From Alloyangia pacifica (GTDB lineage Bacteria; Pseudomonadota; Alphaproteobacteria; Rhodobacterales; Rhodobacteraceae): a stretch of 64,000 nt of DNA. Location: NCBI RefSeq assembly GCF_003111685.1, contig NZ_CP022190.1:1078001-1142000 (forward strand). The letters are read 5' to 3'. The notes beneath the pieces were generated by a model. The model saw only the letters and a program-made list of their open reading frames with translations, did no database searches and had not been told where the DNA came from. Within the stretch, counting starts at the first letter, position 1, and each line of letters begins with the position of its first letter. Below, piece after piece: positions 1 through 64,000 of this stretch. The position numbers were made by a program, and so were the translations under genes.

Positions 1-1515
1 CTGAGTGCCCCGGCGCAACGTGTCGTGGTTCGCCGTCCCCGAGATCCAATTCGCCCCGTGCGCGAGGATCTCCTTGATCCGCCAGTACTTCGACAACCAG
101 AAGGTGTAGATGAACGGCGTGTTGTGGGCAAAAGTCAGCGGCCCCCACTGGAACACGTCGGGGTCGTGGGTCTGCTCCTCGATCACGGCGCGGTAGGTCG
201 AGCTCAGCTCCCAGTCTTCGTCGGGCCAGGGGCGGCCGTCCTCGAAAACGAACCAGGGCAGGTACTCGGTGCCCGCCACTTCCTGCACAAGGCCCGACAT
301 TTCGCGCAGGTAGTCATCGTCGTGGCGCAGGGTCTGCGCCGCCCAGTCCCACCACTTGAAGTCCTGTGCGCCGTCGACCCGCACCCCGTCGGCGCCGAAG
401 TTCACCTTGCGACGCTGCAACTCGAGCAGGATCGCCCGCACATAGGGGTTCAGGTAGTCGAGGTTCTGCCCGTACATGTTGGGCCCGGCAAAGTAGTGGC
501 TCGACAGCGCATTGAGCCCCTGGTTGTCGGAATGACCGAAAACCACGTCGAGGATCAGCTTCTTGGGTGTACCGGGAAAATTGTGCAGCGCGGCGGCAAA
601 ATCGACCAGCTCGTCGGGCCGGGCGCTTTCCAGCAGCACCGGATTTACCGTCGCCATGCCGGCGATGACGATGTCATAGCCCCAGTTGGTGGTGTTGGGC
701 CGCATCAGCGTGGCCTCGACGCGCCCCTCCTCGCTCAGGCTCTCGGTCCAGAAATCCGGCCCCGCCTCGTAGACGGTGGTCGGCTCGAGCGGCAGCGGCT
801 GCACCGCGTCATAGCCGATGAAAAGCTCGTCCGCCGGCTCCAGCGGCAGACCGTTGGCCACCCGTTCCCCGATGCGGTGGATTTGCCGGGTGAGGCTCGC
901 GATGGTGCCGCCTGCGGTGGCGGTGGGGATATGCAGCTGCAGGATCGAAGTCGGAGCGCCGAACTTATGCGGGCCGTCACGCTTCAGCGCCTCGAAATAC
1001 CCCTTGTCGGGGCGGTCCTTCTGCATCGCGGCGACGTCGTAAACCTCGGCGGGGGCCAGCGCGCCAAAGGGCACCGACATGGCAAGCGGGTCGAGGATGC
1101 GGGTCATCTTGCCTTCGGCATCTCGCCAGACAAGCGCGTAGAAGTCGCCGGTCTCGGCGCGGTTGCCCGCCTTGACCCCCGTGGCAATGGAAAACACGAA
1201 GGCCTCGCACCTCTCGACCGGCAGTAGCATCCGGTCGAAGCTCGTCTCGCTATGCGACAGCGTGAGGTCGAGCGCTCCCTCGGGGCGTAGAATCTCGACG
1301 AAGATGTCGCCGTCCGAGACGCTCCAGTCCTGCAACTCTGGCGCCCAGAAGCCAAAGACGACCCGGTCACCCTCGACCTGCGCGCCGAGCCTGCGCGCGA
1401 TCGTGCGCCCGGCCGAGAACCGGTCTTCTGCGGTGGTCAGAATGCGCTCGCACCATCGCGAAAGCTCGAGAGTTGCGTCTGCGTCGTGGGACAGGCTTTC
1501 GATGCGGTCGTACAC
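1..1515 (-). CDS. GH13-like glycoside hydrolase, probable glucosylglycerol hydrolase (C-terminus off window)
   Basis: The first 505 codons are visible; the rest lies beyond the left edge. The start is a GTG at 1515 with AGGAGA about seven bases upstream. The four GH13 regions can be read in order: DVVFGH (region I), GVRVDGAQD with the nucleophile Asp (region II), FVFEDGRPWP with the acid/base Glu (region III), and NHDTLRRG (region IV) at the window edge. The His of region I sits in FGH rather than the usual xNH, and there is a long N-terminal part of about 200 residues before region I, unlike common amylases. This layout resembles the glucosylglycerol hydrolase group (release of glucose from the osmolyte glucosylglycerol). 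It follows glgB by 55 bp on the same strand, so co-transcription is likely. The GH13-like assignment is firm; the substrate is a guess. Confidence 0.6.
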   Translation of the reverse strand, partial: MYDRIESLSHDADATLELSRWCERILTTAEDRFSAGRTIARRLGAQVEGDRVVFGFWAPELQDWSVSDGDIFVEILRPEGALDLTLSHSETSFDRMLLPVERCEAFVFSIATGVKAGNRAETGDFYALVWRDAEGKMTRILDPLAMSVPFGALAPAEVYDVAAMQKDRPDKGYFEALKRDGPHKFGAPTSILQLHIPTATAGGTIASLTRQIHRIGERVANGLPLEPADELFIGYDAVQPLPLEPTTVYEAGPDFWTESLSEEGRVEATLMRPNTTNWGYDIVIAGMATVNPVLLESARPDELVDFAAALHNFPGTPKKLILDVVFGHSDNQGLNALSSHYFAGPNMYGQNLDYLNPYVRAILLELQRRKVNFGADGVRVDGAQDFKWWDWAAQTLRHDDDYLREMSGLVQEVAGTEYLPWFVFEDGRPWPDEDWELSSTYRAVIEEQTHDPDVFQWGPLTFAHNTPFIYTFWLSKYWRIKEILAHGANWISGTANHDTLRRGTQ

Positions 1516-1570
1516 GTCCGGGTCTCCTGTGTGATCTGCGGGCGCCTCGGCCCTTGCGTGCGGCCCGCGC

Positions 1571-3535
1571 TCAGCGCGCCGGGGTGAGCATGATGGTCGA
1601 CAGGGGCGGCAGGGTCATGCGCGTCGCGGCAGGCCGGCCCTGCGCGCCCGGCGCGCCCGCTTCGACCTGCCCCATGTTTCCGGCTCCCGAGCCGCCGTAA
1701 ATCTCGGCGTCGGTATTCAGAATTTCGCGCCAGACGCCCGCGTGGGGCAAGCCCAGTTCGAAGTCACCGCGGGTCACAGGGGAGAAATTGCACACGATGA
1801 CCACGGGATCATCACCTTCGGCCCCCTTGCGGACCCAGGCGAAGACATTCTCGGCCGCGGCATCGGCGAGGATCCACTCGAAACCCTGCGCCTCGCAGTC
1901 GCGCCGGTGAAGCGCAGGCAGCTCGCGGTAGAGCCGGTTGAGATCGCGAACCAGAGAGCGCATGCCCATGTGGTCCGGCTGCTTGAGCAGGTCCCACGGC
2001 AGCTCGCCCTCGAAGTCCCATTCGGTGGGCTGGGCGAACTCCTGCCCCATGAACAGCAGCTTCTTGCCCGGGTGACCCCACATGAACCCGTAATAGGCGC
2101 GCAGGTTGGCGAATTTCTCCCAGTCGCTGCCCGGCATCTTGCCCAAGAGCGAACCCTTGCCATGCACCACCTCGTCGTGGCTGATCGCGAGGATGAAGTT
2201 CTCCGAAAAGGCATAGGTCAGACCGAAGGTCATCTGGTGATGGTGATGCTGCCGGTAAATCGGGTCCATCGCGACATAGCTGAGCGTGTCGTGCATCCAG
2301 CCCATGTTCCACTTGAAGCCGAAGCCAAGCCCGCCCTGCTCGACGGGGCGCGAGACGCCGGGAAAGGCGGTGCTCTCCTCGGCGACGGTCATGATGCCGG
2401 GCATCGCCTCCTGGGCTTCGGCGTTCATCCGGCGCAGCAGGTCGATCGCCTCGTAGTTCTCGCGCCCGCCGTCCTTGTTCGCCACCCATGCGCCGTCATT
2501 GCGCGAGTAGTCGCGGTAGAGCATCGAAGCCACCGCATCCACGCGCAGACCGTCGGCGTGGTACTCCTCGAGCCAGTAGCGGGCGTTGGCGGCAAGGAAA
2601 TTGACCACCTGCGGCTTGCCGAAATCGTAGATCAACGTGTTCCAGTCGCGGTGAAACCCCTCGCGCGGATCGGCGTACTCATAAAGCGCGGTGCCGTCGA
2701 ACTGCCCGAGCCCATGCGCATCTGATGGAAAATGCGCCGGCACCCAATCAAGCAGCACCCCGAGCCCCTTGCGGTGCGCGGCATCCACGAGGTCGCGAAA
2801 CTCATGTGGCGGGCCGTGACGTACGGTAGGTGCATAGAGGCCCGTAGGCTGATACCCCCACGAGCCGTCGAAGGGATACTCGGCAATGGGCAGCAGCTCG
2901 ATATGTGTAAAGCCCATGTCCGCCACGTAGTCGACCAGCTGCGTTGCCGCCTCCCTGTAGGAAATCGGGCGGCCGTTCTGCGTGTGATCCCGCTTCCACG
3001 AGCCAAGGTGGACCTCGTAGATCGACACTGGCGCGTCCGGCGCATTGCGGGCCGCGCGCGCCGCCATCCAGTCGGCGTCGTGCCAGCCGTAGCCGGTGAT
3101 GTCGCGCACCACGCTGGCGTTCTCGGGCCGGTGCTGACTGCCGAATCCCATTGGGTCGGCCTTGAGCGGCAGGGTGTTTCCGGCGGCGTCGACGATCTCG
3201 TACTTGTAGAGCGTGCCCTCGCCCAGCCCCGGCAGGAACAGCTCCCAAAGGCCCGCGCCGCGCTGCTGCAGGGCGTCCGCCCCGCCCTGCCAGTCGTTGA
3301 ACGGGCCGACGACCGAGACCCGCTGCGCATTCGGCGCCCAGACGGCGAACTGCGTGCCCCGGACATCCTCATGCGTGATCACATGGGCGCCGAGCGCGTC
3401 CCAGAGGCGCCCGTGACGACCCTCCGCGATGAGATGGACGTCCAGCTCGCCGAGGATCGGGCCGAACCGCGAAGGCGCATGGGGCCGGTCCTTATCGTGC
3501 TCAGTCTGGAGTGTGCGTCGCTGCGAGTGCTGCAT
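1571..3535 (-). CDS. glgB: 1,4-alpha-glucan (glycogen) branching enzyme
   Basis: Transfers alpha-1,4-glucan segments to 6-OH positions, making branches in glycogen. An N-terminal CBM48-type domain covers roughly residues 45-135. The GH13 barrel shows DWVPAHF (263-269), GLRVDAVAS with nucleophile Asp333, VAEEST with acid/base Glu near 386, and [12 protein letters not shown] start at the ATG at 3535, with AGGGAG nine bases upstream. The frame stays open for 150 more codons, but that stretch is arginine/serine/proline-rich with no domain. A second possible start lies eight codons upstream (MPKREQGL). At 654 residues it is the short branching-enzyme form, lacking the extra N-terminal domain of the ~730-residue E. 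coli type. No glgA, glgC or glgP is in view; only the GH13-like gene follows. Confidence 0.95.
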
Positions 3536-3797
3536 AAGCCCTTGCTCCCTTTTTGGCATCGGTCCGGCCAAGAAACCCGGTGGCTCCCGAGATGGCGGGA
3601 GGGGCGCGCCAGAAAAGCGCGGCGCACGCGTGCCCGCCGCAAAGGCCGGACCATGATTTCCAGTCAACCTAATGCGTGAGCGCGAGGCGTCAAAGTCGCC
3701 CCGCCGCATGACTTCCGACCGCCGGGTTGATCTAAAGCAAGACGCCGCCGCCAGATTGACCCTAGGGTAGCTCCATTCGGTGCGAAGAGAGGAACCC

Positions 3798-4907
3798 ATG
3801 CAGAAAGTAATTCTGTGCCTGGCCGCCTGCCTGCTGGCCCTGCCCGCCCTGGCCGAGGGCGAGATGGCGCATTTCGCGATCGGCGCAGATGTCTTCCGCG
3901 CCGGGCGCTCGGTCGAGGTCGATGGCGCGGGGTCGGACGACCTTTTCCTGGCCGGAGAGATCGTTACCGTGACCGGCGACATCACCGGCTCCGCGCATCT
4001 TGCGGGGCGCGAGGTCCGGGTCGAAGGCGCTGTTGGCGGCGATCTCTACGCGGCGGGCGACGAGGTCACGCAGCAAGGCCCCGTCGGTGGCGACGCGACC
4101 CTTTTCGGACGGGCGCTTTCGGTGTCCTCGATCGGGGGCGACCTGCGCATTGCCGGGTCGGACCTGCAGCTCACCGGCCCGGTCGCCGGCTATGCCATGG
4201 TGGCCGGCGAGAAGGTCGGCTTCGACGCGGAGGTCGCCGGTGATGTGAGCCTTGCCGCCGAGCAGGTGATCTGGGGTGAGGCGGCGCGCATTCGCGGGCG
4301 GCTGATCGTCTACGAGGAGACCCCAGGCGATCTCGACGTACCCGACCGGGTGGCACCGGACGCCCGCATCGAGCGCCGCGAGATCGAGGCCTGGGAGGGG
4401 CCGACGCCGCCGAGCTGGCGGCGGGCGATCATCGGTTTCCTGCTGGGCGTGGTGGGGATCGCCGCGCTCGGTGCATTGATCGCCGTGCTGGTGCCCGAGC
4501 GGCTCGCCGAAATGCGGCGGCAGATCCTCGACCGGCCTTTCCACACGCTCTGGCTCGGTTTCCTGACCCAATCGGCGGTGATCGGCGCGGGGGTGCTCTT
4601 CGCCCTGACGCTCATCGGCCTGCTGCTCACCCCGGCGATGATCCTGCTGGCCCTTGTGGGGGGCTTCGCGGGCTACCTGGTCGCTGCCTATGCCTTCGGC
4701 GTGGGGCTCTTCCTCGCCTTTGGCCGAAGCGAGCCGCTCAGCATTGGCGCACGTGCCCTCTCGGCGGGTCTCGGCGCGCTGGCCGCGGGCATCATCGGGC
4801 TCATTCCCTTCCTCGGCTGGCTTTTTGTACTGGCCATGGTTCTGACCGGGGTCGGGGCGATCACCCTGCGTGTCATCCGCCCGTCGTTCTTCGTCGGCGA
4901 CGAATAG
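3798..4907 (+). CDS. bactofilin-like beta-helix protein with C-terminal membrane domain
   Basis: A signal peptide ([19 protein letters not shown]) is followed by about 170 residues of short repeated units of the type G-D-(L/V)-x-A-G-x-x-V-x-(V/L)-x-G-x-(V/I)-x-G-D. That pattern is typical of the right-handed beta-helix of polymer-forming (bactofilin-like) proteins. After residue 205 come four or five hydrophobic segments, so the C-terminal third is an integral membrane domain. Start chosen at ATG 3798, behind AGAGGAA; an in-frame GTG at 3780 is possible but would add a non-signal leader. Divergent from glgB, with 262 bp between them. The protein probably presents a beta-helix outside the inner membrane. 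Function unknown. Confidence 0.7.
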
Positions 4908-4961
4908 GGGCCACCCCAGCGCAGCGCCTCCGCAGGGACATCGCGCCGCCACGCCCGGCGC

Positions 4962-6050
4962 TCAGCGTTTTTGGCGTGACTTGTCCTTGATCACCCCGCG
5001 GACCATCTTCCCAAAGGCCCGGTCCTTCACGCGCCGCTGCTGCAGGCTGGCCGAGTTGAACTCGTCTTCTGCCTTCAGCTTGCGCCAGCGGGCAAGACGC
5101 GGCGCGTCGAGCTGGCCGTCGTCGATCGCCGCGCGCACCGCGCAGCCCGGCTCGGTCTCATGCCCGCAGTTGCGAAACCGGCAGCCCGCCGCCAGTTCCT
5201 CGATATCCTCGAAAACCTCGGCGATCCCTGCGGCGACATCGGTCAGCTGCAGCTCGCGCATTCCCGGCGTGTCCAGCAGCAGGCAGCCGCCCGGCACCGG
5301 GTGCAGCTCGCGGTGGGTGGTGGTGTGGCGCCCCTTGGCGTCGTCCTCGCGGATGCCCTGCGTGGCCACGTGCTGCGCGCCAGAGAGCGCATTGGTCAGC
5401 GTCGACTTGCCCACACCCGAGGAGCCGACGAAGGCCACCGTCCGTCCCGGCGTGCACCAATCGGCCAACGCTTGAGCGGGCGCGCCACCGCGGGCGTCGA
5501 GCCCCACCACCTGCACGCGGTCCGACAGGCCTCGTGCCTCCTCCACATAGGGCGCCGGGTCGTCCACGAGGTCGGTCTTGGTCAGCACGATCACCGGCTC
5601 GATCTCTGCATCGAAGGCCAGCGCGAGGTAACGCTCGAGCCGCGCGACGTTGAAATCCTGGTTGCAGGAGGTGACGATGAACAGCGTGTCGATATTTGCG
5701 GCGATGAGCTGGACCTGCCGGTCGTGTCCGGCGGCGCGCCGCTTGATCAGCGAGGCGCGTTCCAGCACCCGGCTCGACTTCGGCAGCGCGCGGTCGAGCA
5801 GCAGCCAGTCGCCCACCGTCGAGTCGGGTCCCGCGGGGATCAGTGTGTCGATTCCGTCTCCGGCCACGTGAAGCCCGCCGCGATGCACCGAGAGCACTCG
5901 GACGGGCGGCGTCTCGATCAGGGCCTCGGCGTCGATCTGCTGGGCGAAGAAATTCCTCCAGCCAAGCGCCTCGAGCGCCGAGAGCGCAGGGCGGGCCGGC
6001 TGCGGGGCGTCGCCCTTGCCGGGAAGGAAAGCTGAATAGTCTCGGACCAT
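4962..6050 (-). CDS. rsgA: ribosome small subunit-dependent GTPase A
   Basis: Circularly permuted GTPase that releases assembly factors from the 30S subunit. The G motifs come in the permuted order: TKTD (G4, 157-160), then the P-loop GSSGVGKST (209-217), then DTPG (G3, 260-263). An N-terminal OB-fold spans about residues 45-115. A C-terminal zinc knuckle uses Cys290, Cys295, His297 and Cys303. Length (362) is normal. It is a stand-alone gene, convergent with the bactofilin-like gene and 138 bp from the next gene on its own strand. Confidence 0.95.
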   Translation of the reverse strand: MVRDYSAFLPGKGDAPQPARPALSALEALGWRNFFAQQIDAEALIETPPVRVLSVHRGGLHVAGDGIDTLIPAGPDSTVGDWLLLDRALPKSSRVLERASLIKRRAAGHDRQVQLIAANIDTLFIVTSCNQDFNVARLERYLALAFDAEIEPVIVLTKTDLVDDPAPYVEEARGLSDRVQVVGLDARGGAPAQALADWCTPGRTVAFVGSSGVGKSTLTNALSGAQHVATQGIREDDAKGRHTTTHRELHPVPGGCLLLDTPGMRELQLTDVAAGIAEVFEDIEELAAGCRFRNCGHETEPGCAVRAAIDDGQLDAPRLARWRKLKAEDEFNSASLQQRRVKDRAFGKMVRGVIKDKSRQKR

Positions 6051-6188
6051 GAGGTGTCCCGCTGCGGGAGGAAGACGGAGAGGCCCAGAATGCCACAGCC
6101 GCGCAGGGGGGCAAAGCCCCAGGCACGCTTCTGCCCCAGCGGAATGCGGCGCAGAAGAGTGTTTCTGCGATCGAGGCCGCGCTGTCGA

Positions 6189-6932
6189 TCAGGCGGTGAT
6201 GATGTCGATGAACGGCAGGTTGCCCGCAGTCAGCCCGGCATCAACCGGCAGGACCGCGCCGGTGATGCCGCTCGCCATCGGCGAGGCGAGGAAAATCGCG
6301 GCCTTGGCCACCTCCTCGGGGCTGACCAGCCGGCCCAGTGGGTAGAGCGCGGTGACCTTCGCGAAGATGTCAGGCTGGCGGGCCTTGCGCTCGTCCCAGG
6401 CGGGCGTGTGCACCGACCCCGGCGCCACGACGTTGGCGCGCAGTCCATGCTTGCCCTCCTCGGTCGCAAGCGCCTTGGCCCAGGCGATGATCCCGGCCTT
6501 GGCCGCGGAATAGGCCGGGCTGCCGAAGTGGCAAATCCCGTTGACCGAGGCCACGAAGACCGCCGCCGCCCCCTCGGGCCGCCCCCGCAACGCCGGCAGC
6601 AGCGCGCGGCTGAACACCGCCGCGCCGGTGAAGTTGAGGTGCAGATCGTGCTGGATCACCGCCGTGTCGGTGTTGTCCAGCAGATCGACGCGGGTGCCCC
6701 CGGCGTTGGAAATCAGAACGTCCACCGGCGATTGCGCAATCTTCGCCGCCGCCGCCTCGGTCTCGTCCGTGTCGGTGATGTCGAACTCGACGACCTCATC
6801 GGCCTGCAGGCCGCTTCCGGCGCGGTCGCAGGCGACCACATGCGCGCCCGCCTCCTTCAGCGCGGCCGTCATGGCGGTGCCGATGCCGCCCCCCGCCCCA
6901 GTCAGAACAACACGTTTTCCGCTCAGCAACAT
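6189..6932 (-). CDS. SDR family NAD(P)-dependent oxidoreductase
   Basis: Short-chain dehydrogenase of 247 residues. It has the dinucleotide-binding motif TGAGGGIG (residues 11-18), the NAGG motif, and the catalytic YSAAK pair with a preceding Ser in FVASVNG. It lies one base after the stop of the M81 gene (TGA-G-ATG), so translation is probably coupled. It is the last gene of the minus-strand unit nagA - ROK kinase - M81 - SDR. The role is likely oxidation or reduction of a sugar or sugar-acid hydroxyl in the cluster's pathway; the substrate cannot be read from sequence. Confidence 0.9.
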   Translation of the reverse strand: MLLSGKRVVLTGAGGGIGTAMTAALKEAGAHVVACDRAGSGLQADEVVEFDITDTDETEAAAAKIAQSPVDVLISNAGGTRVDLLDNTDTAVIQHDLHLNFTGAAVFSRALLPALRGRPEGAAAVFVASVNGICHFGSPAYSAAKAGIIAWAKALATEEGKHGLRANVVAPGSVHTPAWDERKARQPDIFAKVTALYPLGRLVSPEEVAKAAIFLASPMASGITGAVLPVDAGLTAGNLPFIDIITA

Positions 6933-6933
6933 C

Positions 6934-8439
6934 TCAGGCTTCCTCGTCTTCGGCAGTCACGGCATCGAGCCCCAGTGGGTCCGCCACCTTGGGCCAGAAA
7001 TCGCTGCCCGCCTTCTGATAGGCAGTCAGCGCCGGTTTCGTCGGATAGGATGACGGGCTGTCCACGTGAATGATCCGCGAGGACACCGGATCGAACCCGG
7101 CATGAAAATGGTTGGTGGATTTGACCAGCAGGATTTCCTTTCCTGTGAAATCCACCCCTTGGTTGGAAAAGAGCGTCGGCTCGTAGGTCTGCGTCCGGCT
7201 GGAAATCAGCACGATGTCGATCTCGGTGCCGAGGATGCGGACGGTGGCCGAGCGGCCCAGCGTCACGCGGCTGGCACGGAAGCTCTGGTGACCCTCCTGC
7301 GCGAGGTGGATGACCTCGATCTCGGCATCGATGGGCGGGCCAGCTTCCGCCCCGGCCTTGCCGCCAAAGCGCAGGCGCAGCGTCGCCCCGAGGCCCGCTG
7401 CATGGCAGAAGCCCACCGCCACCGGATCCCAGATCGCCCCCACGGCGACCCTGTCGACGGCGCGCGCCATCAGCGAGAGCAGCACGTAGGTGCCATCCCC
7501 CGCGCAGCCGCCGCCCGGATTGTCCCAGGTGTCGGCGATGGTGACCGGCATCGATGGATCGGCTTCGCGCACCGCGAGCGCGAGATCGATGCCCTCCTCG
7601 TAGTCCAGGATCGGCATCGCGGTCTTGCCGCGCAATGCGTAGAGCTCCTCTCCCAGCTTTCGGGCCAACGCCGCGCCCTCCTCCGGCGCATTGTCTGTGA
7701 CCACCATGATCTTCGTGCCCATCTCGGGCACGTCGCCCGCCATGAAACCGTGGATGATCGAGCACGACAGGATCTTGCCCTGCCCCTCAAGCAGCTTCAT
7801 CCGGTCGACGAAGCCGCGCATGGGCTCCTGGCTTGTCGGATAGAGGCCGATCATCTTGCAGTCGAAGGTCGAGATCACCGGGCGCACTTCTCCGCGCAGG
7901 GCCCGCAGGGCAAGGTCCACCACATGCGTACCGCGCTCATGAAAATCGGTATGGGGGAACTCGAGGAAGGTCGCCGCCAGGTCGAGCTGCGCCACGCGCC
8001 TCCGCGTGAGATGGCTGTGCGGGTCAAACTCGGCAGCCACCAGCACCTCGGGGCCGACGATGGCGCGGACACGCTCGAGGAAATCGCCCTCGCAGTCGTC
8101 ATAGCCCTGCGCCACCATCGCGCCATGCAGTCCGAACACCACGCCGTCCACCGGCATGGCCGCGCGCAGTTGGTCGAGGATCTCGTCGCGCAGTTCCTCG
8201 AAGGTTTCCCGCTTGATGAGTCCCGCAGGTTCCGCCCAGGTCGAACTTCCCTCGATCACCGTAAAGCCTTCGTCGCGGCCGCGCCGACGCAGGATCGGCA
8301 CCGGCGAAGAGCAGAGCGTCGGGGTCTCGGGGTGCTCCCCCGGCGCGGCGTAGAAGGCCGCCTCGAAGGCCGCGCGATCGGTCGGCAGCGGCGAAAAGGT
8401 ATTCGTTTCGGTGGCCAGAGACGCGGTAAACACCCTCAC
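6934..8439 (-). CDS. M81 family metallopeptidase homologue (MlrC/microcystinase C type), copy 1
   Basis: 501 residues, the normal length for MlrC-like M81 proteins. The zinc-binding pattern is EFDPHSH (Asp and His) followed about 20 residues later by FPHTDFHERG (His). Also present are the family's N-terminal ETNTFSP, GLHGAM, and the C-terminal-half DNPGGG signature. The start is GTG at 8439 with AAGGAGG eight bases upstream. MlrC opens peptide bonds in linearised microcystin; other M81 proteins are mostly uncharacterised. It follows the ROK kinase gene by 81 bp, where a short hairpin (8463-8482, GCGGAC/GTCCGC) lies. Here it may open an amide or lactam in the pathway substrate, which is inference. 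A second M81 gene lies at 19159-20601. Confidence 0.88.
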   Translation of the reverse strand: MRVFTASLATETNTFSPLPTDRAAFEAAFYAAPGEHPETPTLCSSPVPILRRRGRDEGFTVIEGSSTWAEPAGLIKRETFEELRDEILDQLRAAMPVDGVVFGLHGAMVAQGYDDCEGDFLERVRAIVGPEVLVAAEFDPHSHLTRRRVAQLDLAATFLEFPHTDFHERGTHVVDLALRALRGEVRPVISTFDCKMIGLYPTSQEPMRGFVDRMKLLEGQGKILSCSIIHGFMAGDVPEMGTKIMVVTDNAPEEGAALARKLGEELYALRGKTAMPILDYEEGIDLALAVREADPSMPVTIADTWDNPGGGCAGDGTYVLLSLMARAVDRVAVGAIWDPVAVGFCHAAGLGATLRLRFGGKAGAEAGPPIDAEIEVIHLAQEGHQSFRASRVTLGRSATVRILGTEIDIVLISSRTQTYEPTLFSNQGVDFTGKEILLVKSTNHFHAGFDPVSSRIIHVDSPSSYPTKPALTAYQKAGSDFWPKVADPLGLDAVTAEDEEA

Positions 8440-8520
8440 GCGGCGACCCTCCTTGCATTGTGGCGGACAGGCGCGGGTCCGCTTTTGTGAAGTCCTGTCG
8501 CCGCGCGCCGGGTCATCCGC

Positions 8521-9441
8521 TCAGGCCGCGTCGCGCGACGGCGCGCGCAGGGCGAGGATGGCGGCGCCCACGAGGCCGGGTTCGGTGCGGCATTGCGCCT
8601 GCACCACCAGCGGCTCGGAGGGTTTCGCCAGCGTCAGCGGCCGAGTGGCCTCGTCGAGCGCCGCGATCAGCGCGGCATCGTTCGCCAGCCCTCCACCCGC
8701 GGCGACCACGGTGGCGCCTGTCATGTTGACCACCATGGCCAAGGGGCCAGAGAGCAGCTCGAGCCAGGCAGCCACGGTCCTCGATGCGCCCGCATCCCCC
8801 GCGTGCCAGCGCGCGAGGATCTCGGTCGAGGGCAGTTCCGTCCCGGCAATGTCGCGGTGCAGCCGCTCGATGCCGCGCGCCGAGCAGGTGGCATCGAGGC
8901 AGCCGTTCAGGCCGCAGCCGCACTGGTAGGATGGCAGCGGCGTGTCGAGGCAGTCGAGCAGGCGTTTGGCCACTGGTCCGTGCCCCCATTCGCCCGCGTA
9001 GCCGCTGCCCGCGCCGATCAGCCGCCCCCCGGCGACGAGCCCGCCGCCGACGCCGGTGCCGATGATCGCCCCGAAGACCACGTCATGCCCGCTCCCGGCC
9101 CCCACGGCAGCCTCGGCAAGCGCGAAGCAATCGGCGTCATTGGCCACGAGCACCTCGATCCCGAGCAGCGCCGTGAGCTCGGGCGCCAGGCGGCGTCCGG
9201 TCAGGCAGGGGATATTCGCGACGGTGGCCCGGCCGGTCTTCGGATCGACCACGCCCGCGATCGAGATGGCCACCCGCTCGGCCCTTCCCGCCGCCTCGGA
9301 GATGGCCTCGCTGAGGGTGGCCACGAAGGCATCGAAGTCATCCCCCGGCGTCGGACGGCGCGAGAGCGCGCGCACGTCATGGATGCTGGTCGCCACGGCG
9401 CTTTTCACCGATGTGCCGCCGATATCGAAACAGACGATCAT
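8521..9441 (-). CDS. ROK family sugar kinase (probable N-acetylglucosamine kinase)
   Basis: 306-residue ROK kinase. The N-terminal phosphate-binding loop is DIGGTSVKSA, the sugar site shows NDADCFALAEA and EWGHGPV, and the ROK zinc motif CGCGLNGC is complete. It overlaps nagA by four bases (ATGA), so the two are translationally coupled. This pairing supports phosphorylation of N-acetylglucosamine at C6, giving the NagA substrate. N-acetylmannosamine or glucose would also be possible ROK substrates; the GlcNAc call rests on context. Confidence 0.85.
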   Translation of the reverse strand: MIVCFDIGGTSVKSAVATSIHDVRALSRRPTPGDDFDAFVATLSEAISEAAGRAERVAISIAGVVDPKTGRATVANIPCLTGRRLAPELTALLGIEVLVANDADCFALAEAAVGAGSGHDVVFGAIIGTGVGGGLVAGGRLIGAGSGYAGEWGHGPVAKRLLDCLDTPLPSYQCGCGLNGCLDATCSARGIERLHRDIAGTELPSTEILARWHAGDAGASRTVAAWLELLSGPLAMVVNMTGATVVAAGGGLANDAALIAALDEATRPLTLAKPSEPLVVQAQCRTEPGLVGAAILALRAPSRDAA

Positions 9442-10577
9442 GCTGCCACCTCATCGTCCCACGGGCTGCCGCCGATCCAGACGTCCTGCAACGCAAGGTC
9501 TCGATCAAGAACGAGGAAATCTGCGCGACCGCCCTCGGCAAGACGCCCGACGTCGGACAATCCTGCGGCCTGTGCGGGATAGAGCGTCGCCATGCGCAGC
9601 GCCTCTTCGAGCGGCAGCTCCAGTGCCGCGACGCAGTAGCGCAGCGCCTCCAGCATCGAGATGTCCGCCCCTGCCAGCGTACCGTCGGCCAGCGTCAGGC
9701 GCCCGCCCGCGCGGTAGATGGTGCGGCCGTTGAGGGTGATCTCGGTCAGGTCCGAGCCCGTCGCGGCCATGGCGTCCGAGACGAGGAACACATGCCCCGG
9801 CCCGCGCTTCCCGCGCAGCGCGACCCGCATGGCCACGTCGCTGACATGATGCCCGTCGGCGATCAGCCCGCAACTCACCGCGCCCGCGTCCAGTGCCGCG
9901 CCGACCAGACCCGGAGCGCGGTGGCCCATCTGGCTCATCGCGTTGAAAAGATGCGTCGCCATGCTCGCCCCGGCGGCGAAATAGCGCGCGGCGGTCTCGG
10001 CACTGCAGTCGCTGTGCCCGAGCGAGACTTGCACGCCCCCGGCGACCAGCCGCGCGACCTGCTCGACCGTCGCCGCCTCGGGCGCCAGCGTCACCAGCAG
10101 ATGACCGCAGCTGCCCTTTGCCGCGAGGATGCGCTGCAGATCGGCCTCCTCCATCGGGCGCACCAAGTCCTCTGCGTGGGTGCCCTTGCGGCGCGGATCG
10201 AGGTGCGGCCCCTCGAGATGAAGACCCGCGAGCCCCAGCTGCCCCGCGGCATGCGCCGCAGCACAGGCCGCGAGCGCCTGCGAGGTCTTCTCTGCCGTGT
10301 CGGTGATCAGCGTGGCGAGGATCGAGGTAGTCCCGAGTGCCCGGTGCGCGGCGCAGATCGCCGCCAGCCCTGCGGCGCTCGTGGTGTCGTTGAACTGCAC
10401 CCCGCCGCCGCCGTTGACCTGCAGGTCGACGAGACCCGGCACGATCAGCTCGACCTCTGCCGCCTTGCCGGGAATCACCCCGGTCACTTTCCCGTCCGCA
10501 AAGCTCACCGCGGCGGTCTCATGCCAGTTCCAACCGTCGAAAACCCGGAGCGCGACCGGGGAAATCCCTGTCCTCAT
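9438..10577 (-). CDS. nagA: N-acetylglucosamine-6-phosphate deacetylase
   Basis: Removes acetate from GlcNAc-6-P to give GlcN-6-P for NagB. It is an amidohydrolase-superfamily protein of 379 residues with the metal and catalytic motifs HLEGPHL (Glu), LGHSDCS, ATHLFNAM, LIADGHHVS and VSDAMAATG (catalytic Asp). Start chosen at ATG 10577; the frame runs 47 codons further upstream but through the palindrome site at 10652-10664, so the longer form is unlikely. First gene of the minus-strand unit nagA - ROK - M81 - SDR, transcribed away from the Gfo/Idh/MocA gene at 10815. The promoter gap carries two copies of the cluster palindrome. Confidence 0.93.
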   Translation of the reverse strand: MRTGISPVALRVFDGWNWHETAAVSFADGKVTGVIPGKAAEVELIVPGLVDLQVNGGGGVQFNDTTSAAGLAAICAAHRALGTTSILATLITDTAEKTSQALAACAAAHAAGQLGLAGLHLEGPHLDPRRKGTHAEDLVRPMEEADLQRILAAKGSCGHLLVTLAPEAATVEQVARLVAGGVQVSLGHSDCSAETAARYFAAGASMATHLFNAMSQMGHRAPGLVGAALDAGAVSCGLIADGHHVSDVAMRVALRGKRGPGHVFLVSDAMAATGSDLTEITLNGRTIYRAGGRLTLADGTLAGADISMLEALRYCVAALELPLEEALRMATLYPAQAAGLSDVGRLAEGGRADFLVLDRDLALQDVWIGGSPWDDEVAA

Positions 10578-10651
10578 GCGCTCCGGGGCTCCGCAGGGCC
10601 GCACAGAGGGAGCGCGGCCTGAGCCGCTCGCCCGCATCTGAGGCAGGAACT

Positions 10652-10664
10652 GAAAATGAATTTC
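10652..10664. promoter_or_regulatory. cluster operator candidate O1
   Basis: GAAAATGAATTTC, a 13-bp near-palindrome 75 bp upstream of the nagA start. Its centre (10658) is 74 bp from that of O2. It belongs to a family of eight sites found in the four divergent promoters of the 6-28 kb cluster; the probable binding protein is the RpiR-type regulator at 18228. Confidence 0.7.
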
Positions 10665-10725
10665 ACCATAGTCGCTGTCTTTCGCATTTTTATATTGACT
10701 GTCACGAAACTGACCCACAGTCTAC

Positions 10726-10738
10726 GAAAATAAATTAC
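10726..10738. promoter_or_regulatory. cluster operator candidate O2
   Basis: GAAAATAAATTAC, embedded in a longer imperfect palindrome TACG...CGTA (10723-10741). It sits 77 bp upstream of the Gfo/Idh/MocA start, nearly symmetric to O1 on the nagA side. The flanking TACG matches the flank of O3 on its opposite strand (CTACGAAAATAA in both). Confidence 0.7.
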
Positions 10739-10814
10739 GTAATCCGTGCGACAGCCCCGCGTCACCCACCGTTGCGGAAGGCACCCTCGCCCGGGAAAAG
10801 AACAGGGATCGAGA

Positions 10815-11975
10815 ATGAAAGTCGGCATCGTCGGGCTTGGGTACCGTCTAGGCTACCTGAGCCAGGTCTTCACGCAAATGCATCCTGATTTCGAGATCGC
10901 TGGCTACGTCGATCCCGCCCCTGCGGGCATGGGTCTGCTGGAGCAGAAGGGCATCTCCGCAGGCACCCAGTACGCGACAGTGCAGGAGCTGCTCAAGGCC
11001 GAAGACCTCGACCTGCTGATGGTGGGTTCGCCCAACTGCATGCACCTCGAGCACATCCGCGCCGGTTTCGAGGCAGGCGTGAAGGTGTTTTCCGAAAAGC
11101 CCGTCGTCACCACCAAGGACGACAGCTTCGAGATGGCGCGGCTGCTCGCGACATACGGCGTCGGGAACCTGCTGGTCGGCCTCGTGCTGCGCTACGCCCC
11201 TCTCTACACCGACCTGCGCGCGGCGCAGGCGCGCGGCGAGCTCGGCGATGTGGTGTCCATCGAAGCCAGCGAGCACATCCCCCCCTACCACGGCGCCTTC
11301 TTCATGCGCGACTGGCGGCGCTACGACCGCTGGGCCGGCGGGTTCATGCTCGAGAAATGCTGCCACGACATCGACCTCTATAATGGAGTCATCGGCGCAC
11401 GCCCCGAGCGGGTGAGCAGTTTCGGCGGCCGCCGCACCTTCGTGCCCGCGAACGATCCGCGCGCCCGGGGCATCAACGATCTCGGGGTCTACAGCCAGAA
11501 GCCTTCGGGCTGGAACGGCACCGACAAGGTCTTCGACAGCGACGCCGAGATCATCGACTACCAGGTGGCCATCGTCGAATACGAGAACGGCGCCGCGCTG
11601 AACTTCCACACCAACCTCAACGTGCCCGACGATTTTCGCCGTTTCGCGGTGATTGGCACCCGCGGCATGGCCGAAGGCGACTTCGTCCGTGGATTTCTCA
11701 ATGTCACCGACAGCCACACCCGCCAGCCACTCGAGCGCAAGACCTACCAGGCCAGCGACCTCTCGCAGCACTACGGCGCGGACGAAGAGATGGCCAAGGG
11801 CGTCATCGCCTCGGTGCTGACCGGTGCGACACAGCCCGTCTCGGTGCTCGACGCGCTCGAAGCGGGGCTGCTCGCCATGGCAATGGACGAGGCCCGCGCC
11901 AAGCGCACGGTCATCGAGATGTCGCGCACCTGGGATCTCTACGACGAGGCCCTCACCGCCAAGGTTCCGGCCTGA
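10815..11975 (+). CDS. Gfo/Idh/MocA family oxidoreductase (cluster copy 1)
   Basis: 386-residue NAD(P)-dependent sugar dehydrogenase family protein. An N-terminal Rossmann motif GIVGLGYRLG is followed by the EKP motif (SEKPVV, about residues 97-102). The C-terminal domain holds LEKCCHDIDLYN, the usual catalytic Asp/His segment. Start at ATG 10815 behind AGGGAT; an upstream in-frame extension to 10746 lacks a fold and would cross O2's border. First gene of a plus-strand operon with the sugar ABC transporter; its stop and the first permease start share one base (TGATG). Members of this family oxidise C3 or other hydroxyls of sugars or glycosides; coupling to import suggests it acts first on the imported compound. 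Confidence 0.9.
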   Translation: MKVGIVGLGYRLGYLSQVFTQMHPDFEIAGYVDPAPAGMGLLEQKGISAGTQYATVQELLKAEDLDLLMVGSPNCMHLEHIRAGFEAGVKVFSEKPVVTTKDDSFEMARLLATYGVGNLLVGLVLRYAPLYTDLRAAQARGELGDVVSIEASEHIPPYHGAFFMRDWRRYDRWAGGFMLEKCCHDIDLYNGVIGARPERVSSFGGRRTFVPANDPRARGINDLGVYSQKPSGWNGTDKVFDSDAEIIDYQVAIVEYENGAALNFHTNLNVPDDFRRFAVIGTRGMAEGDFVRGFLNVTDSHTRQPLERKTYQASDLSQHYGADEEMAKGVIASVLTGATQPVSVLDALEAGLLAMAMDEARAKRTVIEMSRTWDLYDEALTAKVPA

Positions 11976-12859
11976 TGAGCGCACAGAAGTCCGCCGTCAT
12001 CTTTGCCTGGATCTTGCTGGTCCCCGCTCTGGCCTATGTGTCCGCCATTGTCGTCTACCCGCTGCTGCAGACCGTGAACCTGTCGTTCACCGACGCCTCG
12101 CTGCGCCGCACCACGAATTACATTGGCTGGGAGAACTATGCGAAGATCTTCGACGCCGAGTTCGCCACGATCATCGGCCGGACCTTCCTTTGGACCTTCC
12201 TTTCGGTCTCGATCAAGATGATCATCGGCACCGGCGGGGCGATGCTGCTCAATGCCGCGCTGCCCGGCCGCGCGCTCTTCCGCATCCTGACCATGCCGCC
12301 CTGGATCGTGCCGATGGCCATCGGCATCTTCATGTGGGGCTGGATGTACAACGGCCAGTTCGGCATGATCTCGGGCCTGCTGCAGCGCTTTGGGCTGGTC
12401 GACGGGCCGGTCGCCTTCCTCGCCTACGGCCACACTGCGTTCTGGGCGACGATCATCACCGACGTGTGGATCGGTGTGCCGATGGTGACCATGTACATGC
12501 TCGCCGCCGTGCAATCGGTGCCACAGGACCTGCACGAGGCCGCCTGGACCGATGGCGCGAGCCGTCTCTACCGGATGCGCAGGATCACCCTGCCGATGAT
12601 CTTCCCGGCGGCGATCACCATGTCGATGATCTCGCTAATCTCGACCTTCAACTCGTTCGATCCGATCTGGATCCTGACCCAGGGCGGCCCCTCGGGCTCG
12701 ACCACCACGATGATCATCGACACCTATTCGACCGCGCTCGGCTCCAAGAAGTTCGGCGAGGGTGCGGCGAGAGCGGTGGTGATCTGCCTGTTCCTGTCGG
12801 CCTTTGCCCTGCTCTACTTCCGCGCCGTCACCAAGCTGTCGAGGAGGATGACCACATGA
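11975..12859 (+). CDS. sugar ABC transporter permease 1 (MalF/UgpA type)
   Basis: Inner-membrane permease of 294 residues with six hydrophobic segments. The EAA cytoplasmic loop reads DLHEAAWTDGASRLYRMRRITLP (split here: HEAAWTDGAS, then RRITLP), about residues 187-208, and contacts the ATPase. The start overlaps the preceding stop by one base. Pairs with the next permease (binding-protein-dependent CUT1-type system) for uptake of a mono- or oligosaccharide. Confidence 0.92.
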   Translation: MSAQKSAVIFAWILLVPALAYVSAIVVYPLLQTVNLSFTDASLRRTTNYIGWENYAKIFDAEFATIIGRTFLWTFLSVSIKMIIGTGGAMLLNAALPGRALFRILTMPPWIVPMAIGIFMWGWMYNGQFGMISGLLQRFGLVDGPVAFLAYGHTAFWATIITDVWIGVPMVTMYMLAAVQSVPQDLHEAAWTDGASRLYRMRRITLPMIFPAAITMSMISLISTFNSFDPIWILTQGGPSGSTTTMIIDTYSTALGSKKFGEGAARAVVICLFLSAFALLYFRAVTKLSRRMTT

Positions 12860-13716
12860 TGAAGAAAAACGCCATGATCGACCGCTACCGCTGGTGGGAA
12901 GTGGTCCTGATGTACTGCGGCATCTTCATGTTCCTCTTCTTCGTGCTGGCGCCCTTCATCGAGGGCTTCCTGGTCTCGCTGAAGCCGCTGGGCCTGCTTT
13001 TCTCGACGCCCTACAAGTTCCTGCCAGAGAACGGCTCATTCAAGGCCTACTTCACCATGTGGGAGAGCGTGCCCGAGTTCGGCCGCTACATCTTCAACTC
13101 CTTCTTCATCTCGACTGTGATCACCGTGGTGGTGCTGCTGCTGGTGGTGCCCGCGTCTTATGCCTTTGCCCGGATCAGCTTTCGCGGCTCGGGCACGCTG
13201 CTCGGCGCCTTTCTGGCGGTGAACATGTTCTCGGGCGCGGTGCTGCTCATCCCGCTGTTCCGGTTGATGCGCGCCTACGGCATGCTCAACACCTACTGGG
13301 CGATGATCGTGCCCGGCGTGGCCTTCCTAATCCCGACGGCGATCTGGCTGCTCTCGACCTACATGCGCCGCATCCCGCGCGAGCTGGACGAGGCCGCCTA
13401 TGTCGATGGTGCCAGCCATTTCTACATCCTGCGCCGGGTGATCCTGCCGCTGGCGATGCCGGGCATCACCGTTGTCGCCATCACCACCTTTATCGGTGCC
13501 TACGCTCAGCAGTTCATCTTCGCGCTGACCTTCAACTCCAAGACGGAGTTCATGCCGCTGCCCATCGGCCTTTATGCCTACTTCGGTCGCCAGGAGGTGA
13601 TCTGGAACGAGCTTATGGCCGCGAGCTTCGTCGGCATCGCCCCGGCGATGATCCTGATCTTCGCGCTGCAACGCTACCTCGTCGCCGGCCTCACCGCCGG
13701 GGCGGTGAAGCAGTAG
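12856..13716 (+). CDS. sugar ABC transporter permease 2 (MalG/UgpE type)
   Basis: 286 residues with six membrane segments and the EAA loop ELDEAAYVDGASHFYIL (about 179-195). The start overlaps the stop of permease 1 by four bases and has AGGAGG upstream; two ATGs in tandem (12856 and 12859) are both possible. The reading frame is also open far upstream, inside permease 1, but that part is an out-of-frame shadow. Partner of permease 1. Confidence 0.92.
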   Translation: MMKKNAMIDRYRWWEVVLMYCGIFMFLFFVLAPFIEGFLVSLKPLGLLFSTPYKFLPENGSFKAYFTMWESVPEFGRYIFNSFFISTVITVVVLLLVVPASYAFARISFRGSGTLLGAFLAVNMFSGAVLLIPLFRLMRAYGMLNTYWAMIVPGVAFLIPTAIWLLSTYMRRIPRELDEAAYVDGASHFYILRRVILPLAMPGITVVAITTFIGAYAQQFIFALTFNSKTEFMPLPIGLYAYFGRQEVIWNELMAASFVGIAPAMILIFALQRYLVAGLTAGAVKQ

Positions 13717-13905
13717 GCCGCGCAAGAGCTGGCGTCCGCGCCGCGCGCGGAGGCCCTCCATGGCCCCCGAGGGAGGGGGCGACCGGCGACTCCCGCGAGA
13801 GGGAGCAGCCGAAGACCGCCCCGGGACAGGGGAGCCAGAAAGGCCCGCCGCACAAGCGGCAAGAAACGGCCCCGCCCGAAAGGGCACCAACAGGAGAGAA
13901 CAGGA

Positions 13906-15114
13906 ATGACCAAGACCCTTCTTCGCACCGGCGCCGCGCTCGTCGCGCTGACCGCCGCGATGCCCGCCATGGCCGAAGAGATCACCATGATTGTCTGCGG
14001 CGACACGATGAACCCGGTCCACCAGAAGTATATCGACCAGTGGGAAGCCCAGAACGAAGGCTGGACCGTCGCGCCAGAAGTCGTCGGCTGGGGCCAATGC
14101 CAGGACAAGGTGACCACGCTCGCCGTCGCAGGCACCCCCGTGGGTCTCGCCTACGTCGGCTCGCGGACGCTGAAGGAATTTGCCGAGTTCGGCCTGATCG
14201 AGCCGGTGCCGATGAGCGACGAGGAAAAGGCCTCCTACTACCCCAACGTGGTCGACACCGTGACCTATCAGGGTGAGCAGTGGGGCGTTCCGGTCGCCTT
14301 CTCGACCAAGGCCTTCTACTGGAACAAGGATCTCTTCAAGGAAGCCGGCCTCGATCCGGAAAGCCCGCCCAAGACATGGGCCGAGGTCATCGACGCCGCC
14401 AAGGCCGTCACCGAGAACACCGACAGCGCCGGCTTCGGCCTCGTCGCCAAGACTTTCGACAATACCATGCACCAGTTCCTGCATTGGGTGTATACCAACA
14501 ACGGCCAGGTCGTGGACGCCGAGGGCAACATCGTGCTGGACTCGCCCCAGAACCTCGAGGCGTTGGAAGCCTACAAGGCGCTGGTGCCCTACTCGGAGGA
14601 AGGCCCGACCGCCTACGAGCAGAACGAGGTCCGCGCGATCTTCCTCGACAGCGGGGTGGCGATGATGCACGCCTCGATCGCCGCTGTCTCGCGCCTAGAG
14701 GACACCGACATCAACTGGGGCGTGGCCAACCTGCCGCTCGGTCCGGAGGCCCAAGGCCCGGGCACGCTGCTGATCACCGACAGCCTCGCCGTTTTCTCGG
14801 GCTCCGGCTACGAGGAAAAGGCCGTCGAGCTGGCGAAATTCCTCACCGCGCCGGAAGCGCAGGAAGAATATGACCTCGCCGAAGGCCTGACGCCGCTGCG
14901 CCCCTCCGCCAACATCGACGCGCTGGTCGCGGAGACCCCCTACTGGGCGCCCTATATCGACGGCATCGAGTTCGGTGGTCCGGAGCCGCTCTTCACCGAC
15001 TACCGTGGCTTCCAGAACGTCATGATCGAGATGGTGCAATCCGTGGTCACCGGCGCGGCCGAGCCCGCCGACGCGCTGGCCAAGGCCGACGCCGCGCTCA
15101 AAGAGCTCGAGTGA
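13906..15114 (+). CDS. sugar ABC transporter substrate-binding protein
   Basis: Periplasmic binding protein of 402 residues with a Sec signal peptide ending AMPAMA and the mature protein starting EEITM. Typical cluster-B (MalE-like) features are GVPVAFSTKAFYWNKDLF and a C-terminal helix of repeated Asp/Ala-Lys heptads. Two cysteines near the mature N-terminus (ICG.. and GQCQ) could pair. It lies 189 bp after permease 2, with its own AGGAGAG ribosome site, so a separate promoter or RNA processing in that gap is possible. The stem-loop at 15153-15176 follows it. Confidence 0.93.
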   Translation: MTKTLLRTGAALVALTAAMPAMAEEITMIVCGDTMNPVHQKYIDQWEAQNEGWTVAPEVVGWGQCQDKVTTLAVAGTPVGLAYVGSRTLKEFAEFGLIEPVPMSDEEKASYYPNVVDTVTYQGEQWGVPVAFSTKAFYWNKDLFKEAGLDPESPPKTWAEVIDAAKAVTENTDSAGFGLVAKTFDNTMHQFLHWVYTNNGQVVDAEGNIVLDSPQNLEALEAYKALVPYSEEGPTAYEQNEVRAIFLDSGVAMMHASIAAVSRLEDTDINWGVANLPLGPEAQGPGTLLITDSLAVFSGSGYEEKAVELAKFLTAPEAQEEYDLAEGLTPLRPSANIDALVAETPYWAPYIDGIEFGGPEPLFTDYRGFQNVMIEMVQSVVTGAAEPADALAKADAALKELE

Positions 15115-15152
15115 CCCAGCGCTGATTGATCCGAGCCCGCATGGGTTCTCAT

Positions 15153-15176
15153 GGTCCGGACCTTCGGGTCCGGACC
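15153..15176 (+). promoter_or_regulatory. intra-operon stem-loop with UUCG tetraloop
   Basis: Perfect 10-bp stem GGTCCGGACC / GGTCCGGACC closed by TTCG as C(UUCG)G, one of the most stable RNA tetraloops. It lies 38 bp after the binding-protein stop and 24 bp before the ATPase start. No T-run follows, so it is more likely an mRNA 3'-end stabiliser or partial attenuator than a full terminator. Such a device raises binding-protein mRNA over ATPase mRNA. Confidence 0.75.
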
Positions 15177-15200
15177 GCTTGAATAGGAAAGGACTTTCCC

Positions 15201-16325
15201 TTGGGACAGCTTGCCCTGAGCGGTGTGAAGAAACGCTTCAACAAATTTGAGGTCATCCATGGGATCGACCTCGACATCCGGGATGGCGAATTCGTCGTCT
15301 TCGTCGGGCCTTCGGGGTGCGGCAAGTCCACGCTGCTGCGGATGATCTGCGGGCTGGAAGAGATCACCGAGGGCGCATGCACCATCGACGGAATCCGCGT
15401 CAACGACCTGCCGCCGGTCAAGCGCGGCATCGCCATGGTGTTCCAATCCTACGCGCTCTATCCGCATATGTCGGTCTTCGAGAACATTGCCTTTCCGCTG
15501 CGCGTCGAGAAGCTCCCTGAGGCCGAGATCAAAGAGCGTGTGATGCGCGCGGCGCGGGTGCTGCAACTGGAGAACCGGCTGCAGCAGAAGCCGGGCAACC
15601 TCTCTGGCGGACAGCGCCAGCGGGTCGCCATCGGCCGGGCCATCGTGCGTCAGCCATCTATCTTCTTGTTTGACGAGCCGCTGTCGAACCTCGACGCCGC
15701 GCTGCGTGCCGAGATGCGCATCGAGCTGACCGCGCTGCACAAGAAACTCAAGGCGACGATGATCTACGTCACACACGACCAGGTCGAGGCGATGACCATG
15801 GCCGACCGCATCGTGGTGCTCGACGGCGGCAGCATCAGCCAGGTCGGCGCGCCGCTCGAGCTTTACCACAAGCCCGACAACCTGTTCGTCGCGGGCTTCA
15901 TCGGCAACCCGCGGATGAACTTCCTCCCCGGCACCTGCACAAAGGTCGGTCCCGAGGGCGCCACGGTGAGCCTGAACACTGGCGGCACGATCACCGTGCC
16001 GGTCGAGGCGCCCCGCAGTCTCGAAGGCCACCAGATCACGTTGGGCATCCGCCCCGAGCACCTGAGCCAGGCCGGCGGCGATCTGTCGATCGACGTGATC
16101 CCGAATGTCGTCGAACGGCTGGGGGTGAACACCGTGGCCTATGCCGAACTCGAGGGCGTGGGCACGATCTCGGCCTTGCTGCCCGGATCCTCTCCGGTGG
16201 CCCCGGCGACACCCGCGACGCTCTCCTTCCTCGCCGCCGACTGCCACCTCTTTGACGCCGACGGCATGGCCCTCGCCCGCAAGGTCGACAGCTCGATGCC
16301 GATCCCGGCAGCGGCCACCGCCTGA
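15201..16325 (+). CDS. sugar ABC transporter ATP-binding protein (UgpC/MalK/MsmK type)
   Basis: 374-residue ATPase. Walker A is GPSGCGKST (38-46), the Q-loop is [12 protein letters not shown], the signature is [10 protein letters not shown], Walker B is [12 protein letters not shown], and the H-loop is VTHD. A C-terminal regulatory (TOBE/MalK-like) domain begins after residue 235. The start is a rare TTG at 15201, with GGAAAGGA upstream; no ATG or GTG fits the family N-terminus. A weak start after a hairpin suggests its level is held below that of the binding protein. Last gene of the ABC operon. Confidence 0.93.
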
Positions 16326-16372
16326 GGCACCTTGGCGGGCTCACTCACGGGCTGGTCGCAGATTGAAACAAC

Positions 16373-16404
16373 AATGCCCCCGCAGGGATCGCGGGGGCAT
16401 TTTC
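16373..16404 (+). terminator. rho-independent terminator of the sugar ABC operon
   Basis: 11-bp stem AATGCCCCCGC / GCGGGGGCATT with a 7-base loop followed by TTTC. It lies 47 bp after the ATPase stop and, read from the other strand, close to the end of the converging PLP-enzyme gene, so it may serve both directions. Confidence 0.88.
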
Positions 16405-16455
16405 TTCACTCCGGAGCTCGCGCATAGAGCGCTCGGGGGCCGAGCGGTTCCTGGC

Positions 16456-17553
16456 TCACCAGACGGTGCCGCGCGCCGCCACCTTAAGCACCCGGGTGAC
16501 CTTCTCGCCGTCGTGGAAGACCATCCGGTCGAAGAGATTGGTGACCACGCAGGTGTGGTTCGGGATCACCCGCAGCACCTCGCCCACCTTGGGCCCCTCG
16601 CCCGCGATTCCCGACAGGTCCACCACGCCGTGCTCTTCCGACAGACCGGTGATCCGCGCACCGGGGTATTCGACGATCAGCCCGTGATCCTGAAAGCCGA
16701 GCAAATCAGAGGTCAGCGCCTTGGAGCCCGCGTCGATCACCGCCCGATCCGGCGTCGGGCGCGAAACCACGGTGACGAGAATATGCATGGCGCACTCATC
16801 GAGGCTGGCATGCCCCGCGCGCACCATGGCACGGTCGTTGTAGACATAGGTCCCCGCGCGGTGCTCGGTCGCCGAAGGGATGTCCCCTGCCGCAAAGAAA
16901 TCCGGAGTGCCGCCGACCGTCACCGCCGGACAGCCGAGCCCAGCATCGTCCAGAAGCGCCTTGGCCGAGGATACGAAACTCTCGACCGCCGCGGCCCCGC
17001 CGGGCGCCGGGTAGGTCATCAGACCGCCGAAGCGGAGCCCGCCGGCCGCCGCGATCTCGGCAGCAAGCGCCGCCGCGGCCGACGGCGTCTGCACGCCGCA
17101 GCGCCCGCCGCCGGTGTCGCATTCGACCAGCACTGTCAGCGGCGCATCGGCGCAGAAGGTGGCGGCGAGGCCGGCCACGACCTCAAAACTGTCCGCCGTA
17201 ACCGCAAGACGCGCCACGCGCGCCTTCAGCGCCTTGAGCCGCGCCAGCCTTGCCGCGCCGAGGATGTTGTAGGTGATCAGGATGTCGTCGAAGCCGGCCT
17301 CGGCGAAGACCTCTGCCTCGGTCACCTTCTGGCAGTTGATCCCCACTGCCCCTGCCTCGAGCTGCGCGCGCGCGACCTCGGGCAGCTTGTGCGTCTTGAT
17401 ATGCGGGCGGAAAGCCCGGCCGAGCCTGTCCATATACGCCTGGGCGCGGGCGATGTTGTCCGCCATGCGCGCCTCGTCGATGACTGGCAGCGGGGTCAGC
17501 AGTTCGGAAAGCGGCGTGCCGGGCGCCGGCCAGATATTCGCGAGACCCGGCAT
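16456..17553 (-). CDS. fold-III PLP enzyme, D-threonine aldolase / D-serine dehydratase-like
   Basis: 365 residues. The alanine-racemase-like N-terminal barrel carries RPHIKTHK with the PLP lysine (Lys53). The C-terminal domain has PNHTC near residue 335, the His/Cys metal pair of D-threonine aldolases and eukaryote-type D-serine dehydratases. The family cleaves or dehydrates D-3-hydroxy amino acids. Start at ATG 17553, overlapping the stop of the NTF2-like gene by one base (TGATG). If it is a D-serine dehydratase, the product 2-aminoacrylate would be handled by the RidA of this cluster; that is inference. The choice between aldolase and dehydratase cannot be made here. Confidence 0.85.
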   Translation of the reverse strand: MPGLANIWPAPGTPLSELLTPLPVIDEARMADNIARAQAYMDRLGRAFRPHIKTHKLPEVARAQLEAGAVGINCQKVTEAEVFAEAGFDDILITYNILGAARLARLKALKARVARLAVTADSFEVVAGLAATFCADAPLTVLVECDTGGGRCGVQTPSAAAALAAEIAAAGGLRFGGLMTYPAPGGAAAVESFVSSAKALLDDAGLGCPAVTVGGTPDFFAAGDIPSATEHRAGTYVYNDRAMVRAGHASLDECAMHILVTVVSRPTPDRAVIDAGSKALTSDLLGFQDHGLIVEYPGARITGLSEEHGVVDLSGIAGEGPKVGEVLRVIPNHTCVVTNLFDRMVFHDGEKVTRVLKVAARGTVW

Positions 17554-18038
17554 CAGTGCCCCGCGTAAGGCAGGTAGCCCACGAATCCGGCGATTTTCCA
17601 GCCGTCCGCGGTCTCGCGACAGGTGTACAGCGTCTGCCACAGCAGCCGATCCTCGCCCCCATCGGCACGCTTGAGGATCCCGTCGAACTTCTTGCGCACC
17701 AGCGCCACAGCGCCGTCAACCTCGATCTCCTCGAGCTTGGTGGCGCGGAAGATGCCGGCGCGGGGATCCTCGGCGTAGTCGGTCCTCTGCCCCTCCGCGG
17801 CCTGCCGCAGCCATTCGTCGCGATAAGCCTCGAGCGAGGCGAAGGAGAGCGTCCACGTCTGCGGATCGGGATTGAAATTTCCGTTCATCCCGATGAAGTT
17901 CTCGGAGAGGAAATCGCCCTCGATCATCCCCCAGTCGGCACCGATGAAGGCATCGATGTCGCGCGGCACCAGCATCTCCCAGATGGCGTGGCGGGCGCTG
18001 TCCTCGGGCGCAAAGGGGTTCTGCATCGGATCACGCAT
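17553..18038 (-). CDS. NTF2/SnoaL-like protein of unknown function
   Basis: About 161 residues with the alternating helix and long-strand pattern and C-terminal Trp-Lys-Ile segment (ADGWKIAGFVGYLP) of NTF2-like proteins. I place the start at ATG 18038 (MRDPMQN), which has GAGG eight bases upstream; an ATG at 18062 is only three bases from operator O3 and has no ribosome site. Translationally coupled to the PLP enzyme. Such proteins can be small isomerases, dehydratases or binding proteins; no catalytic set is clear. Confidence 0.65.
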   Translation of the reverse strand: MRDPMQNPFAPEDSARHAIWEMLVPRDIDAFIGADWGMIEGDFLSENFIGMNGNFNPDPQTWTLSFASLEAYRDEWLRQAAEGQRTDYAEDPRAGIFRATKLEEIEVDGAVALVRKKFDGILKRADGGEDRLLWQTLYTCRETADGWKIAGFVGYLPYAGH

Positions 18039-18065
18039 CTCGGCGGCCTCATTCCGTGTCATGTT

Positions 18066-18078
18066 GCAAATTATTTTC
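18066..18078. promoter_or_regulatory. cluster operator candidate O3
   Basis: On the minus strand GAAAATAATTTGC, preceded by CTAC as in O2. It lies 28 bp upstream of the NTF2-like start, probably over the promoter. Centre 18072, exactly 74 bp from O4. Confidence 0.65.
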
Positions 18079-18139
18079 GTAGATTACCGAAAACACTGGC
18101 CACTTTTCCGCCCGCATGCGAAAGTGTCAACGAAAATAA

Positions 18140-18152
18140 GAAAATGATTTTC
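18140..18152. promoter_or_regulatory. cluster operator candidate O4
   Basis: GAAAATGATTTTC, a perfect 6+1+6 palindrome and the best copy in the set. A further half-site (GAAAATAA, 18132-18139) abuts it. It lies 76 bp upstream of the RpiR-type regulator gene, which suggests autoregulation. Confidence 0.75.
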
Positions 18153-18227
18153 GGACAAGAGCAAAATCCGCGCACCTTCGGCTCTGTGGAGTGTCCTGTC
18201 CGATGGAATCTTCGAGGGGGTCAGCCC

Positions 18228-19091
18228 ATGGATATCTTCGCAACGCTGATGCAGGAAGGGCTGAAGCTCTCACAGTCCGAGCAGCGCATCGCCGACCTTG
18301 TGCTGAAGGACATCGACTTCGCCACCAATGCCTCGATCACCGACCTCGCCGCAAGGGCCGAAGTGTCGCCCCCCACCGTGACCCGCTTCTGCCGCCGGCT
18401 CGGCTGCAACTCCTTCTCGGATTTCAAGGTCACCCTGGCCAAGTCCTCCTACGTCGGGCTGCGCTACCTGCGCCCGGAGGCAAAGTCCTCGACCCCTTCG
18501 GAGGTGGCCGAAGACATTGTGACCAAGGCCCAGAAAGCGCTCTTCATGATGCATGACGCGCTCGACATGTCAGCCATGGAACGCGCCGCGGAAACCCTCT
18601 CACGGGCCGAGATGATCTATGCCTTCGGCTCGGGCGGCAACTCGTCGATGATCGTCAACGAGATGCAGAACCGCCTGTTCCGCCTCGGTGCGCGGATCAC
18701 CACTTCCACCGACCACGGCATGCAGATGATGCAGGCCTCGGCGGTGACCCAGCGGGACGTGGTGTTCGGCTCGTCCTTCTCGGGGCGCAACGCCGAGCTG
18801 GTGCGCGCCTTCGGTCTTGCCCGCGATCAGGGAGCGACGACCATCGCGCTCACCCAGTCCGGCTCTCCGGTGTCCGAGGCCGCCGACGTGGTGCTGTCGG
18901 TGGTCCTTCCCGAGGGCGAGAACATCTTCCGCCCCACCTCGACCCGCTACGCCATGCTGGCCGTCGTCGACATCCTTGCGAACCTCGTCGCCTACACCAA
19001 CCGGACCGAGAGCGCCGCCACCCTGCGCCGGATCAAGGAGAGCCTGATCCGCCACCGCGACGGCGACGACCGACAGCTTCTGGGCGACTGA
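18228..19091 (+). CDS. MurR/RpiR family transcriptional regulator
   Basis: 287 residues. An N-terminal HTH_6 domain (about 1-77) contains the family signature SITDLAARAEVSPPTVTRFC followed by RRLGCNSFSDFK. A SIS sugar-phosphate-binding domain (about 110-250) includes AFGSGGNSS and SFSGRN. Members usually repress sugar-phosphate catabolic genes and are released by a phosphosugar. Start ATG 18228 behind GAGGGGG. It is the only regulator in the 22-kb cluster and the natural candidate for binding the eight palindromes, including O4 before its own gene. A phosphorylated amino sugar would be the expected ligand, which is inference. Confidence 0.92.
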   Translation: MDIFATLMQEGLKLSQSEQRIADLVLKDIDFATNASITDLAARAEVSPPTVTRFCRRLGCNSFSDFKVTLAKSSYVGLRYLRPEAKSSTPSEVAEDIVTKAQKALFMMHDALDMSAMERAAETLSRAEMIYAFGSGGNSSMIVNEMQNRLFRLGARITTSTDHGMQMMQASAVTQRDVVFGSSFSGRNAELVRAFGLARDQGATTIALTQSGSPVSEAADVVLSVVLPEGENIFRPTSTRYAMLAVVDILANLVAYTNRTESAATLRRIKESLIRHRDGDDRQLLGD

Positions 19092-19158
19092 GCCCCTCCT
19101 CAAGAGGTCGCGCCAACGCGGCCCCCTCCGCAACGCCAAACCAACAGGCCCGACCACC

Positions 19159-20601
19159 ATGACCCCGAAGAAACGGATCGCCGTCGGCGGCATCCATACC
19201 GAATGCTCGACCTACAACCCGGTGCTCATCCGTGCCGAGGATTTCACGGTGATGCGCGGCGCGGAGCTGACCGCCTCGGCCTATTTCGCCTTCCTGCCGC
19301 AGGACGACATCGAGATCCTGCCGCTGCTGCACGCCCGCGCCGTCCCCGGCGGGCCGGTGGACCGTCCGGCTTACGAGGGCTTCAAGTCCGACCTGCTGTC
19401 CCGGCTCGAGGCGGCGCTGCCGCTCGACGGCGTCTACCTCGCCATGCATGGCGCGATGCACGTGGACGGCATGTGGGACGCCGAGGGCGACTGGATCAAG
19501 GCGGTGCGCGATCTTGTCGGCCCCGAGGTGCCGATCTCGGTCAGCTACGACCTGCACGGCAACGTCAGCCAGCGGATCATCGACCAGATCGACATGTTCG
19601 CCGCCTATCGTACTGCGCCGCATATCGACGTGACCGAGACCATGCAGCGCGCCTGGGAGATGCTGCTGCGCTGCCTGCGCAGCGGCGCGCGCCCTTTTGT
19701 CACCTGGGCGAAGATCCCGGTGCTGATGCCGGGCGAACGCTCTTCGACCGAGGATGAGCCCGCCAAGTCGCTCTATGCTGCCCTGCCTGCCCATGACCGG
19801 CGCCCCGGCATCTGGTCCGCCGACCAGATGGTCGGCTACGTCTGGGCCGACGAGCCGCGCGGCACCGCCGCCGCCATCGTCACCGCCACCGATGCCGCCG
19901 AGGCCGAGGCCGTCGCCAGCGAATTGGCCCAGGCCTACTGGGATGCGCGCGGCGCCTTTGCCTTCGGCCCGGTCACCGGCCCGCTGAGCGAAATGCTGGA
20001 TATCGCCGCCAAGGCGGGCACCGCGCCGGTGATCCTCGCCGAGAGCGGCGACAACCCCACCGGCGGCGGGGTCGGTGACAACGGGTTGGTGCTTAAGGCG
20101 CTGATTGAACGGGACTGGCAGGACGCGCTGATCGCCGGGATCACCGATCCCAAGGCGGTCGCGGCGTGCTTCGCCGCCGGGGTCGGCGCCGAACTGGAGC
20201 TGACCGTCGGCGCGAAGCTCGACCCGGCAGGCAGCTCGGCCACCGCGCGGTTCACCGTGGTGACCCTCGTGGAGGGCACCGGCGGCGCCTTTGCCCAAGC
20301 AGTGGTGAAGACCGGGGGTATCACCCTCGTGCTCGCCGCGCGGCGCCGGCCCTTCCACAACTTCGAGGACTTCGAACTGCTCGGCCTCGACCCGCGCAAG
20401 GTCAGCCTGCTGGTTGTAAAGTCGGGATATCTCTCGCCCGACCTTGCGCCGATTGCCAGTCCGAACCTCATGGCGTTGACCGATGGCGTGGTGAACCAGG
20501 ACATCCCGCGCCTCGAGAGCCACCACCGCGCACCGGGCCTCTACCCCTGGGACACAAAGGCCACCTTCACGCCCGCTCCCACCCGCTCGGCCCGCGCCTG
20601 A
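19159..20601 (+). CDS. M81 family metallopeptidase homologue (MlrC type), copy 2
   Basis: 480 residues with the M81 features: HTECSTYNP at the N-terminus, AMHGAMH, the zinc pattern SYDLHGN (Asp, His) then APHIDVTET (His), and SGDNPTGGGVGDNG. It is clearly divergent from the copy at 6934-8439, so the two are not a recent duplication and probably act on different bonds. Follows the regulator by 67 bp and leads into the MFS and CutC genes. Substrate unknown. Confidence 0.88.
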   Translation: MTPKKRIAVGGIHTECSTYNPVLIRAEDFTVMRGAELTASAYFAFLPQDDIEILPLLHARAVPGGPVDRPAYEGFKSDLLSRLEAALPLDGVYLAMHGAMHVDGMWDAEGDWIKAVRDLVGPEVPISVSYDLHGNVSQRIIDQIDMFAAYRTAPHIDVTETMQRAWEMLLRCLRSGARPFVTWAKIPVLMPGERSSTEDEPAKSLYAALPAHDRRPGIWSADQMVGYVWADEPRGTAAAIVTATDAAEAEAVASELAQAYWDARGAFAFGPVTGPLSEMLDIAAKAGTAPVILAESGDNPTGGGVGDNGLVLKALIERDWQDALIAGITDPKAVAACFAAGVGAELELTVGAKLDPAGSSATARFTVVTLVEGTGGAFAQAVVKTGGITLVLAARRRPFHNFEDFELLGLDPRKVSLLVVKSGYLSPDLAPIASPNLMALTDGVVNQDIPRLESHHRAPGLYPWDTKATFTPAPTRSARA

Positions 20602-20695
20602 GCTGACAGCACCTCAGGCCCCTCGGCGCATGGAGCCGCGCCGAGGAGCCGTCCGTTCCGCCTCGGCCCGCGGGCCGCATCCCTCCGAGAGCCCG

Positions 20696-21925
20696 ATGTT
20701 CGACATCCTCAAATCGCTCCGCGCCTCGCAGGGCCTGCGGGCCTGCGCAACAGCGGTCTTCTTTTGCGGCATCGCCGCGGCCTCGACCGCGCCCTACAAA
20801 TCGGTGGTGGCGATCCGCGAGCTCGGCCTCTCGGACGGCGCCTTCTCGGCGCTCACCCTGACGGCGGCGATCATCAACGTGCTGGCCTCGATCTACCTCG
20901 GCATGCTGGCGGACCGCGATACGGGCTACCGCAAGTTGCTCATGTGGCTCGCCGCGATCGGCATCGCCGGCTATGCGGCGATCTTCCTCTTCCCGCAGCC
21001 CGCAGTCTTCGTGCCCGCGCTGCTGCTGCCGGTGTCGATCTTCAGCGGACTGACGCCCATGCTCTTCGCAGCCGGGCGGGTGTTTTCCGACGGGTTGCCG
21101 CGCGCCGACCGCGCCGCCATGTCCTCGGTCCTGCGCGGCATGGTCTCGGCGGCCTGGATCCTCGTGCCCGGGATGCTGGGTTTTGCACTCGCCGGGCGCG
21201 GCTCGATGCTGCCTGCCTTCCTCGTCGCGGCGCTGGCCGCCACGGCTGTGCTGATCGTGCTTAAACTCGCCATGCCCCGCGGCGGCAGCGGAGATCCGGC
21301 AAAGCGGCCGCCGAAGGTCTCGCTGCTCGGCGCCTTCGGGCTGCTGGCGCGCCCCGCGGTGACCCTGCGCGTGGTCGGAACCGCCGCGATCACCTCGGCG
21401 ATCCACGTGCATGCCGCCGTCATGCCGCTGATCATGACCGGCCGCGCCGGGGGCACCAACGGCGATGTCGGCATCACCGTCGGCATCGTCGCGGGCATGG
21501 AACTGCTCTTCCTGCTCGGCTGGGCGCGGGTCACACGCCACATCTCGACGGTCACCACGCTGGCCATCGCCATGGCGCTCTATACCGGCTATCTGGGCAC
21601 CATCGCTCTGGCAACCTCGCCCGGCATGATCATCGCCGGCGCCTTTCTCGGAGGCACCGCGGCCTCGGCGCTGATCACCCTGCCGCTCGGCTACCTGCAG
21701 GAGCTGATCGCGGATCGTCCCGGTCTTTCGGCCTCGCTGATCTCGCTGAACCTCTTTCTTGCGGGCGCCATCGCCGCCGGGCTTTTCGGCTTCGGCACCA
21801 CCATCGGCAGCTATTCCACGGTCGCCTTCATGGGCATCGCCGCCGGGCTTGCCGGGGCGCTCGGCCTCGTGGCACTGGAACGCTGGCATCCGCTCACACC
21901 CGCCGCCGCAGAGGAGAGGCCATGA
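20696..21925 (+). CDS. MFS transporter
   Basis: 409 residues with twelve hydrophobic segments and the MFS loop 2-3 motif seen as LGMLADRDTGYRK. It starts at ATG 20696, 94 bp after the M81 stop, and its stop overlaps the CutC start by four bases (ATGA). General look is of sugar-type MFS proteins. Either uptake of a second substrate or efflux of a by-product would fit; the sequence does not decide. Confidence 0.85.
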   Translation: MFDILKSLRASQGLRACATAVFFCGIAAASTAPYKSVVAIRELGLSDGAFSALTLTAAIINVLASIYLGMLADRDTGYRKLLMWLAAIGIAGYAAIFLFPQPAVFVPALLLPVSIFSGLTPMLFAAGRVFSDGLPRADRAAMSSVLRGMVSAAWILVPGMLGFALAGRGSMLPAFLVAALAATAVLIVLKLAMPRGGSGDPAKRPPKVSLLGAFGLLARPAVTLRVVGTAAITSAIHVHAAVMPLIMTGRAGGTNGDVGITVGIVAGMELLFLLGWARVTRHISTVTTLAIAMALYTGYLGTIALATSPGMIIAGAFLGGTAASALITLPLGYLQELIADRPGLSASLISLNLFLAGAIAAGLFGFGTTIGSYSTVAFMGIAAGLAGALGLVALERWHPLTPAAAEERP

Positions 21926-22662
21926 CCCGCACCCTGGAAATTTGTGTCGACAGCCCCGCTGGCCTTGCCGCCGCCGTCGAGGGCGGTGCGGACCGCATAG
22001 AGCTCTGCTCGGCGCTGGCGCTTGGTGGGCTGACGCCGACGCAAGGGCTGATACACCTTGCCGCCCGTGCGCCGATCCCGGTTGTGGCGATGATCCGCCC
22101 CCGTGCCGGAGGCTTCGACTGGAGCGAGGATGAGGTCCTCGCGATGGAAGTCGAGATCGCCGCCGTCGCGCGCGCGCGCCTCGCGGGCGTGGTGATCGGC
22201 GCGACGCGCTCCGGCGCAGGCACCGTGACGCTCGACCTTCCCGTCATGCAGCGACTGGTTGCGGCGGCACAGGGGCTCGATCTCACCCTGCACCGCTGCA
22301 TCGACCTCATCGAAGACGCGTTCGAAGCCATCGACCAGTCGGCAGAGCTCGGCATCTCGCGCATTCTAAGCTCGGGAGGCGCGCTGTCGGCCGTTGAAGG
22401 CATCACGCGCCTGCAGGAAATGTCCGCGCACGCCGCGGGCCAGCTGAGCATCATGCCCGGCGCCGGGATCTCTGCCGCCACCCTCCCCGGCCTGCTCGCG
22501 GCTCTCGATCCGAGCGACGTGCATGCGTCCGCCTCGCAGCCCGATCCCGCAAGCGGCGCCATTGCCCGCTTCGGCTTCCAGACCGAGGGGGCACGGCGCA
22601 CCGATGCCGCCACCGTGGCCGGGCTAAAACGCCTGCTCGAGGACCGCAGCGGGCGGCCCTAG
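21922..22662 (+). CDS. cutC: CutC family TIM-barrel protein
   Basis: 246 residues with the CutC signatures ADRIELCSALALGGLTPT and MIRPRAGGF, and a DLTLHRCIDL strand. Originally linked to copper tolerance in E. coli, but the biochemical role of the family is unsettled and it has a metal-site TIM barrel. Coupled to the MFS gene by a four-base overlap with GAGGAGAGG as ribosome site. Its place in an amino-sugar operon argues for an enzymatic (sugar or glycoside) role rather than copper handling. A 12-bp palindrome GGCCCTAGGGCC covers the stop codon. Confidence 0.85.
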   Translation: MTRTLEICVDSPAGLAAAVEGGADRIELCSALALGGLTPTQGLIHLAARAPIPVVAMIRPRAGGFDWSEDEVLAMEVEIAAVARARLAGVVIGATRSGAGTVTLDLPVMQRLVAAAQGLDLTLHRCIDLIEDAFEAIDQSAELGISRILSSGGALSAVEGITRLQEMSAHAAGQLSIMPGAGISAATLPGLLAALDPSDVHASASQPDPASGAIARFGFQTEGARRTDAATVAGLKRLLEDRSGRP

Positions 22663-22693
22663 GGCCACCCTCTCCCCGTGACCGGCAGTCGCC

Positions 22694-23455
22694 TCACTCG
22701 GGGTGCACATCCAGATAGTAGTCGAAGAGCTCCAGCTCGCTGGCCGCAGCCCGGTCGAGGACCAGCGTCGCATGGCGGTGCATCTGCAAGACACTTCCCG
22801 GCCAGCGCGCCGAGACCGGCCCCTCGACGACCTGCGCCACCGCCCGTGCCTTGGCCGTGCCGGTCGCGACCAGCAACACCTCGCGCGCCCGCATGATCGT
22901 GCCGATGCCCATGGTGATCGCCAGTCGCGGCGGTTCCTCGCCCTCGGGGAAGTAACGGCTGTTGGCCTCGCGAGTCGAACGCTCCAGCGTCTTCAGCCGG
23001 GTGATCGAGCTGAGGCTCGAGGTCGGCTCGTTGAAGCCGATGTGGCCGTTCAGCCCCAGCCCCAGCAACTGCAGGTCGATGTCGCCCGCCGCGACGATGG
23101 CCGCCTCGTAGCGCACCGCCTCGGCCTCCGCATCCGCGGCCTCGCCCATGGGCAGATGCGCCGCGTCTGGCACGATGTCGATCTGGTCGAAGAGCTTCTC
23201 GGCCATGTAGCGGCGGTAGGAACAGGGATGATCGCCCGAAAGCCCGACGTATTCATCGAGATTGAAGCTCTGCGCTCCGGCAAAGGAGGCGCGTCCGACG
23301 CGGTGCAGCGCAATCAGCTTCTCGTAAACCGCCTCCATCGTGCCGCCCGTGGCGAGGCCCAGCACCGAGGCGGGCTTGGCGGTGAGTTGCGCGGCAATGA
23401 TCTCGGCGGCGCGCACCGCTGCCGCCGCGGCATCCCCAAGGATCAGGATCTTCAC
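22694..23455 (-). CDS. nagB: glucosamine-6-phosphate deaminase
   Basis: Converts GlcN-6-P to fructose-6-P and ammonia. 253 residues with ATGGTM (phosphate loop), FNLDEYVGL with catalytic Asp, HPCSYRRYM, and GLNGHIGFNEP with catalytic His. Start is GTG 23455, six bases after the RidA stop; the pair is read from the O5/O6 promoter. Completes the GlcNAc route with the ROK kinase and NagA, which are on a separate transcript 13 kb away but under the same putative operator family. Confidence 0.93.
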   Translation of the reverse strand: MKILILGDAAAAAVRAAEIIAAQLTAKPASVLGLATGGTMEAVYEKLIALHRVGRASFAGAQSFNLDEYVGLSGDHPCSYRRYMAEKLFDQIDIVPDAAHLPMGEAADAEAEAVRYEAAIVAAGDIDLQLLGLGLNGHIGFNEPTSSLSSITRLKTLERSTREANSRYFPEGEEPPRLAITMGIGTIMRAREVLLVATGTAKARAVAQVVEGPVSARWPGSVLQMHRHATLVLDRAAASELELFDYYLDVHPE

Positions 23456-23461
23456 CGCGGC

Positions 23462-23860
23462 TCAGGCCTTCAGAGGGTTGTAGGCGATCACGTCCATCTC
23501 GACCTTGGCATCGACCATCAGCGGCGATTCCACCGTCGAGCGGGCTGGCGGGTGAATGCTGAAGTGCTTCTTGAAGACCGCGTTGAAGGACGAGAAGTCC
23601 CGCGCGTCATCAAGCCAGACGCCGACTTTCACCACGTGCTCAAGCCCGCAGCCCGCCAGTGCCAAGACCTCCTTGAGGTTCTCGATCACCACTTCGGTCT
23701 GAACGGCGATATTGCCCGCGACCACCTCGCCGTCGCGCGTCGGCACCTGACCCGAGACAAAGACGAAGTCCCCGGCACGCACGGCCTTGGAAAAGGGGCG
23801 CTCCTGGCCGCCGGCCTGGGTGTCGGCGGCGTCCAGGCGCTGAATACCGGGAAGGGTCAT
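23462..23860 (-). CDS. RidA family protein (2-iminopropanoate/enamine deaminase)
   Basis: 132 residues with the RidA core: FVSGQVPTRDGE, then QTEVVIENLKEVL, and PARSTVE carrying the catalytic Arg. Hydrolyses reactive enamines or imines such as 2-aminoacrylate. I start at ATG 23860, with GGAG eight bases upstream; an in-frame GTG at 23869 is possible. Operator O5 ends only a few bases before the ribosome site. Co-transcribed with nagB. It may quench an enamine made by the cluster's PLP enzyme or by elimination from an amino sugar. Confidence 0.9.
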   Translation of the reverse strand: MTLPGIQRLDAADTQAGGQERPFSKAVRAGDFVFVSGQVPTRDGEVVAGNIAVQTEVVIENLKEVLALAGCGLEHVVKVGVWLDDARDFSSFNAVFKKHFSIHPPARSTVESPLMVDAKVEMDVIAYNPLKA

Positions 23861-23874
23861 GACGGGCACTCCAC

Positions 23875-23887
23875 GAAATTGATTTTC
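23875..23887. promoter_or_regulatory. cluster operator candidate O5
   Basis: GAAATTGATTTTC, a 6+1+6 palindrome with one mismatched pair. It is 15 bp upstream of the RidA start, placed to block both promoter clearance and ribosome access. Centre 23881. Confidence 0.72.
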
Positions 23888-23948
23888 TTTTTTCTGGCGC
23901 GAACATTGAAACTAGGCAATAGATTCCTCGCGGTTTGTGCGAATTTAT

Positions 23949-23960
23949 GAAAGAAATTTC
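23949..23960. promoter_or_regulatory. cluster operator candidate O6
   Basis: GAAAGAAATTTC, a one-base-shorter variant with GAAA/TTTC arms. Centre about 73-74 bp from O5 and 65 bp upstream of the TIM-barrel gene. Weakest member of the set, accepted mainly for its spacing. Confidence 0.5.
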
Positions 23961-24024
23961 CAAACATCGCAGGAAGCCATACGCCGGCTTGTCCGGGCAC
24001 CCGATACAAGGACCCAGCCTTTCC

Positions 24025-24855
24025 ATGACCGCTACGTCCACCGTCCCGCTCCCCTTTGCCCGCATCAGCCTCAAGTGGAGTATGATCGAAGCCCCTGAGC
24101 TGAGCATCGCCGAGACCTTCGCCATGCTCGCCGAACTGGGCTACGACGGGGTCGAAATCGACGCGCCGACGGACATGCCGCTGGACGAGCTGCGCGGCGC
24201 CAGCGCCGCCAGCGGCGTCGCCCTGCCCGGGGTGATCAACGCGCGCCATTGGAGCCAGCCGCTCTCCTCGCCCGACGCCGAGACCCGCGCCGCGGGTGTG
24301 CAGGGAATGATCGCGGCGCTTGAGACCGCGCGCACCATCGGCGCGGAAACCGTGCTGCTTGTGCCCGGTGCCGTCGGGCCAGAGGTCAGCTATGCCACCG
24401 CTTGGGACCGCGCGATCGCGGGACTCGAACAGCTCCTGCCCCATGCCGAGCGCACCGGCGTGCGCATCGCCATCGAGAACGTCTGGAACAACTTCCTGCT
24501 CAGCCCGCTCGAGGCCGCGGCCTTCCTCGATCGCTTCGATCACCCGTTGCTGGGCTGGTACCTCGACGTCGGCAACCTCCTGCGCAACGGCTATCCGACC
24601 GATTGGATCGAGGTGCTGGGCGCGCGCATCACCCGGGTCGATCTCAAGGAATTCAGCCGCGCCAAGATGGAAGCCGAGGGGCCTTGGAAGGGTTTCGACG
24701 TCGAGCTTGGCAAGGGCGATTGCGACTGGGCCGCGGTGAACGCGGCGCTGCGCGGGGTCGGCTACAGCGGCTGGGCCTCGGTCGAGGTGCCGGGCGGCGG
24801 GCGCGCTCGGCTGGCAGAGATCCGGGAACGGGTCGAGGCGCTGCGCGTGCTCTGA
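24025..24855 (+). CDS. sugar phosphate isomerase/epimerase-like TIM-barrel protein (copy 1)
   Basis: 276 residues, AP-endonuclease-2/xylose-isomerase-like barrel. Metal ligands expected for the family can be seen: AIENVWN (Glu), YLDVGN (Asp), DLKEF, and SVEVPGG (Glu). Start at ATG 24025, after AAGGA; the frame is open to 23935 but that part crosses O6 and has no fold. Family members isomerise or epimerise ketoses, and some act as lyases on 3-keto-glycosides. Divergent from ridA-nagB. Confidence 0.85.
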   Translation: MTATSTVPLPFARISLKWSMIEAPELSIAETFAMLAELGYDGVEIDAPTDMPLDELRGASAASGVALPGVINARHWSQPLSSPDAETRAAGVQGMIAALETARTIGAETVLLVPGAVGPEVSYATAWDRAIAGLEQLLPHAERTGVRIAIENVWNNFLLSPLEAAAFLDRFDHPLLGWYLDVGNLLRNGYPTDWIEVLGARITRVDLKEFSRAKMEAEGPWKGFDVELGKGDCDWAAVNAALRGVGYSGWASVEVPGGGRARLAEIRERVEALRVL

Positions 24856-24873
24856 GGGCGCGATCAAGACAAA

Positions 24874-24907
24874 GGGGCGCGCCGGACTCACAGGCGCGCC
24901 CCCTTCT
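24874..24907. terminator. terminator between the two converging TIM-barrel genes
   Basis: 10-bp stem GGGGCGCGCC / GGCGCGCCCC with a 9-base loop, followed by CTTCTC on the plus strand; an AAA run on the left gives a short T-run when read on the minus strand. Probably works both ways. Confidence 0.75.
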
Positions 24908-24920
24908 CATGGGATCAGTG

Positions 24921-25826
24921 TCACGCGGCCAGTTCGGCCGTCACCTCGTCGAAGATGCGGATCACGTTGGCAAGCCCGGTGTCGCAGCCCATGAGCGTCG
25001 GCTCGTTTCCCTCGAACTCCAGCGATACGTAGCCATCATAGCCCGAGCTCAGGATGGCCCGGACGATCTCCCGCGTTTCCAGGTCGCCAAAGCCAAAGAC
25101 CGTGCCGACGATGTGCCGCCCGCCCAGCGTCTCGAGCCAGCCCGGCCCCGGGTAACGTTTGCGCAAGAGGAAGTCCTTCACGTGCACGAAACTCGCGATG
25201 TCGAGGCAGTTGCGCGTCGCCATCAGCGGATCCTCATCGACACAGAGGAAGTTGCCCACGTCCAGCGTCATGCGGAAGTTCGGGCTGTCCACCGCCTGCA
25301 CGAGCCGGCGGCAGCGCTCGCTCGAATTCATCAGAAAGCCGTGGTTCTCGATGCTGGTCACCACGCCACGGCTCGCCGCATGCTCTGCCACCTCTAGGCA
25401 AGCCTCGACGATAACCGGGAAGAGCGCTTCGACCTGCACATAGCTCTCGGGCCGCAGCGCCCAAGGGACCACATCGGTGCGCAGAAACCCCACGCCGATA
25501 TCTGCGCAAAGATCGACGTAGCGCTTGGCCCTGTCGATCTGCGCCCGGCGCGTGGCCGCGTCCTCATCAATAAAGCTCGCCGGGATGCAGAGACCCGACA
25601 GGGCAACGCCTGAATTTTCGGCAGCCGCCTCGAGCCGCCGCCGGGTTTCTGCGTCCTCGTAAAGCTCATATTCCATCATGGTCTCGGGGCTCTGGCCGAT
25701 GGTCATCGTGGCCAGTTCCATATGCGTTCCCCCCGAGGCGGCGATTTGCTCGAACACCCCCTCAAGGCTGATCTCCTGGCGCCGCAGCAGCGGCTGGAAA
25801 CTGTAGGAGCTGATGCCGAATTGCAT
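24921..25826 (-). CDS. sugar phosphate isomerase/epimerase-like TIM-barrel protein (copy 2)
   Basis: 301 residues of the xylose-isomerase-like family. Expected metal ligands appear in SIENHG (Glu), TLDVGNF (Asp), FVHVKDF (His/Asp) and SLEFEG (Glu). Start set at ATG 25826 (MQFGISSYSF), which has AAGGA six bases upstream; a TTG two codons earlier is less likely. It shares little with copy 1 beyond the fold, so the two probably do successive steps (for example elimination and isomerisation). Divergent from the GMC gene across O7/O8. Confidence 0.85.
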   Translation of the reverse strand: MQFGISSYSFQPLLRRQEISLEGVFEQIAASGGTHMELATMTIGQSPETMMEYELYEDAETRRRLEAAAENSGVALSGLCIPASFIDEDAATRRAQIDRAKRYVDLCADIGVGFLRTDVVPWALRPESYVQVEALFPVIVEACLEVAEHAASRGVVTSIENHGFLMNSSERCRRLVQAVDSPNFRMTLDVGNFLCVDEDPLMATRNCLDIASFVHVKDFLLRKRYPGPGWLETLGGRHIVGTVFGFGDLETREIVRAILSSGYDGYVSLEFEGNEPTLMGCDTGLANVIRIFDEVTAELAA

Positions 25827-25904
25827 GGCCAATCCTTATTTTCACTTGGGAACGGAGGCGCCACGCTGCGTCGGTCAGCCGGCCTTTCGGGGACGCTAGC
25901 ATCC

Positions 25905-25917
25905 GAAAATATTTTAC
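25905..25917. promoter_or_regulatory. cluster operator candidate O7
   Basis: GAAAATATTTTAC, 79 bp upstream of the TIM-barrel copy 2 start. Centre 25911, 63 bp (six helical turns) from O8. Confidence 0.6.
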
Positions 25918-25967
25918 ACAACCTTATTGACTTTGCGACCCCGCCGAGCGTTCATGCGGTCAAAAAT

Positions 25968-25980
25968 GAAAAGAATTTAC
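25968..25980. promoter_or_regulatory. cluster operator candidate O8
   Basis: GAAAAGAATTTAC, 42 bp upstream of the GMC oxidoreductase start. Ends in TTTAC like O7 and TTAC like O2. Confidence 0.6.
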
Positions 25981-26021
25981 GCAGAACCTCGTCCAACCCA
26001 TGTCACCCTGGAGGTCCGACC

Positions 26022-27527
26022 ATGACGATCCTAGCCGCCGATGTTGTCATCGTGGGCAGTGGCCCGACCGGGTCCACCTATGCGCGGATCATCCGCCGCG
26101 ACTGGCCCGAGGCGCGCATCCTCATGGTCGAAGCCGGCCCCAAGGCGACGCCCGAGATCGGCAGACATCTCGACAACCTGCCCGATGCCGCCCGCACCGA
26201 GGCGCAGCTTCTGGCGCAGGGTCCGAAACGCGGCGAGAGCTATGCGCCGATCACCCGTGACGAATGGGAGGCCCGCAAGGCCGGCAAGCATGATGCCTCG
26301 CTGCTGCGCCGCCCAGGCCTCTTCTTCGCCAATACCGACACGCCGGACGAGAGAGCCTTTGCCGGCTTTGCCGCCGCGTCGGTCGGCGGCATGGGGGTGC
26401 AATGGACGTCGGGCTGCCCGCATCCCTCGAAGTCCGAGCGCGTGCCGTTTATCGACGCTGCCGAGATGGAGGCCGCGCTACAGCTGGCCGACGCGTTGCT
26501 GGGCGCGAACAAGCATCCGTTCCCCGGGTGCAAGGGTTCCGAGGAAATGCGCCGCCGGCTCGGCGAGGTCTTCAACCCCGGTCGCCCCAAGGACCGCAAG
26601 GTGCAGCCCATGCCGCTGGCCTACACGGTCACCGAAGAAGGCGTCATAACCCATGGCACCGACCACATCCTCGGCGAGATGGTGACCGAGCCCGAGGAGA
26701 TGTTCCGCATCCTGCCCGAGACCGCCTGCCGCCGGGTGCTGCATGAAAATGGCGTCGCCACCGGTGTCGAGCTGGTCAGCATGGCCAACGGCGAGAGCTG
26801 GAAGGTCGAGGCGGGCACCGTGGTTGTCGCGGCGGATTCGCTGCACGGGCCGCAGCTGCTCTACGGATCGGGCATTCGCCCCGAGGCGCTGGGGCGCGGC
26901 ATCAACGACCACTATCTGATCAACCGCTTCTTCATCACCGACATCGAGGGCCCGCTCACCTCGATGTCCTGGATCCCGCGCGTCGACACCGAGGATTTCC
27001 CCTTCTCGGTCACGATTCACGGCAACGATCCGGCGAAATTCCCATTCCCCGAAGAGATCGAGGGCACGCTGGTCGGCATGGGGCTCTTTGTCGCCGCCGA
27101 CCCCCGGCCCGAGAACCGGATCGTCTTCGACGAGGACAATCTCGACTGGAAGGGGCTGCCGAGCTTCTCGATTCACGCCCCGGTCAACGAGGTCGACCAG
27201 GAACGCATCGAGATGGGCAAGGCGATGGCCGAGAAGATCGCCACCACGCTCGGCACCTTGCTCGACGGCTTTGCGACGGTCCGCATCCCCACCGGCAACT
27301 CGCTCCACTACCAGGGCACGATGCGCATGGGCGAGAGCGACGACGGCACCAGCGTCTGCGACCGCTACAGCCGTGTCTGGGGCTTCGAGAACCTCTACGT
27401 CGCGGGCAATGGCATCATCCCCACGGTGACCGCGACCAACCCGACGCCCTTCATCGTGGCGCTGGCCAGCATGGGCGCACAGAAGATCGCCGAGACGCGC
27501 CGCGCGGTGGCCAAAGCCGACGCCTGA
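26022..27527 (+). CDS. GMC family FAD-dependent oxidoreductase (pyranose/glycoside oxidase type)
   Basis: 501 residues. The FAD-binding motif is IVGSGPTGSTYA (about 10-21), with ADSLHGPQLLYGSG in the middle. The C-terminal active-site segments are HYQGTMRMG (His) and NGIIPTVTATNPTPFIVALA (Asn). This His/Asn arrangement is that of pyranose oxidases and FAD-dependent C-glycoside 3-oxidases. There is no signal peptide and no small or cytochrome partner gene, so it appears cytoplasmic and single-subunit. Start ATG 26022 behind GGAGG. Followed after 47 bp by a Gfo/Idh/MocA gene. Likely oxidises a ring hydroxyl of the imported glycoside. Confidence 0.87.
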   Translation: MTILAADVVIVGSGPTGSTYARIIRRDWPEARILMVEAGPKATPEIGRHLDNLPDAARTEAQLLAQGPKRGESYAPITRDEWEARKAGKHDASLLRRPGLFFANTDTPDERAFAGFAAASVGGMGVQWTSGCPHPSKSERVPFIDAAEMEAALQLADALLGANKHPFPGCKGSEEMRRRLGEVFNPGRPKDRKVQPMPLAYTVTEEGVITHGTDHILGEMVTEPEEMFRILPETACRRVLHENGVATGVELVSMANGESWKVEAGTVVVAADSLHGPQLLYGSGIRPEALGRGINDHYLINRFFITDIEGPLTSMSWIPRVDTEDFPFSVTIHGNDPAKFPFPEEIEGTLVGMGLFVAADPRPENRIVFDEDNLDWKGLPSFSIHAPVNEVDQERIEMGKAMAEKIATTLGTLLDGFATVRIPTGNSLHYQGTMRMGESDDGTSVCDRYSRVWGFENLYVAGNGIIPTVTATNPTPFIVALASMGAQKIAETRRAVAKADA

Positions 27528-27574
27528 CCTCGCCTCACCGCCCTGACGCACAGCAAGAAAGACGACAGCCGCCG

Positions 27575-28642
27575 ATGACCGACCCCGCCAGCAAGAAACT
27601 CTCTGTCATGGTCGTAGGCCTTGGCCAGATGGGCCAGAGCCACGCCCTCGCCTACCACGCCCACCCCGGCTTCGAGATCGTCGGCCTGGTGAACCGCTCA
27701 ACACGCGACCTGCCCGACACGCTTGCTGGCTACCCGCTGCACCATGACTTCGCTGTGGCGCTGAGCGAGCTGCAGCCCGACGTGGTCTCGATCGCCACCC
27801 ATACCGACACCCACGCCGATTACGCCGTCGCGGCGCTGGAAGCGGGCGCGCATGTCTTCGTGGAAAAGCCGCTCGCCGCCAATGTCGCAGATGCCGAGCG
27901 GGTGGTCGCAGCCGCCAAGGCGCACGGTCGCAAGCTGGTCGTCGGCTACATCCTGCGTCACCACCCCTCGTGGATGCGGCTGATTTCCGAGGCGCGCGAT
28001 CTCGGCGGCCCCTACGCCTTCCGCATGAACCTCAACCAGCAGTCGAGCGGCGCCGCCTGGAAGATCCACCAGGAGATCCTCAAGACCACCTCGCCGATCG
28101 TCGACTGCGGCGTGCATTACGTGGATGTCATGTGCCAGATCACCGACGGCACGCCGGTCGAGGTGCGCGGCATGGGCGTGCCCTTCGCCAAGGGGCTGAA
28201 GGAGGGCATGTACAATTATGGCCAGTTCCAAGTGCTCTTCGACGATGGCAGCGTCGGCTGGTACGAAGCGGGCTGGGGGCCGATGATCTCGGAGACCGCC
28301 TATTTCGTGAAGGACGTCATGTCGCCGAATGGCGCCGTCTCTATCGTCATGGAGGAAAAGACCGGCTCGGCGGACATCAACGCGCACACCCAGACGTCGC
28401 GGCTGCGCGTGCACCACGCCGAGACCGATGAGAACGGCGAACTTCTGCACGAGGACGAATGGCTGAGCATGGAAGGCGAGCCGGATCACCAGGCGCTCTG
28501 CGACCGCGAACAGGACTACCTCTATCGCGCTATCGTGGGCGACGTGGACCTGGCCCGGCACATGAGCGACGCCGTCGCCTCGCTGGGCATCTGCCTCGCG
28601 GCGGACGAGAGCATCCGTACCGGGCAGCCGGTGAAACTCTGA
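27575..28642 (+). CDS. Gfo/Idh/MocA family oxidoreductase (cluster copy 2)
   Basis: 355 residues with the Rossmann motif VVGLGQMGQSH, the EKP motif (FVEKPL, about 96-101), and the catalytic segment IVDCGVHYVDVM (Asp/His). Second gene of the GMC operon and last gene of the cluster. Its sequence is well separated from copy 1 at 10815, so different substrates or opposite directions (oxidation and later reduction of a keto sugar) are plausible. Confidence 0.9.
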   Translation: MTDPASKKLSVMVVGLGQMGQSHALAYHAHPGFEIVGLVNRSTRDLPDTLAGYPLHHDFAVALSELQPDVVSIATHTDTHADYAVAALEAGAHVFVEKPLAANVADAERVVAAAKAHGRKLVVGYILRHHPSWMRLISEARDLGGPYAFRMNLNQQSSGAAWKIHQEILKTTSPIVDCGVHYVDVMCQITDGTPVEVRGMGVPFAKGLKEGMYNYGQFQVLFDDGSVGWYEAGWGPMISETAYFVKDVMSPNGAVSIVMEEKTGSADINAHTQTSRLRVHHAETDENGELLHEDEWLSMEGEPDHQALCDREQDYLYRAIVGDVDLARHMSDAVASLGICLAADESIRTGQPVKL

Positions 28643-28862
28643 GCCGCAGGTACCCGGCGCGCCCGTCACCCTTCCCGCAGCACGGTCGATCGGCCTGCCG
28701 CTGCCCGGCTAGACCAGACCCTCGTGCACTGCGTCCGGGCGAGGCTGACGGAAGAGACCAGCGTGAGTTCGAACGCTTGCTGGCCGAGATCATAGTCCGG
28801 CAGCCGGAGACAGCTGCCGGTCGCCTCGCACTCGATCCTGACCGGCAGATTGTAGTTGGCAA

Positions 28863-29135
28863 AGACTGCAGACAGCCATCACCGAGGTATTCAACGGCGG
28901 CTTGCGCGACGCGCTTCTGAACGAGAAGATATTCGACAGTCTGGACGACCCGCACCGCAGGCTGTCTCTCTGGTGCTACGACGACAATACCGTCAGACCG
29001 CATTCGTCCCTGGCCAACCAGACACCGCAGCAAGCGCGCCGCACGCTTGAGCAATTCGAGGGCTCCGCGACCGGTGCGCGTGCGTCAAACAGGGAGTCCG
29101 AATGCCCAAATCCAACCTGCAGACTTTCGCTATGA
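28863..29135 (+). pseudogene. IS3-family transposase (OrfB) C-terminal fragment
   Basis: Only the last 90 codons are present. They match the end of the DDE integrase core: FNGGLRDALLNE, then YDDNTVRPHSSL and NQTPQQAR, the standard IS3 OrfB tail. No start, no upstream catalytic Asp residues and no OrfA are visible, so the rest has been deleted. The element's presumed right inverted repeat ends about 26 bp downstream. It marks old mobile activity at the edge of the catabolic cluster. Confidence 0.85.
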
Positions 29136-29310
29136 ATGAGGGACCGGCAGTGGGCAGGTCACGTCAGTTCACTGAAATATATTGGGATTTTTTACCCGTC
29201 TTGCCGAGAGCGCAGGGCGGGTGGAAAGAGACGGTGGGCGTTCGGAGACCGATCTCGCGCGGCTGGGCCGTCTCCGAAGGGCGGAGGGTCCCTGCAAACC
29301 CCTTTGGCAC

Positions 29311-29337
29311 ATAAAGAAAAAGGCCCCGCGAGGGACC
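29311..29337 (-). terminator. terminator of tRNA-Ser
   Basis: On the minus strand GGTCCC-TCGC-GGGGCC followed by TTTTTCTTT, 26 bp after the tRNA 3' end. One G-T pair in the stem. Confidence 0.85.
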
Positions 29338-29362
29338 TGTTTTCGGGTTTGCGATGTGCAAG

Positions 29363-29452
29363 TGGCGGAGAGGAAGGGATTCGAACCCTCGAGACGGTTC
29401 CCCGCCTACACACTTTCCAGGCGTGCGCCTTCGACCACTCGGCCACCTCTCC
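29363..29452 (-). tRNA. tRNA-Ser (anticodon GGA)
   Basis: 90 bases including encoded CCA. Acceptor GGAGAGG/CCTCTCC with discriminator G, a D-arm beginning TGGCCGAGTGG, anticodon loop CTGGAAA giving GGA, a long variable arm as expected for class II serine tRNA, and T-loop GTTCGAATC. The 3' end points toward the catabolic cluster. Confidence 0.96.
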
Positions 29453-29561
29453 GCGGACCGCTCTACAGGAAAGTCGCGACCGGGCGCAAGAGCCGGATTC
29501 CCAAAAAATTTGCCCCGGCGCTTGGCCGGGGCATTTCCTTGCGTCAACCGCAACCGCGAGG

Positions 29562-31208
29562 TCACATGTTCGGGTAATTTGGACCGTCTCCGCCCTGTGG
29601 AACCGTCCAGGTGATGTTCTGACTCGGATCCTTGATGTCGCAGGTCTTGCAGTGCACGCAGTTCTGGAAGTTGATCACGAACTCCGTCTTGCCGTCCTTC
29701 TCGACGAACTCATAGACGCCCGCCGGGCAGTAGCGCTGCGAGGGCCCTGCGTATTTCGGCAGGTTGTCGAGCACCGGCACGCGATTGTCCTTGAGCTTCA
29801 GATGCGCCGGCTGGCTCTCCTCGTGGTTGGTGAAGGAGAAGGCAACGTTGGTCAGCCGGTCGAAGCTGAGCTTGCCGTCGGGCTTCGGGTAGTCGATCGG
29901 CTGGTGCCCCGCCGCCATCTCGGTCGAGGCCGCGTCGCTCTTGCCGTGCTTGACCGTGCCGAAAAGCGAGAAGCCGAAGCTGTTGGTCCACATGTCGAGA
30001 CCGCCGAGCGCCAGCGAGCCGAAGAGCCCAGTCTTCGACCAGAGCGGCTTGACGTTGCGCACTTTCCACAGGTCCTTGCCGATGGCCCCTTCGCGCACTT
30101 CGGTCTCATAAGCCGTCAGCTCGTCCGAGGCGCGACCGGCCTGGATCGCCTCAAAAGCCGCCTCTGCCGCCGCCTTGCCCGAGAGCATCGCGTTGTGGTT
30201 GCCCTTGATGCGCGGCACGTTCACGAGGCCGACCGAGCAGCCCAGCAGCGCCACACCCGGTGCCACCATTTTCGGCATCGACTGGTAGCCGCCCTCGGAG
30301 ATCGCCCGCGCGCCATAGGCGACGCGCTTGCCACCCTCGAGCAGCTCGGCCACATGCGGGTGATGCTTGAAACGCTGGAACTCCATGTAGGGATAGAGGT
30401 GCGGGTTCTTGTAGTTCAGGTGCACCACGAAGCCGACATAGACCTGGTTGTTCTCCAGGTGGTAGATGAAGGCCCCGCCCCCGGCATTGCCGCCAAGCGG
30501 CCAGCCCATGGTGTGCTCGACCCGGCCCTCGCTGTGCTTGGCGGGATCAATCTCCCAGATTTCCTTCATCCCGAGGCCGAACTTCTGCGGGCAGTGACCG
30601 TCCGACAGGTTGTACGTCTCGATCACTTCCTTCGACAGCGAGCCGCGCACGCCCTCGGACAGGAAGACGTATTTGCCCAAGAGTTCCATGCCCGGCTCGT
30701 AGCCCGGGCCCGGGGTGCCGTCGGCCTCCTTGCCGAACTCGCCCGCGACCACGCCGCGGATCTCGCCCTTGTCGCCGTAGACCAGCTCCGAGCAGGCCAT
30801 GCCGGGGAAGATCTCGACGCCGAGCGCCTCGGCCTGCTCGGCCATCCAGCGGCAGACGTTGCCCATTGAAACGATGTAGTTGCCCTCGTTCGACATGAAC
30901 TTCGGCATCGGCCAGTGCGGGATCGAGACCTTGCCGGCCTCCCCAAGCAGATAGAACTTGTCTTCCTTGACGGGCACGCTGATCGGCGCGCCCTTCTCCT
31001 TCCAGTCGGGGATCAGCGCGTCGAGACCGCAGGGGTCGAGCACCGCGCCCGACAGGATATGCGCGCCTACTTCGGAGCCCTTCTCGAGCACCACCACGTT
31101 CAGATCCGCGTCGAGCTGCTTCAGCCGGATCGCGGCCGAAAGCCCTGCCGGGCCCGCCCCCACGATCACCACATCGTATTCCATCGACTCGCGCTCGATC
31201 TCGGCCAT
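29562..31208 (-). CDS. electron transfer flavoprotein-ubiquinone oxidoreductase
   Basis: Passes electrons from ETF (fed by acyl-CoA and other dehydrogenases) to ubiquinone at the inner membrane. 548 residues. The FAD site is IVGAGPAGLSAA near the N-terminus and the C-terminal 4Fe-4S cluster uses Cys in YCPAGVYE and NCVHCKTCDI. Start ATG 31208 with GGAGG seven bases upstream; the frame extends further but lacks homology-like features. Divergent from greA. It would serve the acyl-CoA dehydrogenase at 36226. Confidence 0.95.
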   Translation of the reverse strand: MAEIERESMEYDVVIVGAGPAGLSAAIRLKQLDADLNVVVLEKGSEVGAHILSGAVLDPCGLDALIPDWKEKGAPISVPVKEDKFYLLGEAGKVSIPHWPMPKFMSNEGNYIVSMGNVCRWMAEQAEALGVEIFPGMACSELVYGDKGEIRGVVAGEFGKEADGTPGPGYEPGMELLGKYVFLSEGVRGSLSKEVIETYNLSDGHCPQKFGLGMKEIWEIDPAKHSEGRVEHTMGWPLGGNAGGGAFIYHLENNQVYVGFVVHLNYKNPHLYPYMEFQRFKHHPHVAELLEGGKRVAYGARAISEGGYQSMPKMVAPGVALLGCSVGLVNVPRIKGNHNAMLSGKAAAEAAFEAIQAGRASDELTAYETEVREGAIGKDLWKVRNVKPLWSKTGLFGSLALGGLDMWTNSFGFSLFGTVKHGKSDAASTEMAAGHQPIDYPKPDGKLSFDRLTNVAFSFTNHEESQPAHLKLKDNRVPVLDNLPKYAGPSQRYCPAGVYEFVEKDGKTEFVINFQNCVHCKTCDIKDPSQNITWTVPQGGDGPNYPNM

Positions 31209-31501
31209 GCCGGTCCTCCGCTGGCTGTTTGCTGTAATTATCTTGCGCATTGGCGTAGCGCGGCAGCGCAGCACAGGTCAATCGAAACGCGGCATAAAAG
31301 ACGCCTCTCGCGACCTTGGTAAAAGAATAGGGGAGAGCGCGAAGGCCGGACGCGGCGAAACCCCGCGCACCCCGCAAACCACGCGCGCCCTTGCCAAAGC
31401 CGGGTTCAATCCCCACTCTTGCCAGAAACGACCACACATGGTTTTAGACGGCAAACACAAGGGGCCGGGGACAGGCCCCGGGACAGTTGCGGAAAGACCC
31501 A

Positions 31502-31972
31502 ATGGAAAAGATACTCATGACCCGCGCGGGCTTCACCGCGCTCGAGACCGAATTGAAAACGCTCAAGTCCGTGGAGCGTCCGGCCATCATCAAGGCGATC
31601 GCCGAGGCGCGCGAGCATGGCGATCTGTCGGAGAACGCCGAGTACCACTCCGCGCGCGAGAAGCAGAGCTTCATCGAGGGTCGGATCAAGGAGATCGAGG
31701 GCGTCATCTCGCTCGCCGAGGTGATCGATCCGACCAAGCTCTCGGGCTCGGTGAAGTTCGGCGCCACGGTCACCGTCGTGGACGAGGACACCGACGAGGA
31801 GAAGACCTGGCAAATCGTCGGCGAGCACGAGGCCAACATCGAAAAGGGTCTGCTCAACATCAAGTCGCCCATCGCCCGTGCCCTGATAGGCAAGGAAGAA
31901 GGCGACAGCGTCGAGGTGCGCACGCCCGGCGGCGAGAAGAGCTACGAGATCCTCACGATCGCTTACAAGTAA
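31502..31972 (+). CDS. greA: transcription elongation factor GreA
   Basis: 156 residues. N-terminal coiled coil with the acidic tip [15 protein letters not shown] that enters the RNA polymerase secondary channel and triggers transcript cleavage. C-terminal FKBP-like domain ends [10 protein letters not shown]. Start ATG 31502 behind GGAAAGA. The 293-bp gap to the ETF oxidoreductase gene holds both promoters; nothing else is visible there. Confidence 0.95.
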
Positions 31973-32001
31973 CCCACCACAGGTAAGGGTCGCGCCGCAT
32001 C

Positions 32002-33018
32002 ATGGCAGACAGCAACGACAGCCGCTCCGCGCCGCTTGGCATGTATGACCAGGGCGGCAAGCGCCGCTTGGCCGGGATCGAGATCGCCGCGCTGGTGGCC
32101 AGCCTGCTCTGGCTGGTCCTCTCGGGCGGCTACGTCTTTGCGCTCGGCCCGGCGATTCCGGGTGGGCTGGGCTTTGTGCTCGCGGTGATGGTGGTGTTCC
32201 TGCCGGTGGCGATGATCTGCGTGGCGGCGATGACCGCCCGGGCCTCGCGGGTGATGCGCGAAGAGAGCACCCGCCTGCAGACCGCCATCGAGGCGATCCG
32301 CAAATCCTACCTGACGCAGGCGCAGACCGGGCGCAACGATCCCTCGGCCAGCACGCTCGCCCGCAAGCTCGACGAGATCGCCGCGGCGCAACGCAAGATC
32401 GAGACGACACTGGCGATGCTCGGCTCGACCCGCGCTGCGCAGGCGGCCATCCAGCAGGCTCAGTCCCCCGCGACCCTCACCGAAGTCGCCGCCACCGAGG
32501 ACCAGCCCGCCCTCTCGCTCGGCACCCCGGCCGAGGCGCTGGAGCCACCGCTCGCCCATGCCGATTTCATCCGCGCGCTGAATTTCCCTGACACAGCCGA
32601 GGATCTCGAGGGCTTCGCCGCCCTGCGCCGGGCGCTCAAGGACCGCCCCGCGGCGCAGCTGATCCAAGCCTCGCAGGACGTGCTGACGCTGCTGTCGCAG
32701 GACGGCATCTACATGGACGACCTGCGCCCCGATCTGGCCCGTCCCGAAGTCTGGCGCGAGTTCGCCAGGGGCACCCGCGGGCGCGCCGTGGCGGCGCTCG
32801 GCGGCGTGCGCGACCGCGCGTCGCTGGCGCTGAGCTCGGGCCGCATGAAGCAGGACGCGATCTTCCGCGACGCGGCGCATCATTTCCTGCGCCTCTACGA
32901 CCGCGCCTTCGTGCGCTTCGCCGAAACCGCCTCCGACAGCGAGATCGCCGAGCTGTCCAACACCCGCACCGCCCGCGCCTTCATGCTGCTGGGCCGCGTC
33001 GCTGGCGCCTTCGACTGA
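32002..33018 (+). CDS. membrane-anchored protein of unknown function
   Basis: 338 residues. Two transmembrane segments lie near the N-terminus (about 28-50 and 56-78), followed by a helical, Ala/Glu/Arg-rich cytoplasmic part with a likely coiled coil (about 80-150) and a folded C-terminal region (about 185-338). It follows greA by 29 bp and may be co-transcribed. I do not recognise a family with known function. Confidence 0.75.
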   Translation: MADSNDSRSAPLGMYDQGGKRRLAGIEIAALVASLLWLVLSGGYVFALGPAIPGGLGFVLAVMVVFLPVAMICVAAMTARASRVMREESTRLQTAIEAIRKSYLTQAQTGRNDPSASTLARKLDEIAAAQRKIETTLAMLGSTRAAQAAIQQAQSPATLTEVAATEDQPALSLGTPAEALEPPLAHADFIRALNFPDTAEDLEGFAALRRALKDRPAAQLIQASQDVLTLLSQDGIYMDDLRPDLARPEVWREFARGTRGRAVAALGGVRDRASLALSSGRMKQDAIFRDAAHHFLRLYDRAFVRFAETASDSEIAELSNTRTARAFMLLGRVAGAFD

Positions 33019-33213
33019 GACCGTCAACCGTACGCCTCCTAACTTTCTTCTAGGCTCAGGTCTCCCGTGCAGTCCGCCAGAGGCGGACGGCGCGCACTGC
33101 CCTCACCTTCCCCGCGCATCACCGCGCGCCGCGCCCCTTTCCTTTCACACCGCCGATTGCATCTCCCTTGCGCCTTGGCTAGGCCTTGCCGGGCCGAAAG
33201 ACCGGAGTCCCGA

Positions 33214-33915
33214 ATGCCCCTGCCATCCCGAAATTCTGATTACTGGCAAGGTGTTCGCGCCGCGTCGCCGTTCCTGCTGGTGATCGCACCCTTCGGCACG
33301 CTGTTCGGCGTGCTCGCCAACGAGGCGGGGCTGAACATTTTCGAGACACTCACCTTCTCGGTCGTGGTGATCGCCGGCGCGGCACAGTTCGTGTCGCTTC
33401 AGCTCTTGCAGGAGCATGTGCCCGCGCTGATCGTGCTGGCCTCGGCCCTCGCCGTGAACCTGCGCATGGCGATGTACTCGGCCGCCATCACCCTGCATCT
33501 CGGAGGCTTGCCGCTCTGGAAGCGCGCGCTGAGCGCCTATTTCCTGATCGACCAGACCTATGCCGCCTCGGCGCTGAATTTCGAGCGGCACCCCGAGAAG
33601 ACACTGGCGCAGAAATTTGCCTTCTTCATGGGGACGATGACCCCGACCTGCCCGCCTTGGTACGGCTTCACGCTGCTCGGTGCCTGGCTCGGCGAGGCGG
33701 TGCCTGGCGATATCGGTCTCGATTTTGCCCTGCCGATCGCCTTCCTGGCGATGATCGCCCCGGCGCTGCGCTCGGGTGCGCATGTCGTGGCGGCGCTGGT
33801 CGCGACGGTTGGTGCGCTGCTGCTGGCCTGGATGCCCTACAACCTCGGCGTGCTGTGCGCCGCCGCGCTCGGGATGATCGCCGGGGCCGAGACCGAACGG
33901 AGGATGGCACAATGA
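33214..33915 (+). CDS. azlC: AzlC family branched-chain amino acid exporter, large subunit
   Basis: 233 residues with the AzlC pattern: IAPFGTLFGVLANEAG, GAAQFVSLQLL and NLRMAMYSAA, and about seven or eight hydrophobic segments. Forms a two-part exporter with the next gene. Start at ATG 33214 behind GGAG. Its stop overlaps the azlD start by four bases. Confidence 0.9.
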   Translation: MPLPSRNSDYWQGVRAASPFLLVIAPFGTLFGVLANEAGLNIFETLTFSVVVIAGAAQFVSLQLLQEHVPALIVLASALAVNLRMAMYSAAITLHLGGLPLWKRALSAYFLIDQTYAASALNFERHPEKTLAQKFAFFMGTMTPTCPPWYGFTLLGAWLGEAVPGDIGLDFALPIAFLAMIAPALRSGAHVVAALVATVGALLLAWMPYNLGVLCAAALGMIAGAETERRMAQ

Positions 33916-34238
33916 TCGACCGTGGCGATCTCTGGCTGGTGATCATCGGCCTTGGGCTCGGCAGCTTCTGCCTGCGCTTTCTCTTCCTCGGGCTCGTCGG
34001 CGACCGCCCCCTGCCCGATTGGCTGACGCGGCACCTGCGCTACACGGCCGTGGCGATGATGCCCGCGCTGGTCGCACCGCTGGTGGCCTGGCCCGCGGCA
34101 ACCGACGGTCAGACGGATCCGGCGCGGCTGCTCGCGGCTGCGGCGACGCTGGGCATCGGCATGCTGACCAAGAACGTGATCCTGGCGATTCTCAGCGGCG
34201 CGGCGGCGCTGCTGGCGGGCGGCTACCTGATCGGCTGA
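33912..34238 (+). CDS. azlD: AzlD domain-containing protein (small exporter subunit)
   Basis: 108 residues with four hydrophobic segments and the AzlD-type YTAVAMMPALVAPLV and MLTKNVILAI stretches. Overlaps azlC (ATGA). Ends six bases before the converging lipoprotein gene. Confidence 0.88.
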   Translation: MIDRGDLWLVIIGLGLGSFCLRFLFLGLVGDRPLPDWLTRHLRYTAVAMMPALVAPLVAWPAATDGQTDPARLLAAAATLGIGMLTKNVILAILSGAAALLAGGYLIG

Positions 34239-34244
34239 GGCGGT

Positions 34245-34871
34245 TCAGCCCCCGGCGCTTTCCTCGAAGGCGGCGACGGCCAGCGTCTTGTCGTCGGAAT
34301 CCTCTTCGCGCAGCACCTGCTCGGTGACCCCCGGCAGCCGGGCGAACTCCTCGGCAAGGCTGTTCGGGAACCAGCTCCGGCTGATGCCCTCGAATCCCGG
34401 AAGCTGGCTCAGCACGGTCGAGGTCGCCTGGGTGCAGCGGGACTGGCCCACCGGGCCATAGGCTTCGACCGCGCGCAGCGCCTGTTCGGCGACCTCGGGC
34501 GAGACCTCGACGCTCTGGATCCGCACCCGGAAGGATTCCCGCGCATGGGCGCGAGCGTAGAAATCCGCGACCTCGGGGGTGACGCCGTAGAGCACGTCGT
34601 CCACCTCGGGCACGTTGCGCGCCCGCACCGAGCCCGCCGGATCGAAGACCACCCGCTGCGACGGTGCGCTGACCATCAGGCTCGAATGCGCACCGGCGTT
34701 CGAGGTGTTGTTGATCATCGTGTAAAGCGTCAGCGTCGGCGGCCCGTCTGCGGCATAGCGCGCGGCGGCGACCTCCTCGGGGGTGGCATTCGGATACTGG
34801 TTGGACGGCGTTGTGCATCCCGCCAGCGCAAGCGCGGCGAGAGCGGCCAGAACCGTGGCGCGATGCAGCAT
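34245..34871 (-). CDS. lipoprotein of unknown function
   Basis: 208 residues with a type II signal peptide and lipobox LALAGC (Cys19). The mature part contains LTLYTMINNTSNAGAHSSLM and QSRCTQATSTVLSQLPGF. The Asn/His/Cys/Gln pattern (NNTSNAGAHSS, then CTQA) resembles a small papain-like or LRAT-type fold, but I cannot confirm activity. Downstream of, and in the same direction as, the oxidase subunit IV gene. Confidence 0.75.
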   Translation of the reverse strand: MLHRATVLAALAALALAGCTTPSNQYPNATPEEVAAARYAADGPPTLTLYTMINNTSNAGAHSSLMVSAPSQRVVFDPAGSVRARNVPEVDDVLYGVTPEVADFYARAHARESFRVRIQSVEVSPEVAEQALRAVEAYGPVGQSRCTQATSTVLSQLPGFEGISRSWFPNSLAEEFARLPGVTEQVLREEDSDDKTLAVAAFEESAGG

Positions 34872-34937
34872 GAAAGCCGACTTTCTCTTACTCGGCGGGC
34901 GGCTCCTCCGCCGCCCGTCCTTGGCAGAAATCCTCCT

Positions 34938-34953
34938 CCCGCGATCCCGCGGG
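34938..34953 (-). terminator. short hairpin after the oxidase subunit gene
   Basis: CCCGCG-GGAT-CGCGGG on the minus strand, one base after the stop of the 44-residue gene. No T-run follows, so termination is uncertain. A second GC hairpin lies at 34896-34917. Confidence 0.4.
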
Positions 34954-34954
34954 T

Positions 34955-35089
34955 TCAGGAGTTGAAGACTGCCAGGAACAGCAGGATCGCGATGATCACA
35001 TAGACCGTGCGGATCACGAACTTGATAAAGCCGTGAAAGGTCTCTTCCTGCGTGGTGATGTCCATGCTGCCAGGCTTGTAGTCTGCCAT
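34955..35089 (-). CDS. aa3-type cytochrome c oxidase subunit IV
   Basis: Very short gene of 44 codons. The protein begins MADYKPGSMDITTQEETFHG and ends in one transmembrane helix (VYVIIAILLFLAVF). This matches the small subunit IV of alphaproteobacterial aa3 oxidases, which packs against subunits I-III in the inner membrane. The other oxidase genes are not in the window, so it is unlinked here. Confidence 0.9.
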   Translation of the reverse strand: MADYKPGSMDITTQEETFHGFIKFVIRTVYVIIAILLFLAVFNS

Positions 35090-35191
35090 GTGTCCGTCCA
35101 TTCCTCGGGCGTTTCTTCTCCGCTCAGAGGCTTAGCGGATTCTGGCCGAGCTGTCACCTGTCTTGAGGCCGCGCAAGCCCGTCTCTGGGGC

Positions 35192-36226
35192 TCAGCGCTG
35201 CGCCGCCTGCCAGAGCCAGGCACCATCCTCGCCGAGCGTCCGCGTGGCACGCCCCTCGAGGTAGAGATGCTGGCAATGGGCCATGGCCTCGACCAGGGCG
35301 AGCCCGTATTCCGCGTCACCAATCGTGCGCTTGAAGAGCGGTGCGAAGCAGTCTCCGGCGCTCTTCGGCTTATCGAGATAGGCCTCCAGACGCTCCAGCG
35401 CACCGTGGTGGTTGTCGATCAACTGGCGCATGCGGAAGGGCAACCCGGTGAAAGGCAGTTTGTGCCCGCCAAGCACGAAATGCGCCTCGCGCGCCAACGT
35501 GGCAAGGCGCTCGCAGGCCTCGAGCCAGTCGCCCACCGGATCGGCCTCGGGCTCGGTGGCATAGACCCCAAGGTTGGAGCTGATGGTCGAGAGGATCTGA
35601 TCCCCCGCCAGCACCAGGTCGTCCCCCTTCGACCAGAAGGTCGCGTGCTCGGGCGCATGGCCGTTGCCGATGTGCACCTCCCAATCGCGCCCGCCCATGT
35701 GCAGCACGTCGTCCTGTTGCAGCCGCGTGAAGCCAAGCGGCATCGGCCAGACGCAGTCGGCGAAGTTGAAGGGCCGTTCGGTGCGCCGCCGTTCCAACAC
35801 CCGCGGCGCCATGCCGCACCGCTGCCAGTAGGTCACCTGCTCGGGCGGCGGCGCTTGCTGCGCATCGAGCTGCAGCATGCGCGAGAAGAGCCAGGCGGTG
35901 CGGGTGGTCAGCAGCTCTGCCCCCTGCTGCTGGAACCAGCCCGCGAGCCCGACGTGATCCGGGTGGTGATGCGTCACGACCACCCGACGCACCGGCTTGC
36001 CCTTGAGCGGCCCCTTCAGCAACTGCTCCCAGACCTGCAGCGCCCGCCGCGTATGCATGCCGGTATCGATCAGCGTCCAGCCATCGCCATCGTCCAGAGC
36101 GTAGACGTTGACGTGATCGAGCTTCATCGGCAGCGGCAGGCGCATCCAGAGCACCCCCTCGGCAACCTCGAGGGCGTCGCCCCAGGCCGGCGGGGCATCG
36201 AACGGGTAGTGCAAGGCAGGCTTCAT
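35192..36226 (-). CDS. MBL fold metallo-hydrolase
   Basis: 344 residues with the metallo-beta-lactamase motif THHHPDH (about 85-91), downstream metal ligands in NGHAPEH and LAGDQIL, and a C-terminal winged-helix-like tail. Probably a glyoxalase-II or thioesterase-like hydrolase. Its start overlaps the stop of the acyl-CoA dehydrogenase gene by one base (TGATG), suggesting it acts on an acyl thioester from the same pathway. Confidence 0.85.
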   Translation of the reverse strand: MKPALHYPFDAPPAWGDALEVAEGVLWMRLPLPMKLDHVNVYALDDGDGWTLIDTGMHTRRALQVWEQLLKGPLKGKPVRRVVVTHHHPDHVGLAGWFQQQGAELLTTRTAWLFSRMLQLDAQQAPPPEQVTYWQRCGMAPRVLERRRTERPFNFADCVWPMPLGFTRLQQDDVLHMGGRDWEVHIGNGHAPEHATFWSKGDDLVLAGDQILSTISSNLGVYATEPEADPVGDWLEACERLATLAREAHFVLGGHKLPFTGLPFRMRQLIDNHHGALERLEAYLDKPKSAGDCFAPLFKRTIGDAEYGLALVEAMAHCQHLYLEGRATRTLGEDGAWLWQAAQR

Positions 36227-37926
36227 CAGGCGGCGAGGTCCTCGGCAGTGATGGCCATCAGCTCGGCATCCCCCCGCGAGACGTGGGCCAGCAGGCCAGC
36301 GTGTTCCGGCAGGAGCCGGGTGATGTAAAAACGCGCGAGACGCGCGTGGGCTCCCGAGGGGTCTGCCATGGCTGCGCGCAAATGGAAATGCGCGCCGAGC
36401 ACACGGGCGAAGGCGCGCAGATAGGGCACCGCCACGCCGAAGCGCTCCGGCATCGGCGTCGCCACGAGCGCCTCGGTGGCCTCGCGCAGGCTCTCGGCGG
36501 CCTCCCAGACCGCGCCAGCGAGATCGGGCAGCCCGGCTTTCGCGGCCTCGGCCTGCGCCTCGATCTCGTCGAGCAGCCGCCCCGCGGCCTCGCCGCCGTC
36601 CATCAGCTTGCGGCCGACCAGGTCCATGGCCTGAATGCCGTTCGTGCCCTCATAGATCGCCGTCACCCGCACGTCGCGATAGTATTGCGCAGCGCCGCTC
36701 TCCTCGATGTAGCCCATGCCGCCGTAGACTTGCACGCCCGCCTCGGCCACCTCGCAGCCGATGTCGGTGCCGAAGGCCTTGGCGATCGGCGTCAGGAAGG
36801 CCGCACGGGCGATCCAGTCGGCCTCGCCGGTGGCCCGGCCCATGTCGATCGCCACGGCGCAGCTCAGCGCGATCGAGCGGGCCGCAAGGATATCCGCCTT
36901 CATCCCCGCCAGCATCCGCCGCACGTCGGCGTGACCGACGATCGTGCCATCGGGCGAACGGCCCTGTTTGCGCTCCATCGCGTAGTTGAGCGCGTGCTGG
37001 TAGGCGCCCTCTGCGGCACCGATCCCCTGCCCGCCGACGCCAAGCCGGGCGTTGTTCATCATAGTGAACATCGCGCGCATGCCGTCGCCCTCCTCGCCGA
37101 TCAGCCAGCCCGTCGCCCCCTCGAAGCTCATCACGCAGGTCGGCGAGCCATGCAGGCCCATCTTGTGCTCGAGGCTGACCACCTTGAGGTCATTCGCCAC
37201 GCCCGGCGCTCCGGATGCGTCGGGGATGAACTTGGGCACGAGGAAGAGGCTGATCCCCTTGGTTCCCGCCGGCGCATCTGGAAGGCGCGCCAGCACGAGG
37301 TGGCAGACGTTGCGCGTGAAGTCGCAATCGCCCCAGGAGATGAAGATCTTCTGCCCGGTCACCGCGTAGGTGCCATCGCCATTGGCGGACGCCTTGCTGG
37401 TCAGCGCCCCCACGTCCGAGCCCGCCTGCGGCTCGGTCAGGTTCATCGTGCCCGACCATTCGCCAGAGATCAGCTTGGGCAGGTAAAGCGCCTTGATCTC
37501 CTCGCTGGCATGATGCTCCAGCGCCTCGATCTGGCCCTGCGTCAGCAAAGGGTTCAATTGCAGCGCGAGACAGGCGCCGGACATCATCTCGTTGACCGCA
37601 GTCCCCACCGCCACAGGCAGCCCCATGCCGCCGAACTCGGGCGGGGCAGAGACCGACACCCAGCCGCCATCGGCCAACGCCGCGTAGCCCTCGGCAAAGC
37701 CCGGCGAGCTGCGCAGCACACCGTTTTCCAGCTTCGCGCCCTGAAGATCGCCCGCGCGGTTGAGCGGCGCCATCACCTCTTCGCAGATGCGCCCCGCCTC
37801 CCCGAGCACCGCCTGCACCATGTCGGGGCTCGCCTCGGCAAACCTCTCTGTCGCACTGACCGCATCGAAGCCGACCACCTCGTTGAGCAGGAAGGTCATT
37901 TCAGCGACGGGCGCGCGATAGGGCAT
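36226..37926 (-). CDS. acyl-CoA dehydrogenase (DmdC/FadE-like, with C-terminal extension)
   Basis: 566 residues. Contains MNLTEPQAGSDVGAL (substrate/FAD motif), GQKIFISWGD, and EAGVQVYGGMGYIEE with the catalytic-base region near residue 415. Longer than ordinary acyl-CoA dehydrogenases because of an extra C-terminal domain, as in DmdC (3-methylmercaptopropionyl-CoA dehydrogenase) and related FadE-type enzymes. Start ATG 37926 with GGAGG upstream. Electrons would go to ETF and the ETF oxidoreductase at 29562. Whether it acts on methylmercaptopropionyl-CoA or fatty acyl-CoA is open. Confidence 0.88.
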   Translation of the reverse strand: MPYRAPVAEMTFLLNEVVGFDAVSATERFAEASPDMVQAVLGEAGRICEEVMAPLNRAGDLQGAKLENGVLRSSPGFAEGYAALADGGWVSVSAPPEFGGMGLPVAVGTAVNEMMSGACLALQLNPLLTQGQIEALEHHASEEIKALYLPKLISGEWSGTMNLTEPQAGSDVGALTSKASANGDGTYAVTGQKIFISWGDCDFTRNVCHLVLARLPDAPAGTKGISLFLVPKFIPDASGAPGVANDLKVVSLEHKMGLHGSPTCVMSFEGATGWLIGEEGDGMRAMFTMMNNARLGVGGQGIGAAEGAYQHALNYAMERKQGRSPDGTIVGHADVRRMLAGMKADILAARSIALSCAVAIDMGRATGEADWIARAAFLTPIAKAFGTDIGCEVAEAGVQVYGGMGYIEESGAAQYYRDVRVTAIYEGTNGIQAMDLVGRKLMDGGEAAGRLLDEIEAQAEAAKAGLPDLAGAVWEAAESLREATEALVATPMPERFGVAVPYLRAFARVLGAHFHLRAAMADPSGAHARLARFYITRLLPEHAGLLAHVSRGDAELMAITAEDLAA

Positions 37927-38053
37927 GGCAGGTCCTCCGATCTTGGTTGGCAAGGCGGGTCCCCTCGGTTAGGGAGGATCCCACGATTTGTGTGCGACCC
38001 TAAGACCATGGCTCGCCCCGGACCAAACGGAACGCAGCGTCACGGATACCTCG

Positions 38054-39001
38054 ATGCCCCACACCTCGACCCAGCGCCTGACCGCCGACGCGGCAGGGAT
38101 CGCCCGCGCCGCCGAACTGCTGCGCGCGGGCAAGCTCGTCGCCTTCCCGACCGAAACGGTCTACGGGCTCGGGGCGGATGCCCGCGACGATGGCGCGGTA
38201 GCGGCAATCTACGAGGCCAAGGGACGCCCCAGCTACAACCCGCTGATCGTGCACGTGGCCAGCATCGAGCACGCCAAGGAGCTGGTGCGCTGGTCCGGCA
38301 CCGCCGAGAACATCGCGCAGAGCTTCTGGCCAGGCCCGCTGACGCTGGTCCTGCCGCTGCGCGAGGATGCGGGCATCGCCGACCGGGTCACCGCTGGGCT
38401 CAGCACGCTGGCCGTGCGTATGCCCGCCGCGCCGCTGGCGCGCGAGCTGCTGACCGAATTCGGCGGGCCGCTCGCCGGTCCCTCGGCCAACCGTTCGGGC
38501 AGGATCAGCCCGACCACTGCCGATCACGTGCTGAGCAGCCTCGACGACCGCATCGCCGCGGTACTCGACGGCGGCCCCTGCCCGGTCGGCCTCGAAAGCA
38601 CCATCCTCGGCCTTGCCGGCCGCCCCACCCTGCTGCGTCCCGGCGGCATCAGCGCCGAGCAACTCTCGGAAGCGCTCGGCCATCCGGTGATGCGCCGGCA
38701 GGAGCGCGAGGCGATCTCGGCCCCCGGCCAGACCGCCTCGCATTACGCGCCGCAGGCACAGATGCGACTCAACGCCGCCGAATGGCGTGAGGGCGAGGCG
38801 CGGCTTGGATTCGGGGATATCGAATGCGACCTCAATCTTTCGGCGAAGGGCGATCTCGATGAGGCCGCCGCCAACCTCTTTGCCCATCTGCACCAACTCG
38901 ATGCGCAGGGCGCCGAGGTGATCGCCGTCGCGCCGATTCCGCATGTCGGGGCAGGCGTGGCGATCAACGACCGGCTCAGCCGCGCCGCCGCGCCACGCTG
39001 A
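38054..39001 (+). CDS. L-threonylcarbamoyladenylate synthase (Sua5 type)
   Basis: Makes threonylcarbamoyl-AMP for the t6A37 modification of tRNAs. 315 residues: a YrdC domain (about 10-205) with KLVAFPTETVYGLGADA and AGPSANRSGRISPT, then the Sua5 C-terminal domain with SAPGQTASHYAP. Start at ATG 38054; the ribosome site is weak. Divergent from the acyl-CoA dehydrogenase gene. Confidence 0.94.
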   Translation: MPHTSTQRLTADAAGIARAAELLRAGKLVAFPTETVYGLGADARDDGAVAAIYEAKGRPSYNPLIVHVASIEHAKELVRWSGTAENIAQSFWPGPLTLVLPLREDAGIADRVTAGLSTLAVRMPAAPLARELLTEFGGPLAGPSANRSGRISPTTADHVLSSLDDRIAAVLDGGPCPVGLESTILGLAGRPTLLRPGGISAEQLSEALGHPVMRRQEREAISAPGQTASHYAPQAQMRLNAAEWREGEARLGFGDIECDLNLSAKGDLDEAAANLFAHLHQLDAQGAEVIAVAPIPHVGAGVAINDRLSRAAAPR

Positions 39002-39045
39002 CGCGTTTAGACGCCGTGATCATTGGTCGGTGCGTTCATCTGCGT

Positions 39046-39630
39046 TCAGGCCCGGCCGCCTTCGGCCGAGAGCGCCAGCGCCGCGATGCCGAGGCTGTCC
39101 AGCGCCGCGCCCCACTTGGCGTCATCAGGCGTGCCGAAGACCAGCTCGTGGCTGGCCGGGCAAACCAGCCAGGCGTTTTCGGCCAGCTCATCCTCGAGCT
39201 GCCCCGGCCCCCAGCCCGCGTAACCGAGCATGGCAATCCACGCGTCCGGACCATCCCCTCGCGCGATATGTTCGAGCACGTCGAGCGTGCCTGTCATGGA
39301 GAACCCGTCGTCGACCTGCAGCGTGGTCAGCTCCGAGCGGTAATCGTCGCTGTGCAAAACGAATCCCCGGCCCATCTCGACCGGGCCGCCGAAATGCACC
39401 GGCACCTGCCCCGATCCGGGCGCGGCGTCGATTCCCAGCTGCTCGAACAGCCCCTCGAGCGTCACGTCGGACGAGGGCTTGTTGAGGATCAGCCCCATCG
39501 CCCCTTCATCCGAGTGGGCACAGAGGTAGATGACCGCATGTTCGAAACGTTCATCGCCCATGCCGGGCATGGCGATCAGCACGGAGCCGGTGAGGTCGGT
39601 GGCGCCGGAGGCGATCTGGGCGTGCGTCAT
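39046..39630 (-). CDS. YqgE/AlgH family protein
   Basis: 194 residues with the family pattern LTGSVLIAMPGMGDERFEHA, GAMGLILNKP, VHFGGPVEMGRGFVLH and LGYAGWGPGQLEDE. Widely conserved; the molecular function is unknown. Start ATG 39630. Convergent with the Sua5 gene, 44 bp away. Confidence 0.93.
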   Translation of the reverse strand: MTHAQIASGATDLTGSVLIAMPGMGDERFEHAVIYLCAHSDEGAMGLILNKPSSDVTLEGLFEQLGIDAAPGSGQVPVHFGGPVEMGRGFVLHSDDYRSELTTLQVDDGFSMTGTLDVLEHIARGDGPDAWIAMLGYAGWGPGQLEDELAENAWLVCPASHELVFGTPDDAKWGAALDSLGIAALALSAEGGRA

Positions 39631-39756
39631 GAGGACCTTTCTGCAGTCTGCCTGCAGAGTGTGACCTTCCGGCACTGAGGGTGCAAGCACACATCCTGCT
39701 TGAAACACCGTGCTCTCGCTGCAATGTGACTTGGCAGGAGCTTGGGGAGGCGCCAT

Positions 39757-40566
39757 TTGAAATTCATGATCCGCAATATCTTCAAAGCTCTGACCTGCCT
39801 TTGCGCGCTCGGCATGGCCCCGCTGGTCTCCGGGCCTGCCCATGCCCAAGATCCGGTGACCGCAGAGCTGCGGCCCGGCTGGCGCCTACCGGACGGCGAT
39901 CACATGGCGGCCCTGCACCTGCGACTGGCCCCCGGCTGGAAGACCTACTGGCGCGCGCCCGGCGAGGCCGGCATCCCGCCCGTCTTCGACTGGAGCGGCT
40001 CGTCGAATGTGGCGCGGGTGACGGCGCTCTGGCCGACGCCGCATGTGTTCCGCCAGTCCGGCGCGCGCTCGGTGGGCTACAAGGACGAACTCCTGCTGCC
40101 GCTGCGGATCGCGGGCACCGGCGGCCCGGTCACGCTCGAGGCGAACATGATGATCGGCGTGTGCAGCGACATCTGCGTGCCGCAGACGCTGCATGTGACG
40201 GCAGCGCTCCCCGACAGCAGCAGCGTTGACCCGATGATCGCTGCGGCGCTGGCCGAAGCTCCCTTTACCGCCCGCGAGGCGCGGGTCAGCGCGGTCCGCT
40301 GCACCGTCAGCCCGGCGAAGGGCGGCGTCAAGCTGCGCACCGAGATCGACATGCCCGCGCTTCCCGGACCGGAAGAGACCGTGGTCGAGGCAGGGCAGCC
40401 CGAGCTCTGGGCGTCTGAACCGAACACCCGCCGCCAAGGTGGCACGCTGATCAGCGAAACCCGCCTGATGCACATGGAGGGCAAGCCCTTTGCCCTCGAC
40501 CGCTCGAAGCTGCGCTTCACCGTGCTCGGCGAGAGCCAGGCCGTCGACATCCGGGGCTGCGGCTGA
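39757..40566 (+). CDS. DsbD alpha-domain-like periplasmic protein
   Basis: 269 residues, with signal peptide MKFMIRNIFKALTC...SGPAHA. The mature part has PGWKTYWRAPGEAGIPP and GVCSDICVP, the Cys-x3-Cys pair of the N-terminal (alpha) domain of DsbD/ScsB-like proteins, which receives electrons for periplasmic disulfide reduction. The membrane part of DsbD is absent. I place the start at TTG 39757, six bases after GGAGG; ATG 39766 is the alternative, but is 15 bases from GGAGG. Confidence 0.8.
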   Translation: MKFMIRNIFKALTCLCALGMAPLVSGPAHAQDPVTAELRPGWRLPDGDHMAALHLRLAPGWKTYWRAPGEAGIPPVFDWSGSSNVARVTALWPTPHVFRQSGARSVGYKDELLLPLRIAGTGGPVTLEANMMIGVCSDICVPQTLHVTAALPDSSSVDPMIAAALAEAPFTAREARVSAVRCTVSPAKGGVKLRTEIDMPALPGPEETVVEAGQPELWASEPNTRRQGGTLISETRLMHMEGKPFALDRSKLRFTVLGESQAVDIRGCG

Positions 40567-40605
40567 GCGCCTGAGCCTTGACGGCCCGCCGGGACGCGCA
40601 GGGCG

Positions 40606-43600
40606 CTACGCCCCTGCCCGGCCCCGCCGCAGCGCCATCGCGAGCACCGCCACCCAGACCAGCCCCAGCAGCAGCGCCACGCCGCAGACGAAGAGCGCGA
40701 AGCCCGCGACTGGCCCCGGAAGCCCGTCCAGCACGGGAAGCTGCAACGCCTCGGGCAGCGCGCCTTGGACCAGAAGGCTGCCCATCGTGGCCGCCAGCCA
40801 GCCCAGCACCAGCGCGCCGAGGCCCAGCACCAGAGCCCGCACACCGCCGTGGCGATGCCGCGCGCCCCGGCGGGCTGCCGCGATCCGCCGGGCGATGTCA
40901 TGCTGCGCCGCCAGCAGCGCCGGGACCACCAGCAAGACCAGCAGCATGCCGAAGCCGAGCCCGTAGACCAGGGTGATCACCGTCGGCTTGAGGAACTGCG
41001 CGTCCGAGCTGCGCTCGTACAGCAACGGCGCGAGGCCGAGCACCGTGGTCGCCGTGGTCAGGAACACCGGCCGCAGGCGGTCCGAGGCGCCGTCGATGAT
41101 CGCCTGGAAGATACCGCGGTCCGGCGCGTATTCATCGATCTGGCTGACCAGAACGATGGAATCGTTGATGATGATCCCGGTCATGCCGAGCAGCCCCACC
41201 ACGGTGAACATCGACAGCGGAACATCCCAGAGCGCGTGGCCATAGATCGCGCCGACAAGGCCGAAGGGGATCACCGCCATCACCACCAGCGGCCGCGTCC
41301 AGCTGGCGAACACCCAGGCCAGCACGAGGTAGATGCCAAGCAACACCAGCACGAGGCCTGCGCCTGCGTCGGACAGGAAGTCCCGCTCATCCTCGGCAAG
41401 GCCGGAGACGCGATATTCGACCTGTCGCTCGGCGGCAATGCCGGGAAGGATCTCGTCCTGCAGCGCTTTCATGATTTCGGCGGCACGCTCGGCATTGTCC
41501 TCCGAGATGTCTCCAGTGACCGAGACCGTGCGCAGGCCGTTCTCGCGCCGCACCGTGGAAAAGCCACTGGTGCGTGCGACCTGGACGATGTCGGCGAGCT
41601 GTACGTAGGCGCCCTGCGGCGTGCGGATCTGCGTGCGCTCGAGGAAATCGGCGGTCTGCTCGCTTTCCGGCAGCTCGACCCTGACCTCGGCACTGCGCGG
41701 TCCCACGGGGAAGGTCGCCGCCTCGATGCCGCCGATGCGATGCCGCAGCACCGCGCCAAGATCATCCACGGTCAGCCCCAGCGCCTGCCCCTGCGGGGTC
41801 AGCTCGAGCACGAGCTCGTCCTTGTCGTAGGAAAGGTTGTCCTCGACCGCCGAGACTTCCGGGTAGCGCAGCACGGCGGTCTTCAGATCTTCGGCGGCCC
41901 GTTTCAGCGTCGCCGCATCGGCGCCGTAGAACTGGACGTCGAGCGCGTCACCACCCGGTCCCGAGCGCCAGCCCCGGAAGCTGAGCACCTCGAGCATCGG
42001 CATCTGCGCGACCCGCTCCTGCAGGTCGGCGACGAACTGGAAACTGGAATAGGGGCGGAAGTCGGGCTCGATCAGCTCGATCGAGATGGCGCCGAGCTGG
42101 TCCGGTTCCTTGTTTTCGGCCTCGGCCAGCTCGCGCCCGGAGTTACCGCCGATCTCGGCGATGACGTAGTCGAGCGGATTGCGGCCGTATTTCTCTTCGT
42201 ACTCGCGGCCCAGATCCTCTGTGGCACGCTGCAGCTCGCGCATCTGCGCGAGCGTATCGGCGCGCGTGGCCCCCGGCGCCATGGCGAAGTTTCCGCTGAC
42301 CGAAGGCTGCTCGGGCGAGTTGAAGAAGCGCCAGACCACGTCGCCGCGGATGAAGCTCGCGACCTGCGATGCAAGCAGGAGCACCGCCGCCGCAAGCACC
42401 ACGTAGCGGGCCGCGATCACCCCGGCCATGAACGGGCGGAAGAGTGTCTCTCGGACCCAGCGGAAGCCACGGTTCACCAGCCGCGAGGGCCAGTCGTACC
42501 AATGGTGCTCGGTCGATTTGGCGATGGCATGGGCCATGTGGTTGGGCAGGATCAGGAAGCACTCGACGAGGCTCGCGATCAGAACGACGATCACCGTGAA
42601 GGGGATGTCCGAGATCATCTGCCCGAAGCGCCCGCCGATGGCGGTCAGCCCGAAGAAGGCAATGACCGTGGTCAGCGTCGAGCTGAACACCGGCAGCGCC
42701 ATGCGCCGGGCGGCGGTCTCGGCGGCCTCGACCGGCGACAGGCCGCGCCGGCGGTGCAGGTGGTCGGCATGCTCGCCCACGACGATGGCGTCGTCGACGA
42801 CGATGCCAAGGGTGATGATCAGCGCAAAGAGCGAGATCATGTTTAGCGTCAGACCCGAGGCATACATCAGCGCCAGCGCCGCCAGCATCGCGGTGGGGAT
42901 CCCCGCCGCCACCCAGAGCGCGGTGCGCGCGTTCAGGAAGAGAAACAGCAGGCACAGCACCAGCGCCAGCCCCGACAGCCCGTTGTGCAGCAAAAGGTCG
43001 AGCCGGTTGGTGATCGCCTCGGCGCGGGTGCGGATGAGGTCGACGGTGGTGCCCTCGGGCAGCACCGACTGGAACTCGCGCGCCACCTCGGCCACCGCGG
43101 CCTGTATCTTGATCGCGTCGCCATCCGCCGAGCGATCGACGCGTACCGAGATCGCCGGATGGTCGCCGACGTAGTAGGCCCTTTGGCGGTCGATCCCCTC
43201 CTCGCGGAGCAGCGCCACGTCGCCGACCGTCAACTTGGTGCCGTCAGGCTCCGATCGCAGCACGATGGCCGAGATGTCGCGCAGCGCGCGCTTCTCGACC
43301 CCGGCGCGGACCCGGGCATTGGCGCCGCTGACATCGCCCGCCGGCGCGGCATCCACCTCGGCAGAGATCGCCTCGGCGATCTGCTGCATTGTGACGTCGT
43401 AGCCGAGCAGGTTGGCGGTGGGCACCTCGACGATGATCTGCGGCGCGGCGACGCCGCGGATGGTGGTGCGGGTCACCCCCTCGGCGAAGAGCCGCACCAC
43501 GAACTCGTCCGCGAAGCGCCCGAGCTGGTCCACCCCGACCGGCCCGGTTATCACCACATCGGTCACCCGGTCGCGCCATCCGCCCGAGGTCACCTGAGGA

Positions 43601-43995
43601 TCATCCGCCTGCTCGGGCAGGTTGTCGACGGAATCCACCGCCGTCTGCACGTCGTCGAGCGCCTTGGCCATGTTGTAATTGGGCTCGAACTCCAGCTCGA
43701 TCAGCGCCGAGCCCTCGCGCGAGAGGCTCTCGGTCGCCACCACGCCCTCGACCGCCAGCAGCGTGGGCTCGAGCAGCTGCACGATGGCGTTGTCGATATC
43801 CTGCGCCCCGGCGCCGTCCCAGTTGACGCGCACGTCGATCTCATCCTCGATCACGTCGGGGAAGTACTGCGCGCGCATGTTGGGCACAGCGAGCAGCCCC
43901 GCACCGATGAGCAGCACCAGCAGCAGGTTGGCCACTGTGCGGTGGCGGGTGAAGTAGCTCAAAAGGCCGCTGGCGGTTCCGGGGATGTGCCGCAT
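40606..43995 (-). CDS. RND family efflux transporter permease
   Basis: 1129 residues, AcrB/MexB-like layout: one N-terminal membrane helix, two large periplasmic loops, and helix bundles in each half. The proton-relay region is GIVVDDAIVVGEHA in helix 4, and the second half has GMTGIIINDSIVLVSQI. A C-terminal extension of about 100 residues adds two more predicted helices. Starts four bases after the adaptor gene's stop. No outer-membrane TolC-like gene is adjacent. Substrate unknown. Confidence 0.93.
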   Translation of the reverse strand: MRHIPGTASGLLSYFTRHRTVANLLLVLLIGAGLLAVPNMRAQYFPDVIEDEIDVRVNWDGAGAQDIDNAIVQLLEPTLLAVEGVVATESLSREGSALIELEFEPNYNMAKALDDVQTAVDSVDNLPEQADDPQVTSGGWRDRVTDVVITGPVGVDQLGRFADEFVVRLFAEGVTRTTIRGVAAPQIIVEVPTANLLGYDVTMQQIAEAISAEVDAAPAGDVSGANARVRAGVEKRALRDISAIVLRSEPDGTKLTVGDVALLREEGIDRQRAYYVGDHPAISVRVDRSADGDAIKIQAAVAEVAREFQSVLPEGTTVDLIRTRAEAITNRLDLLLHNGLSGLALVLCLLFLFLNARTALWVAAGIPTAMLAALALMYASGLTLNMISLFALIITLGIVVDDAIVVGEHADHLHRRRGLSPVEAAETAARRMALPVFSSTLTTVIAFFGLTAIGGRFGQMISDIPFTVIVVLIASLVECFLILPNHMAHAIAKSTEHHWYDWPSRLVNRGFRWVRETLFRPFMAGVIAARYVVLAAAVLLLASQVASFIRGDVVWRFFNSPEQPSVSGNFAMAPGATRADTLAQMRELQRATEDLGREYEEKYGRNPLDYVIAEIGGNSGRELAEAENKEPDQLGAISIELIEPDFRPYSSFQFVADLQERVAQMPMLEVLSFRGWRSGPGGDALDVQFYGADAATLKRAAEDLKTAVLRYPEVSAVEDNLSYDKDELVLELTPQGQALGLTVDDLGAVLRHRIGGIEAATFPVGPRSAEVRVELPESEQTADFLERTQIRTPQGAYVQLADIVQVARTSGFSTVRRENGLRTVSVTGDISEDNAERAAEIMKALQDEILPGIAAERQVEYRVSGLAEDERDFLSDAGAGLVLVLLGIYLVLAWVFASWTRPLVVMAVIPFGLVGAIYGHALWDVPLSMFTVVGLLGMTGIIINDSIVLVSQIDEYAPDRGIFQAIIDGASDRLRPVFLTTATTVLGLAPLLYERSSDAQFLKPTVITLVYGLGFGMLLVLLVVPALLAAQHDIARRIAAARRGARHRHGGVRALVLGLGALVLGWLAATMGSLLVQGALPEALQLPVLDGLPGPVAGFALFVCGVALLLGLVWVAVLAMALRRGRAGA

Positions 43996-43999
43996 CGGG

Positions 44000-45472
44000 T
44001 CAGCCTCCCATCCGCGCTTCGAGCCGCTCGATCACATGGGCGGGGACCATCGCCTCGGAAAGTTGGGCGAGCAGGCGCTGCTTGGCTTCGGCGGGCATGC
44101 GGTCGTTGCCCTCGATGAAGGCGACGAGCCGCGCGCGGCGCTCTTCGGTCAGCTCGAGCATGGCGGCCTCGGCCTGCACGTCGGGGCCGGTGGGGCCGCT
44201 GCTGGCCTCGGTGTTGAGCGGGCGCACCTTGATCCCGGCGCCCAAAAGCGGCGTGCGCTCGGCAACGACCATCCGCCCGTCCAGCGCTGCCCTGACAAGC
44301 ACCTCATCGCCCTGCCGGCGCAGCAGCTCGACCTGCACCGCTTCGAGCCGTTCGTCGGCACCGAGCACCAGCACATCGCCCGCCGGTCCAAGCGCCGTGG
44401 CAGGCAGAAGCGCCACCTGCTCGAGCGGCGGCTCGGCGATTTTCACGGTGACGAAATCGCCGGGTTTGAAGCCGCGGGGCTCTTCCAATGCCGCAAAGAG
44501 CAGGCGACCGGTCTGCCCCTCGCCCACCGCCGCGCCCTCGCGGATCAGCGTGCCCGCGCTGCTCACTGAGGCGCCGTAGAAATCCAGCGTCACCGTCACC
44601 GGCAACTCGCGCGGCTGGTCCGAGGCGTTGAGCAGCTGCAGGTACTGCTGGGTCGACACGCGGAAGGCAACTTCCAGCGCCGTAGGGTCAACCAGCGTGG
44701 CGAGCTGCTCATTGGCCGAGATCCGCCGCCCGGCGACCACCGAGACATCCTCGAGCTGGGCGTCGAACTCGGCACGGATTTCCGTTTCGTCGAGCCGCCG
44801 CTGCGCTTCGTCGAGCGCGATATGCGCACGGGTGAGCGCGGTGGTGCTCTGGTCGACGCGCGCCTCGCTCAGGGCCACTGCCTGCCGCCGGGTGACCACC
44901 GCCTGCCGTGCCGAAGAGGCCGAAAGCTCTGCCTCTTCCACAAGCGCCGAGGTGCCGACGCCGCGGGTCTGCAGATCGGCCTGACGTTGATAGGCCCGCT
45001 GGCGCAGCGCCGCTTGCTCCTCGGCGGCGGCCAGCGCGTCCTTCTCCAGCTCGACCGCGCGGATCGCCTCGCGGCGCTCGGCCTCGGCGTCCTGCAAGGC
45101 GCTCTGCGCCCGTTCCAGTTCGGCCTGCATGTCAGCCGGATAGATGCGCGCCAGAAGCGTGCCCGCGGCGACCCGCCCCCCCTCGACGAAGGCAGGCGCA
45201 AGGTCGATCAGCGTGCCGCCCACGGCGCTGCGCAGTTCCAGGCTCCGGCGGCTCTGGATTTCGCCAAAGGCGGTCATCTCGGGAACCACAGTCTCGAGCC
45301 GTACCGGCACGACGTTCACCGCGAACACCCGCTCGCGGGCCTGCGGGATCTGCGGCGTGTCTGCCAGACGGGTCTGCACCGCGTCGCGCACGAGGATCCC
45401 GGCCCAGGCCAGCAGGCCCAGCGTCAGCGAAAGAAGAAAGAGCCCGACTAGGCTCCGGCGAAGAAACCGCAT
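44000..45472 (-). CDS. RND efflux periplasmic adaptor (HlyD/AcrA family)
   Basis: 490 residues. One N-terminal membrane anchor (about 9-31), a lipoyl half-motif region (GEIQSRRSLELRSAVGGTL), a long alpha-hairpin coiled coil (about 115-240), and the beta-barrel part. The C-terminal ~80 residues (after about 400) include an unusual Ala/Glu/Arg-rich helical tail. Links the RND pump to an outer-membrane channel. First gene of the two-gene operon; a 20-bp palindrome lies about 90 bp upstream. Confidence 0.92.
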   Translation of the reverse strand: MRFLRRSLVGLFLLSLTLGLLAWAGILVRDAVQTRLADTPQIPQARERVFAVNVVPVRLETVVPEMTAFGEIQSRRSLELRSAVGGTLIDLAPAFVEGGRVAAGTLLARIYPADMQAELERAQSALQDAEAERREAIRAVELEKDALAAAEEQAALRQRAYQRQADLQTRGVGTSALVEEAELSASSARQAVVTRRQAVALSEARVDQSTTALTRAHIALDEAQRRLDETEIRAEFDAQLEDVSVVAGRRISANEQLATLVDPTALEVAFRVSTQQYLQLLNASDQPRELPVTVTLDFYGASVSSAGTLIREGAAVGEGQTGRLLFAALEEPRGFKPGDFVTVKIAEPPLEQVALLPATALGPAGDVLVLGADERLEAVQVELLRRQGDEVLVRAALDGRMVVAERTPLLGAGIKVRPLNTEASSGPTGPDVQAEAAMLELTEERRARLVAFIEGNDRMPAEAKQRLLAQLSEAMVPAHVIERLEARMGG

Positions 45473-45563
45473 GTGATCGTCCCGCGAAATGGAGGGGCGG
45501 CGCCCCTCTGTCTGGCTGCATTCAGCTTACGCCCGATGCCCGGCGCAATCCAAGTCGTCACGG

Positions 45564-45583
45564 TGATACGCGGGATCGTATCA
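45564..45583. promoter_or_regulatory. palindrome upstream of the RND operon
   Basis: TGATACG-CGGGAT-CGTATCA, a perfect 7-6-7 inverted repeat, 92 bp upstream of the adaptor start and overlapping the moaB stop codon. The size fits a TetR- or MarR-type operator. No T-run flanks it, so a terminator role is less likely. No regulator gene is adjacent. Confidence 0.5.
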
Positions 45584-46123
45584 TTTCCGCCGTTTGTGTT
45601 CCTCAAGACGCGGAAAAATCTCGACGAAATTGCAGGGCATGTGCCGGTAGTCGAGCTGCCAGCGCAGGATCTCGTCCCAGGCGTCCTTGCAGGCGCCGGT
45701 GCTGCCCGGCAGCGCAAAGAGGTAGGTGCCGCCCGCGACCCCGCCCGTGGCCCGCGACTGTACTGCCGAAGTGCCTATTTTCTTCATGGAAACCAGGGTG
45801 AAGACGGTGCCGAAGGCCTCGATCTCCTTTTCGTAGACATCGCGGTGCGCCTCTACGGTCACGTCGCGCCCGGTGAGCCCGGTGCCGCCGGTGGAAATGA
45901 TCACATCCACCTCGGGGCTGGCGATCCAGGCGCGAAGCTGGTCAGAAATGGCGGCGCGGTCGTCCTTCACGATTGCGCGATCGGCCAGCAGGTGACCGGC
46001 ATCGGTCAGCCTTTGCACCAGCGTGGTGCCCGAGCGGTCCTCATCTGGGCCGCGGGTGTCGCTCACGGTCAGCACCGCGATGCGGACAGGGATGAACTCT
46101 CGGGTTTCGTCGATGCGGCTCAT
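45581..46123 (-). CDS. moaB: molybdenum cofactor biosynthesis protein B
   Basis: 180 residues of the MoaB/Mog family (molybdopterin adenylyltransferase fold): [34 protein letters not shown] and [17 protein letters not shown]. Acts in molybdopterin cofactor assembly. Third gene after the uracil-DNA glycosylase and the small secreted protein, 51 bp downstream of the latter. Confidence 0.92.
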
Positions 46124-46174
46124 GCAGGCTCCATCAGGACTGGGATCACAGGGGTCTCGCCGTCAGCCATAGCG

Positions 46175-46762
46175 TCACGGGCAGGGCTCCGCCACAGGCA
46201 GACGCGGCACGGCGAAAATATGGGCGAAGCGGCGGGCCGCCGCATCGGTGGCAAGGCTGCGCGCAAAGCGCACCCAGTCGGCCTCGGTCTCTGGCTGCGG
46301 ACAGGTGCCGCCCTGTGCCAGCCGCGCCTTGGCCAGCGTCGCAGCCAGCGCATCCTCGCGCTCGTCGTCCGAGAGCGGAGGATAAGTGTTCTCGGCGGCA
46401 AATCGCGCGGCGCGCAGGAGGAGCGTGGCCAGCCGGTCCCGCTCGGCTATGGACAGCAGATCGGGGCAGAGCTGCACGGCGGCGGTGATCTCGACCAGCC
46501 GTGCCAATGCGCAGCCGGCAGGGCCATGGCCGCTTTGATCCTCTGCGCGCACCCCTTCGCCGTCGCGGCGGGTGAGGATCACCGGGCCAGGCAGTTCGAG
46601 GATTTCGAGCCCCGGAGATGGCTCCTCGACCTCGGAGGCGTGAACGCGGAAAAGCGCGATGTAGTCCGGGCTGAAGCCATCGGCACGAGCCCCGGTTGCA
46701 ACCGCAAGCAGCAACGCACAAACGGCCCCGGCACAGATGCGCCCGGCCCGCACGGGCCTCAC
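46175..46762 (-). CDS. secreted protein of unknown function
   Basis: 195 residues with a signal peptide (through ATGARA). The mature part is rich in Ala, Leu and Glu with Cys pairs (GCALARL, QLCPDLL, GTCPQPE, AEPCP) that may form disulfides in the periplasm. The start is GTG 46762, overlapping the glycosylase stop by four bases. No family recognised. Confidence 0.7.
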   Translation of the reverse strand: MRPVRAGRICAGAVCALLLAVATGARADGFSPDYIALFRVHASEVEEPSPGLEILELPGPVILTRRDGEGVRAEDQSGHGPAGCALARLVEITAAVQLCPDLLSIAERDRLATLLLRAARFAAENTYPPLSDDEREDALAATLAKARLAQGGTCPQPETEADWVRFARSLATDAAARRFAHIFAVPRLPVAEPCP

Positions 46763-47553
46763 CCCAGCGCCTTGAGCTTGGCCTGAAGCTCAAGCAAGTC
46801 GCCCCAGGCCTCGCGCTTCATGGCGGGCTGGCGCAGCAGGTAGGCCGGGTGGAACATCGGCATGGCGGGGCGGCCCTCGGCCTCGGTCCACTTGCCGCGC
46901 AGACGGGTTATGCCGCGTTTGCCGAGCAGCGCATCGCAGGAGATATTGCCCATGATCACCAGAAGGTCGGGATCGGCCAGCTCGACGTGCCGCGCCAGGA
47001 AGGGCTTCATCATCGCGATCTCTTCGGGGCGCGGGTCGCGGTTCTGCGGCGGCCGCCAGGGCAGCACGTTGGTGATGTAGACCGAGCTTGACCGGTCGAG
47101 GCCGATCGCCGCCAGCATCCGGTCGAGCAGTTGCCCGGCCCGCCCGACGAACGGCTTTCCCTGCAAGTCCTCTTCGCGGCCCGGCGCCTCGCCGACGATC
47201 ATCACCCGCGCGCCGGGGACTCCGTCGCAGAAGACAAGGTTGCGCGCGCCGCGCTTCAGTTCGCAGTGCTCAAAGGCGTCCATCGCCGCGTGCAGCGCTT
47301 CGAGGCTGCCCGCGCCCTTTGCGGCCTCCGTCGCAAGTTGCACCGGGTCCGGCCCGGCGGGCGCGACCATGGGTGCGGGGGCCGCGCCGCGCTCGGGTTG
47401 CGGCGCGGCAGCAGGTTGCGCCCGCGCCGCCTGCTCCGCCGCTTCCAGCGCAAAGCGGTCAACAGGCGCTTCGCCGATCGCCTCGTCGGCGCCCAGCTCA
47501 AGCTGCCAGTCCAGCGCCGCGCGCGCCCAATGCCAATCGATGCCCGAATCCAT
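46759..47553 (-). CDS. uracil-DNA glycosylase (family 4-like)
   Basis: 264 residues. The core has motif [18 protein letters not shown] and motif [10 protein letters not shown], with [13 protein letters not shown] between, as in family 4 (UDGa) enzymes that remove uracil from DNA. The N-terminal ~85 residues are a low-complexity Ala/Pro linker. Only one Cys is at the usual first cluster site ([10 protein letters not shown]), where thermophile family 4 enzymes have Cys-x2-Cys, so the 4Fe-4S cluster may be absent or altered. Heads a unit with the secreted protein and moaB. Confidence 0.88.
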
Positions 47554-47651
47554 ATTCAGACACTACCCGAGCGCGTCGGCAGAGCAAATCTCCCCCAGGG
47601 GCATCTTTCGGAAAATCCTCGTGAAAGCCACGCGGGACAGATGCGCAGCCC

Positions 47652-48074
47652 TCAGGAGCGCGGCTTTTTGCGCGCGCGGATCAGCGTGTTATGGCTGATG
47701 ATCTCGTAGCCCAGCCGTTCCACCAGCTCGCGCCGGAGCCGCTCGATCTCGGCGCTCTCGATCTCGATCACCTCGCCGGTGTCGACGTCGACAAGGTGAT
47801 CGTGCTCGGCGGCGGGCGTGACTTCGAAGCGCGCCGACTCGTGCTCGAAGCTGAGCTTGCGGATCAGCCCCGCCTCCTCGAGTGCCGCCAGCGTCCTATA
47901 CACCGTGGCAAAGGAGACCGAGCCATCGATCGCCTTGGTCCGCGCGAAAAGCTCGTCGGCGTTCGGATGGTCCTCGGACTCCATGAGCACGGACATCACG
48001 ATCATGCGCTGCTGCGTCACGCGCAGCCCCGCATCGCGCAAGGCCTGGGCAAAATCGGTCGAGACCGCGGTCAT
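47652..48074 (-). CDS. mur: Fur family metal regulator, probably Mur (manganese)
   Basis: 140 residues with the winged-helix [15 protein letters not shown] and [17 protein letters not shown], and the metal site [16 protein letters not shown] (Fur HxH pattern). No Cys-x2-Cys zinc pairs are present, as usual for alphaproteobacterial Mur. Start ATG 48074 with AGGAG. Divergent from sitABCD, which is the classic place of the manganese uptake regulator in this group; iron- or zinc-sensing relatives cannot be fully excluded. Confidence 0.85.
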
Positions 48075-48162
48075 TGGCAACTCCTGTTCAGGCCAGTTTG
48101 ATATCCCCGGTCCGGCAACGAGGCAACCACGCCGCGGCGGGAAGGCGGCACTGCACACATAA

Positions 48163-48179
48163 ATGAGAACGACTCTCAT
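48163..48179. promoter_or_regulatory. Fur/Mur box 1 upstream of sitA
   Basis: ATGAGA-ACGAC-TCTCAT, perfect 6-5-6 palindrome, 62 bp upstream of sitA. Resembles Fur-type boxes (TGAGAAT..ATTCTCA). Confidence 0.75.
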
Positions 48180-48192
48180 CTACCTTGACTTC

Positions 48193-48207
48193 TGCGAATG
48201 CCTCGCA
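48193..48207. promoter_or_regulatory. Fur/Mur box 2 upstream of sitA
   Basis: TGCGA-ATGCC-TCGCA, perfect 5-5-5 palindrome with its centre 29 bp from box 1 and 34 bp before the sitA start. Confidence 0.55.
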
Positions 48208-48240
48208 TTTACATTTCTTAAACCGCCCCGAGGAGACCCC

Positions 48241-49161
48241 ATGCCCGCCAAATCCCTGCTGTCGACTGCCCTTGCTACGCTTGGCCTGCTCATCGCCCAG
48301 CCTGCCGAAGCGGCAGAGAAGATGAAGGTGGTCACCACCTTCACCGTGCTCGCGGACATGGCGGCACAGGTCGCCGGGGAGGCCGCCGAGGTGGTCTCGG
48401 TCACCAAGCCCGGCGCCGAGATCCACGGCTACCAGCCCACCCCGCGCGACATCGTGCGGGCGCAGGGGGCGGACCTGATCCTGTGGAACGGGCTGAACCT
48501 CGAGCTGTGGTTCGAGCAGTTCCTGTCAAACCTGCGGGATGTGCCCTCGGTGACCCTCTCCGACGGGATCGACCCAATCCCGATCTCGACGGGGGCCTAC
48601 CAGGGAAAACCCAATCCGCACGCCTGGATGGGGCTTGAGAACGCGCTGATCTACATCGACAATATCGAGCGCGCCTTCGCCGAGCACGACCCGGACAACG
48701 CAGCGACCTATGCCGCCAACGCCGAGGCCTACAAGGCCGAGCTTCGCGCCACGCTCGAGCCTCTGCGCGCGCGCATCACCGCCATTCCCGAGGCGCAGCG
48801 CTGGCTGGTTACCTGCGAGGGGGCCTTCAGCTACCTCGCCCGCGATTTCGGAATGAAAGAGCTTTACCTCTGGCCGATGAACGCCGACCAGATGGGCACG
48901 CCGCAGCAGGTGCGGGCCGTGATCGACGGGGTCATCGACAACGAGATCCCCGTGGTGTTCTGCGAGAGCACCGTCAGTACCCGCCCCGCCGAACAGGTGG
49001 CGCGTGAGACCGGCGCGGCCTATGGCGGCGTGCTCTACGTCGACAGCCTGTCGGAGCCGGACGGCGCGGTGCCGAGCTATCTCGACCTGCTCGCCGTCAC
49101 CTCGCGCACCATTGCCGACGGGCTCGAGGCGGGGCTCGAAACGCAGAAGGCCGGACGATGA
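48241..49161 (+). CDS. sitA: manganese/iron ABC transporter substrate-binding protein
   Basis: 306 residues. Signal peptide ends QPAEA; the mature cluster-A-I metal-binding protein has [20 protein letters not shown] (His ligand), [11 protein letters not shown] (His), [14 protein letters not shown] (Glu) and an Asp in [10 protein letters not shown]. The His/His/Glu/Asp set fits Mn2+ or Fe2+. Start ATG 48241 behind GAGGAGA. Start codons and stops overlap through the operon. Confidence 0.93.
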
Positions 49162-50051
49162 CCGCGTTGGAGGCCTCCGTGAAGGACACCGCCTCGATGG
49201 ACGGCATCCGCGTCGAAGATGTCACCGTCACCTACCGCAACGGCCACACCGCCCTGCGCCGCGCCAGTTTCGAGATCCCGCGGGGTACGATCACCGCATT
49301 GGTCGGTGTCAACGGCGCGGGCAAATCGACGCTGTTTAAGGCGCTCATGGGCTTCGTGCCGGTGGCTCAGGGTTCGATCAGCCTGCTCGGCCAATCGGTG
49401 GCAGAGGCGCTGAAGCGCAACCTTGTCGCCTATGTGCCACAGTCGGAAGAGGTCGACTGGTCCTTTCCGGTTCTGGTCGAGGACGTGGTGATGATGGGCC
49501 GCTACGGCCACATGGGTTTCCTGCGTCGCCCGGCAAAGGTCGATCACGTCGCCGTCGGGGCGGCGCTCGCCCGCGTCGGCATGACCGATTTCCGCCAGCG
49601 CCAGATCGGCGAGCTCTCGGGCGGTCAGAAAAAGCGCGTCTTCCTCGCCCGCGCATTGGCGCAGGAGGGACAGGTGATCCTGCTCGACGAGCCCTTCACC
49701 GGCGTCGACGTGAAGACCGAGGAGCAGATCATCGCCCTGCTTCGGGAACTCAAGAACGAAGGCCGGGTGATGCTTGTCTCGACCCACAACCTCGGCACGG
49801 TGCCCGAGTTCTGCGACCGCACTGTCCTCGTCAAGGGCACGGTTCTTGCCTACGGGCCGACCGAGACCACCTTCACCCGCGCCGCGCTGGAAGAGGCCTT
49901 CGGCGGGGTGCTGCGGCATTTCACCATCGAAGGGGCGGAGCTGCACGACGATGCCGACCCCCGCCGCCTGTCGATCCTCACCGACGACGAGCGCCCGCTG
50001 GTGCGCTACGGCGGCGAGACCCGCCGAGCGAAGCGGGAGGAGACGGAATGA
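49158..50051 (+). CDS. sitB: manganese/iron ABC transporter ATP-binding protein
   Basis: 297 residues with Walker [10 protein letters not shown] (about 52-60), Q-loop VPQSEEVDW, signature LSGGQKKRV, Walker B VILLDEPF and H-loop STHN. Energises SitCD. Overlaps sitA by four bases. A C-terminal tail after about residue 250 is charged. Confidence 0.94.
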
Positions 50052-50902
50052 GCCTGTTCGAGCCTTTCTCCTATGGCTACATGACCAACGCCATTTGGGT
50101 GTCGGCGCTGGTTGGCGCGGTCTGCGCCTTCCTGTCGAGCTATCTGATGCTCAAGGGCTGGTCGCTGATCGGCGACGCGCTCTCGCACTCGGTCGTGCCG
50201 GGCGTCGCCGGGGCCTACATGCTCGGCCTGCCCTTCGCGCTCGGCGCCTTCATCTCGGGCGGACTGGCGGCGGCGGCGATGCTATTGCTCTCGGACCGCT
50301 CGGGACTGAAGAGCGACGTGATCATCGGGCTCATCTTCACCAGCTTCTTCGGGCTCGGCCTCTTCATGGCCTCGGTGAACCCCATGGCGATCTCGATCCA
50401 GACCATCACCATGGGGAACATTCTCGCCATCACCCCGGGAGATACGCTGCAGCTCGCGATCATCGGGTTTGTCTCACTGGCGGTTCTGCTGGCCAAGTGG
50501 AAGGACTTGATGGTCGTCTTCTTCGACGAGGGCCACGCCCGCTCCATCGGGCTGCGGCCGGGGCTTCTGAAGGCGCTCTTCTTCACCCTGCTCTCGGCCT
50601 GCGTGGTTGCCGCGATGCAGACCGTCGGGGCCTTTCTGGTGATCGCCATGGTGGTCACCCCCGGTGCCACCGCCTACCTGCTCTGCGACCGCTTTCCCCG
50701 GCTCATCGCGACCTCGGTGGCGATCGGCACCGTGACCAGCTTCGCGGGCGCTTATCTCAGCTATTTCCTCGACGGGGCGACCGGCGGGATCATCGTGCTT
50801 CTGCAAACCGCAATCTTCCTGCTGACCTTCACCTTCGCGCCCAAGCACGGCCGGCTCGCCGCCCGCCGCAAGGCGAAGGCCGCGCTGGAGGAGGCGGCAT
50901 GA
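50048..50902 (+). CDS. sitC: manganese/iron ABC transporter permease
   Basis: 284 residues with seven or eight hydrophobic segments of the ABC-3 family ([22 protein letters not shown] near the N-terminus). Overlaps sitB by four bases. Confidence 0.93.
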
Positions 50903-51732
50903 CCGAGACCCTGCTCGCCCCCTTCCAGTTCCCCTTCATGCAGAACGCATTCTTGATCTGCGCCATCGTCGCCATCCCCTGCGCGCTGCTGTCGTGCTTC
51001 CTCGTGCTCAAGGGCTGGGCGCTCATGGGAGACGCGATCAGCCACGCCATCCTGCCGGGCGTGGTGCTGGCCTATGTCCTGAACCTGCCGCTGATCCTCG
51101 GGGCCTTTGGGGCGGGCATGGTCACGGCGCTCGCCACGGGTTTTCTCGCGGGCAACAGCCGCGTCAAGCAGGACACGGTGATGGGCGTGGTCTTCTCGGG
51201 CATGTTCGCGCTCGGCATCGTGCTTTACACACAGATCCACACCAATGTGCACCTCGACCACATCCTCTTTGGCAACATGCTGGGCGTGGGCAGCGAGGAC
51301 CTCTGGACCGCCGGGCTGATTTCCCTGCTGGTGGCCGGGGCACTCTTACTGAAGTGGAAGGACCTGCTGCTGCACGCCTTCGACCCGGCGCAGGCGCGGG
51401 CGAGCGGGCTGCCTGTGGGGCTGCTGCACTACGGGCTGCTGACGCTGATCTCGCTGACCATCGTGGCGACGCTCACCGCCACCGGGCTGATCCTTGCGGT
51501 GGGGCTGTTGATCGCGCCGGGGGCCATCGCCTTTCTGCTCGCGCGCAGCTTCGGGAAGATGATGCTGGCCGCCTGCGCCGCCTGTCTCTTGGCGATGCTG
51601 GCGGGAACCTACCTCAGCTTCTTCCTCGACAGCGCCCCTGCCCCCACGATCATCTTGATCCTGACGGCGATCTTCCTCTTGGCCTTGGTCCGGCGCGGGA
51701 TCCTCACGCGCCGGGCCTCGGCTCAATTCTGA
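50899..51732 (+). CDS. sitD: manganese/iron ABC transporter permease
   Basis: 277 residues, a homologue of SitC with the same LKGWALMGDAISHAILPG segment. Start ATG 50899 overlaps sitC by four bases. The frame is open much further upstream, but only as a shadow of sitB and sitC. Confidence 0.93.
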   Translation: MTETLLAPFQFPFMQNAFLICAIVAIPCALLSCFLVLKGWALMGDAISHAILPGVVLAYVLNLPLILGAFGAGMVTALATGFLAGNSRVKQDTVMGVVFSGMFALGIVLYTQIHTNVHLDHILFGNMLGVGSEDLWTAGLISLLVAGALLLKWKDLLLHAFDPAQARASGLPVGLLHYGLLTLISLTIVATLTATGLILAVGLLIAPGAIAFLLARSFGKMMLAACAACLLAMLAGTYLSFFLDSAPAPTIILILTAIFLLALVRRGILTRRASAQF

Positions 51733-51746
51733 TCGCCCGGGATCAG
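51729..51746. terminator. hairpin joining two converging stop codons
   Basis: CTGATC-GCCCGG-GATCAG. The stem contains the sitD stop (TGA 51730-51732) and the stop of the alcohol dehydrogenase gene on the other strand. No T-run, so termination is only possible. Confidence 0.4.
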
Positions 51747-52786
51747 GGCTCGGGGAAGGCGATTTGCACCTTCATCGCGCGGCTCTTGTCGGCGGCAAGC
51801 TCGAAGGCCTCCTGCGCCTGCACGACCGGCAACACCCCGGTGAGGAGAGGCTTCACATCGAGCCGCCCGCTGTCGATCAGCCGCGCCGCCGTGGCGAACT
51901 CGGGATCGAAGCGGAAGCTGCCCATCAGCCGCAGCTCCTTGGCAACGATGACGGTCATCGGCAGCGGCGTCTCGGGCCCGAGGCCGACGGTCACCATGGT
52001 GCCGCGCGGGCGCAGGATCGAACAGCCCGCGACCACCGCCGCCGGGGCGCCCGAGCATTCGAAGAGCACATCCACCTGCCCCTTGCCCGCCTGCAGCGGC
52101 TCGAGCGCGCCCTCCTGCGCCGCAAGGTTGATCACCCGATCCGCGCCCATGATCTGCGCCACCTCCAACGCCGCTGCGGAAATGTCGGTCGCCACAATCT
52201 CCTCGGCCCCCGCGAGCCGTGCCGCCGCGATTGTCAGGCAGCCAATGGGACCGCAGCCCGAGACCGCCACGCGTTTGCCGATCAGGCTGCCCGCCTGTGC
52301 CACCGCGTGCAGGCAGACCGCCAGCGGCTCCGACATGGCGGTAAGCGCGAGATCGGCCTTGCGCGAGAGCCGCACGGCCTGCCGCGCCGGCAGCGTCAGC
52401 TGGGCGCGGAAGAACCCCTGCTCGTGCGGGAAGCGCATGGCGGACCCGGCAAAGCGCATGTCGAGGCAATGGTTGGCCATGCCGCGCAGACAGTATTCGC
52501 AGTCGTTGCAAGGGCGCGAGGGGTTGATCGCCACGCGGTCGCCCTCCGACACCCCGCTGACCCCCGCGCCGAGATCGGTGACGATCCCCGAGACCTCGTG
52601 CCCCAGCGCCATGGGCTCGCGGATGCGGATCGTGCCGAAGCCACCGTGCAGGTAGTAATGCAGGTCCGAGCCGCAGATGCCGCCATGGCTGACCGCGATG
52701 CGCACCTCGCCGGGACCGGGCGCAGGGGCGCCCTGCAGGGTGTCAAGCCGCAGGTCCTTCGGAGCATGGATGACGACAGCCTCCAT
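51743..52786 (-). CDS. zinc-dependent alcohol dehydrogenase, L-idonate 5-dehydrogenase-like
   Basis: 347-residue MDR protein. Catalytic zinc site GICGSDLHYYLHGGFG and GHE(V), structural zinc CNDCEYCLRGMANHC, and Rossmann motif VSGCGPIGCL. Closest in look to L-idonate 5-dehydrogenase (idonate to 5-keto-gluconate). It follows the peptide-type ABC ATPase gene by 177 bp on the same strand and may be separately transcribed. Polyol dehydrogenase is the safe call. Confidence 0.8.
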   Translation of the reverse strand: MEAVVIHAPKDLRLDTLQGAPAPGPGEVRIAVSHGGICGSDLHYYLHGGFGTIRIREPMALGHEVSGIVTDLGAGVSGVSEGDRVAINPSRPCNDCEYCLRGMANHCLDMRFAGSAMRFPHEQGFFRAQLTLPARQAVRLSRKADLALTAMSEPLAVCLHAVAQAGSLIGKRVAVSGCGPIGCLTIAAARLAGAEEIVATDISAAALEVAQIMGADRVINLAAQEGALEPLQAGKGQVDVLFECSGAPAAVVAGCSILRPRGTMVTVGLGPETPLPMTVIVAKELRLMGSFRFDPEFATAARLIDSGRLDVKPLLTGVLPVVQAQEAFELAADKSRAMKVQIAFPEP

Positions 52787-52963
52787 CAGCGGGTTCCTAT
52801 GCTGGTGGGCATCGCGGATCGGGTCATGAGGTTCTCCTTCTCGGCGCGTCCGGCGCCTTTCCTTGGCGACAAGCTAGACGGGCGACAGGAGAGGTTTCAA
52901 GGCGAAACGCAGTGTGCCGCGCCCGCAGGACGGGCGCGGCGGCACCGGCGCGCCGGCAAGCCC

Positions 52964-54577
52964 TCAGCGGGACGTCGCCTCTTCCATCCAGCCGAGGCGC
53001 ATCTCCGGCACCGACTTCAGCAGCATGTCCGTATAGTCGTCGAAAGGCGGCGCCAGCACCTCGGACTTGGCGCCATAGCGGACCAGCCTGCCGAGATGCA
53101 TGACGGCGATCGTGTCGGCAATGGCGCGGACCGTGGCGATGTCATGGGTGATGAAGAGATAGGAAACCTGCTCACGCGCCTGTAGATCGGCGAGCAGCTT
53201 GAGGATGCCTTCGGCCACCAGAGGATCGAGCGCGCTGGTCACCTCGTCGCAGATGATCAACCTCGGCTTGGCCGCCAGCGCGCGGGCGATGCAGACGCGC
53301 TGCTTCTGCCCCCCCGAAAGCTCGGCGGGATAGCGGTCGATGAAGTCCTCACCCAGCTCGATCTGATCGAGCAGTTCGATCACCCTGCGCCGCTGCTCGC
53401 GGCCCCTCATGCCGAAGTAGAAGCGCAGAGGCCGCCCGATGATCGTGCCCACTGTTTGGCGCGGGTTCATCGCGACATCGGCCATCTGGTAGACCATCTG
53501 CAGCTCGCGCAGCTCCTCGCGGGTGCGGCGCCTGCGCTCGGCGGGGAGCACGCGCCGGTCGAAAGTGATCTTGCCCGAGCCGGGCGGCAGCAGACCGGTG
53601 ATCACCCGCGCCAGCGTCGACTTGCCCGAGCCGGACTCGCCGACGACGGCCAGCGTGGTTCCCGGCTGGATCGCCATATTGATGTCGCTGAGCACGTCGC
53701 GATCCATGCCGCGATAGCGTGCGGTGAGCCCCTCGATCTCGAGCACGGGCGGCTGCTCGGTGATCTTCTCCTCGTGGACCTTGGCGGTGACCGAGACCAG
53801 CGCCTTGGTATAGTCCTCCTGCGGCGCGGTGATGATCTGCCTGGCTGTGCCGTATTCTACCGTCTTGCCCTGACGCAGCACCATGATGTCGTCTGCGATC
53901 TGCGCCACAACGGCAAGGTCATGGGTGATGTAGAGCGCCGCGACGCCCTGCTCGCGGATCGCCGTCTTGATCGCCGCCAGAACGCCGAGCTGGGTGGTCA
54001 CGTCGAGCGCGGTCGTCGGCTCGTCGAAGATCACCAGATCGGGCTCGGGACAGAGCGCCATGGCCGTCATCGCGCGCTGCAGCTGCCCGCCGGAGACCTG
54101 ATGCGGATAACGGCCTCCGAAACTTTCCGGCTCGGGCAGGCCAAGCTTGCGGAAGAGCTCTACAGCACGCGCCTCGGCGACGGCGCGGGTGGCCCGGCCA
54201 TGGCTGACGCTGGCTTCGACCACCTGGTCCATCAGGCACTTGGCGGGGTTGAAGGCGGCGGCGGCGGATTGCGCAACATAGGTCACCTCGGCGCCGCGCA
54301 GGCTTCGCAGGGTGCGGCCCGAAGCGCCGCGGATCTCGCGCCCGTTGAGCACGATCTCCCCGCCGGTCAGCTCGATGCCGCCACGGCCGTAGCCCATGGC
54401 CGAAAGGCCGATGGTCGACTTGCCCGCCCCGGACTCACCTATGAGCCCCAGCACCTTGCCCTTTTCGAGCTCGAGGGAGACGCCGTCGACGATGGTGATG
54501 CGCCGTGGCGCCTCTCCCGGGGGCTGCGCTGTCGCCTCGATTTTGAGATTGTCGATGCGCAGAAGCGGGTCAGCCAT
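52964..54577 (-). CDS. peptide/nickel-type ABC transporter ATP-binding protein (DppD-DppF fusion)
   Basis: 537 residues with two complete ATPase domains. The first has Walker A IGESGAGKST and VSGGQLQRA; the second has VGESGSGKST, LSGGQKQRV and ICDEVTSALD. The two Dpp/Opp ATPases are thus fused in one chain. Overlaps the upstream permease gene by eight bases. Last gene of the carnitine-linked operon. Confidence 0.92.
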   Translation of the reverse strand: MADPLLRIDNLKIEATAQPPGEAPRRITIVDGVSLELEKGKVLGLIGESGAGKSTIGLSAMGYGRGGIELTGGEIVLNGREIRGASGRTLRSLRGAEVTYVAQSAAAAFNPAKCLMDQVVEASVSHGRATRAVAEARAVELFRKLGLPEPESFGGRYPHQVSGGQLQRAMTAMALCPEPDLVIFDEPTTALDVTTQLGVLAAIKTAIREQGVAALYITHDLAVVAQIADDIMVLRQGKTVEYGTARQIITAPQEDYTKALVSVTAKVHEEKITEQPPVLEIEGLTARYRGMDRDVLSDINMAIQPGTTLAVVGESGSGKSTLARVITGLLPPGSGKITFDRRVLPAERRRRTREELRELQMVYQMADVAMNPRQTVGTIIGRPLRFYFGMRGREQRRRVIELLDQIELGEDFIDRYPAELSGGQKQRVCIARALAAKPRLIICDEVTSALDPLVAEGILKLLADLQAREQVSYLFITHDIATVRAIADTIAVMHLGRLVRYGAKSEVLAPPFDDYTDMLLKSVPEMRLGWMEEATSR

Positions 54578-55388
54578 TTCGGCCTCCTTTCAGCGAGGAG
54601 GTGCGGTCGAGCACCCAGTCGGCCACGAGGTTGACGCTGATCGCCAGCGCCGCGATCGCCACCGCGGGCAGAAGCGCCGCGGGAATGCCGTAGACGATAC
54701 CGTCCTTGTTCTCCTTCACGATGCCGCCCCAGTCGGCGGCGGGCGGCTGCACTCCGAGTCCGAGGAACGACAGGGTCGACACGAAGAGCACCATGAAGAT
54801 GAAGCGCATGCCCGCCTCGGCGACCAGCGGCGACAGCGCGTTGGGAAGGATCTCGCGGAAGATCGTCCAGGCGCGGCCCTCGCCGCGCAGCTCGGCCGCC
54901 TCGACGTAGTCCATCACCGCGATATCACTGGCAACGGCCCGGGACAGGCGAAAGACGCGGGTCGAGTCGAGCAGCCCCATCACGAGAATGAGCACGGGAA
55001 TGGTGACCGGCATCACCGAGAGGACCACGAGCGCGAAGATCAGCGTCGGGATCGCCATGACCAGATCGACGAAGCGCGACAGCAGCTGGTCGACCCAGCC
55101 TCCGATGACCGCGGCGAACAGCCCGGCGATGGAGCCGGTGACGAAACTGACCACGGTGGCCGCGCTGGCGACGAGGATGGTGGTCTGCCCGCCCCAGATC
55201 AGCCGCGACAGCAGATCGCGCCCGATGTTGTCGGTGCCGAGCAGGAAGGCACCGGAGGCTGGCTCCCAGACGTCGCCGACAACTTCGCTGACGCCGTAGG
55301 GCGCGATGAGCGGTGCGGCGATGGCGCTGAAGAGGAAGAGCGCGGTGATGACAAGCCCGATCAGGGCGGGAATGGGAACACGGCTCAT
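54570..55388 (-). CDS. peptide-type ABC transporter permease (DppC family)
   Basis: 272 residues, with five or six membrane segments and the EAA-like loop DYVEAAELRGEGRAWTIF. The Dpp pattern LLGTDNIGRDLLSRLIWGG is near residue 50. Start ATG 55388 overlaps the DppB-type stop by four bases. The long open frame upstream of it is a shadow. Confidence 0.92.
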   Translation of the reverse strand: MSRVPIPALIGLVITALFLFSAIAAPLIAPYGVSEVVGDVWEPASGAFLLGTDNIGRDLLSRLIWGGQTTILVASAATVVSFVTGSIAGLFAAVIGGWVDQLLSRFVDLVMAIPTLIFALVVLSVMPVTIPVLILVMGLLDSTRVFRLSRAVASDIAVMDYVEAAELRGEGRAWTIFREILPNALSPLVAEAGMRFIFMVLFVSTLSFLGLGVQPPAADWGGIVKENKDGIVYGIPAALLPAVAIAALAISVNLVADWVLDRTSSLKGGRNG

Positions 55389-56344
55389 TTGGGGTGCCTC
55401 AGTCTTGGGTTCGCCAGGATCGACACGATGTCCGCGACCATGTTCAGGACGATGTAGACCGCCGCGAAAATGAGGCCGCAGGCTTGCACCACCGGCACGT
55501 CGCGCTTGGAGACGTGGTCGACGAGGTATTGGCCCATCCCGGGGTAGACGAAGACCACCTCGACCACGACGACGCCGACGACGAGATAGGCCATGTTGAG
55601 CATGACCACGTTGACGATCGGCGCAATGGAGTTCGGGAAGGCGTGGCGCCAGATCACCGCGGAGCGGCGGATCCCCTTTAACTCGGCGGTCTCGATATAG
55701 GCGGATTGCATGACGTTGAGCAGCGCGGCGCGGGTCATGCGCATCATGTGCGCCAGAACCACCATGACCAGCACCGCGACTGGCAGCGAGATGGCGTGCA
55801 GCTTTTCCAGAAGGCTCATGCGGTCGTTGAGCATAGCCACCGAGGGCGCCCATCCGAGCTGCACGGCGACATAGTACATCAAGATGTAGCTCATCATGAA
55901 CTCCGGCACCGAGATCGCCGAGAGCGTCGCGGCCGAGATCAGCTTGTCCGGCCAGCGGCCGCGGTAGAGCACCGAGACCAGACCCAGGATGATCGCCAGC
56001 GGCACCGAGATCAGCGCGGCCCAAGAGGCAAGGAAGAGCGTGTTGCCCAGCCGTTCCGAGATCGCGCCGGCGATGTCGCGGCCATTGCTGAGCGAGGTGC
56101 CGAGATCGCCCTGCAGGATCCCTGCGAGCCACGTGACGTAGCGCTGGGTGGCGGGCACGTTGAGCCCCAGTTCCTCGCGCAGGTTGGCAAGGGATTCCGG
56201 CGTGGCGGTCTGGCCGAGGATCGCCTGCGCGACATCCCCGGGGAGGATTTGCGTGCCGAGGAAGATCATGATCGACACGAGGAATATGAGCAGCAGACCC
56301 AGCGCGATACGCTGGGCCACAAGTTTCGCGATGTAGGCGTTCAT
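55385..56344 (-). CDS. peptide-type ABC transporter permease (DppB family)
   Basis: 319 residues. N-terminal membrane helix followed by FLGTQILPGDVAQAILGQ and the loop AYIETAELKGIRRSAVIW, typical of DppB/OppB. Starts ten bases after the binding-protein stop. Confidence 0.93.
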   Translation of the reverse strand: MNAYIAKLVAQRIALGLLLIFLVSIMIFLGTQILPGDVAQAILGQTATPESLANLREELGLNVPATQRYVTWLAGILQGDLGTSLSNGRDIAGAISERLGNTLFLASWAALISVPLAIILGLVSVLYRGRWPDKLISAATLSAISVPEFMMSYILMYYVAVQLGWAPSVAMLNDRMSLLEKLHAISLPVAVLVMVVLAHMMRMTRAALLNVMQSAYIETAELKGIRRSAVIWRHAFPNSIAPIVNVVMLNMAYLVVGVVVVEVVFVYPGMGQYLVDHVSKRDVPVVQACGLIFAAVYIVLNMVADIVSILANPRLRHPK

Positions 56345-56354
56345 GCGGGCGGCC

Positions 56355-57947
56355 TCAGGCCAGCCAGCACTTGTGCGGCGCCAGCCCGTTCATGAGTTCC
56401 AGAACGCCGCTCTCTTCCCAACCCCGGATCTGGTCGCTCACGCCCTCGATGAAGTCGTTGAACATGGGGCAGATGAGCCCGCCCTCATCGGCCAGGATAT
56501 CGGCCATCTCACGGTAGAGCTGCCTGCGCTTGTCCTGGTCCAGTTCGCCGCGGGCGGCGATCAGCTTGGCATCGAAGTCGGCATTGTCGAAGCGGGTGTC
56601 GTTCCAGTCAGCGGTCGACAGGTAGGCCGTGGCGTACATCTGGTCCTGCACAGGGCGGCCGGACCAGTAGGATGCGCAGAAGGGCTCGACATTCCACACG
56701 TCCGACCAGTAGCCGTCATCGGGCTCGCGGCTGATCTCGAGCGGGATGCCGCAGGCGCGCGCGCTTTCCTGGAACAGCTGCGCCGCGTCGACCGCGCCCG
56801 GGAACGCGCCGTCAGCGGTGCGCAGGATGATCGGGCTGCCGTCGTGACCGGATTTCTCGTAGTATTCCTTGGCCTTCTCGGGATCATACGTGCGCTGCGG
56901 GCGGGTGTCGTCGAACAGCGGGTAGGACGAGTTGATCGGGATATCGTTGCCGACCGTGCCGTAGCCCTGCAGGATCTTGTCGACCATCTCCTCGCGGTTG
57001 ATGGCGTATTTTAGCGCCATGCGCAGGTCGGCATTGTCGAAGGGCGGGGTGTCGCAATGCATGATGAAGACATAGTGCCCGCGACCCGCCACGCTCTTCA
57101 CCTCGAGACCCGGCGCGCGGCCGAGCAGCCCGGCCACCTTCGGCGCGACCTGGTTGATGATGTGCACCTGGCCCGACTGCAGCGCGGCGTTGCGCGCGGT
57201 GCCGTCGTTGATCACGGCAAATTCGACGCCGTCGAAATGGCCGCGGCTGTCGTCCCAATAGTCCGCGAACTTTTCGAAGGTGTAGCGCACGCCCGGCTCG
57301 GCCTCGACCACGCGGTAGGGCCCGGTGCCGATGCCCGCGGCGGGGTTGTCGCGCCCGCCGTTGGGCTGGATCACCAGGTGATAGTCCGACATGAGGTAAG
57401 GCAGGTCGGCGTTGGCATCGGCCAGTTCGACGATGAAGTTACCTTCCTCGACGCGCATGCCGGTGATGCCCTTCATGATGCCGAGCGCACCGGACTGCGA
57501 GTCCTCGTCCGAATGGCGGCGCATGGTTTCCAGCACGTCCTCGGCGGTCAGATCGGAGCCGTCGTGGAATTTGACGCCCTCGCGGATCGCGAAGGTCCAG
57601 GTCTTGGCGTCGGGGCTCGAGCTCACATCCGTCGCGAGACGCATGTCCAGCGAGCCGTCCGGGTTCACGTCGAGCAGGGTCTCACCAAAGGTCCGGGTGA
57701 CGTTGAAGGCCACCTGTGCCAGCGCCATCGCCGGATCGAGAGATTCCGTGCTCTCGCCGCCACCCAGGCCCATTTTCAGGATGCCACCCTTGACCGGCTC
57801 CTGCGCCAGCGCGGCGCTGAACGGGACGCTGCCCCCGATCAAAGCGCCAAGGCCGAGCACGGAGGCTCGGCCCAGCAGAGTGCGGCGCGAAAGTCCCTTG
57901 CGGGCGAAGCGCTGGTAGGTCGATGTCTTGGTCTGGTCGGTCATCAT
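56355..57947 (-). CDS. ABC transporter substrate-binding protein, family 5, with Tat signal
   Basis: About 530 residues. The N-terminus has a twin-arginine signal (LSRRTLLGRAS) followed by a hydrophobic stretch ending AALA, so it is likely exported folded. Family-5 features include TFAIREGVKFHDGSDLTAEDV and GTGPYRVV. Two tandem ATGs (57947, 57944); the second is better spaced from AGGGG. Lies 106 bp downstream of the carnitine dehydrogenase gene. Family 5 usually binds peptides, but here context suggests a carnitine-type ligand. Confidence 0.9.
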   Translation of the reverse strand: MMTDQTKTSTYQRFARKGLSRRTLLGRASVLGLGALIGGSVPFSAALAQEPVKGGILKMGLGGGESTESLDPAMALAQVAFNVTRTFGETLLDVNPDGSLDMRLATDVSSSPDAKTWTFAIREGVKFHDGSDLTAEDVLETMRRHSDEDSQSGALGIMKGITGMRVEEGNFIVELADANADLPYLMSDYHLVIQPNGGRDNPAAGIGTGPYRVVEAEPGVRYTFEKFADYWDDSRGHFDGVEFAVINDGTARNAALQSGQVHIINQVAPKVAGLLGRAPGLEVKSVAGRGHYVFIMHCDTPPFDNADLRMALKYAINREEMVDKILQGYGTVGNDIPINSSYPLFDDTRPQRTYDPEKAKEYYEKSGHDGSPIILRTADGAFPGAVDAAQLFQESARACGIPLEISREPDDGYWSDVWNVEPFCASYWSGRPVQDQMYATAYLSTADWNDTRFDNADFDAKLIAARGELDQDKRRQLYREMADILADEGGLICPMFNDFIEGVSDQIRGWEESGVLELMNGLAPHKCWLA

Positions 57948-58053
57948 GTACCCCTGTTTCTTGCTTTCAGTTTTTATTGCGGACCCGTCTCCGGGAGGGG
58001 GCCCGTCGTTTCCGTTTGGTCGCTTCCTAATACCAATCCCCGGATTTCTCAAC

Positions 58054-59511
58054 TTATCCGCCGGGCGGGCGCTCTCCGACGAAGCGTCCGGCCCCCGTGC
58101 TCTCGATCTGTGCATGCTTTTCCGCCAATTCGGCCAGCGCCTCTGCGACGGGTTGAGCCGGCAGGCTTGAACGCCGCGTGGAGAGATCCGTGTGCAGCAA
58201 TAGCACCTCGATCGTGGCCGCGAGCGCGTCATCCCCGCGCCACAGCCGGTGGAAGAGTTGCATCTTCTTGCCCGTGCCCTGCAGGACCTGCGTGGTGACG
58301 GTGATCCGCTCGCCCGCGCGCACCTCCTCCAAGTAGCGGATGTGGCTCTCGACGGTGAAATAGCTGCGGCCCGCGCTGATATAGTCGGCGCCAGCCCCCA
58401 CCATCTCCATCAGCCGGTCCGTCGCAAGCGAGGCGGCCTCGAGATAGTGGGTCTCATTCATGTGCCCGTTGTAGTCGGTCCAGCAGGCAGGCACCTGCCG
58501 CCGAGCGGTGACCGGCAGGCCGTCCTTGGTGCCGGCTTGCCCGATGTTGGTTTGCCCGAGCGCCGCCTCGTGGCTGGTGACCACGCCCCCCGCCCCGGAA
58601 CCGCTGCGCTTCAGCGCCCGCAGCATGCCGACGATATTGTCGTCGCGCAGCCGCTCGAGCTGGCGGATCGACATGTGCCCGGATTGCGCGTCAGACTGGC
58701 CCGCGATGAGATCGACCAGCTCGGGCGTGAACTCCGGCACGTCCATGAGCTTGGTCCAGGGCCAGGAAAGCGCCGGGCCGAACTGGGCCATGAAGTGCTT
58801 CATCCCCGCCTCGCCTCCGGCGACGCGGTAGGTCTCGAATAGGCCCATCTGCGCCCAGCGGATGCCAAAGGCCATGCGGATGGCCTCGTCGATCTCCTCG
58901 GTGGTCGCCACCCCGTCTTTCACCAGCCACAGGCTCTCGCGCCAGACCGCCTCGAGCAGGCGGTCGGCGATATGGGCGTCGATCTCCTTGCGCAGGACCA
59001 GAGGGAACATGCCGACCGAGCGCAGAATCTCTGTGGCGGGGCCGATGCGCTCGGGCAGGCCGACCAGCTCGACCAGCGGCAGCAGGTAGACCGGGTTGAA
59101 CGGGTGAGCGACGATGGCGCGGGCCCCTGCGGCATTCAGCTCTGAGGGCTTGAAGCCCGAGGTCGAGGAACCGATCACAGCACTTTCCGGCGCCAGCCCC
59201 GAGAGCGCCCCCAGGACCTTGTGCTTGAGGGCGAGCTGTTCGGGCACGCTCTCCTGCACCCAGTCCACCCCGGCGACCGCCTTGGCCATATCGCCGTAGA
59301 AGGTCAGCGCGCCTTCCTCCGGCAGCGCACGGTCGTAAAGCCCGGGCAGGGCGCGGCGGGCGTTGGCAATCACCTCGGAGAGCTTGCGTTCGGCCTCGGG
59401 GTCGGGATCGAAGACGTTCACGTTCCAGCCGTTGAGCAGGAAGCGCGCGGCCCAACCGCCGCCGATGACCCCTCCGCCGACGATGGCGGCGGTCTTCCGA
59501 GCTGGGCTCAT
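58054..59511 (-). CDS. lcdH: carnitine 3-dehydrogenase fused to thioesterase domain
   Basis: 485 residues. Residues 1-320 are a 3-hydroxyacyl-CoA dehydrogenase-like NAD enzyme (IVGGGVIGGGWAARFLLNG; SSTSGF; AHPFNPVYLLPLVE). After about 330 a hotdog thioesterase domain follows (CWTDYNGHMNETHYLEAAS, then YFTVESHIRYLEEV). The first part oxidises L-carnitine to 3-dehydrocarnitine; the second probably hydrolyses betainyl-CoA to glycine betaine. The fusion is known in several alphaproteobacteria; in Pseudomonas the two are separate. Overlaps the upstream cleavage-enzyme gene by four bases. Confidence 0.88.
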   Translation of the reverse strand: MSPARKTAAIVGGGVIGGGWAARFLLNGWNVNVFDPDPEAERKLSEVIANARRALPGLYDRALPEEGALTFYGDMAKAVAGVDWVQESVPEQLALKHKVLGALSGLAPESAVIGSSTSGFKPSELNAAGARAIVAHPFNPVYLLPLVELVGLPERIGPATEILRSVGMFPLVLRKEIDAHIADRLLEAVWRESLWLVKDGVATTEEIDEAIRMAFGIRWAQMGLFETYRVAGGEAGMKHFMAQFGPALSWPWTKLMDVPEFTPELVDLIAGQSDAQSGHMSIRQLERLRDDNIVGMLRALKRSGSGAGGVVTSHEAALGQTNIGQAGTKDGLPVTARRQVPACWTDYNGHMNETHYLEAASLATDRLMEMVGAGADYISAGRSYFTVESHIRYLEEVRAGERITVTTQVLQGTGKKMQLFHRLWRGDDALAATIEVLLLHTDLSTRRSSLPAQPVAEALAELAEKHAQIESTGAGRFVGERPPGG

Positions 59512-60428
59512 GCCATCACCTTCGGCGCGCGCTTCACCAGGCCGAGCCGGGCGCGGACTTCCTCGGGGCCGACCACACGCGCGCCCATGTTCTCGATGAT
59601 CGAGGCCGCGCGCTCCACGAGCTGCGCGTTGGTCGCGAGTTGGCCCTTGCCGAGCCAGAGGTTGTCCTCGAGTCCGACACGGACGTTGCCGCCCGCCAGC
59701 ACCGAGGCCGCGACAAACGGCATCTGGTCCCGACCGAGGCTGAAGGCCGACCAAGTCCACTCCTCGGGCACCGCGTTCACCATGGCCATGAAGGTGTTGA
59801 GATCGTTCGGTGCGCCCCAAGGCACCCCCATGCAGAGCTGCACCAGCGCGGGGCTGGTCAACACGCCCTCGGCGACGAGGTGCTTGGCGAACCACAGATG
59901 ACCGGTGTCGAAGGCCTCGATCTCGGGCTTGACGCCGAGCGCGGTCATCATGCCGCCCATGGCGCGCAGCATGCCCGGCGTGTTGGTCATCACGTAATCG
60001 GCCTCGGCGAAGTTCATGGTGCCGCAGTCGAGGGTGCAGATCTCCGGCAGGCATTGCGCGACGTGCGCCATGCGCTCACTGGCGCCGACCATGTCGGTGC
60101 CGATGGCCTTGACCGGAAAGGGCGCCTCGGTCGAGCCGAAGACGATGTCGCCGCCCATGCCGGCGGTGAGGTTCAGCACCACGTCCACCTCGGCGTCACG
60201 GATGCGCTCGGTGACCTCGCGGTAGAGCGCCGGATCGCGCGCGGGCGCGCCGGTCTCGGGATCGCGCACATGGCAATGCACCACTGCGGCACCGGCCTTC
60301 GCGGCGTCGATCGCGCTGCTGGCGATCTGCTCGGGGCTGCGCGGCACATGCGGCGAGCGGTCCTGCGTGCCGCCAGAGCCGGTCACCGCACAAGTGATGA
60401 AGACCTCTTTGTTCATCGTAAGAGGCAT
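59508..60428 (-). CDS. 3-keto acid cleavage enzyme (BKACE), probable dehydrocarnitine cleavage enzyme
   Basis: 306 residues of the BKACE (DUF849) family with the zinc motif HCHVRDPETG, TAGMGGD, and EAFDTGHLW. Family members condense a 3-keto acid with acetyl-CoA to give acetoacetate and a new CoA ester. With 3-dehydrocarnitine this yields betainyl-CoA, the substrate of the thioesterase domain encoded next. Start ATG 60428 with AGGAG. First gene of the minus-strand operon. Confidence 0.88.
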   Translation of the reverse strand: MPLTMNKEVFITCAVTGSGGTQDRSPHVPRSPEQIASSAIDAAKAGAAVVHCHVRDPETGAPARDPALYREVTERIRDAEVDVVLNLTAGMGGDIVFGSTEAPFPVKAIGTDMVGASERMAHVAQCLPEICTLDCGTMNFAEADYVMTNTPGMLRAMGGMMTALGVKPEIEAFDTGHLWFAKHLVAEGVLTSPALVQLCMGVPWGAPNDLNTFMAMVNAVPEEWTWSAFSLGRDQMPFVAASVLAGGNVRVGLEDNLWLGKGQLATNAQLVERAASIIENMGARVVGPEEVRARLGLVKRAPKVMA

Positions 60429-60562
60429 GAAGAACTCCTGATATTCCTGCGGTGGCAGCCAGGTCATCGCCCTTTCAAAGGGGCGGAACGCCTCGTGATC
60501 GGGCGCACATCCGACTGCCAATCGCGCGAAGAATACCTCGGGACTCCCCGGCAAAATGTACC

Positions 60563-60588
60563 TATTGTGACAAAATATGTTCCCAATA
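60563..60588. promoter_or_regulatory. inverted repeat in the carnitine promoter region
   Basis: TATTG - 16 bases - CAATA, inside an unusually AT-rich stretch between the AraC-type regulator and the operon. Candidate regulator site only. Confidence 0.3.
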
Positions 60589-60599
60589 TGCCTCCTGCG

Positions 60600-61547
60600 A
60601 TGAAAAGCGTCACCCTTCTGCTCTACGACGGCTTCTCCAACATGGTGCTCTCGTGCCTTCTGGAGCCGCTGCGAGCCGTCCGTGACCAGGGTGCGGGCGG
60701 GCTGTCATGGCAGATCGTCACGCCCGATGACGGGCCGGCGCGCAGTTCGAGCGGGTTGAACATCTCTCCCGATGCGGCCATTGCCGACTGCGACCGCTGC
60801 GATTTGCTGATCGTGGTCAGCGGCTACGGCTACCGTGAGCATGCGCGGCCCGAGCGCCTGGCGCCGCTGCGCCGGATGACCCGCGGCGCGCGGGCCATCG
60901 TCGGAGCCGACACCGGCAGTTGGCTGCTGGCCGCGGCGGGCCTGCTCGATGATCAGGGCGCCACCATCCACTGGGCGGTCCTCGCCGAGTTCGCCGAGGC
61001 CTTCCCGCAAATCCAGCCGAGCAATGCGCGTTTCGTGCGCGGGCCGCGGGTCTCGACCTGTGGCGGCGCCTCGACTGCGCTCGAGCTGATGCTTGCGATC
61101 ATTTCCGAGCAGTTCGGCCCGGCGGATGCCTTCCTCGTCTCGACCATGTTCGTGCATGACGCCGAGCGCCAGCAGCGCAGCGGGCGCGGCGCGAACTGGC
61201 TGGTGGGCAAGGGCACCGCGCGGCTTCGCAAGATCGTCAACCTGATGGTCGAGACCATCGAAAACCCCCTGCCCCTCGAGGATCTGGCGCAGCGCGCCGG
61301 GCTGACCCGCCGGACCCTCAACCGCCTCTTCCAGGCGGAACTGGCGATGTCGCCGGGGCGTTACTACCAGCTCATGCGGCTGAGCCACGCCCGCGAGCTG
61401 GCCTCCGGGAGCGACTACGACCTGCGCGAGATCGCCCTGCGCTGCGGCTATTCCAATGCCTCGGCGCTGAGCAAGGCCTTCCGGCTGGCCTTCGGCCACC
61501 CGATCCGCAAGGCGCGCGCGCCCCGTCCGCGTCAGCGCGAGAGCTGA
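60600..61547 (+). CDS. GlxA-type AraC family regulator (CdhR-like)
   Basis: 315 residues. N-terminal DJ-1/PfpI-like (GATase1) domain with LLLYDGFSNMVLSCLLEPLRA, and a C-terminal AraC helix-turn-helix pair (LEDLAQRAGLTRRTLNRLF and REIALRCGYSNASALSKAF). This architecture and position, divergent from carnitine dehydrogenase genes, match CdhR of pseudomonads, a carnitine-dependent activator. An ATG at 60588 is an alternative start; neither has a clear ribosome site. Its 3' end overlaps the converging hydrolase gene by 16 bp. Confidence 0.85.
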   Translation: MKSVTLLLYDGFSNMVLSCLLEPLRAVRDQGAGGLSWQIVTPDDGPARSSSGLNISPDAAIADCDRCDLLIVVSGYGYREHARPERLAPLRRMTRGARAIVGADTGSWLLAAAGLLDDQGATIHWAVLAEFAEAFPQIQPSNARFVRGPRVSTCGGASTALELMLAIISEQFGPADAFLVSTMFVHDAERQQRSGRGANWLVGKGTARLRKIVNLMVETIENPLPLEDLAQRAGLTRRTLNRLFQAELAMSPGRYYQLMRLSHARELASGSDYDLREIALRCGYSNASALSKAFRLAFGHPIRKARAPRPRQRES

Positions 61548-62410
61548 ACCAACGCATACACGATCTGCGAAAAGCTGGTCCGCGCATGATCATTCACATC
61601 GCGCGCGCGCAGCCAGCCATGCACGAGCCCGGCGTGGCTCTGCAGATGCACCTCGGCTCCCGCCTCCCGAGCGGCCCTGGCGTAGCGCAGCGCATCATCG
61701 TACAGCGGATCGCATTCGGCCGGGAACAGCCATGTCGGCGGCAGCGTTGAGAGCGCCCCCTTCGCCGGGACGAGGCGCGGGTCCTCGGGATCGCCGCCAA
61801 GGACCTCGCGGTAGGTGCCAAGATCACGTGTGCTCAGCAGCGGCGCCTCGGCGTGCTGCACAAAGCTGCCAGCCTCGTGCGGGAAGCCGAGACCGGGGTA
61901 GATCAGAACCTGCCCGCGCAGTCCGAGGTCCGCGCGCGTGCCACTGACTGCGGCGCAAAGCGAGGCCCCGGCGCTGTCACCGCAGAGGATCACCGGCCCC
62001 GCCGCGCAGCAGGCCTCGACGACGCTGACCAGATCCTCATGGGCGGCCAGCCCCGGGTGCTCCGGCGCCAGCCGGTAGTCGACCGAGACCACCCGGCAGC
62101 CAGACCGCTGCGCCAGCTCGGCACAGACATCATCGTGGCTCTCGAGCCCGCCCAGCACGAAGCCGCCGCCATGCGCGTAGATCACCGTCACCGGCGACAC
62201 TTCCCCATAGAGCCGCACCGGCACGCCCCTGATGTCACGGTCCGCAACGGCAAGCCCCTCTGGTCGCCCCCGGTGGAAATGCGCCGCCATCCGGTCGTAG
62301 ACCGCGCGCTGCCTCGGCCAGTCGCGGGGGTCCAGTTCCTCCGGGTAGAAGGCGAGGGTCTCATCGACGAAGGCGATGATCTCGGGCGACAGGTAGCTGC
62401 GGTAGTCCAT
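61532..62410 (-). CDS. alpha/beta hydrolase (HSL family)
   Basis: 292 residues with the oxyanion-hole motif YAHGGGFVLGG, the nucleophile elbow GDSAGAS (Ser), an Asp in FPAECDPLYDD, and the catalytic His in SHAGLVHGW. A hormone-sensitive-lipase-type carboxylesterase. Start ATG 62410 behind AGGAAG. Its location beside the carnitine genes suggests a short-chain acylcarnitine esterase, the role played by HocS in Pseudomonas; this is inference. Confidence 0.85.
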   Translation of the reverse strand: MDYRSYLSPEIIAFVDETLAFYPEELDPRDWPRQRAVYDRMAAHFHRGRPEGLAVADRDIRGVPVRLYGEVSPVTVIYAHGGGFVLGGLESHDDVCAELAQRSGCRVVSVDYRLAPEHPGLAAHEDLVSVVEACCAAGPVILCGDSAGASLCAAVSGTRADLGLRGQVLIYPGLGFPHEAGSFVQHAEAPLLSTRDLGTYREVLGGDPEDPRLVPAKGALSTLPPTWLFPAECDPLYDDALRYARAAREAGAEVHLQSHAGLVHGWLRARDVNDHARTSFSQIVYALVQLSR

Positions 62411-62658
62411 GGGGTCTTCCTCTCTCTGGCGGTCTCCCGGCCCGGCGTCCGGGGCGCGCAAGGGCCCTAGCCGATCTTCCGCCCGCTGCAAACCCGCGCG
62501 CGACGCGGCGCCGCAACACCTGCGCGATTGCCGTGCGCCACTCTGGCCTCTGCTTCAGAGGCGTGCGAGGAACCCGGGCTGGTGCCTCGCGCCGGGCGCA
62601 GAGGCCGCGCCGGGCGGGCACCGGGGCACAGACCTAGACAGCAGGAGCAGGTGGGATC

Positions 62659-63621
62659 ATGGCAGTGAAAACGGCAATCATCGGGCTGGGGATCATGGGG
62701 CGGCGGATGCTGGAGCATATGCAACTCCATGCGGGCTACTCCGTCGTGGCGATGTGGGACCCCTCGGCCAAAGGCTGCGCCGCGGCGCAGGCGCTCGCGC
62801 CGGAGATCCCCGTTGCGGCCAGCGCGGCCGAGGCCATCGCCGCCGCCGATCTGGTCTACCTCGCCTGCCCGCCAGAGCCGCGCATGGCCTACGCGCTCGA
62901 GGCGGCTGCCGCGGGCAAGGCGGTCTTCCTCGAAAAGCCGCTCGGCGTCGATCTGGCGGCGAGCGAGGAGTTGGTGGCCAGTCTGCGTGCCAGCGGTGTG
63001 CCCGCAGCGGTCAACTTCACTCAGGCCGCCGGCGCGGCCCTGAGCAACATCACCGCAACGGCGCGCTCGGGAGCGATGGGCGATCTCGAGGGCGTCGACA
63101 TGGTGGTCACCTATGCCGCCTGGCCGCGCGCCTGGCAGCAGGCCGCCGACTGGCTGCGTTTTCGGGCCGAGGGCGGCATGACGCGTGAAGTCCTTTCGCA
63201 TTTCCTGTTCTTCAGCCAGCGCATCCTCGGCCCGCTCTCGGTGGTCTGGGCGCGCCCCTCCTACCCCTCCGATCCGGCGCTCTGCGAGACAGCCCTGCTC
63301 GCCCGCCTCGAGACTGTGGCCGGCGTACCGGTCTCGATCCTCGCCAGCACCGGCGGCGCCCAGGAAGACCGGCAGGAATTCACCGTGAAGGGCAGCAAGG
63401 CCAGCCACCGGGTCACCAACTTCTCGGACGAGGCGGTCTCGAGCGGCGGCGCCTTTGTCGCCGTTCCCTCGGCCGCCGGCGAGCCGCGCGCCGTTGCGCT
63501 GCGCGCCCAGCTCGACGACATGCTGCTCTGCGTCGCCGGCAAACCGCACCGTCTGGCCACCCCGCAGGAGGCGCTCGACGTGCAGCGGCTCGTCGAGCAG
63601 ATGCTGCGCGGCACGCCCTGA
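62659..63621 (+). CDS. Gfo/Idh/MocA family oxidoreductase (third copy)
   Basis: 320 residues with Rossmann motif IIGLGIMGRR and the EKP motif (LEKPLG). Shorter than the two cluster copies; the usual catalytic Lys/Asp/His set in the C-terminal half is incomplete (REVLSHFLFF region). No cluster operator is seen upstream. Stand-alone gene, divergent from the hydrolase. Confidence 0.85.
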   Translation: MAVKTAIIGLGIMGRRMLEHMQLHAGYSVVAMWDPSAKGCAAAQALAPEIPVAASAAEAIAAADLVYLACPPEPRMAYALEAAAAGKAVFLEKPLGVDLAASEELVASLRASGVPAAVNFTQAAGAALSNITATARSGAMGDLEGVDMVVTYAAWPRAWQQAADWLRFRAEGGMTREVLSHFLFFSQRILGPLSVVWARPSYPSDPALCETALLARLETVAGVPVSILASTGGAQEDRQEFTVKGSKASHRVTNFSDEAVSSGGAFVAVPSAAGEPRAVALRAQLDDMLLCVAGKPHRLATPQEALDVQRLVEQMLRGTP

Positions 63622-63629
63622 AATAACAA

Positions 63630-63654
63630 AAGGCCCCGCAGTGCGCGGGGCCTT
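63630..63654. terminator. bidirectional terminator
   Basis: Stem AAGGCCCCGC / GCGGGGCCTT (10 bp) with a 5-base loop. On the minus strand it is followed by TTGTTA after TT pairs, on the plus by CC. Sits between the converging Gfo/Idh/MocA and phosphate transporter genes. Confidence 0.85.
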
Positions 63655-63705
63655 CCTCAGATCTAGCGTACATTTCGCGACGAACCCTGCCCGGGTCGGA
63701 CCGTC

Positions 63706-64000
63706 TCAGAACCCGATGGTGCGCAGCAACAGGAAGCAGCCCGCCGAGAGCAGCGCCGCCGCCGGAACCGTGATCACCCAGGCCGCGACGATCGTCATGA
63801 AATGCGACCGGCGCACCAGCTTGCGTCGGGCGCGCTCCTGGCGCGGCAGGCTCTCGGGCGCGAGGTGGCGGTGGTACCGGCGGGCGCGGCGCTCGACGTA
63901 CCACTCGCGGAAGAAACCGACCCCGAAGACACCACCAACGGCGATATGGGTCGAGCTGACCGGCAGGCCGAGCCAAGAGGCCGCGATCACCGTCACCGCC
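63706..64000 (-). CDS. inorganic phosphate transporter, PiT family (C-terminal part)
   Basis: The last 98 codons of a gene that continues beyond the right edge. ASWLGLPVSSTHIAVGGVFGVGF is the PiT signature (GLPVSSTH); a charged cytoplasmic loop rich in Arg follows, then a final membrane helix ending LLLRTIGF. Low-affinity phosphate symporter of the inner membrane. Confidence 0.9.
   Translation of the reverse strand, partial: AVTVIAASWLGLPVSSTHIAVGGVFGVGFFREWYVERRARRYHRHLAPESLPRQERARRKLVRRSHFMTIVAAWVITVPAAALLSAGCFLLLRTIGF

Follow-up and report, generated by a model that had tools for sequence, protein, structure and literature searches.

The window analysed here, a stretch of 64,000 nucleotides of Alloyangia pacifica DNA, contains an amino-sugar gene cluster with a gene for an RpiR-family regulator and four gaps between genes (gaps 1–4), each carrying two copies of a short palindrome. 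The symmetric consensus of the palindromes is GAAAATNATTTTC, on which all mismatch counts below are based unless another motif is named. The features are as follows, in window coordinates.

9438..10604 (start inferred), minus strand: nagA, N-acetylglucosamine-6-phosphate deacetylase (TIGR00221, 273.6 bits, cut-off 225.65)
10652..10664, unstranded: putative operator, gap 1 left (nagA side), GAAAATGAATTTC, 1 mismatch
10694..10722, plus strand: promoter-like element, gap 1, TTGACT, 17 bp, CAGTCT, 2–3 nt before the right operator
10726..10738, unstranded: putative operator, gap 1 right (gfo1 side), GAAAATAAATTAC, 2 mismatches
10815..16325, plus strand: gfo1 (GFO/IDH/MocA), two ABC permeases, solute-binding protein and ATPase (profile matches)
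16456..18062, minus strand: D-threonine-aldolase/D-serine-dehydratase-like enzyme, and a protein of 169 aa with no Pfam match
18066..18078, unstranded: putative operator, gap 2 left, GCAAATTATTTTC, 1 mismatch
18125..18130 (approximate), minus strand: TTGACA, -35-like element, gap 2, pointing left, found in 29 of 30 clusters
18140..18152, unstranded: putative operator, gap 2 right, in front of rpiR, GAAAATGATTTTC, 0 mismatches, a perfect palindrome
18228..19091, plus strand: rpiR, RpiR-family regulator (HTH_6 and SIS, Pfam profiles), HexR/RccR-like, the proposed binder
19159..22662, plus strand: MlrC-like (M81) protein, MFS transporter and CutC-family protein (profile matches)
22694..23860, minus strand: nagB, glucosamine-6-phosphate deaminase (TIGR00502, 275.9 bits, cut-off 236.9), and a ridA-like gene
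23875..23887, unstranded: putative operator, gap 3 left (ridA side), GAAATTGATTTTC, 1 mismatch
23949..23961, unstranded: putative operator, gap 3 right (epi1 side), GAAAGAAATTTCC, a degraded copy with 3 mismatches, better copies in relatives L004–L006
24025..25832, epi1 on the plus and epi2 on the minus strand: two xylose-isomerase-like TIM-barrel genes
25905..25917, unstranded: putative operator, gap 4 left, GAAAATATTTTAC, 2 mismatches
25927..25932, plus strand: TTGACT, -35-like element, gap 4, found in 6 of 6 clusters
25968..25980, unstranded: putative operator, gap 4 right (GMC gene side), GAAAAGAATTTAC, 2 mismatches, partner 63 bp away
26022..28642, plus strand: GMC oxidoreductase (pyranose-oxidase-like) and gfo2 (GFO/IDH/MocA) (profile matches)

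The rpiR product matches both domains of its family, HTH_6 with 68.6 bits (cut-off 28.3) and SIS with 57.8 bits (cut-off 25), and scores 185.8/185.4 bits against the HexR profile (NCBIfam PRK11302), under the cut-off of 296. Its nearest relative among solved structures is RccR. Five of the eight KDPG-contacting residues compared with RccR (residues named in PMC10810197) are kept (S139, R152, S183, S185 and K270) and three are changed (H148N, H164G and S188N); R277 falls outside the aligned stretch. A weight matrix from 110 unique sites returned GAAAATNATTTTC with flanking Y...R, the 15-mer form of the palindrome being YGAAAATNATTTTCR, and did not match the RccR/HexR operator forms TGTAGT/ACTACA or TTGT-N7-8-ACAA. 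Literature searches found no study of this amino-sugar cluster's regulator; a regulon and an operator matrix are now assigned to the cluster.

An earlier note on this DNA had described eight paired sites in the four gaps, with centre distances of 74, 74, 73–74 and 63 bp. All eight are present, and the start-to-start spacing is 74 bp in each of gaps 1–3 and 63 bp in gap 4. Its 13-mer consensus held in part: five of the eight sites match it with at most three mismatches, a threshold that gives 15 matches in the window against 3.77 expected, but the sites at 23949, 25905 and 25968 differ from it by 4–5 mismatches, and it fits less well than GAAAATNATTTTC. The best copy had been placed before the RpiR gene, and the perfect site at 18140 agrees. 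The nagA frame is formally open across the site at 10652 (GTG at 10718); this site is probably intergenic, because the NagA profile match puts the protein start near 10604. The site at 23949 is unconvincing by itself, but its counterpart reads GAAATTGATTTTC in both L004 and L005, and GAAAGAAATTTTC in L006.

Such sites had been expected to be rare by chance, and at two mismatches or fewer the motif occurs at 59 places in the genome compared with 20 for a reversed control motif. The sole 0-mismatch copy and three of the five one-mismatch copies lie inside this cluster. Among 40 outside places examined (of 52), none has a partner at 60–76 bp and one has a partner with at most three mismatches within 20–150 bp, at 30 bp. 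The proposal of one regulon passed both a genome scan set beforehand, in which the motif is not equally frequent elsewhere in the genome, and a check of related genomes, in which orthologous clusters with the same RpiR gene retain the pairs. This one-regulon reading of the cluster's sites is well supported.

Comparison of clusters from Rhodobacterales and Rhizobiales gave 67 pairs in 30 clusters, 61 of them at 72–75 bp (72 bp in 8, 73 bp in 23, 74 bp in 28 and 75 bp in 2) and six at 63 bp, all in gap 4. Every cluster for which the sequence of a given gap was available has the pair there: 21/21 clusters for gap 1, 30/30 for gap 2, 10/10 for gap 3 and 6/6 for gap 4. One site with three mismatches is included in 38 of the 67 pairs, and since many relatives are close, the pairs perhaps amount to a dozen independent cases. 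The loci were retrieved via rpiR, so that co-occurrence of rpiR and the sites is partly built in. In L011 the pairs are kept despite a frame shift near codon 50 of rpiR in that assembly. In an even sampling of the class (385 genomes), the cluster's own RpiR was the sole orthologue at 1e-70.

A single promoter-like element was recognised between the sites in gaps 1, 2 and 4, rather than the two expected if the promoters were divergent as described earlier, and none was recognised in gap 3, where TTGAC occurs in 1 of 10 clusters. The -10-like hexamer of gap 1 is CAGTCT in 20 of 21 relatives (window included) and CTAAAT in L032. The gap 2 element lies 9 nt from the right operator and 52 nt from the left one, and that of gap 4 lies 9 nt from the left operator and 41 nt from the right one. 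From the conserved TTGAC to the downstream operator the distance is 31–32 nt in gap 1, 41 nt in gap 4 and 52 nt in gap 2, in steps of about one turn, a pattern that was noticed post hoc. The arrangement of a loop-forming repressor, two like operators round a promoter with in-phase spacing, is found, gap 3 alone lacking the promoter element.

On balance we favour a mechanism in which the cluster's own RpiR binds the eight palindromes and bridges each pair in phase round a promoter, with repression as the outcome. This HexR/RccR-like protein has an N-terminal helix-turn-helix and a C-terminal SIS domain that binds a sugar-phosphate, and a single dimer would sit on each 15-bp palindrome. The paired sites, seven turns apart (six before the GMC gene), would lie on one helix face, and the promoter between them would keep its -35 element in that same register. 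The bridge could be a tetramer or a pair of dimers in contact, drawing the sites together in a small loop or a bent complex and closing the promoter; we infer repression rather than activation, and relief may come from a phosphorylated amino-sugar breakdown product at the SIS domains. Phased bridging of both sites by one regulator is likely. The earlier claim that both sites face one side of the DNA gains support from the restriction of the spacing to 72–75 or 63 bp, support that falls short of proof.

The main alternative, which we regard as unlikely, is that RpiR dimers bind independently and without contact, the spacing of 72–75 bp having been inherited from a copied ancestral promoter rather than kept for phase. 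Such descent would account for the distance of about 74 bp common to three of the four gaps, and the six gap 4 copies, in which the 63-bp spacing is kept without exception, all come from close relatives. However, spacers of one gap compared across orders are no more similar than shuffled sequence while their length is kept within 2 bp, and gap 4 differs by one turn. Counts over 31 sequences (the window stretch and L004–L033) at distances of 13–200 bp also argue against it: with at most two mismatches per site, all 27 pairs fall at 63 or 72–75 bp and none at another distance. With at most three, 64 of 73 do so, the other nine lying at 39–192 bp, and 29 permuted half-site controls at that threshold gave a mean of 1.9 pairs and a maximum of eight in any 4-bp bin. 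Only the 63-bp class, together with the promoter distances, distinguishes same face from same length, and an exact one-turn step would arise by chance about 1 time in 10. A 73–74 bp orthologue of gap 4, as an ancestral state, was not found among 394 family and 20 genus genomes, of which two and five, respectively, carry the GMC gene (own genome counted in each). The pairs of L007–L010 were considered as such a version and rejected, as they belong to gap 3. Gap 4 in L037–L041 is identical to that in L033, L011, L005, L006 and L004, respectively, and added nothing.

Less probable still is that compact back-to-back promoters fix the spacing, with each operator at the start of its own promoter. 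In gap 1 one operator does follow the -10-like hexamer by 2–3 nt, which would tie operators to promoters, but gaps 1, 2 and 4 each show a single recognisable element, at a distance from the operator that varies by gap (31–32, 41 and 52 nt). Moreover, while the pairs of the window do occupy four divergent gaps, as had been claimed, the pair in L032, spaced at 75 bp, is flanked by two plus-strand genes, cutC and gfo1. Binding of the palindromes by a DNA-binding protein other than the cluster's RpiR is very improbable: binding by RpiR is predicted from sequence, L013 has a gene for a GntR/UTRA regulator close to gap 1, and the genome contains six further weak matches to the HexR profile (best 5.7e-15), but the gap 2 pair adjoins rpiR, or lies one ridA-like gene away, in 30/30 clusters with upstream DNA, and the published RpiR site of SpNanR, TCTGAAAGTACTTTTAGA, is of similar form (PMC12713135). 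In L034 and L035, distant homologues in which the recognition helix is altered, there is no pair, a search there for other paired palindromes giving only G+C-rich ones.

Phased bridging by RpiR would have precedents in MurR, RccR at aceE and SpNanR. RpiR structures are reported as tetrameric, for MurR a bridge between two sites has been proposed, and bridging of two DNA sites by an RpiR tetramer in cells is discussed as a possibility (PMC12713135). Escherichia coli MurR is likewise a tetrameric RpiR-family repressor with two adjacent promoter sites, but these are only 17 bp apart (47 bp in total) and form no one-turn series (PMC12713135). RccR of Pseudomonas fluorescens, also of the RpiR family, has two 15-bp palindromes at the aceE promoter, with apparent cooperativity and hypersensitive bands between the sites that suggest bending; they are described as 68 bp apart, which may be an edge or a centre distance (PMC5489143). 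Between centres, 83–84 bp would be in phase and 68 bp would not. RccR differs in its motif (TGTAGT/ACTACA), and its pair concerns a single promoter, not an entire regulon (PMC5489143), and an exact pattern search for its aceE two-site spacing gave no match in 398 genomes. Streptococcus pneumoniae NanR shares the family, an effector-stabilised tetramer, a discussion of looping and a similar site form, but is reported as an activator with single sites per promoter (PMC12713135). A parallel in gene content is the ong cluster of Pseudoalteromonas, where the RpiR repressor OngR controls a similar set including RidA and a D-threonine-aldolase/D-serine-deaminase relative, as well as beta-hexosaminidase (PMC9537276). 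GH20 genes likewise lie beside rpiR in L009 and L020; the window cluster differs in having NagA, NagB, an ABC transporter and GFO/IDH and GMC enzymes. LacI-type loops, in which a tetramer bridges two operators and repression depends on phase over 57.5–155.5 bp, come from an unrelated protein family (PMC1762422), and looping was measured for LacI but is predicted for the RpiR cluster.

More tentatively, the whole RpiR regulon may be one mechanical module with its -35 elements in register, in which selection acts on geometry and the loop is the working state, ancestral to the Rhodobacterales and Rhizobiales versions. If so, the placing of paired operators at six or seven turns would be a case of selected DNA geometry rather than spacer sequence. 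Related genomes offer many versions of one module, including one that is a turn shorter, which makes the bridging question testable.

Outside the cluster, among the matches listed for 12 related genomes, 52 stretches surround sites with at most one mismatch; three are gap 1 pairs, and 11 of the 49 others have some partner (at most three mismatches) within 15–200 bp. Two of these 11, again among the matches listed, fall at 72–75 bp (L117 at 72 and L130 at 74). Both pairings are probably due to chance, as their neighbours, recO with an MFS gene and a methyltransferase with PNPase, do not suggest regulon membership.

The eight palindromes described in the earlier note were all read in the window, where every one of the four divergent gaps of the amino-sugar gene cluster holds one pair: 10652 and 10726 between nagA and gfo1 (gap 1), 18066 and 18140 upstream of rpiR (gap 2), 23875 and 23949 between ridA and epi1 (gap 3), and 25905 and 25968 before the GMC gene (gap 4). 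The pair distances of 74, 74, 74 and 63 bp agree with that description. The asymmetric 13-mer it offered as consensus fits three of the eight sites poorly and was replaced by the symmetric GAAAATNATTTTC, to which the sites show, in coordinate order, 1, 2, 1, 0, 1, 3, 2 and 2 mismatches. The weak site at 23949 should rather be taken for a decayed one, because better copies stand at the same place in three relatives (GAAATTGATTTTC in L004 and L005, GAAAGAAATTTTC in L006).

At up to two mismatches, GAAAATNATTTTC occurs at 59 places in the own genome (5,165,968 bases) versus 20 for the reversed pattern. Among the matches listed (50 of 59), seven fall in the cluster; these seven include the sole perfect copy and three of the five one-mismatch copies. 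None of the 40 non-cluster places fetched, out of 52, has a partner at 60-76 bp; with up to three mismatches allowed over 20-150 bp, a single place has one, 30 bp away. These counts bear out the expectation that the motif would be rarer elsewhere in the genome.

A search of a one-genome-per-species collection with the RpiR protein gave 32 loci (L004-L035) from two orders, the Rhodobacterales (among them Alloyangia, Salipiger and Pseudooceanicola) and the Rhizobiales (among them Rhizobium, Neorhizobium, Martelella and Cucumibacter). Much of the gene cluster is retained in relatives other than L034 and L035. A pair was found wherever gap DNA was in hand, in 21/21 cases for gap 1, 30/30 for gap 2 (a count outside which L029, without upstream DNA, falls), 10/10 for gap 3 and 6/6 for gap 4, a total of 67 pairs in 30 of the 31 clusters examined. 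Because the genomes are related, these shrink to an estimated dozen or so independent cases. The spacings are 72 bp (8 pairs), 73 bp (23), 74 bp (28), 75 bp (2) and 63 bp (6, all in gap 4). Of the 67 pairs, 29 have no more than two mismatches in either site, and the other 38 have one site with three. When every distance from 13 to 200 bp was counted in the window stretch and L004-L033, spacings of 63 or 72-75 bp made up 27/27 pairs at up to two mismatches and 64/73 at up to three. Permuted half-sites, 29 in number, averaged 1.9 pairs with up to three mismatches allowed. The RpiR homologues of L034 and L035 differ in the recognition helix (identity 41 and 38 percent), and their loci show single weak sites and no pair. 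The palindrome pairs are real, non-random and conserved, and their retention in orthologous clusters upholds the proposal of one regulon across the cluster, a reading that is well supported.

With a helical repeat of 10.5 bp, spacings of 72-75 bp amount to 6.86-7.14 turns and 63 bp to 6.00 turns. The spacings agree with the claim that both sites of a pair lie on the same DNA face, but the narrow 72-75 bp range could be explained by fixed length as well as by fixed phase, and only the 63-bp class tells the two apart; an exact one-turn step would arise by chance about 1 time in 10. Spacers of the window, aligned to their counterparts in the relatives L013, L020 and L032, show an identity of 0.55-0.67 (one spacer shuffled 200 times gave 0.59, s.d. 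0.04, maximum 0.70) and differ from them in length by 0-2 bp, for which selection on distance is the simplest reading. Back-to-back promoters cannot set the distance in L032, since its 75-bp pair stands between two + strand genes, cutC and gfo1.

A TTGAC element located between the two sites starts 31-32 nt ahead of the downstream operator in gap 1 (21/21), 41 nt ahead in gap 4 (6/6) and, on the minus strand, 52 nt ahead in gap 2 (29/30); gap 3 has one in 1/10. Downstream of the gap-1 element follow 17 bp, then CAGTCT (20/21) or CTAAAT (L032), then 2-3 nt and the operator. With the operator so close to this -10-like hexamer, it should cover the transcription start. The near-operator distance of the element is common to gaps 2 and 4 (8-9 nt), and the far distance differs by 11 bp between them. 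Some relatives have extra TTGAC copies at other distances (8 for gap 1, 14 for gap 2). The 10- and 11-bp steps fit one helical register for operators and promoter, a pattern noticed after the fact. Promoter distances included, the case for phase is good, not closed.

The most likely mechanism is a tetramer bridging both phased sites, which is directly testable; it builds on an established idea and does not found a new class. Crystal structures of RpiR proteins are reported to be tetrameric, with a MurR tetramer proposed as a bridge between two sites and looping discussed for SpNanR (PMC12713135); RccR at aceE has two 15-bp sites 68 bp apart, which appear to act cooperatively and show hypersensitive bands indicative of bending (PMC5489143); and LacI loops are summarised as phase-dependent (PMC1762422). 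HexR is described as a KDPG-responsive RpiR regulator of gammaproteobacteria (PMC5507952), and NagC, NagQ and NagR, of the ROK, GntR and LacI families, are named as regulators of N-acetylglucosamine genes (PMC5343134). The ong chitin-oxidation cluster resembles the window cluster in gene set, and its RpiR regulator, OngR, is a repressor (PMC9537276). Among the RpiR papers listed from a library with few subscription journals, none dealt with this amino-sugar regulon.

RpiR carries HTH_6 and SIS domains. HexR is its nearest profile model, with a score below that model's cut-off, and the closest solved structures are chains 8ju9 and 8k3b, which we take to be P. aeruginosa RccR. Of eight RccR KDPG contacts compared (residues from PMC10810197), five are kept and three changed in RpiR, which makes some other phosphorylated sugar or sugar acid than KDPG a fair guess for the effector. 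In an Alloyangia mangrovi assembly (L011:10001-10862), the rpiR frame is shifted near codon 50 and the operator pairs are intact; this is either a pseudogene or a sequencing error.

The window cluster encodes NagA, NagB, RidA, a D-threonine-aldolase-like enzyme, GFO/IDH, MlrC, CutC, a pyranose-oxidase-like GMC enzyme and an ABC transporter. Individual genes of the window and of the relatives L009 and L020 are as follows.

Window 17553-18062, leftward: 169-aa gene without Pfam match, conserved beside the gap-2 pair in the 30 clusters whose DNA covers that place
Window 26022-27527: GMC oxidoreductase similar to pyranose oxidase
L009:10909-12825: GH20 beta-N-acetylhexosaminidase, next gene to rpiR
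L020:11701-13632: GH20 beta-N-acetylhexosaminidase, one gene further from rpiR than in L009

The GH20 genes just after rpiR in these relatives point to GlcNAc-containing sugars as the substrate; the window has no GH20 gene at that spot. The GMC gene, present in 2/394 family genomes and 5/20 genus genomes sampled (own genome counted in each), is an uncommon addition to the cluster and brought its own 63-bp operator pair along.

Beyond the cluster, three rhizobial genomes (L139:3039-3123, L140:3173, L141:3158) carry an identical one-mismatch palindrome, TAAAATAATTTTC, beside a TTGACGG element. Only the L139 site, which stands between recO and an MFS gene, has a partner, 72 bp away. Another regulator may be the one that uses these sites.
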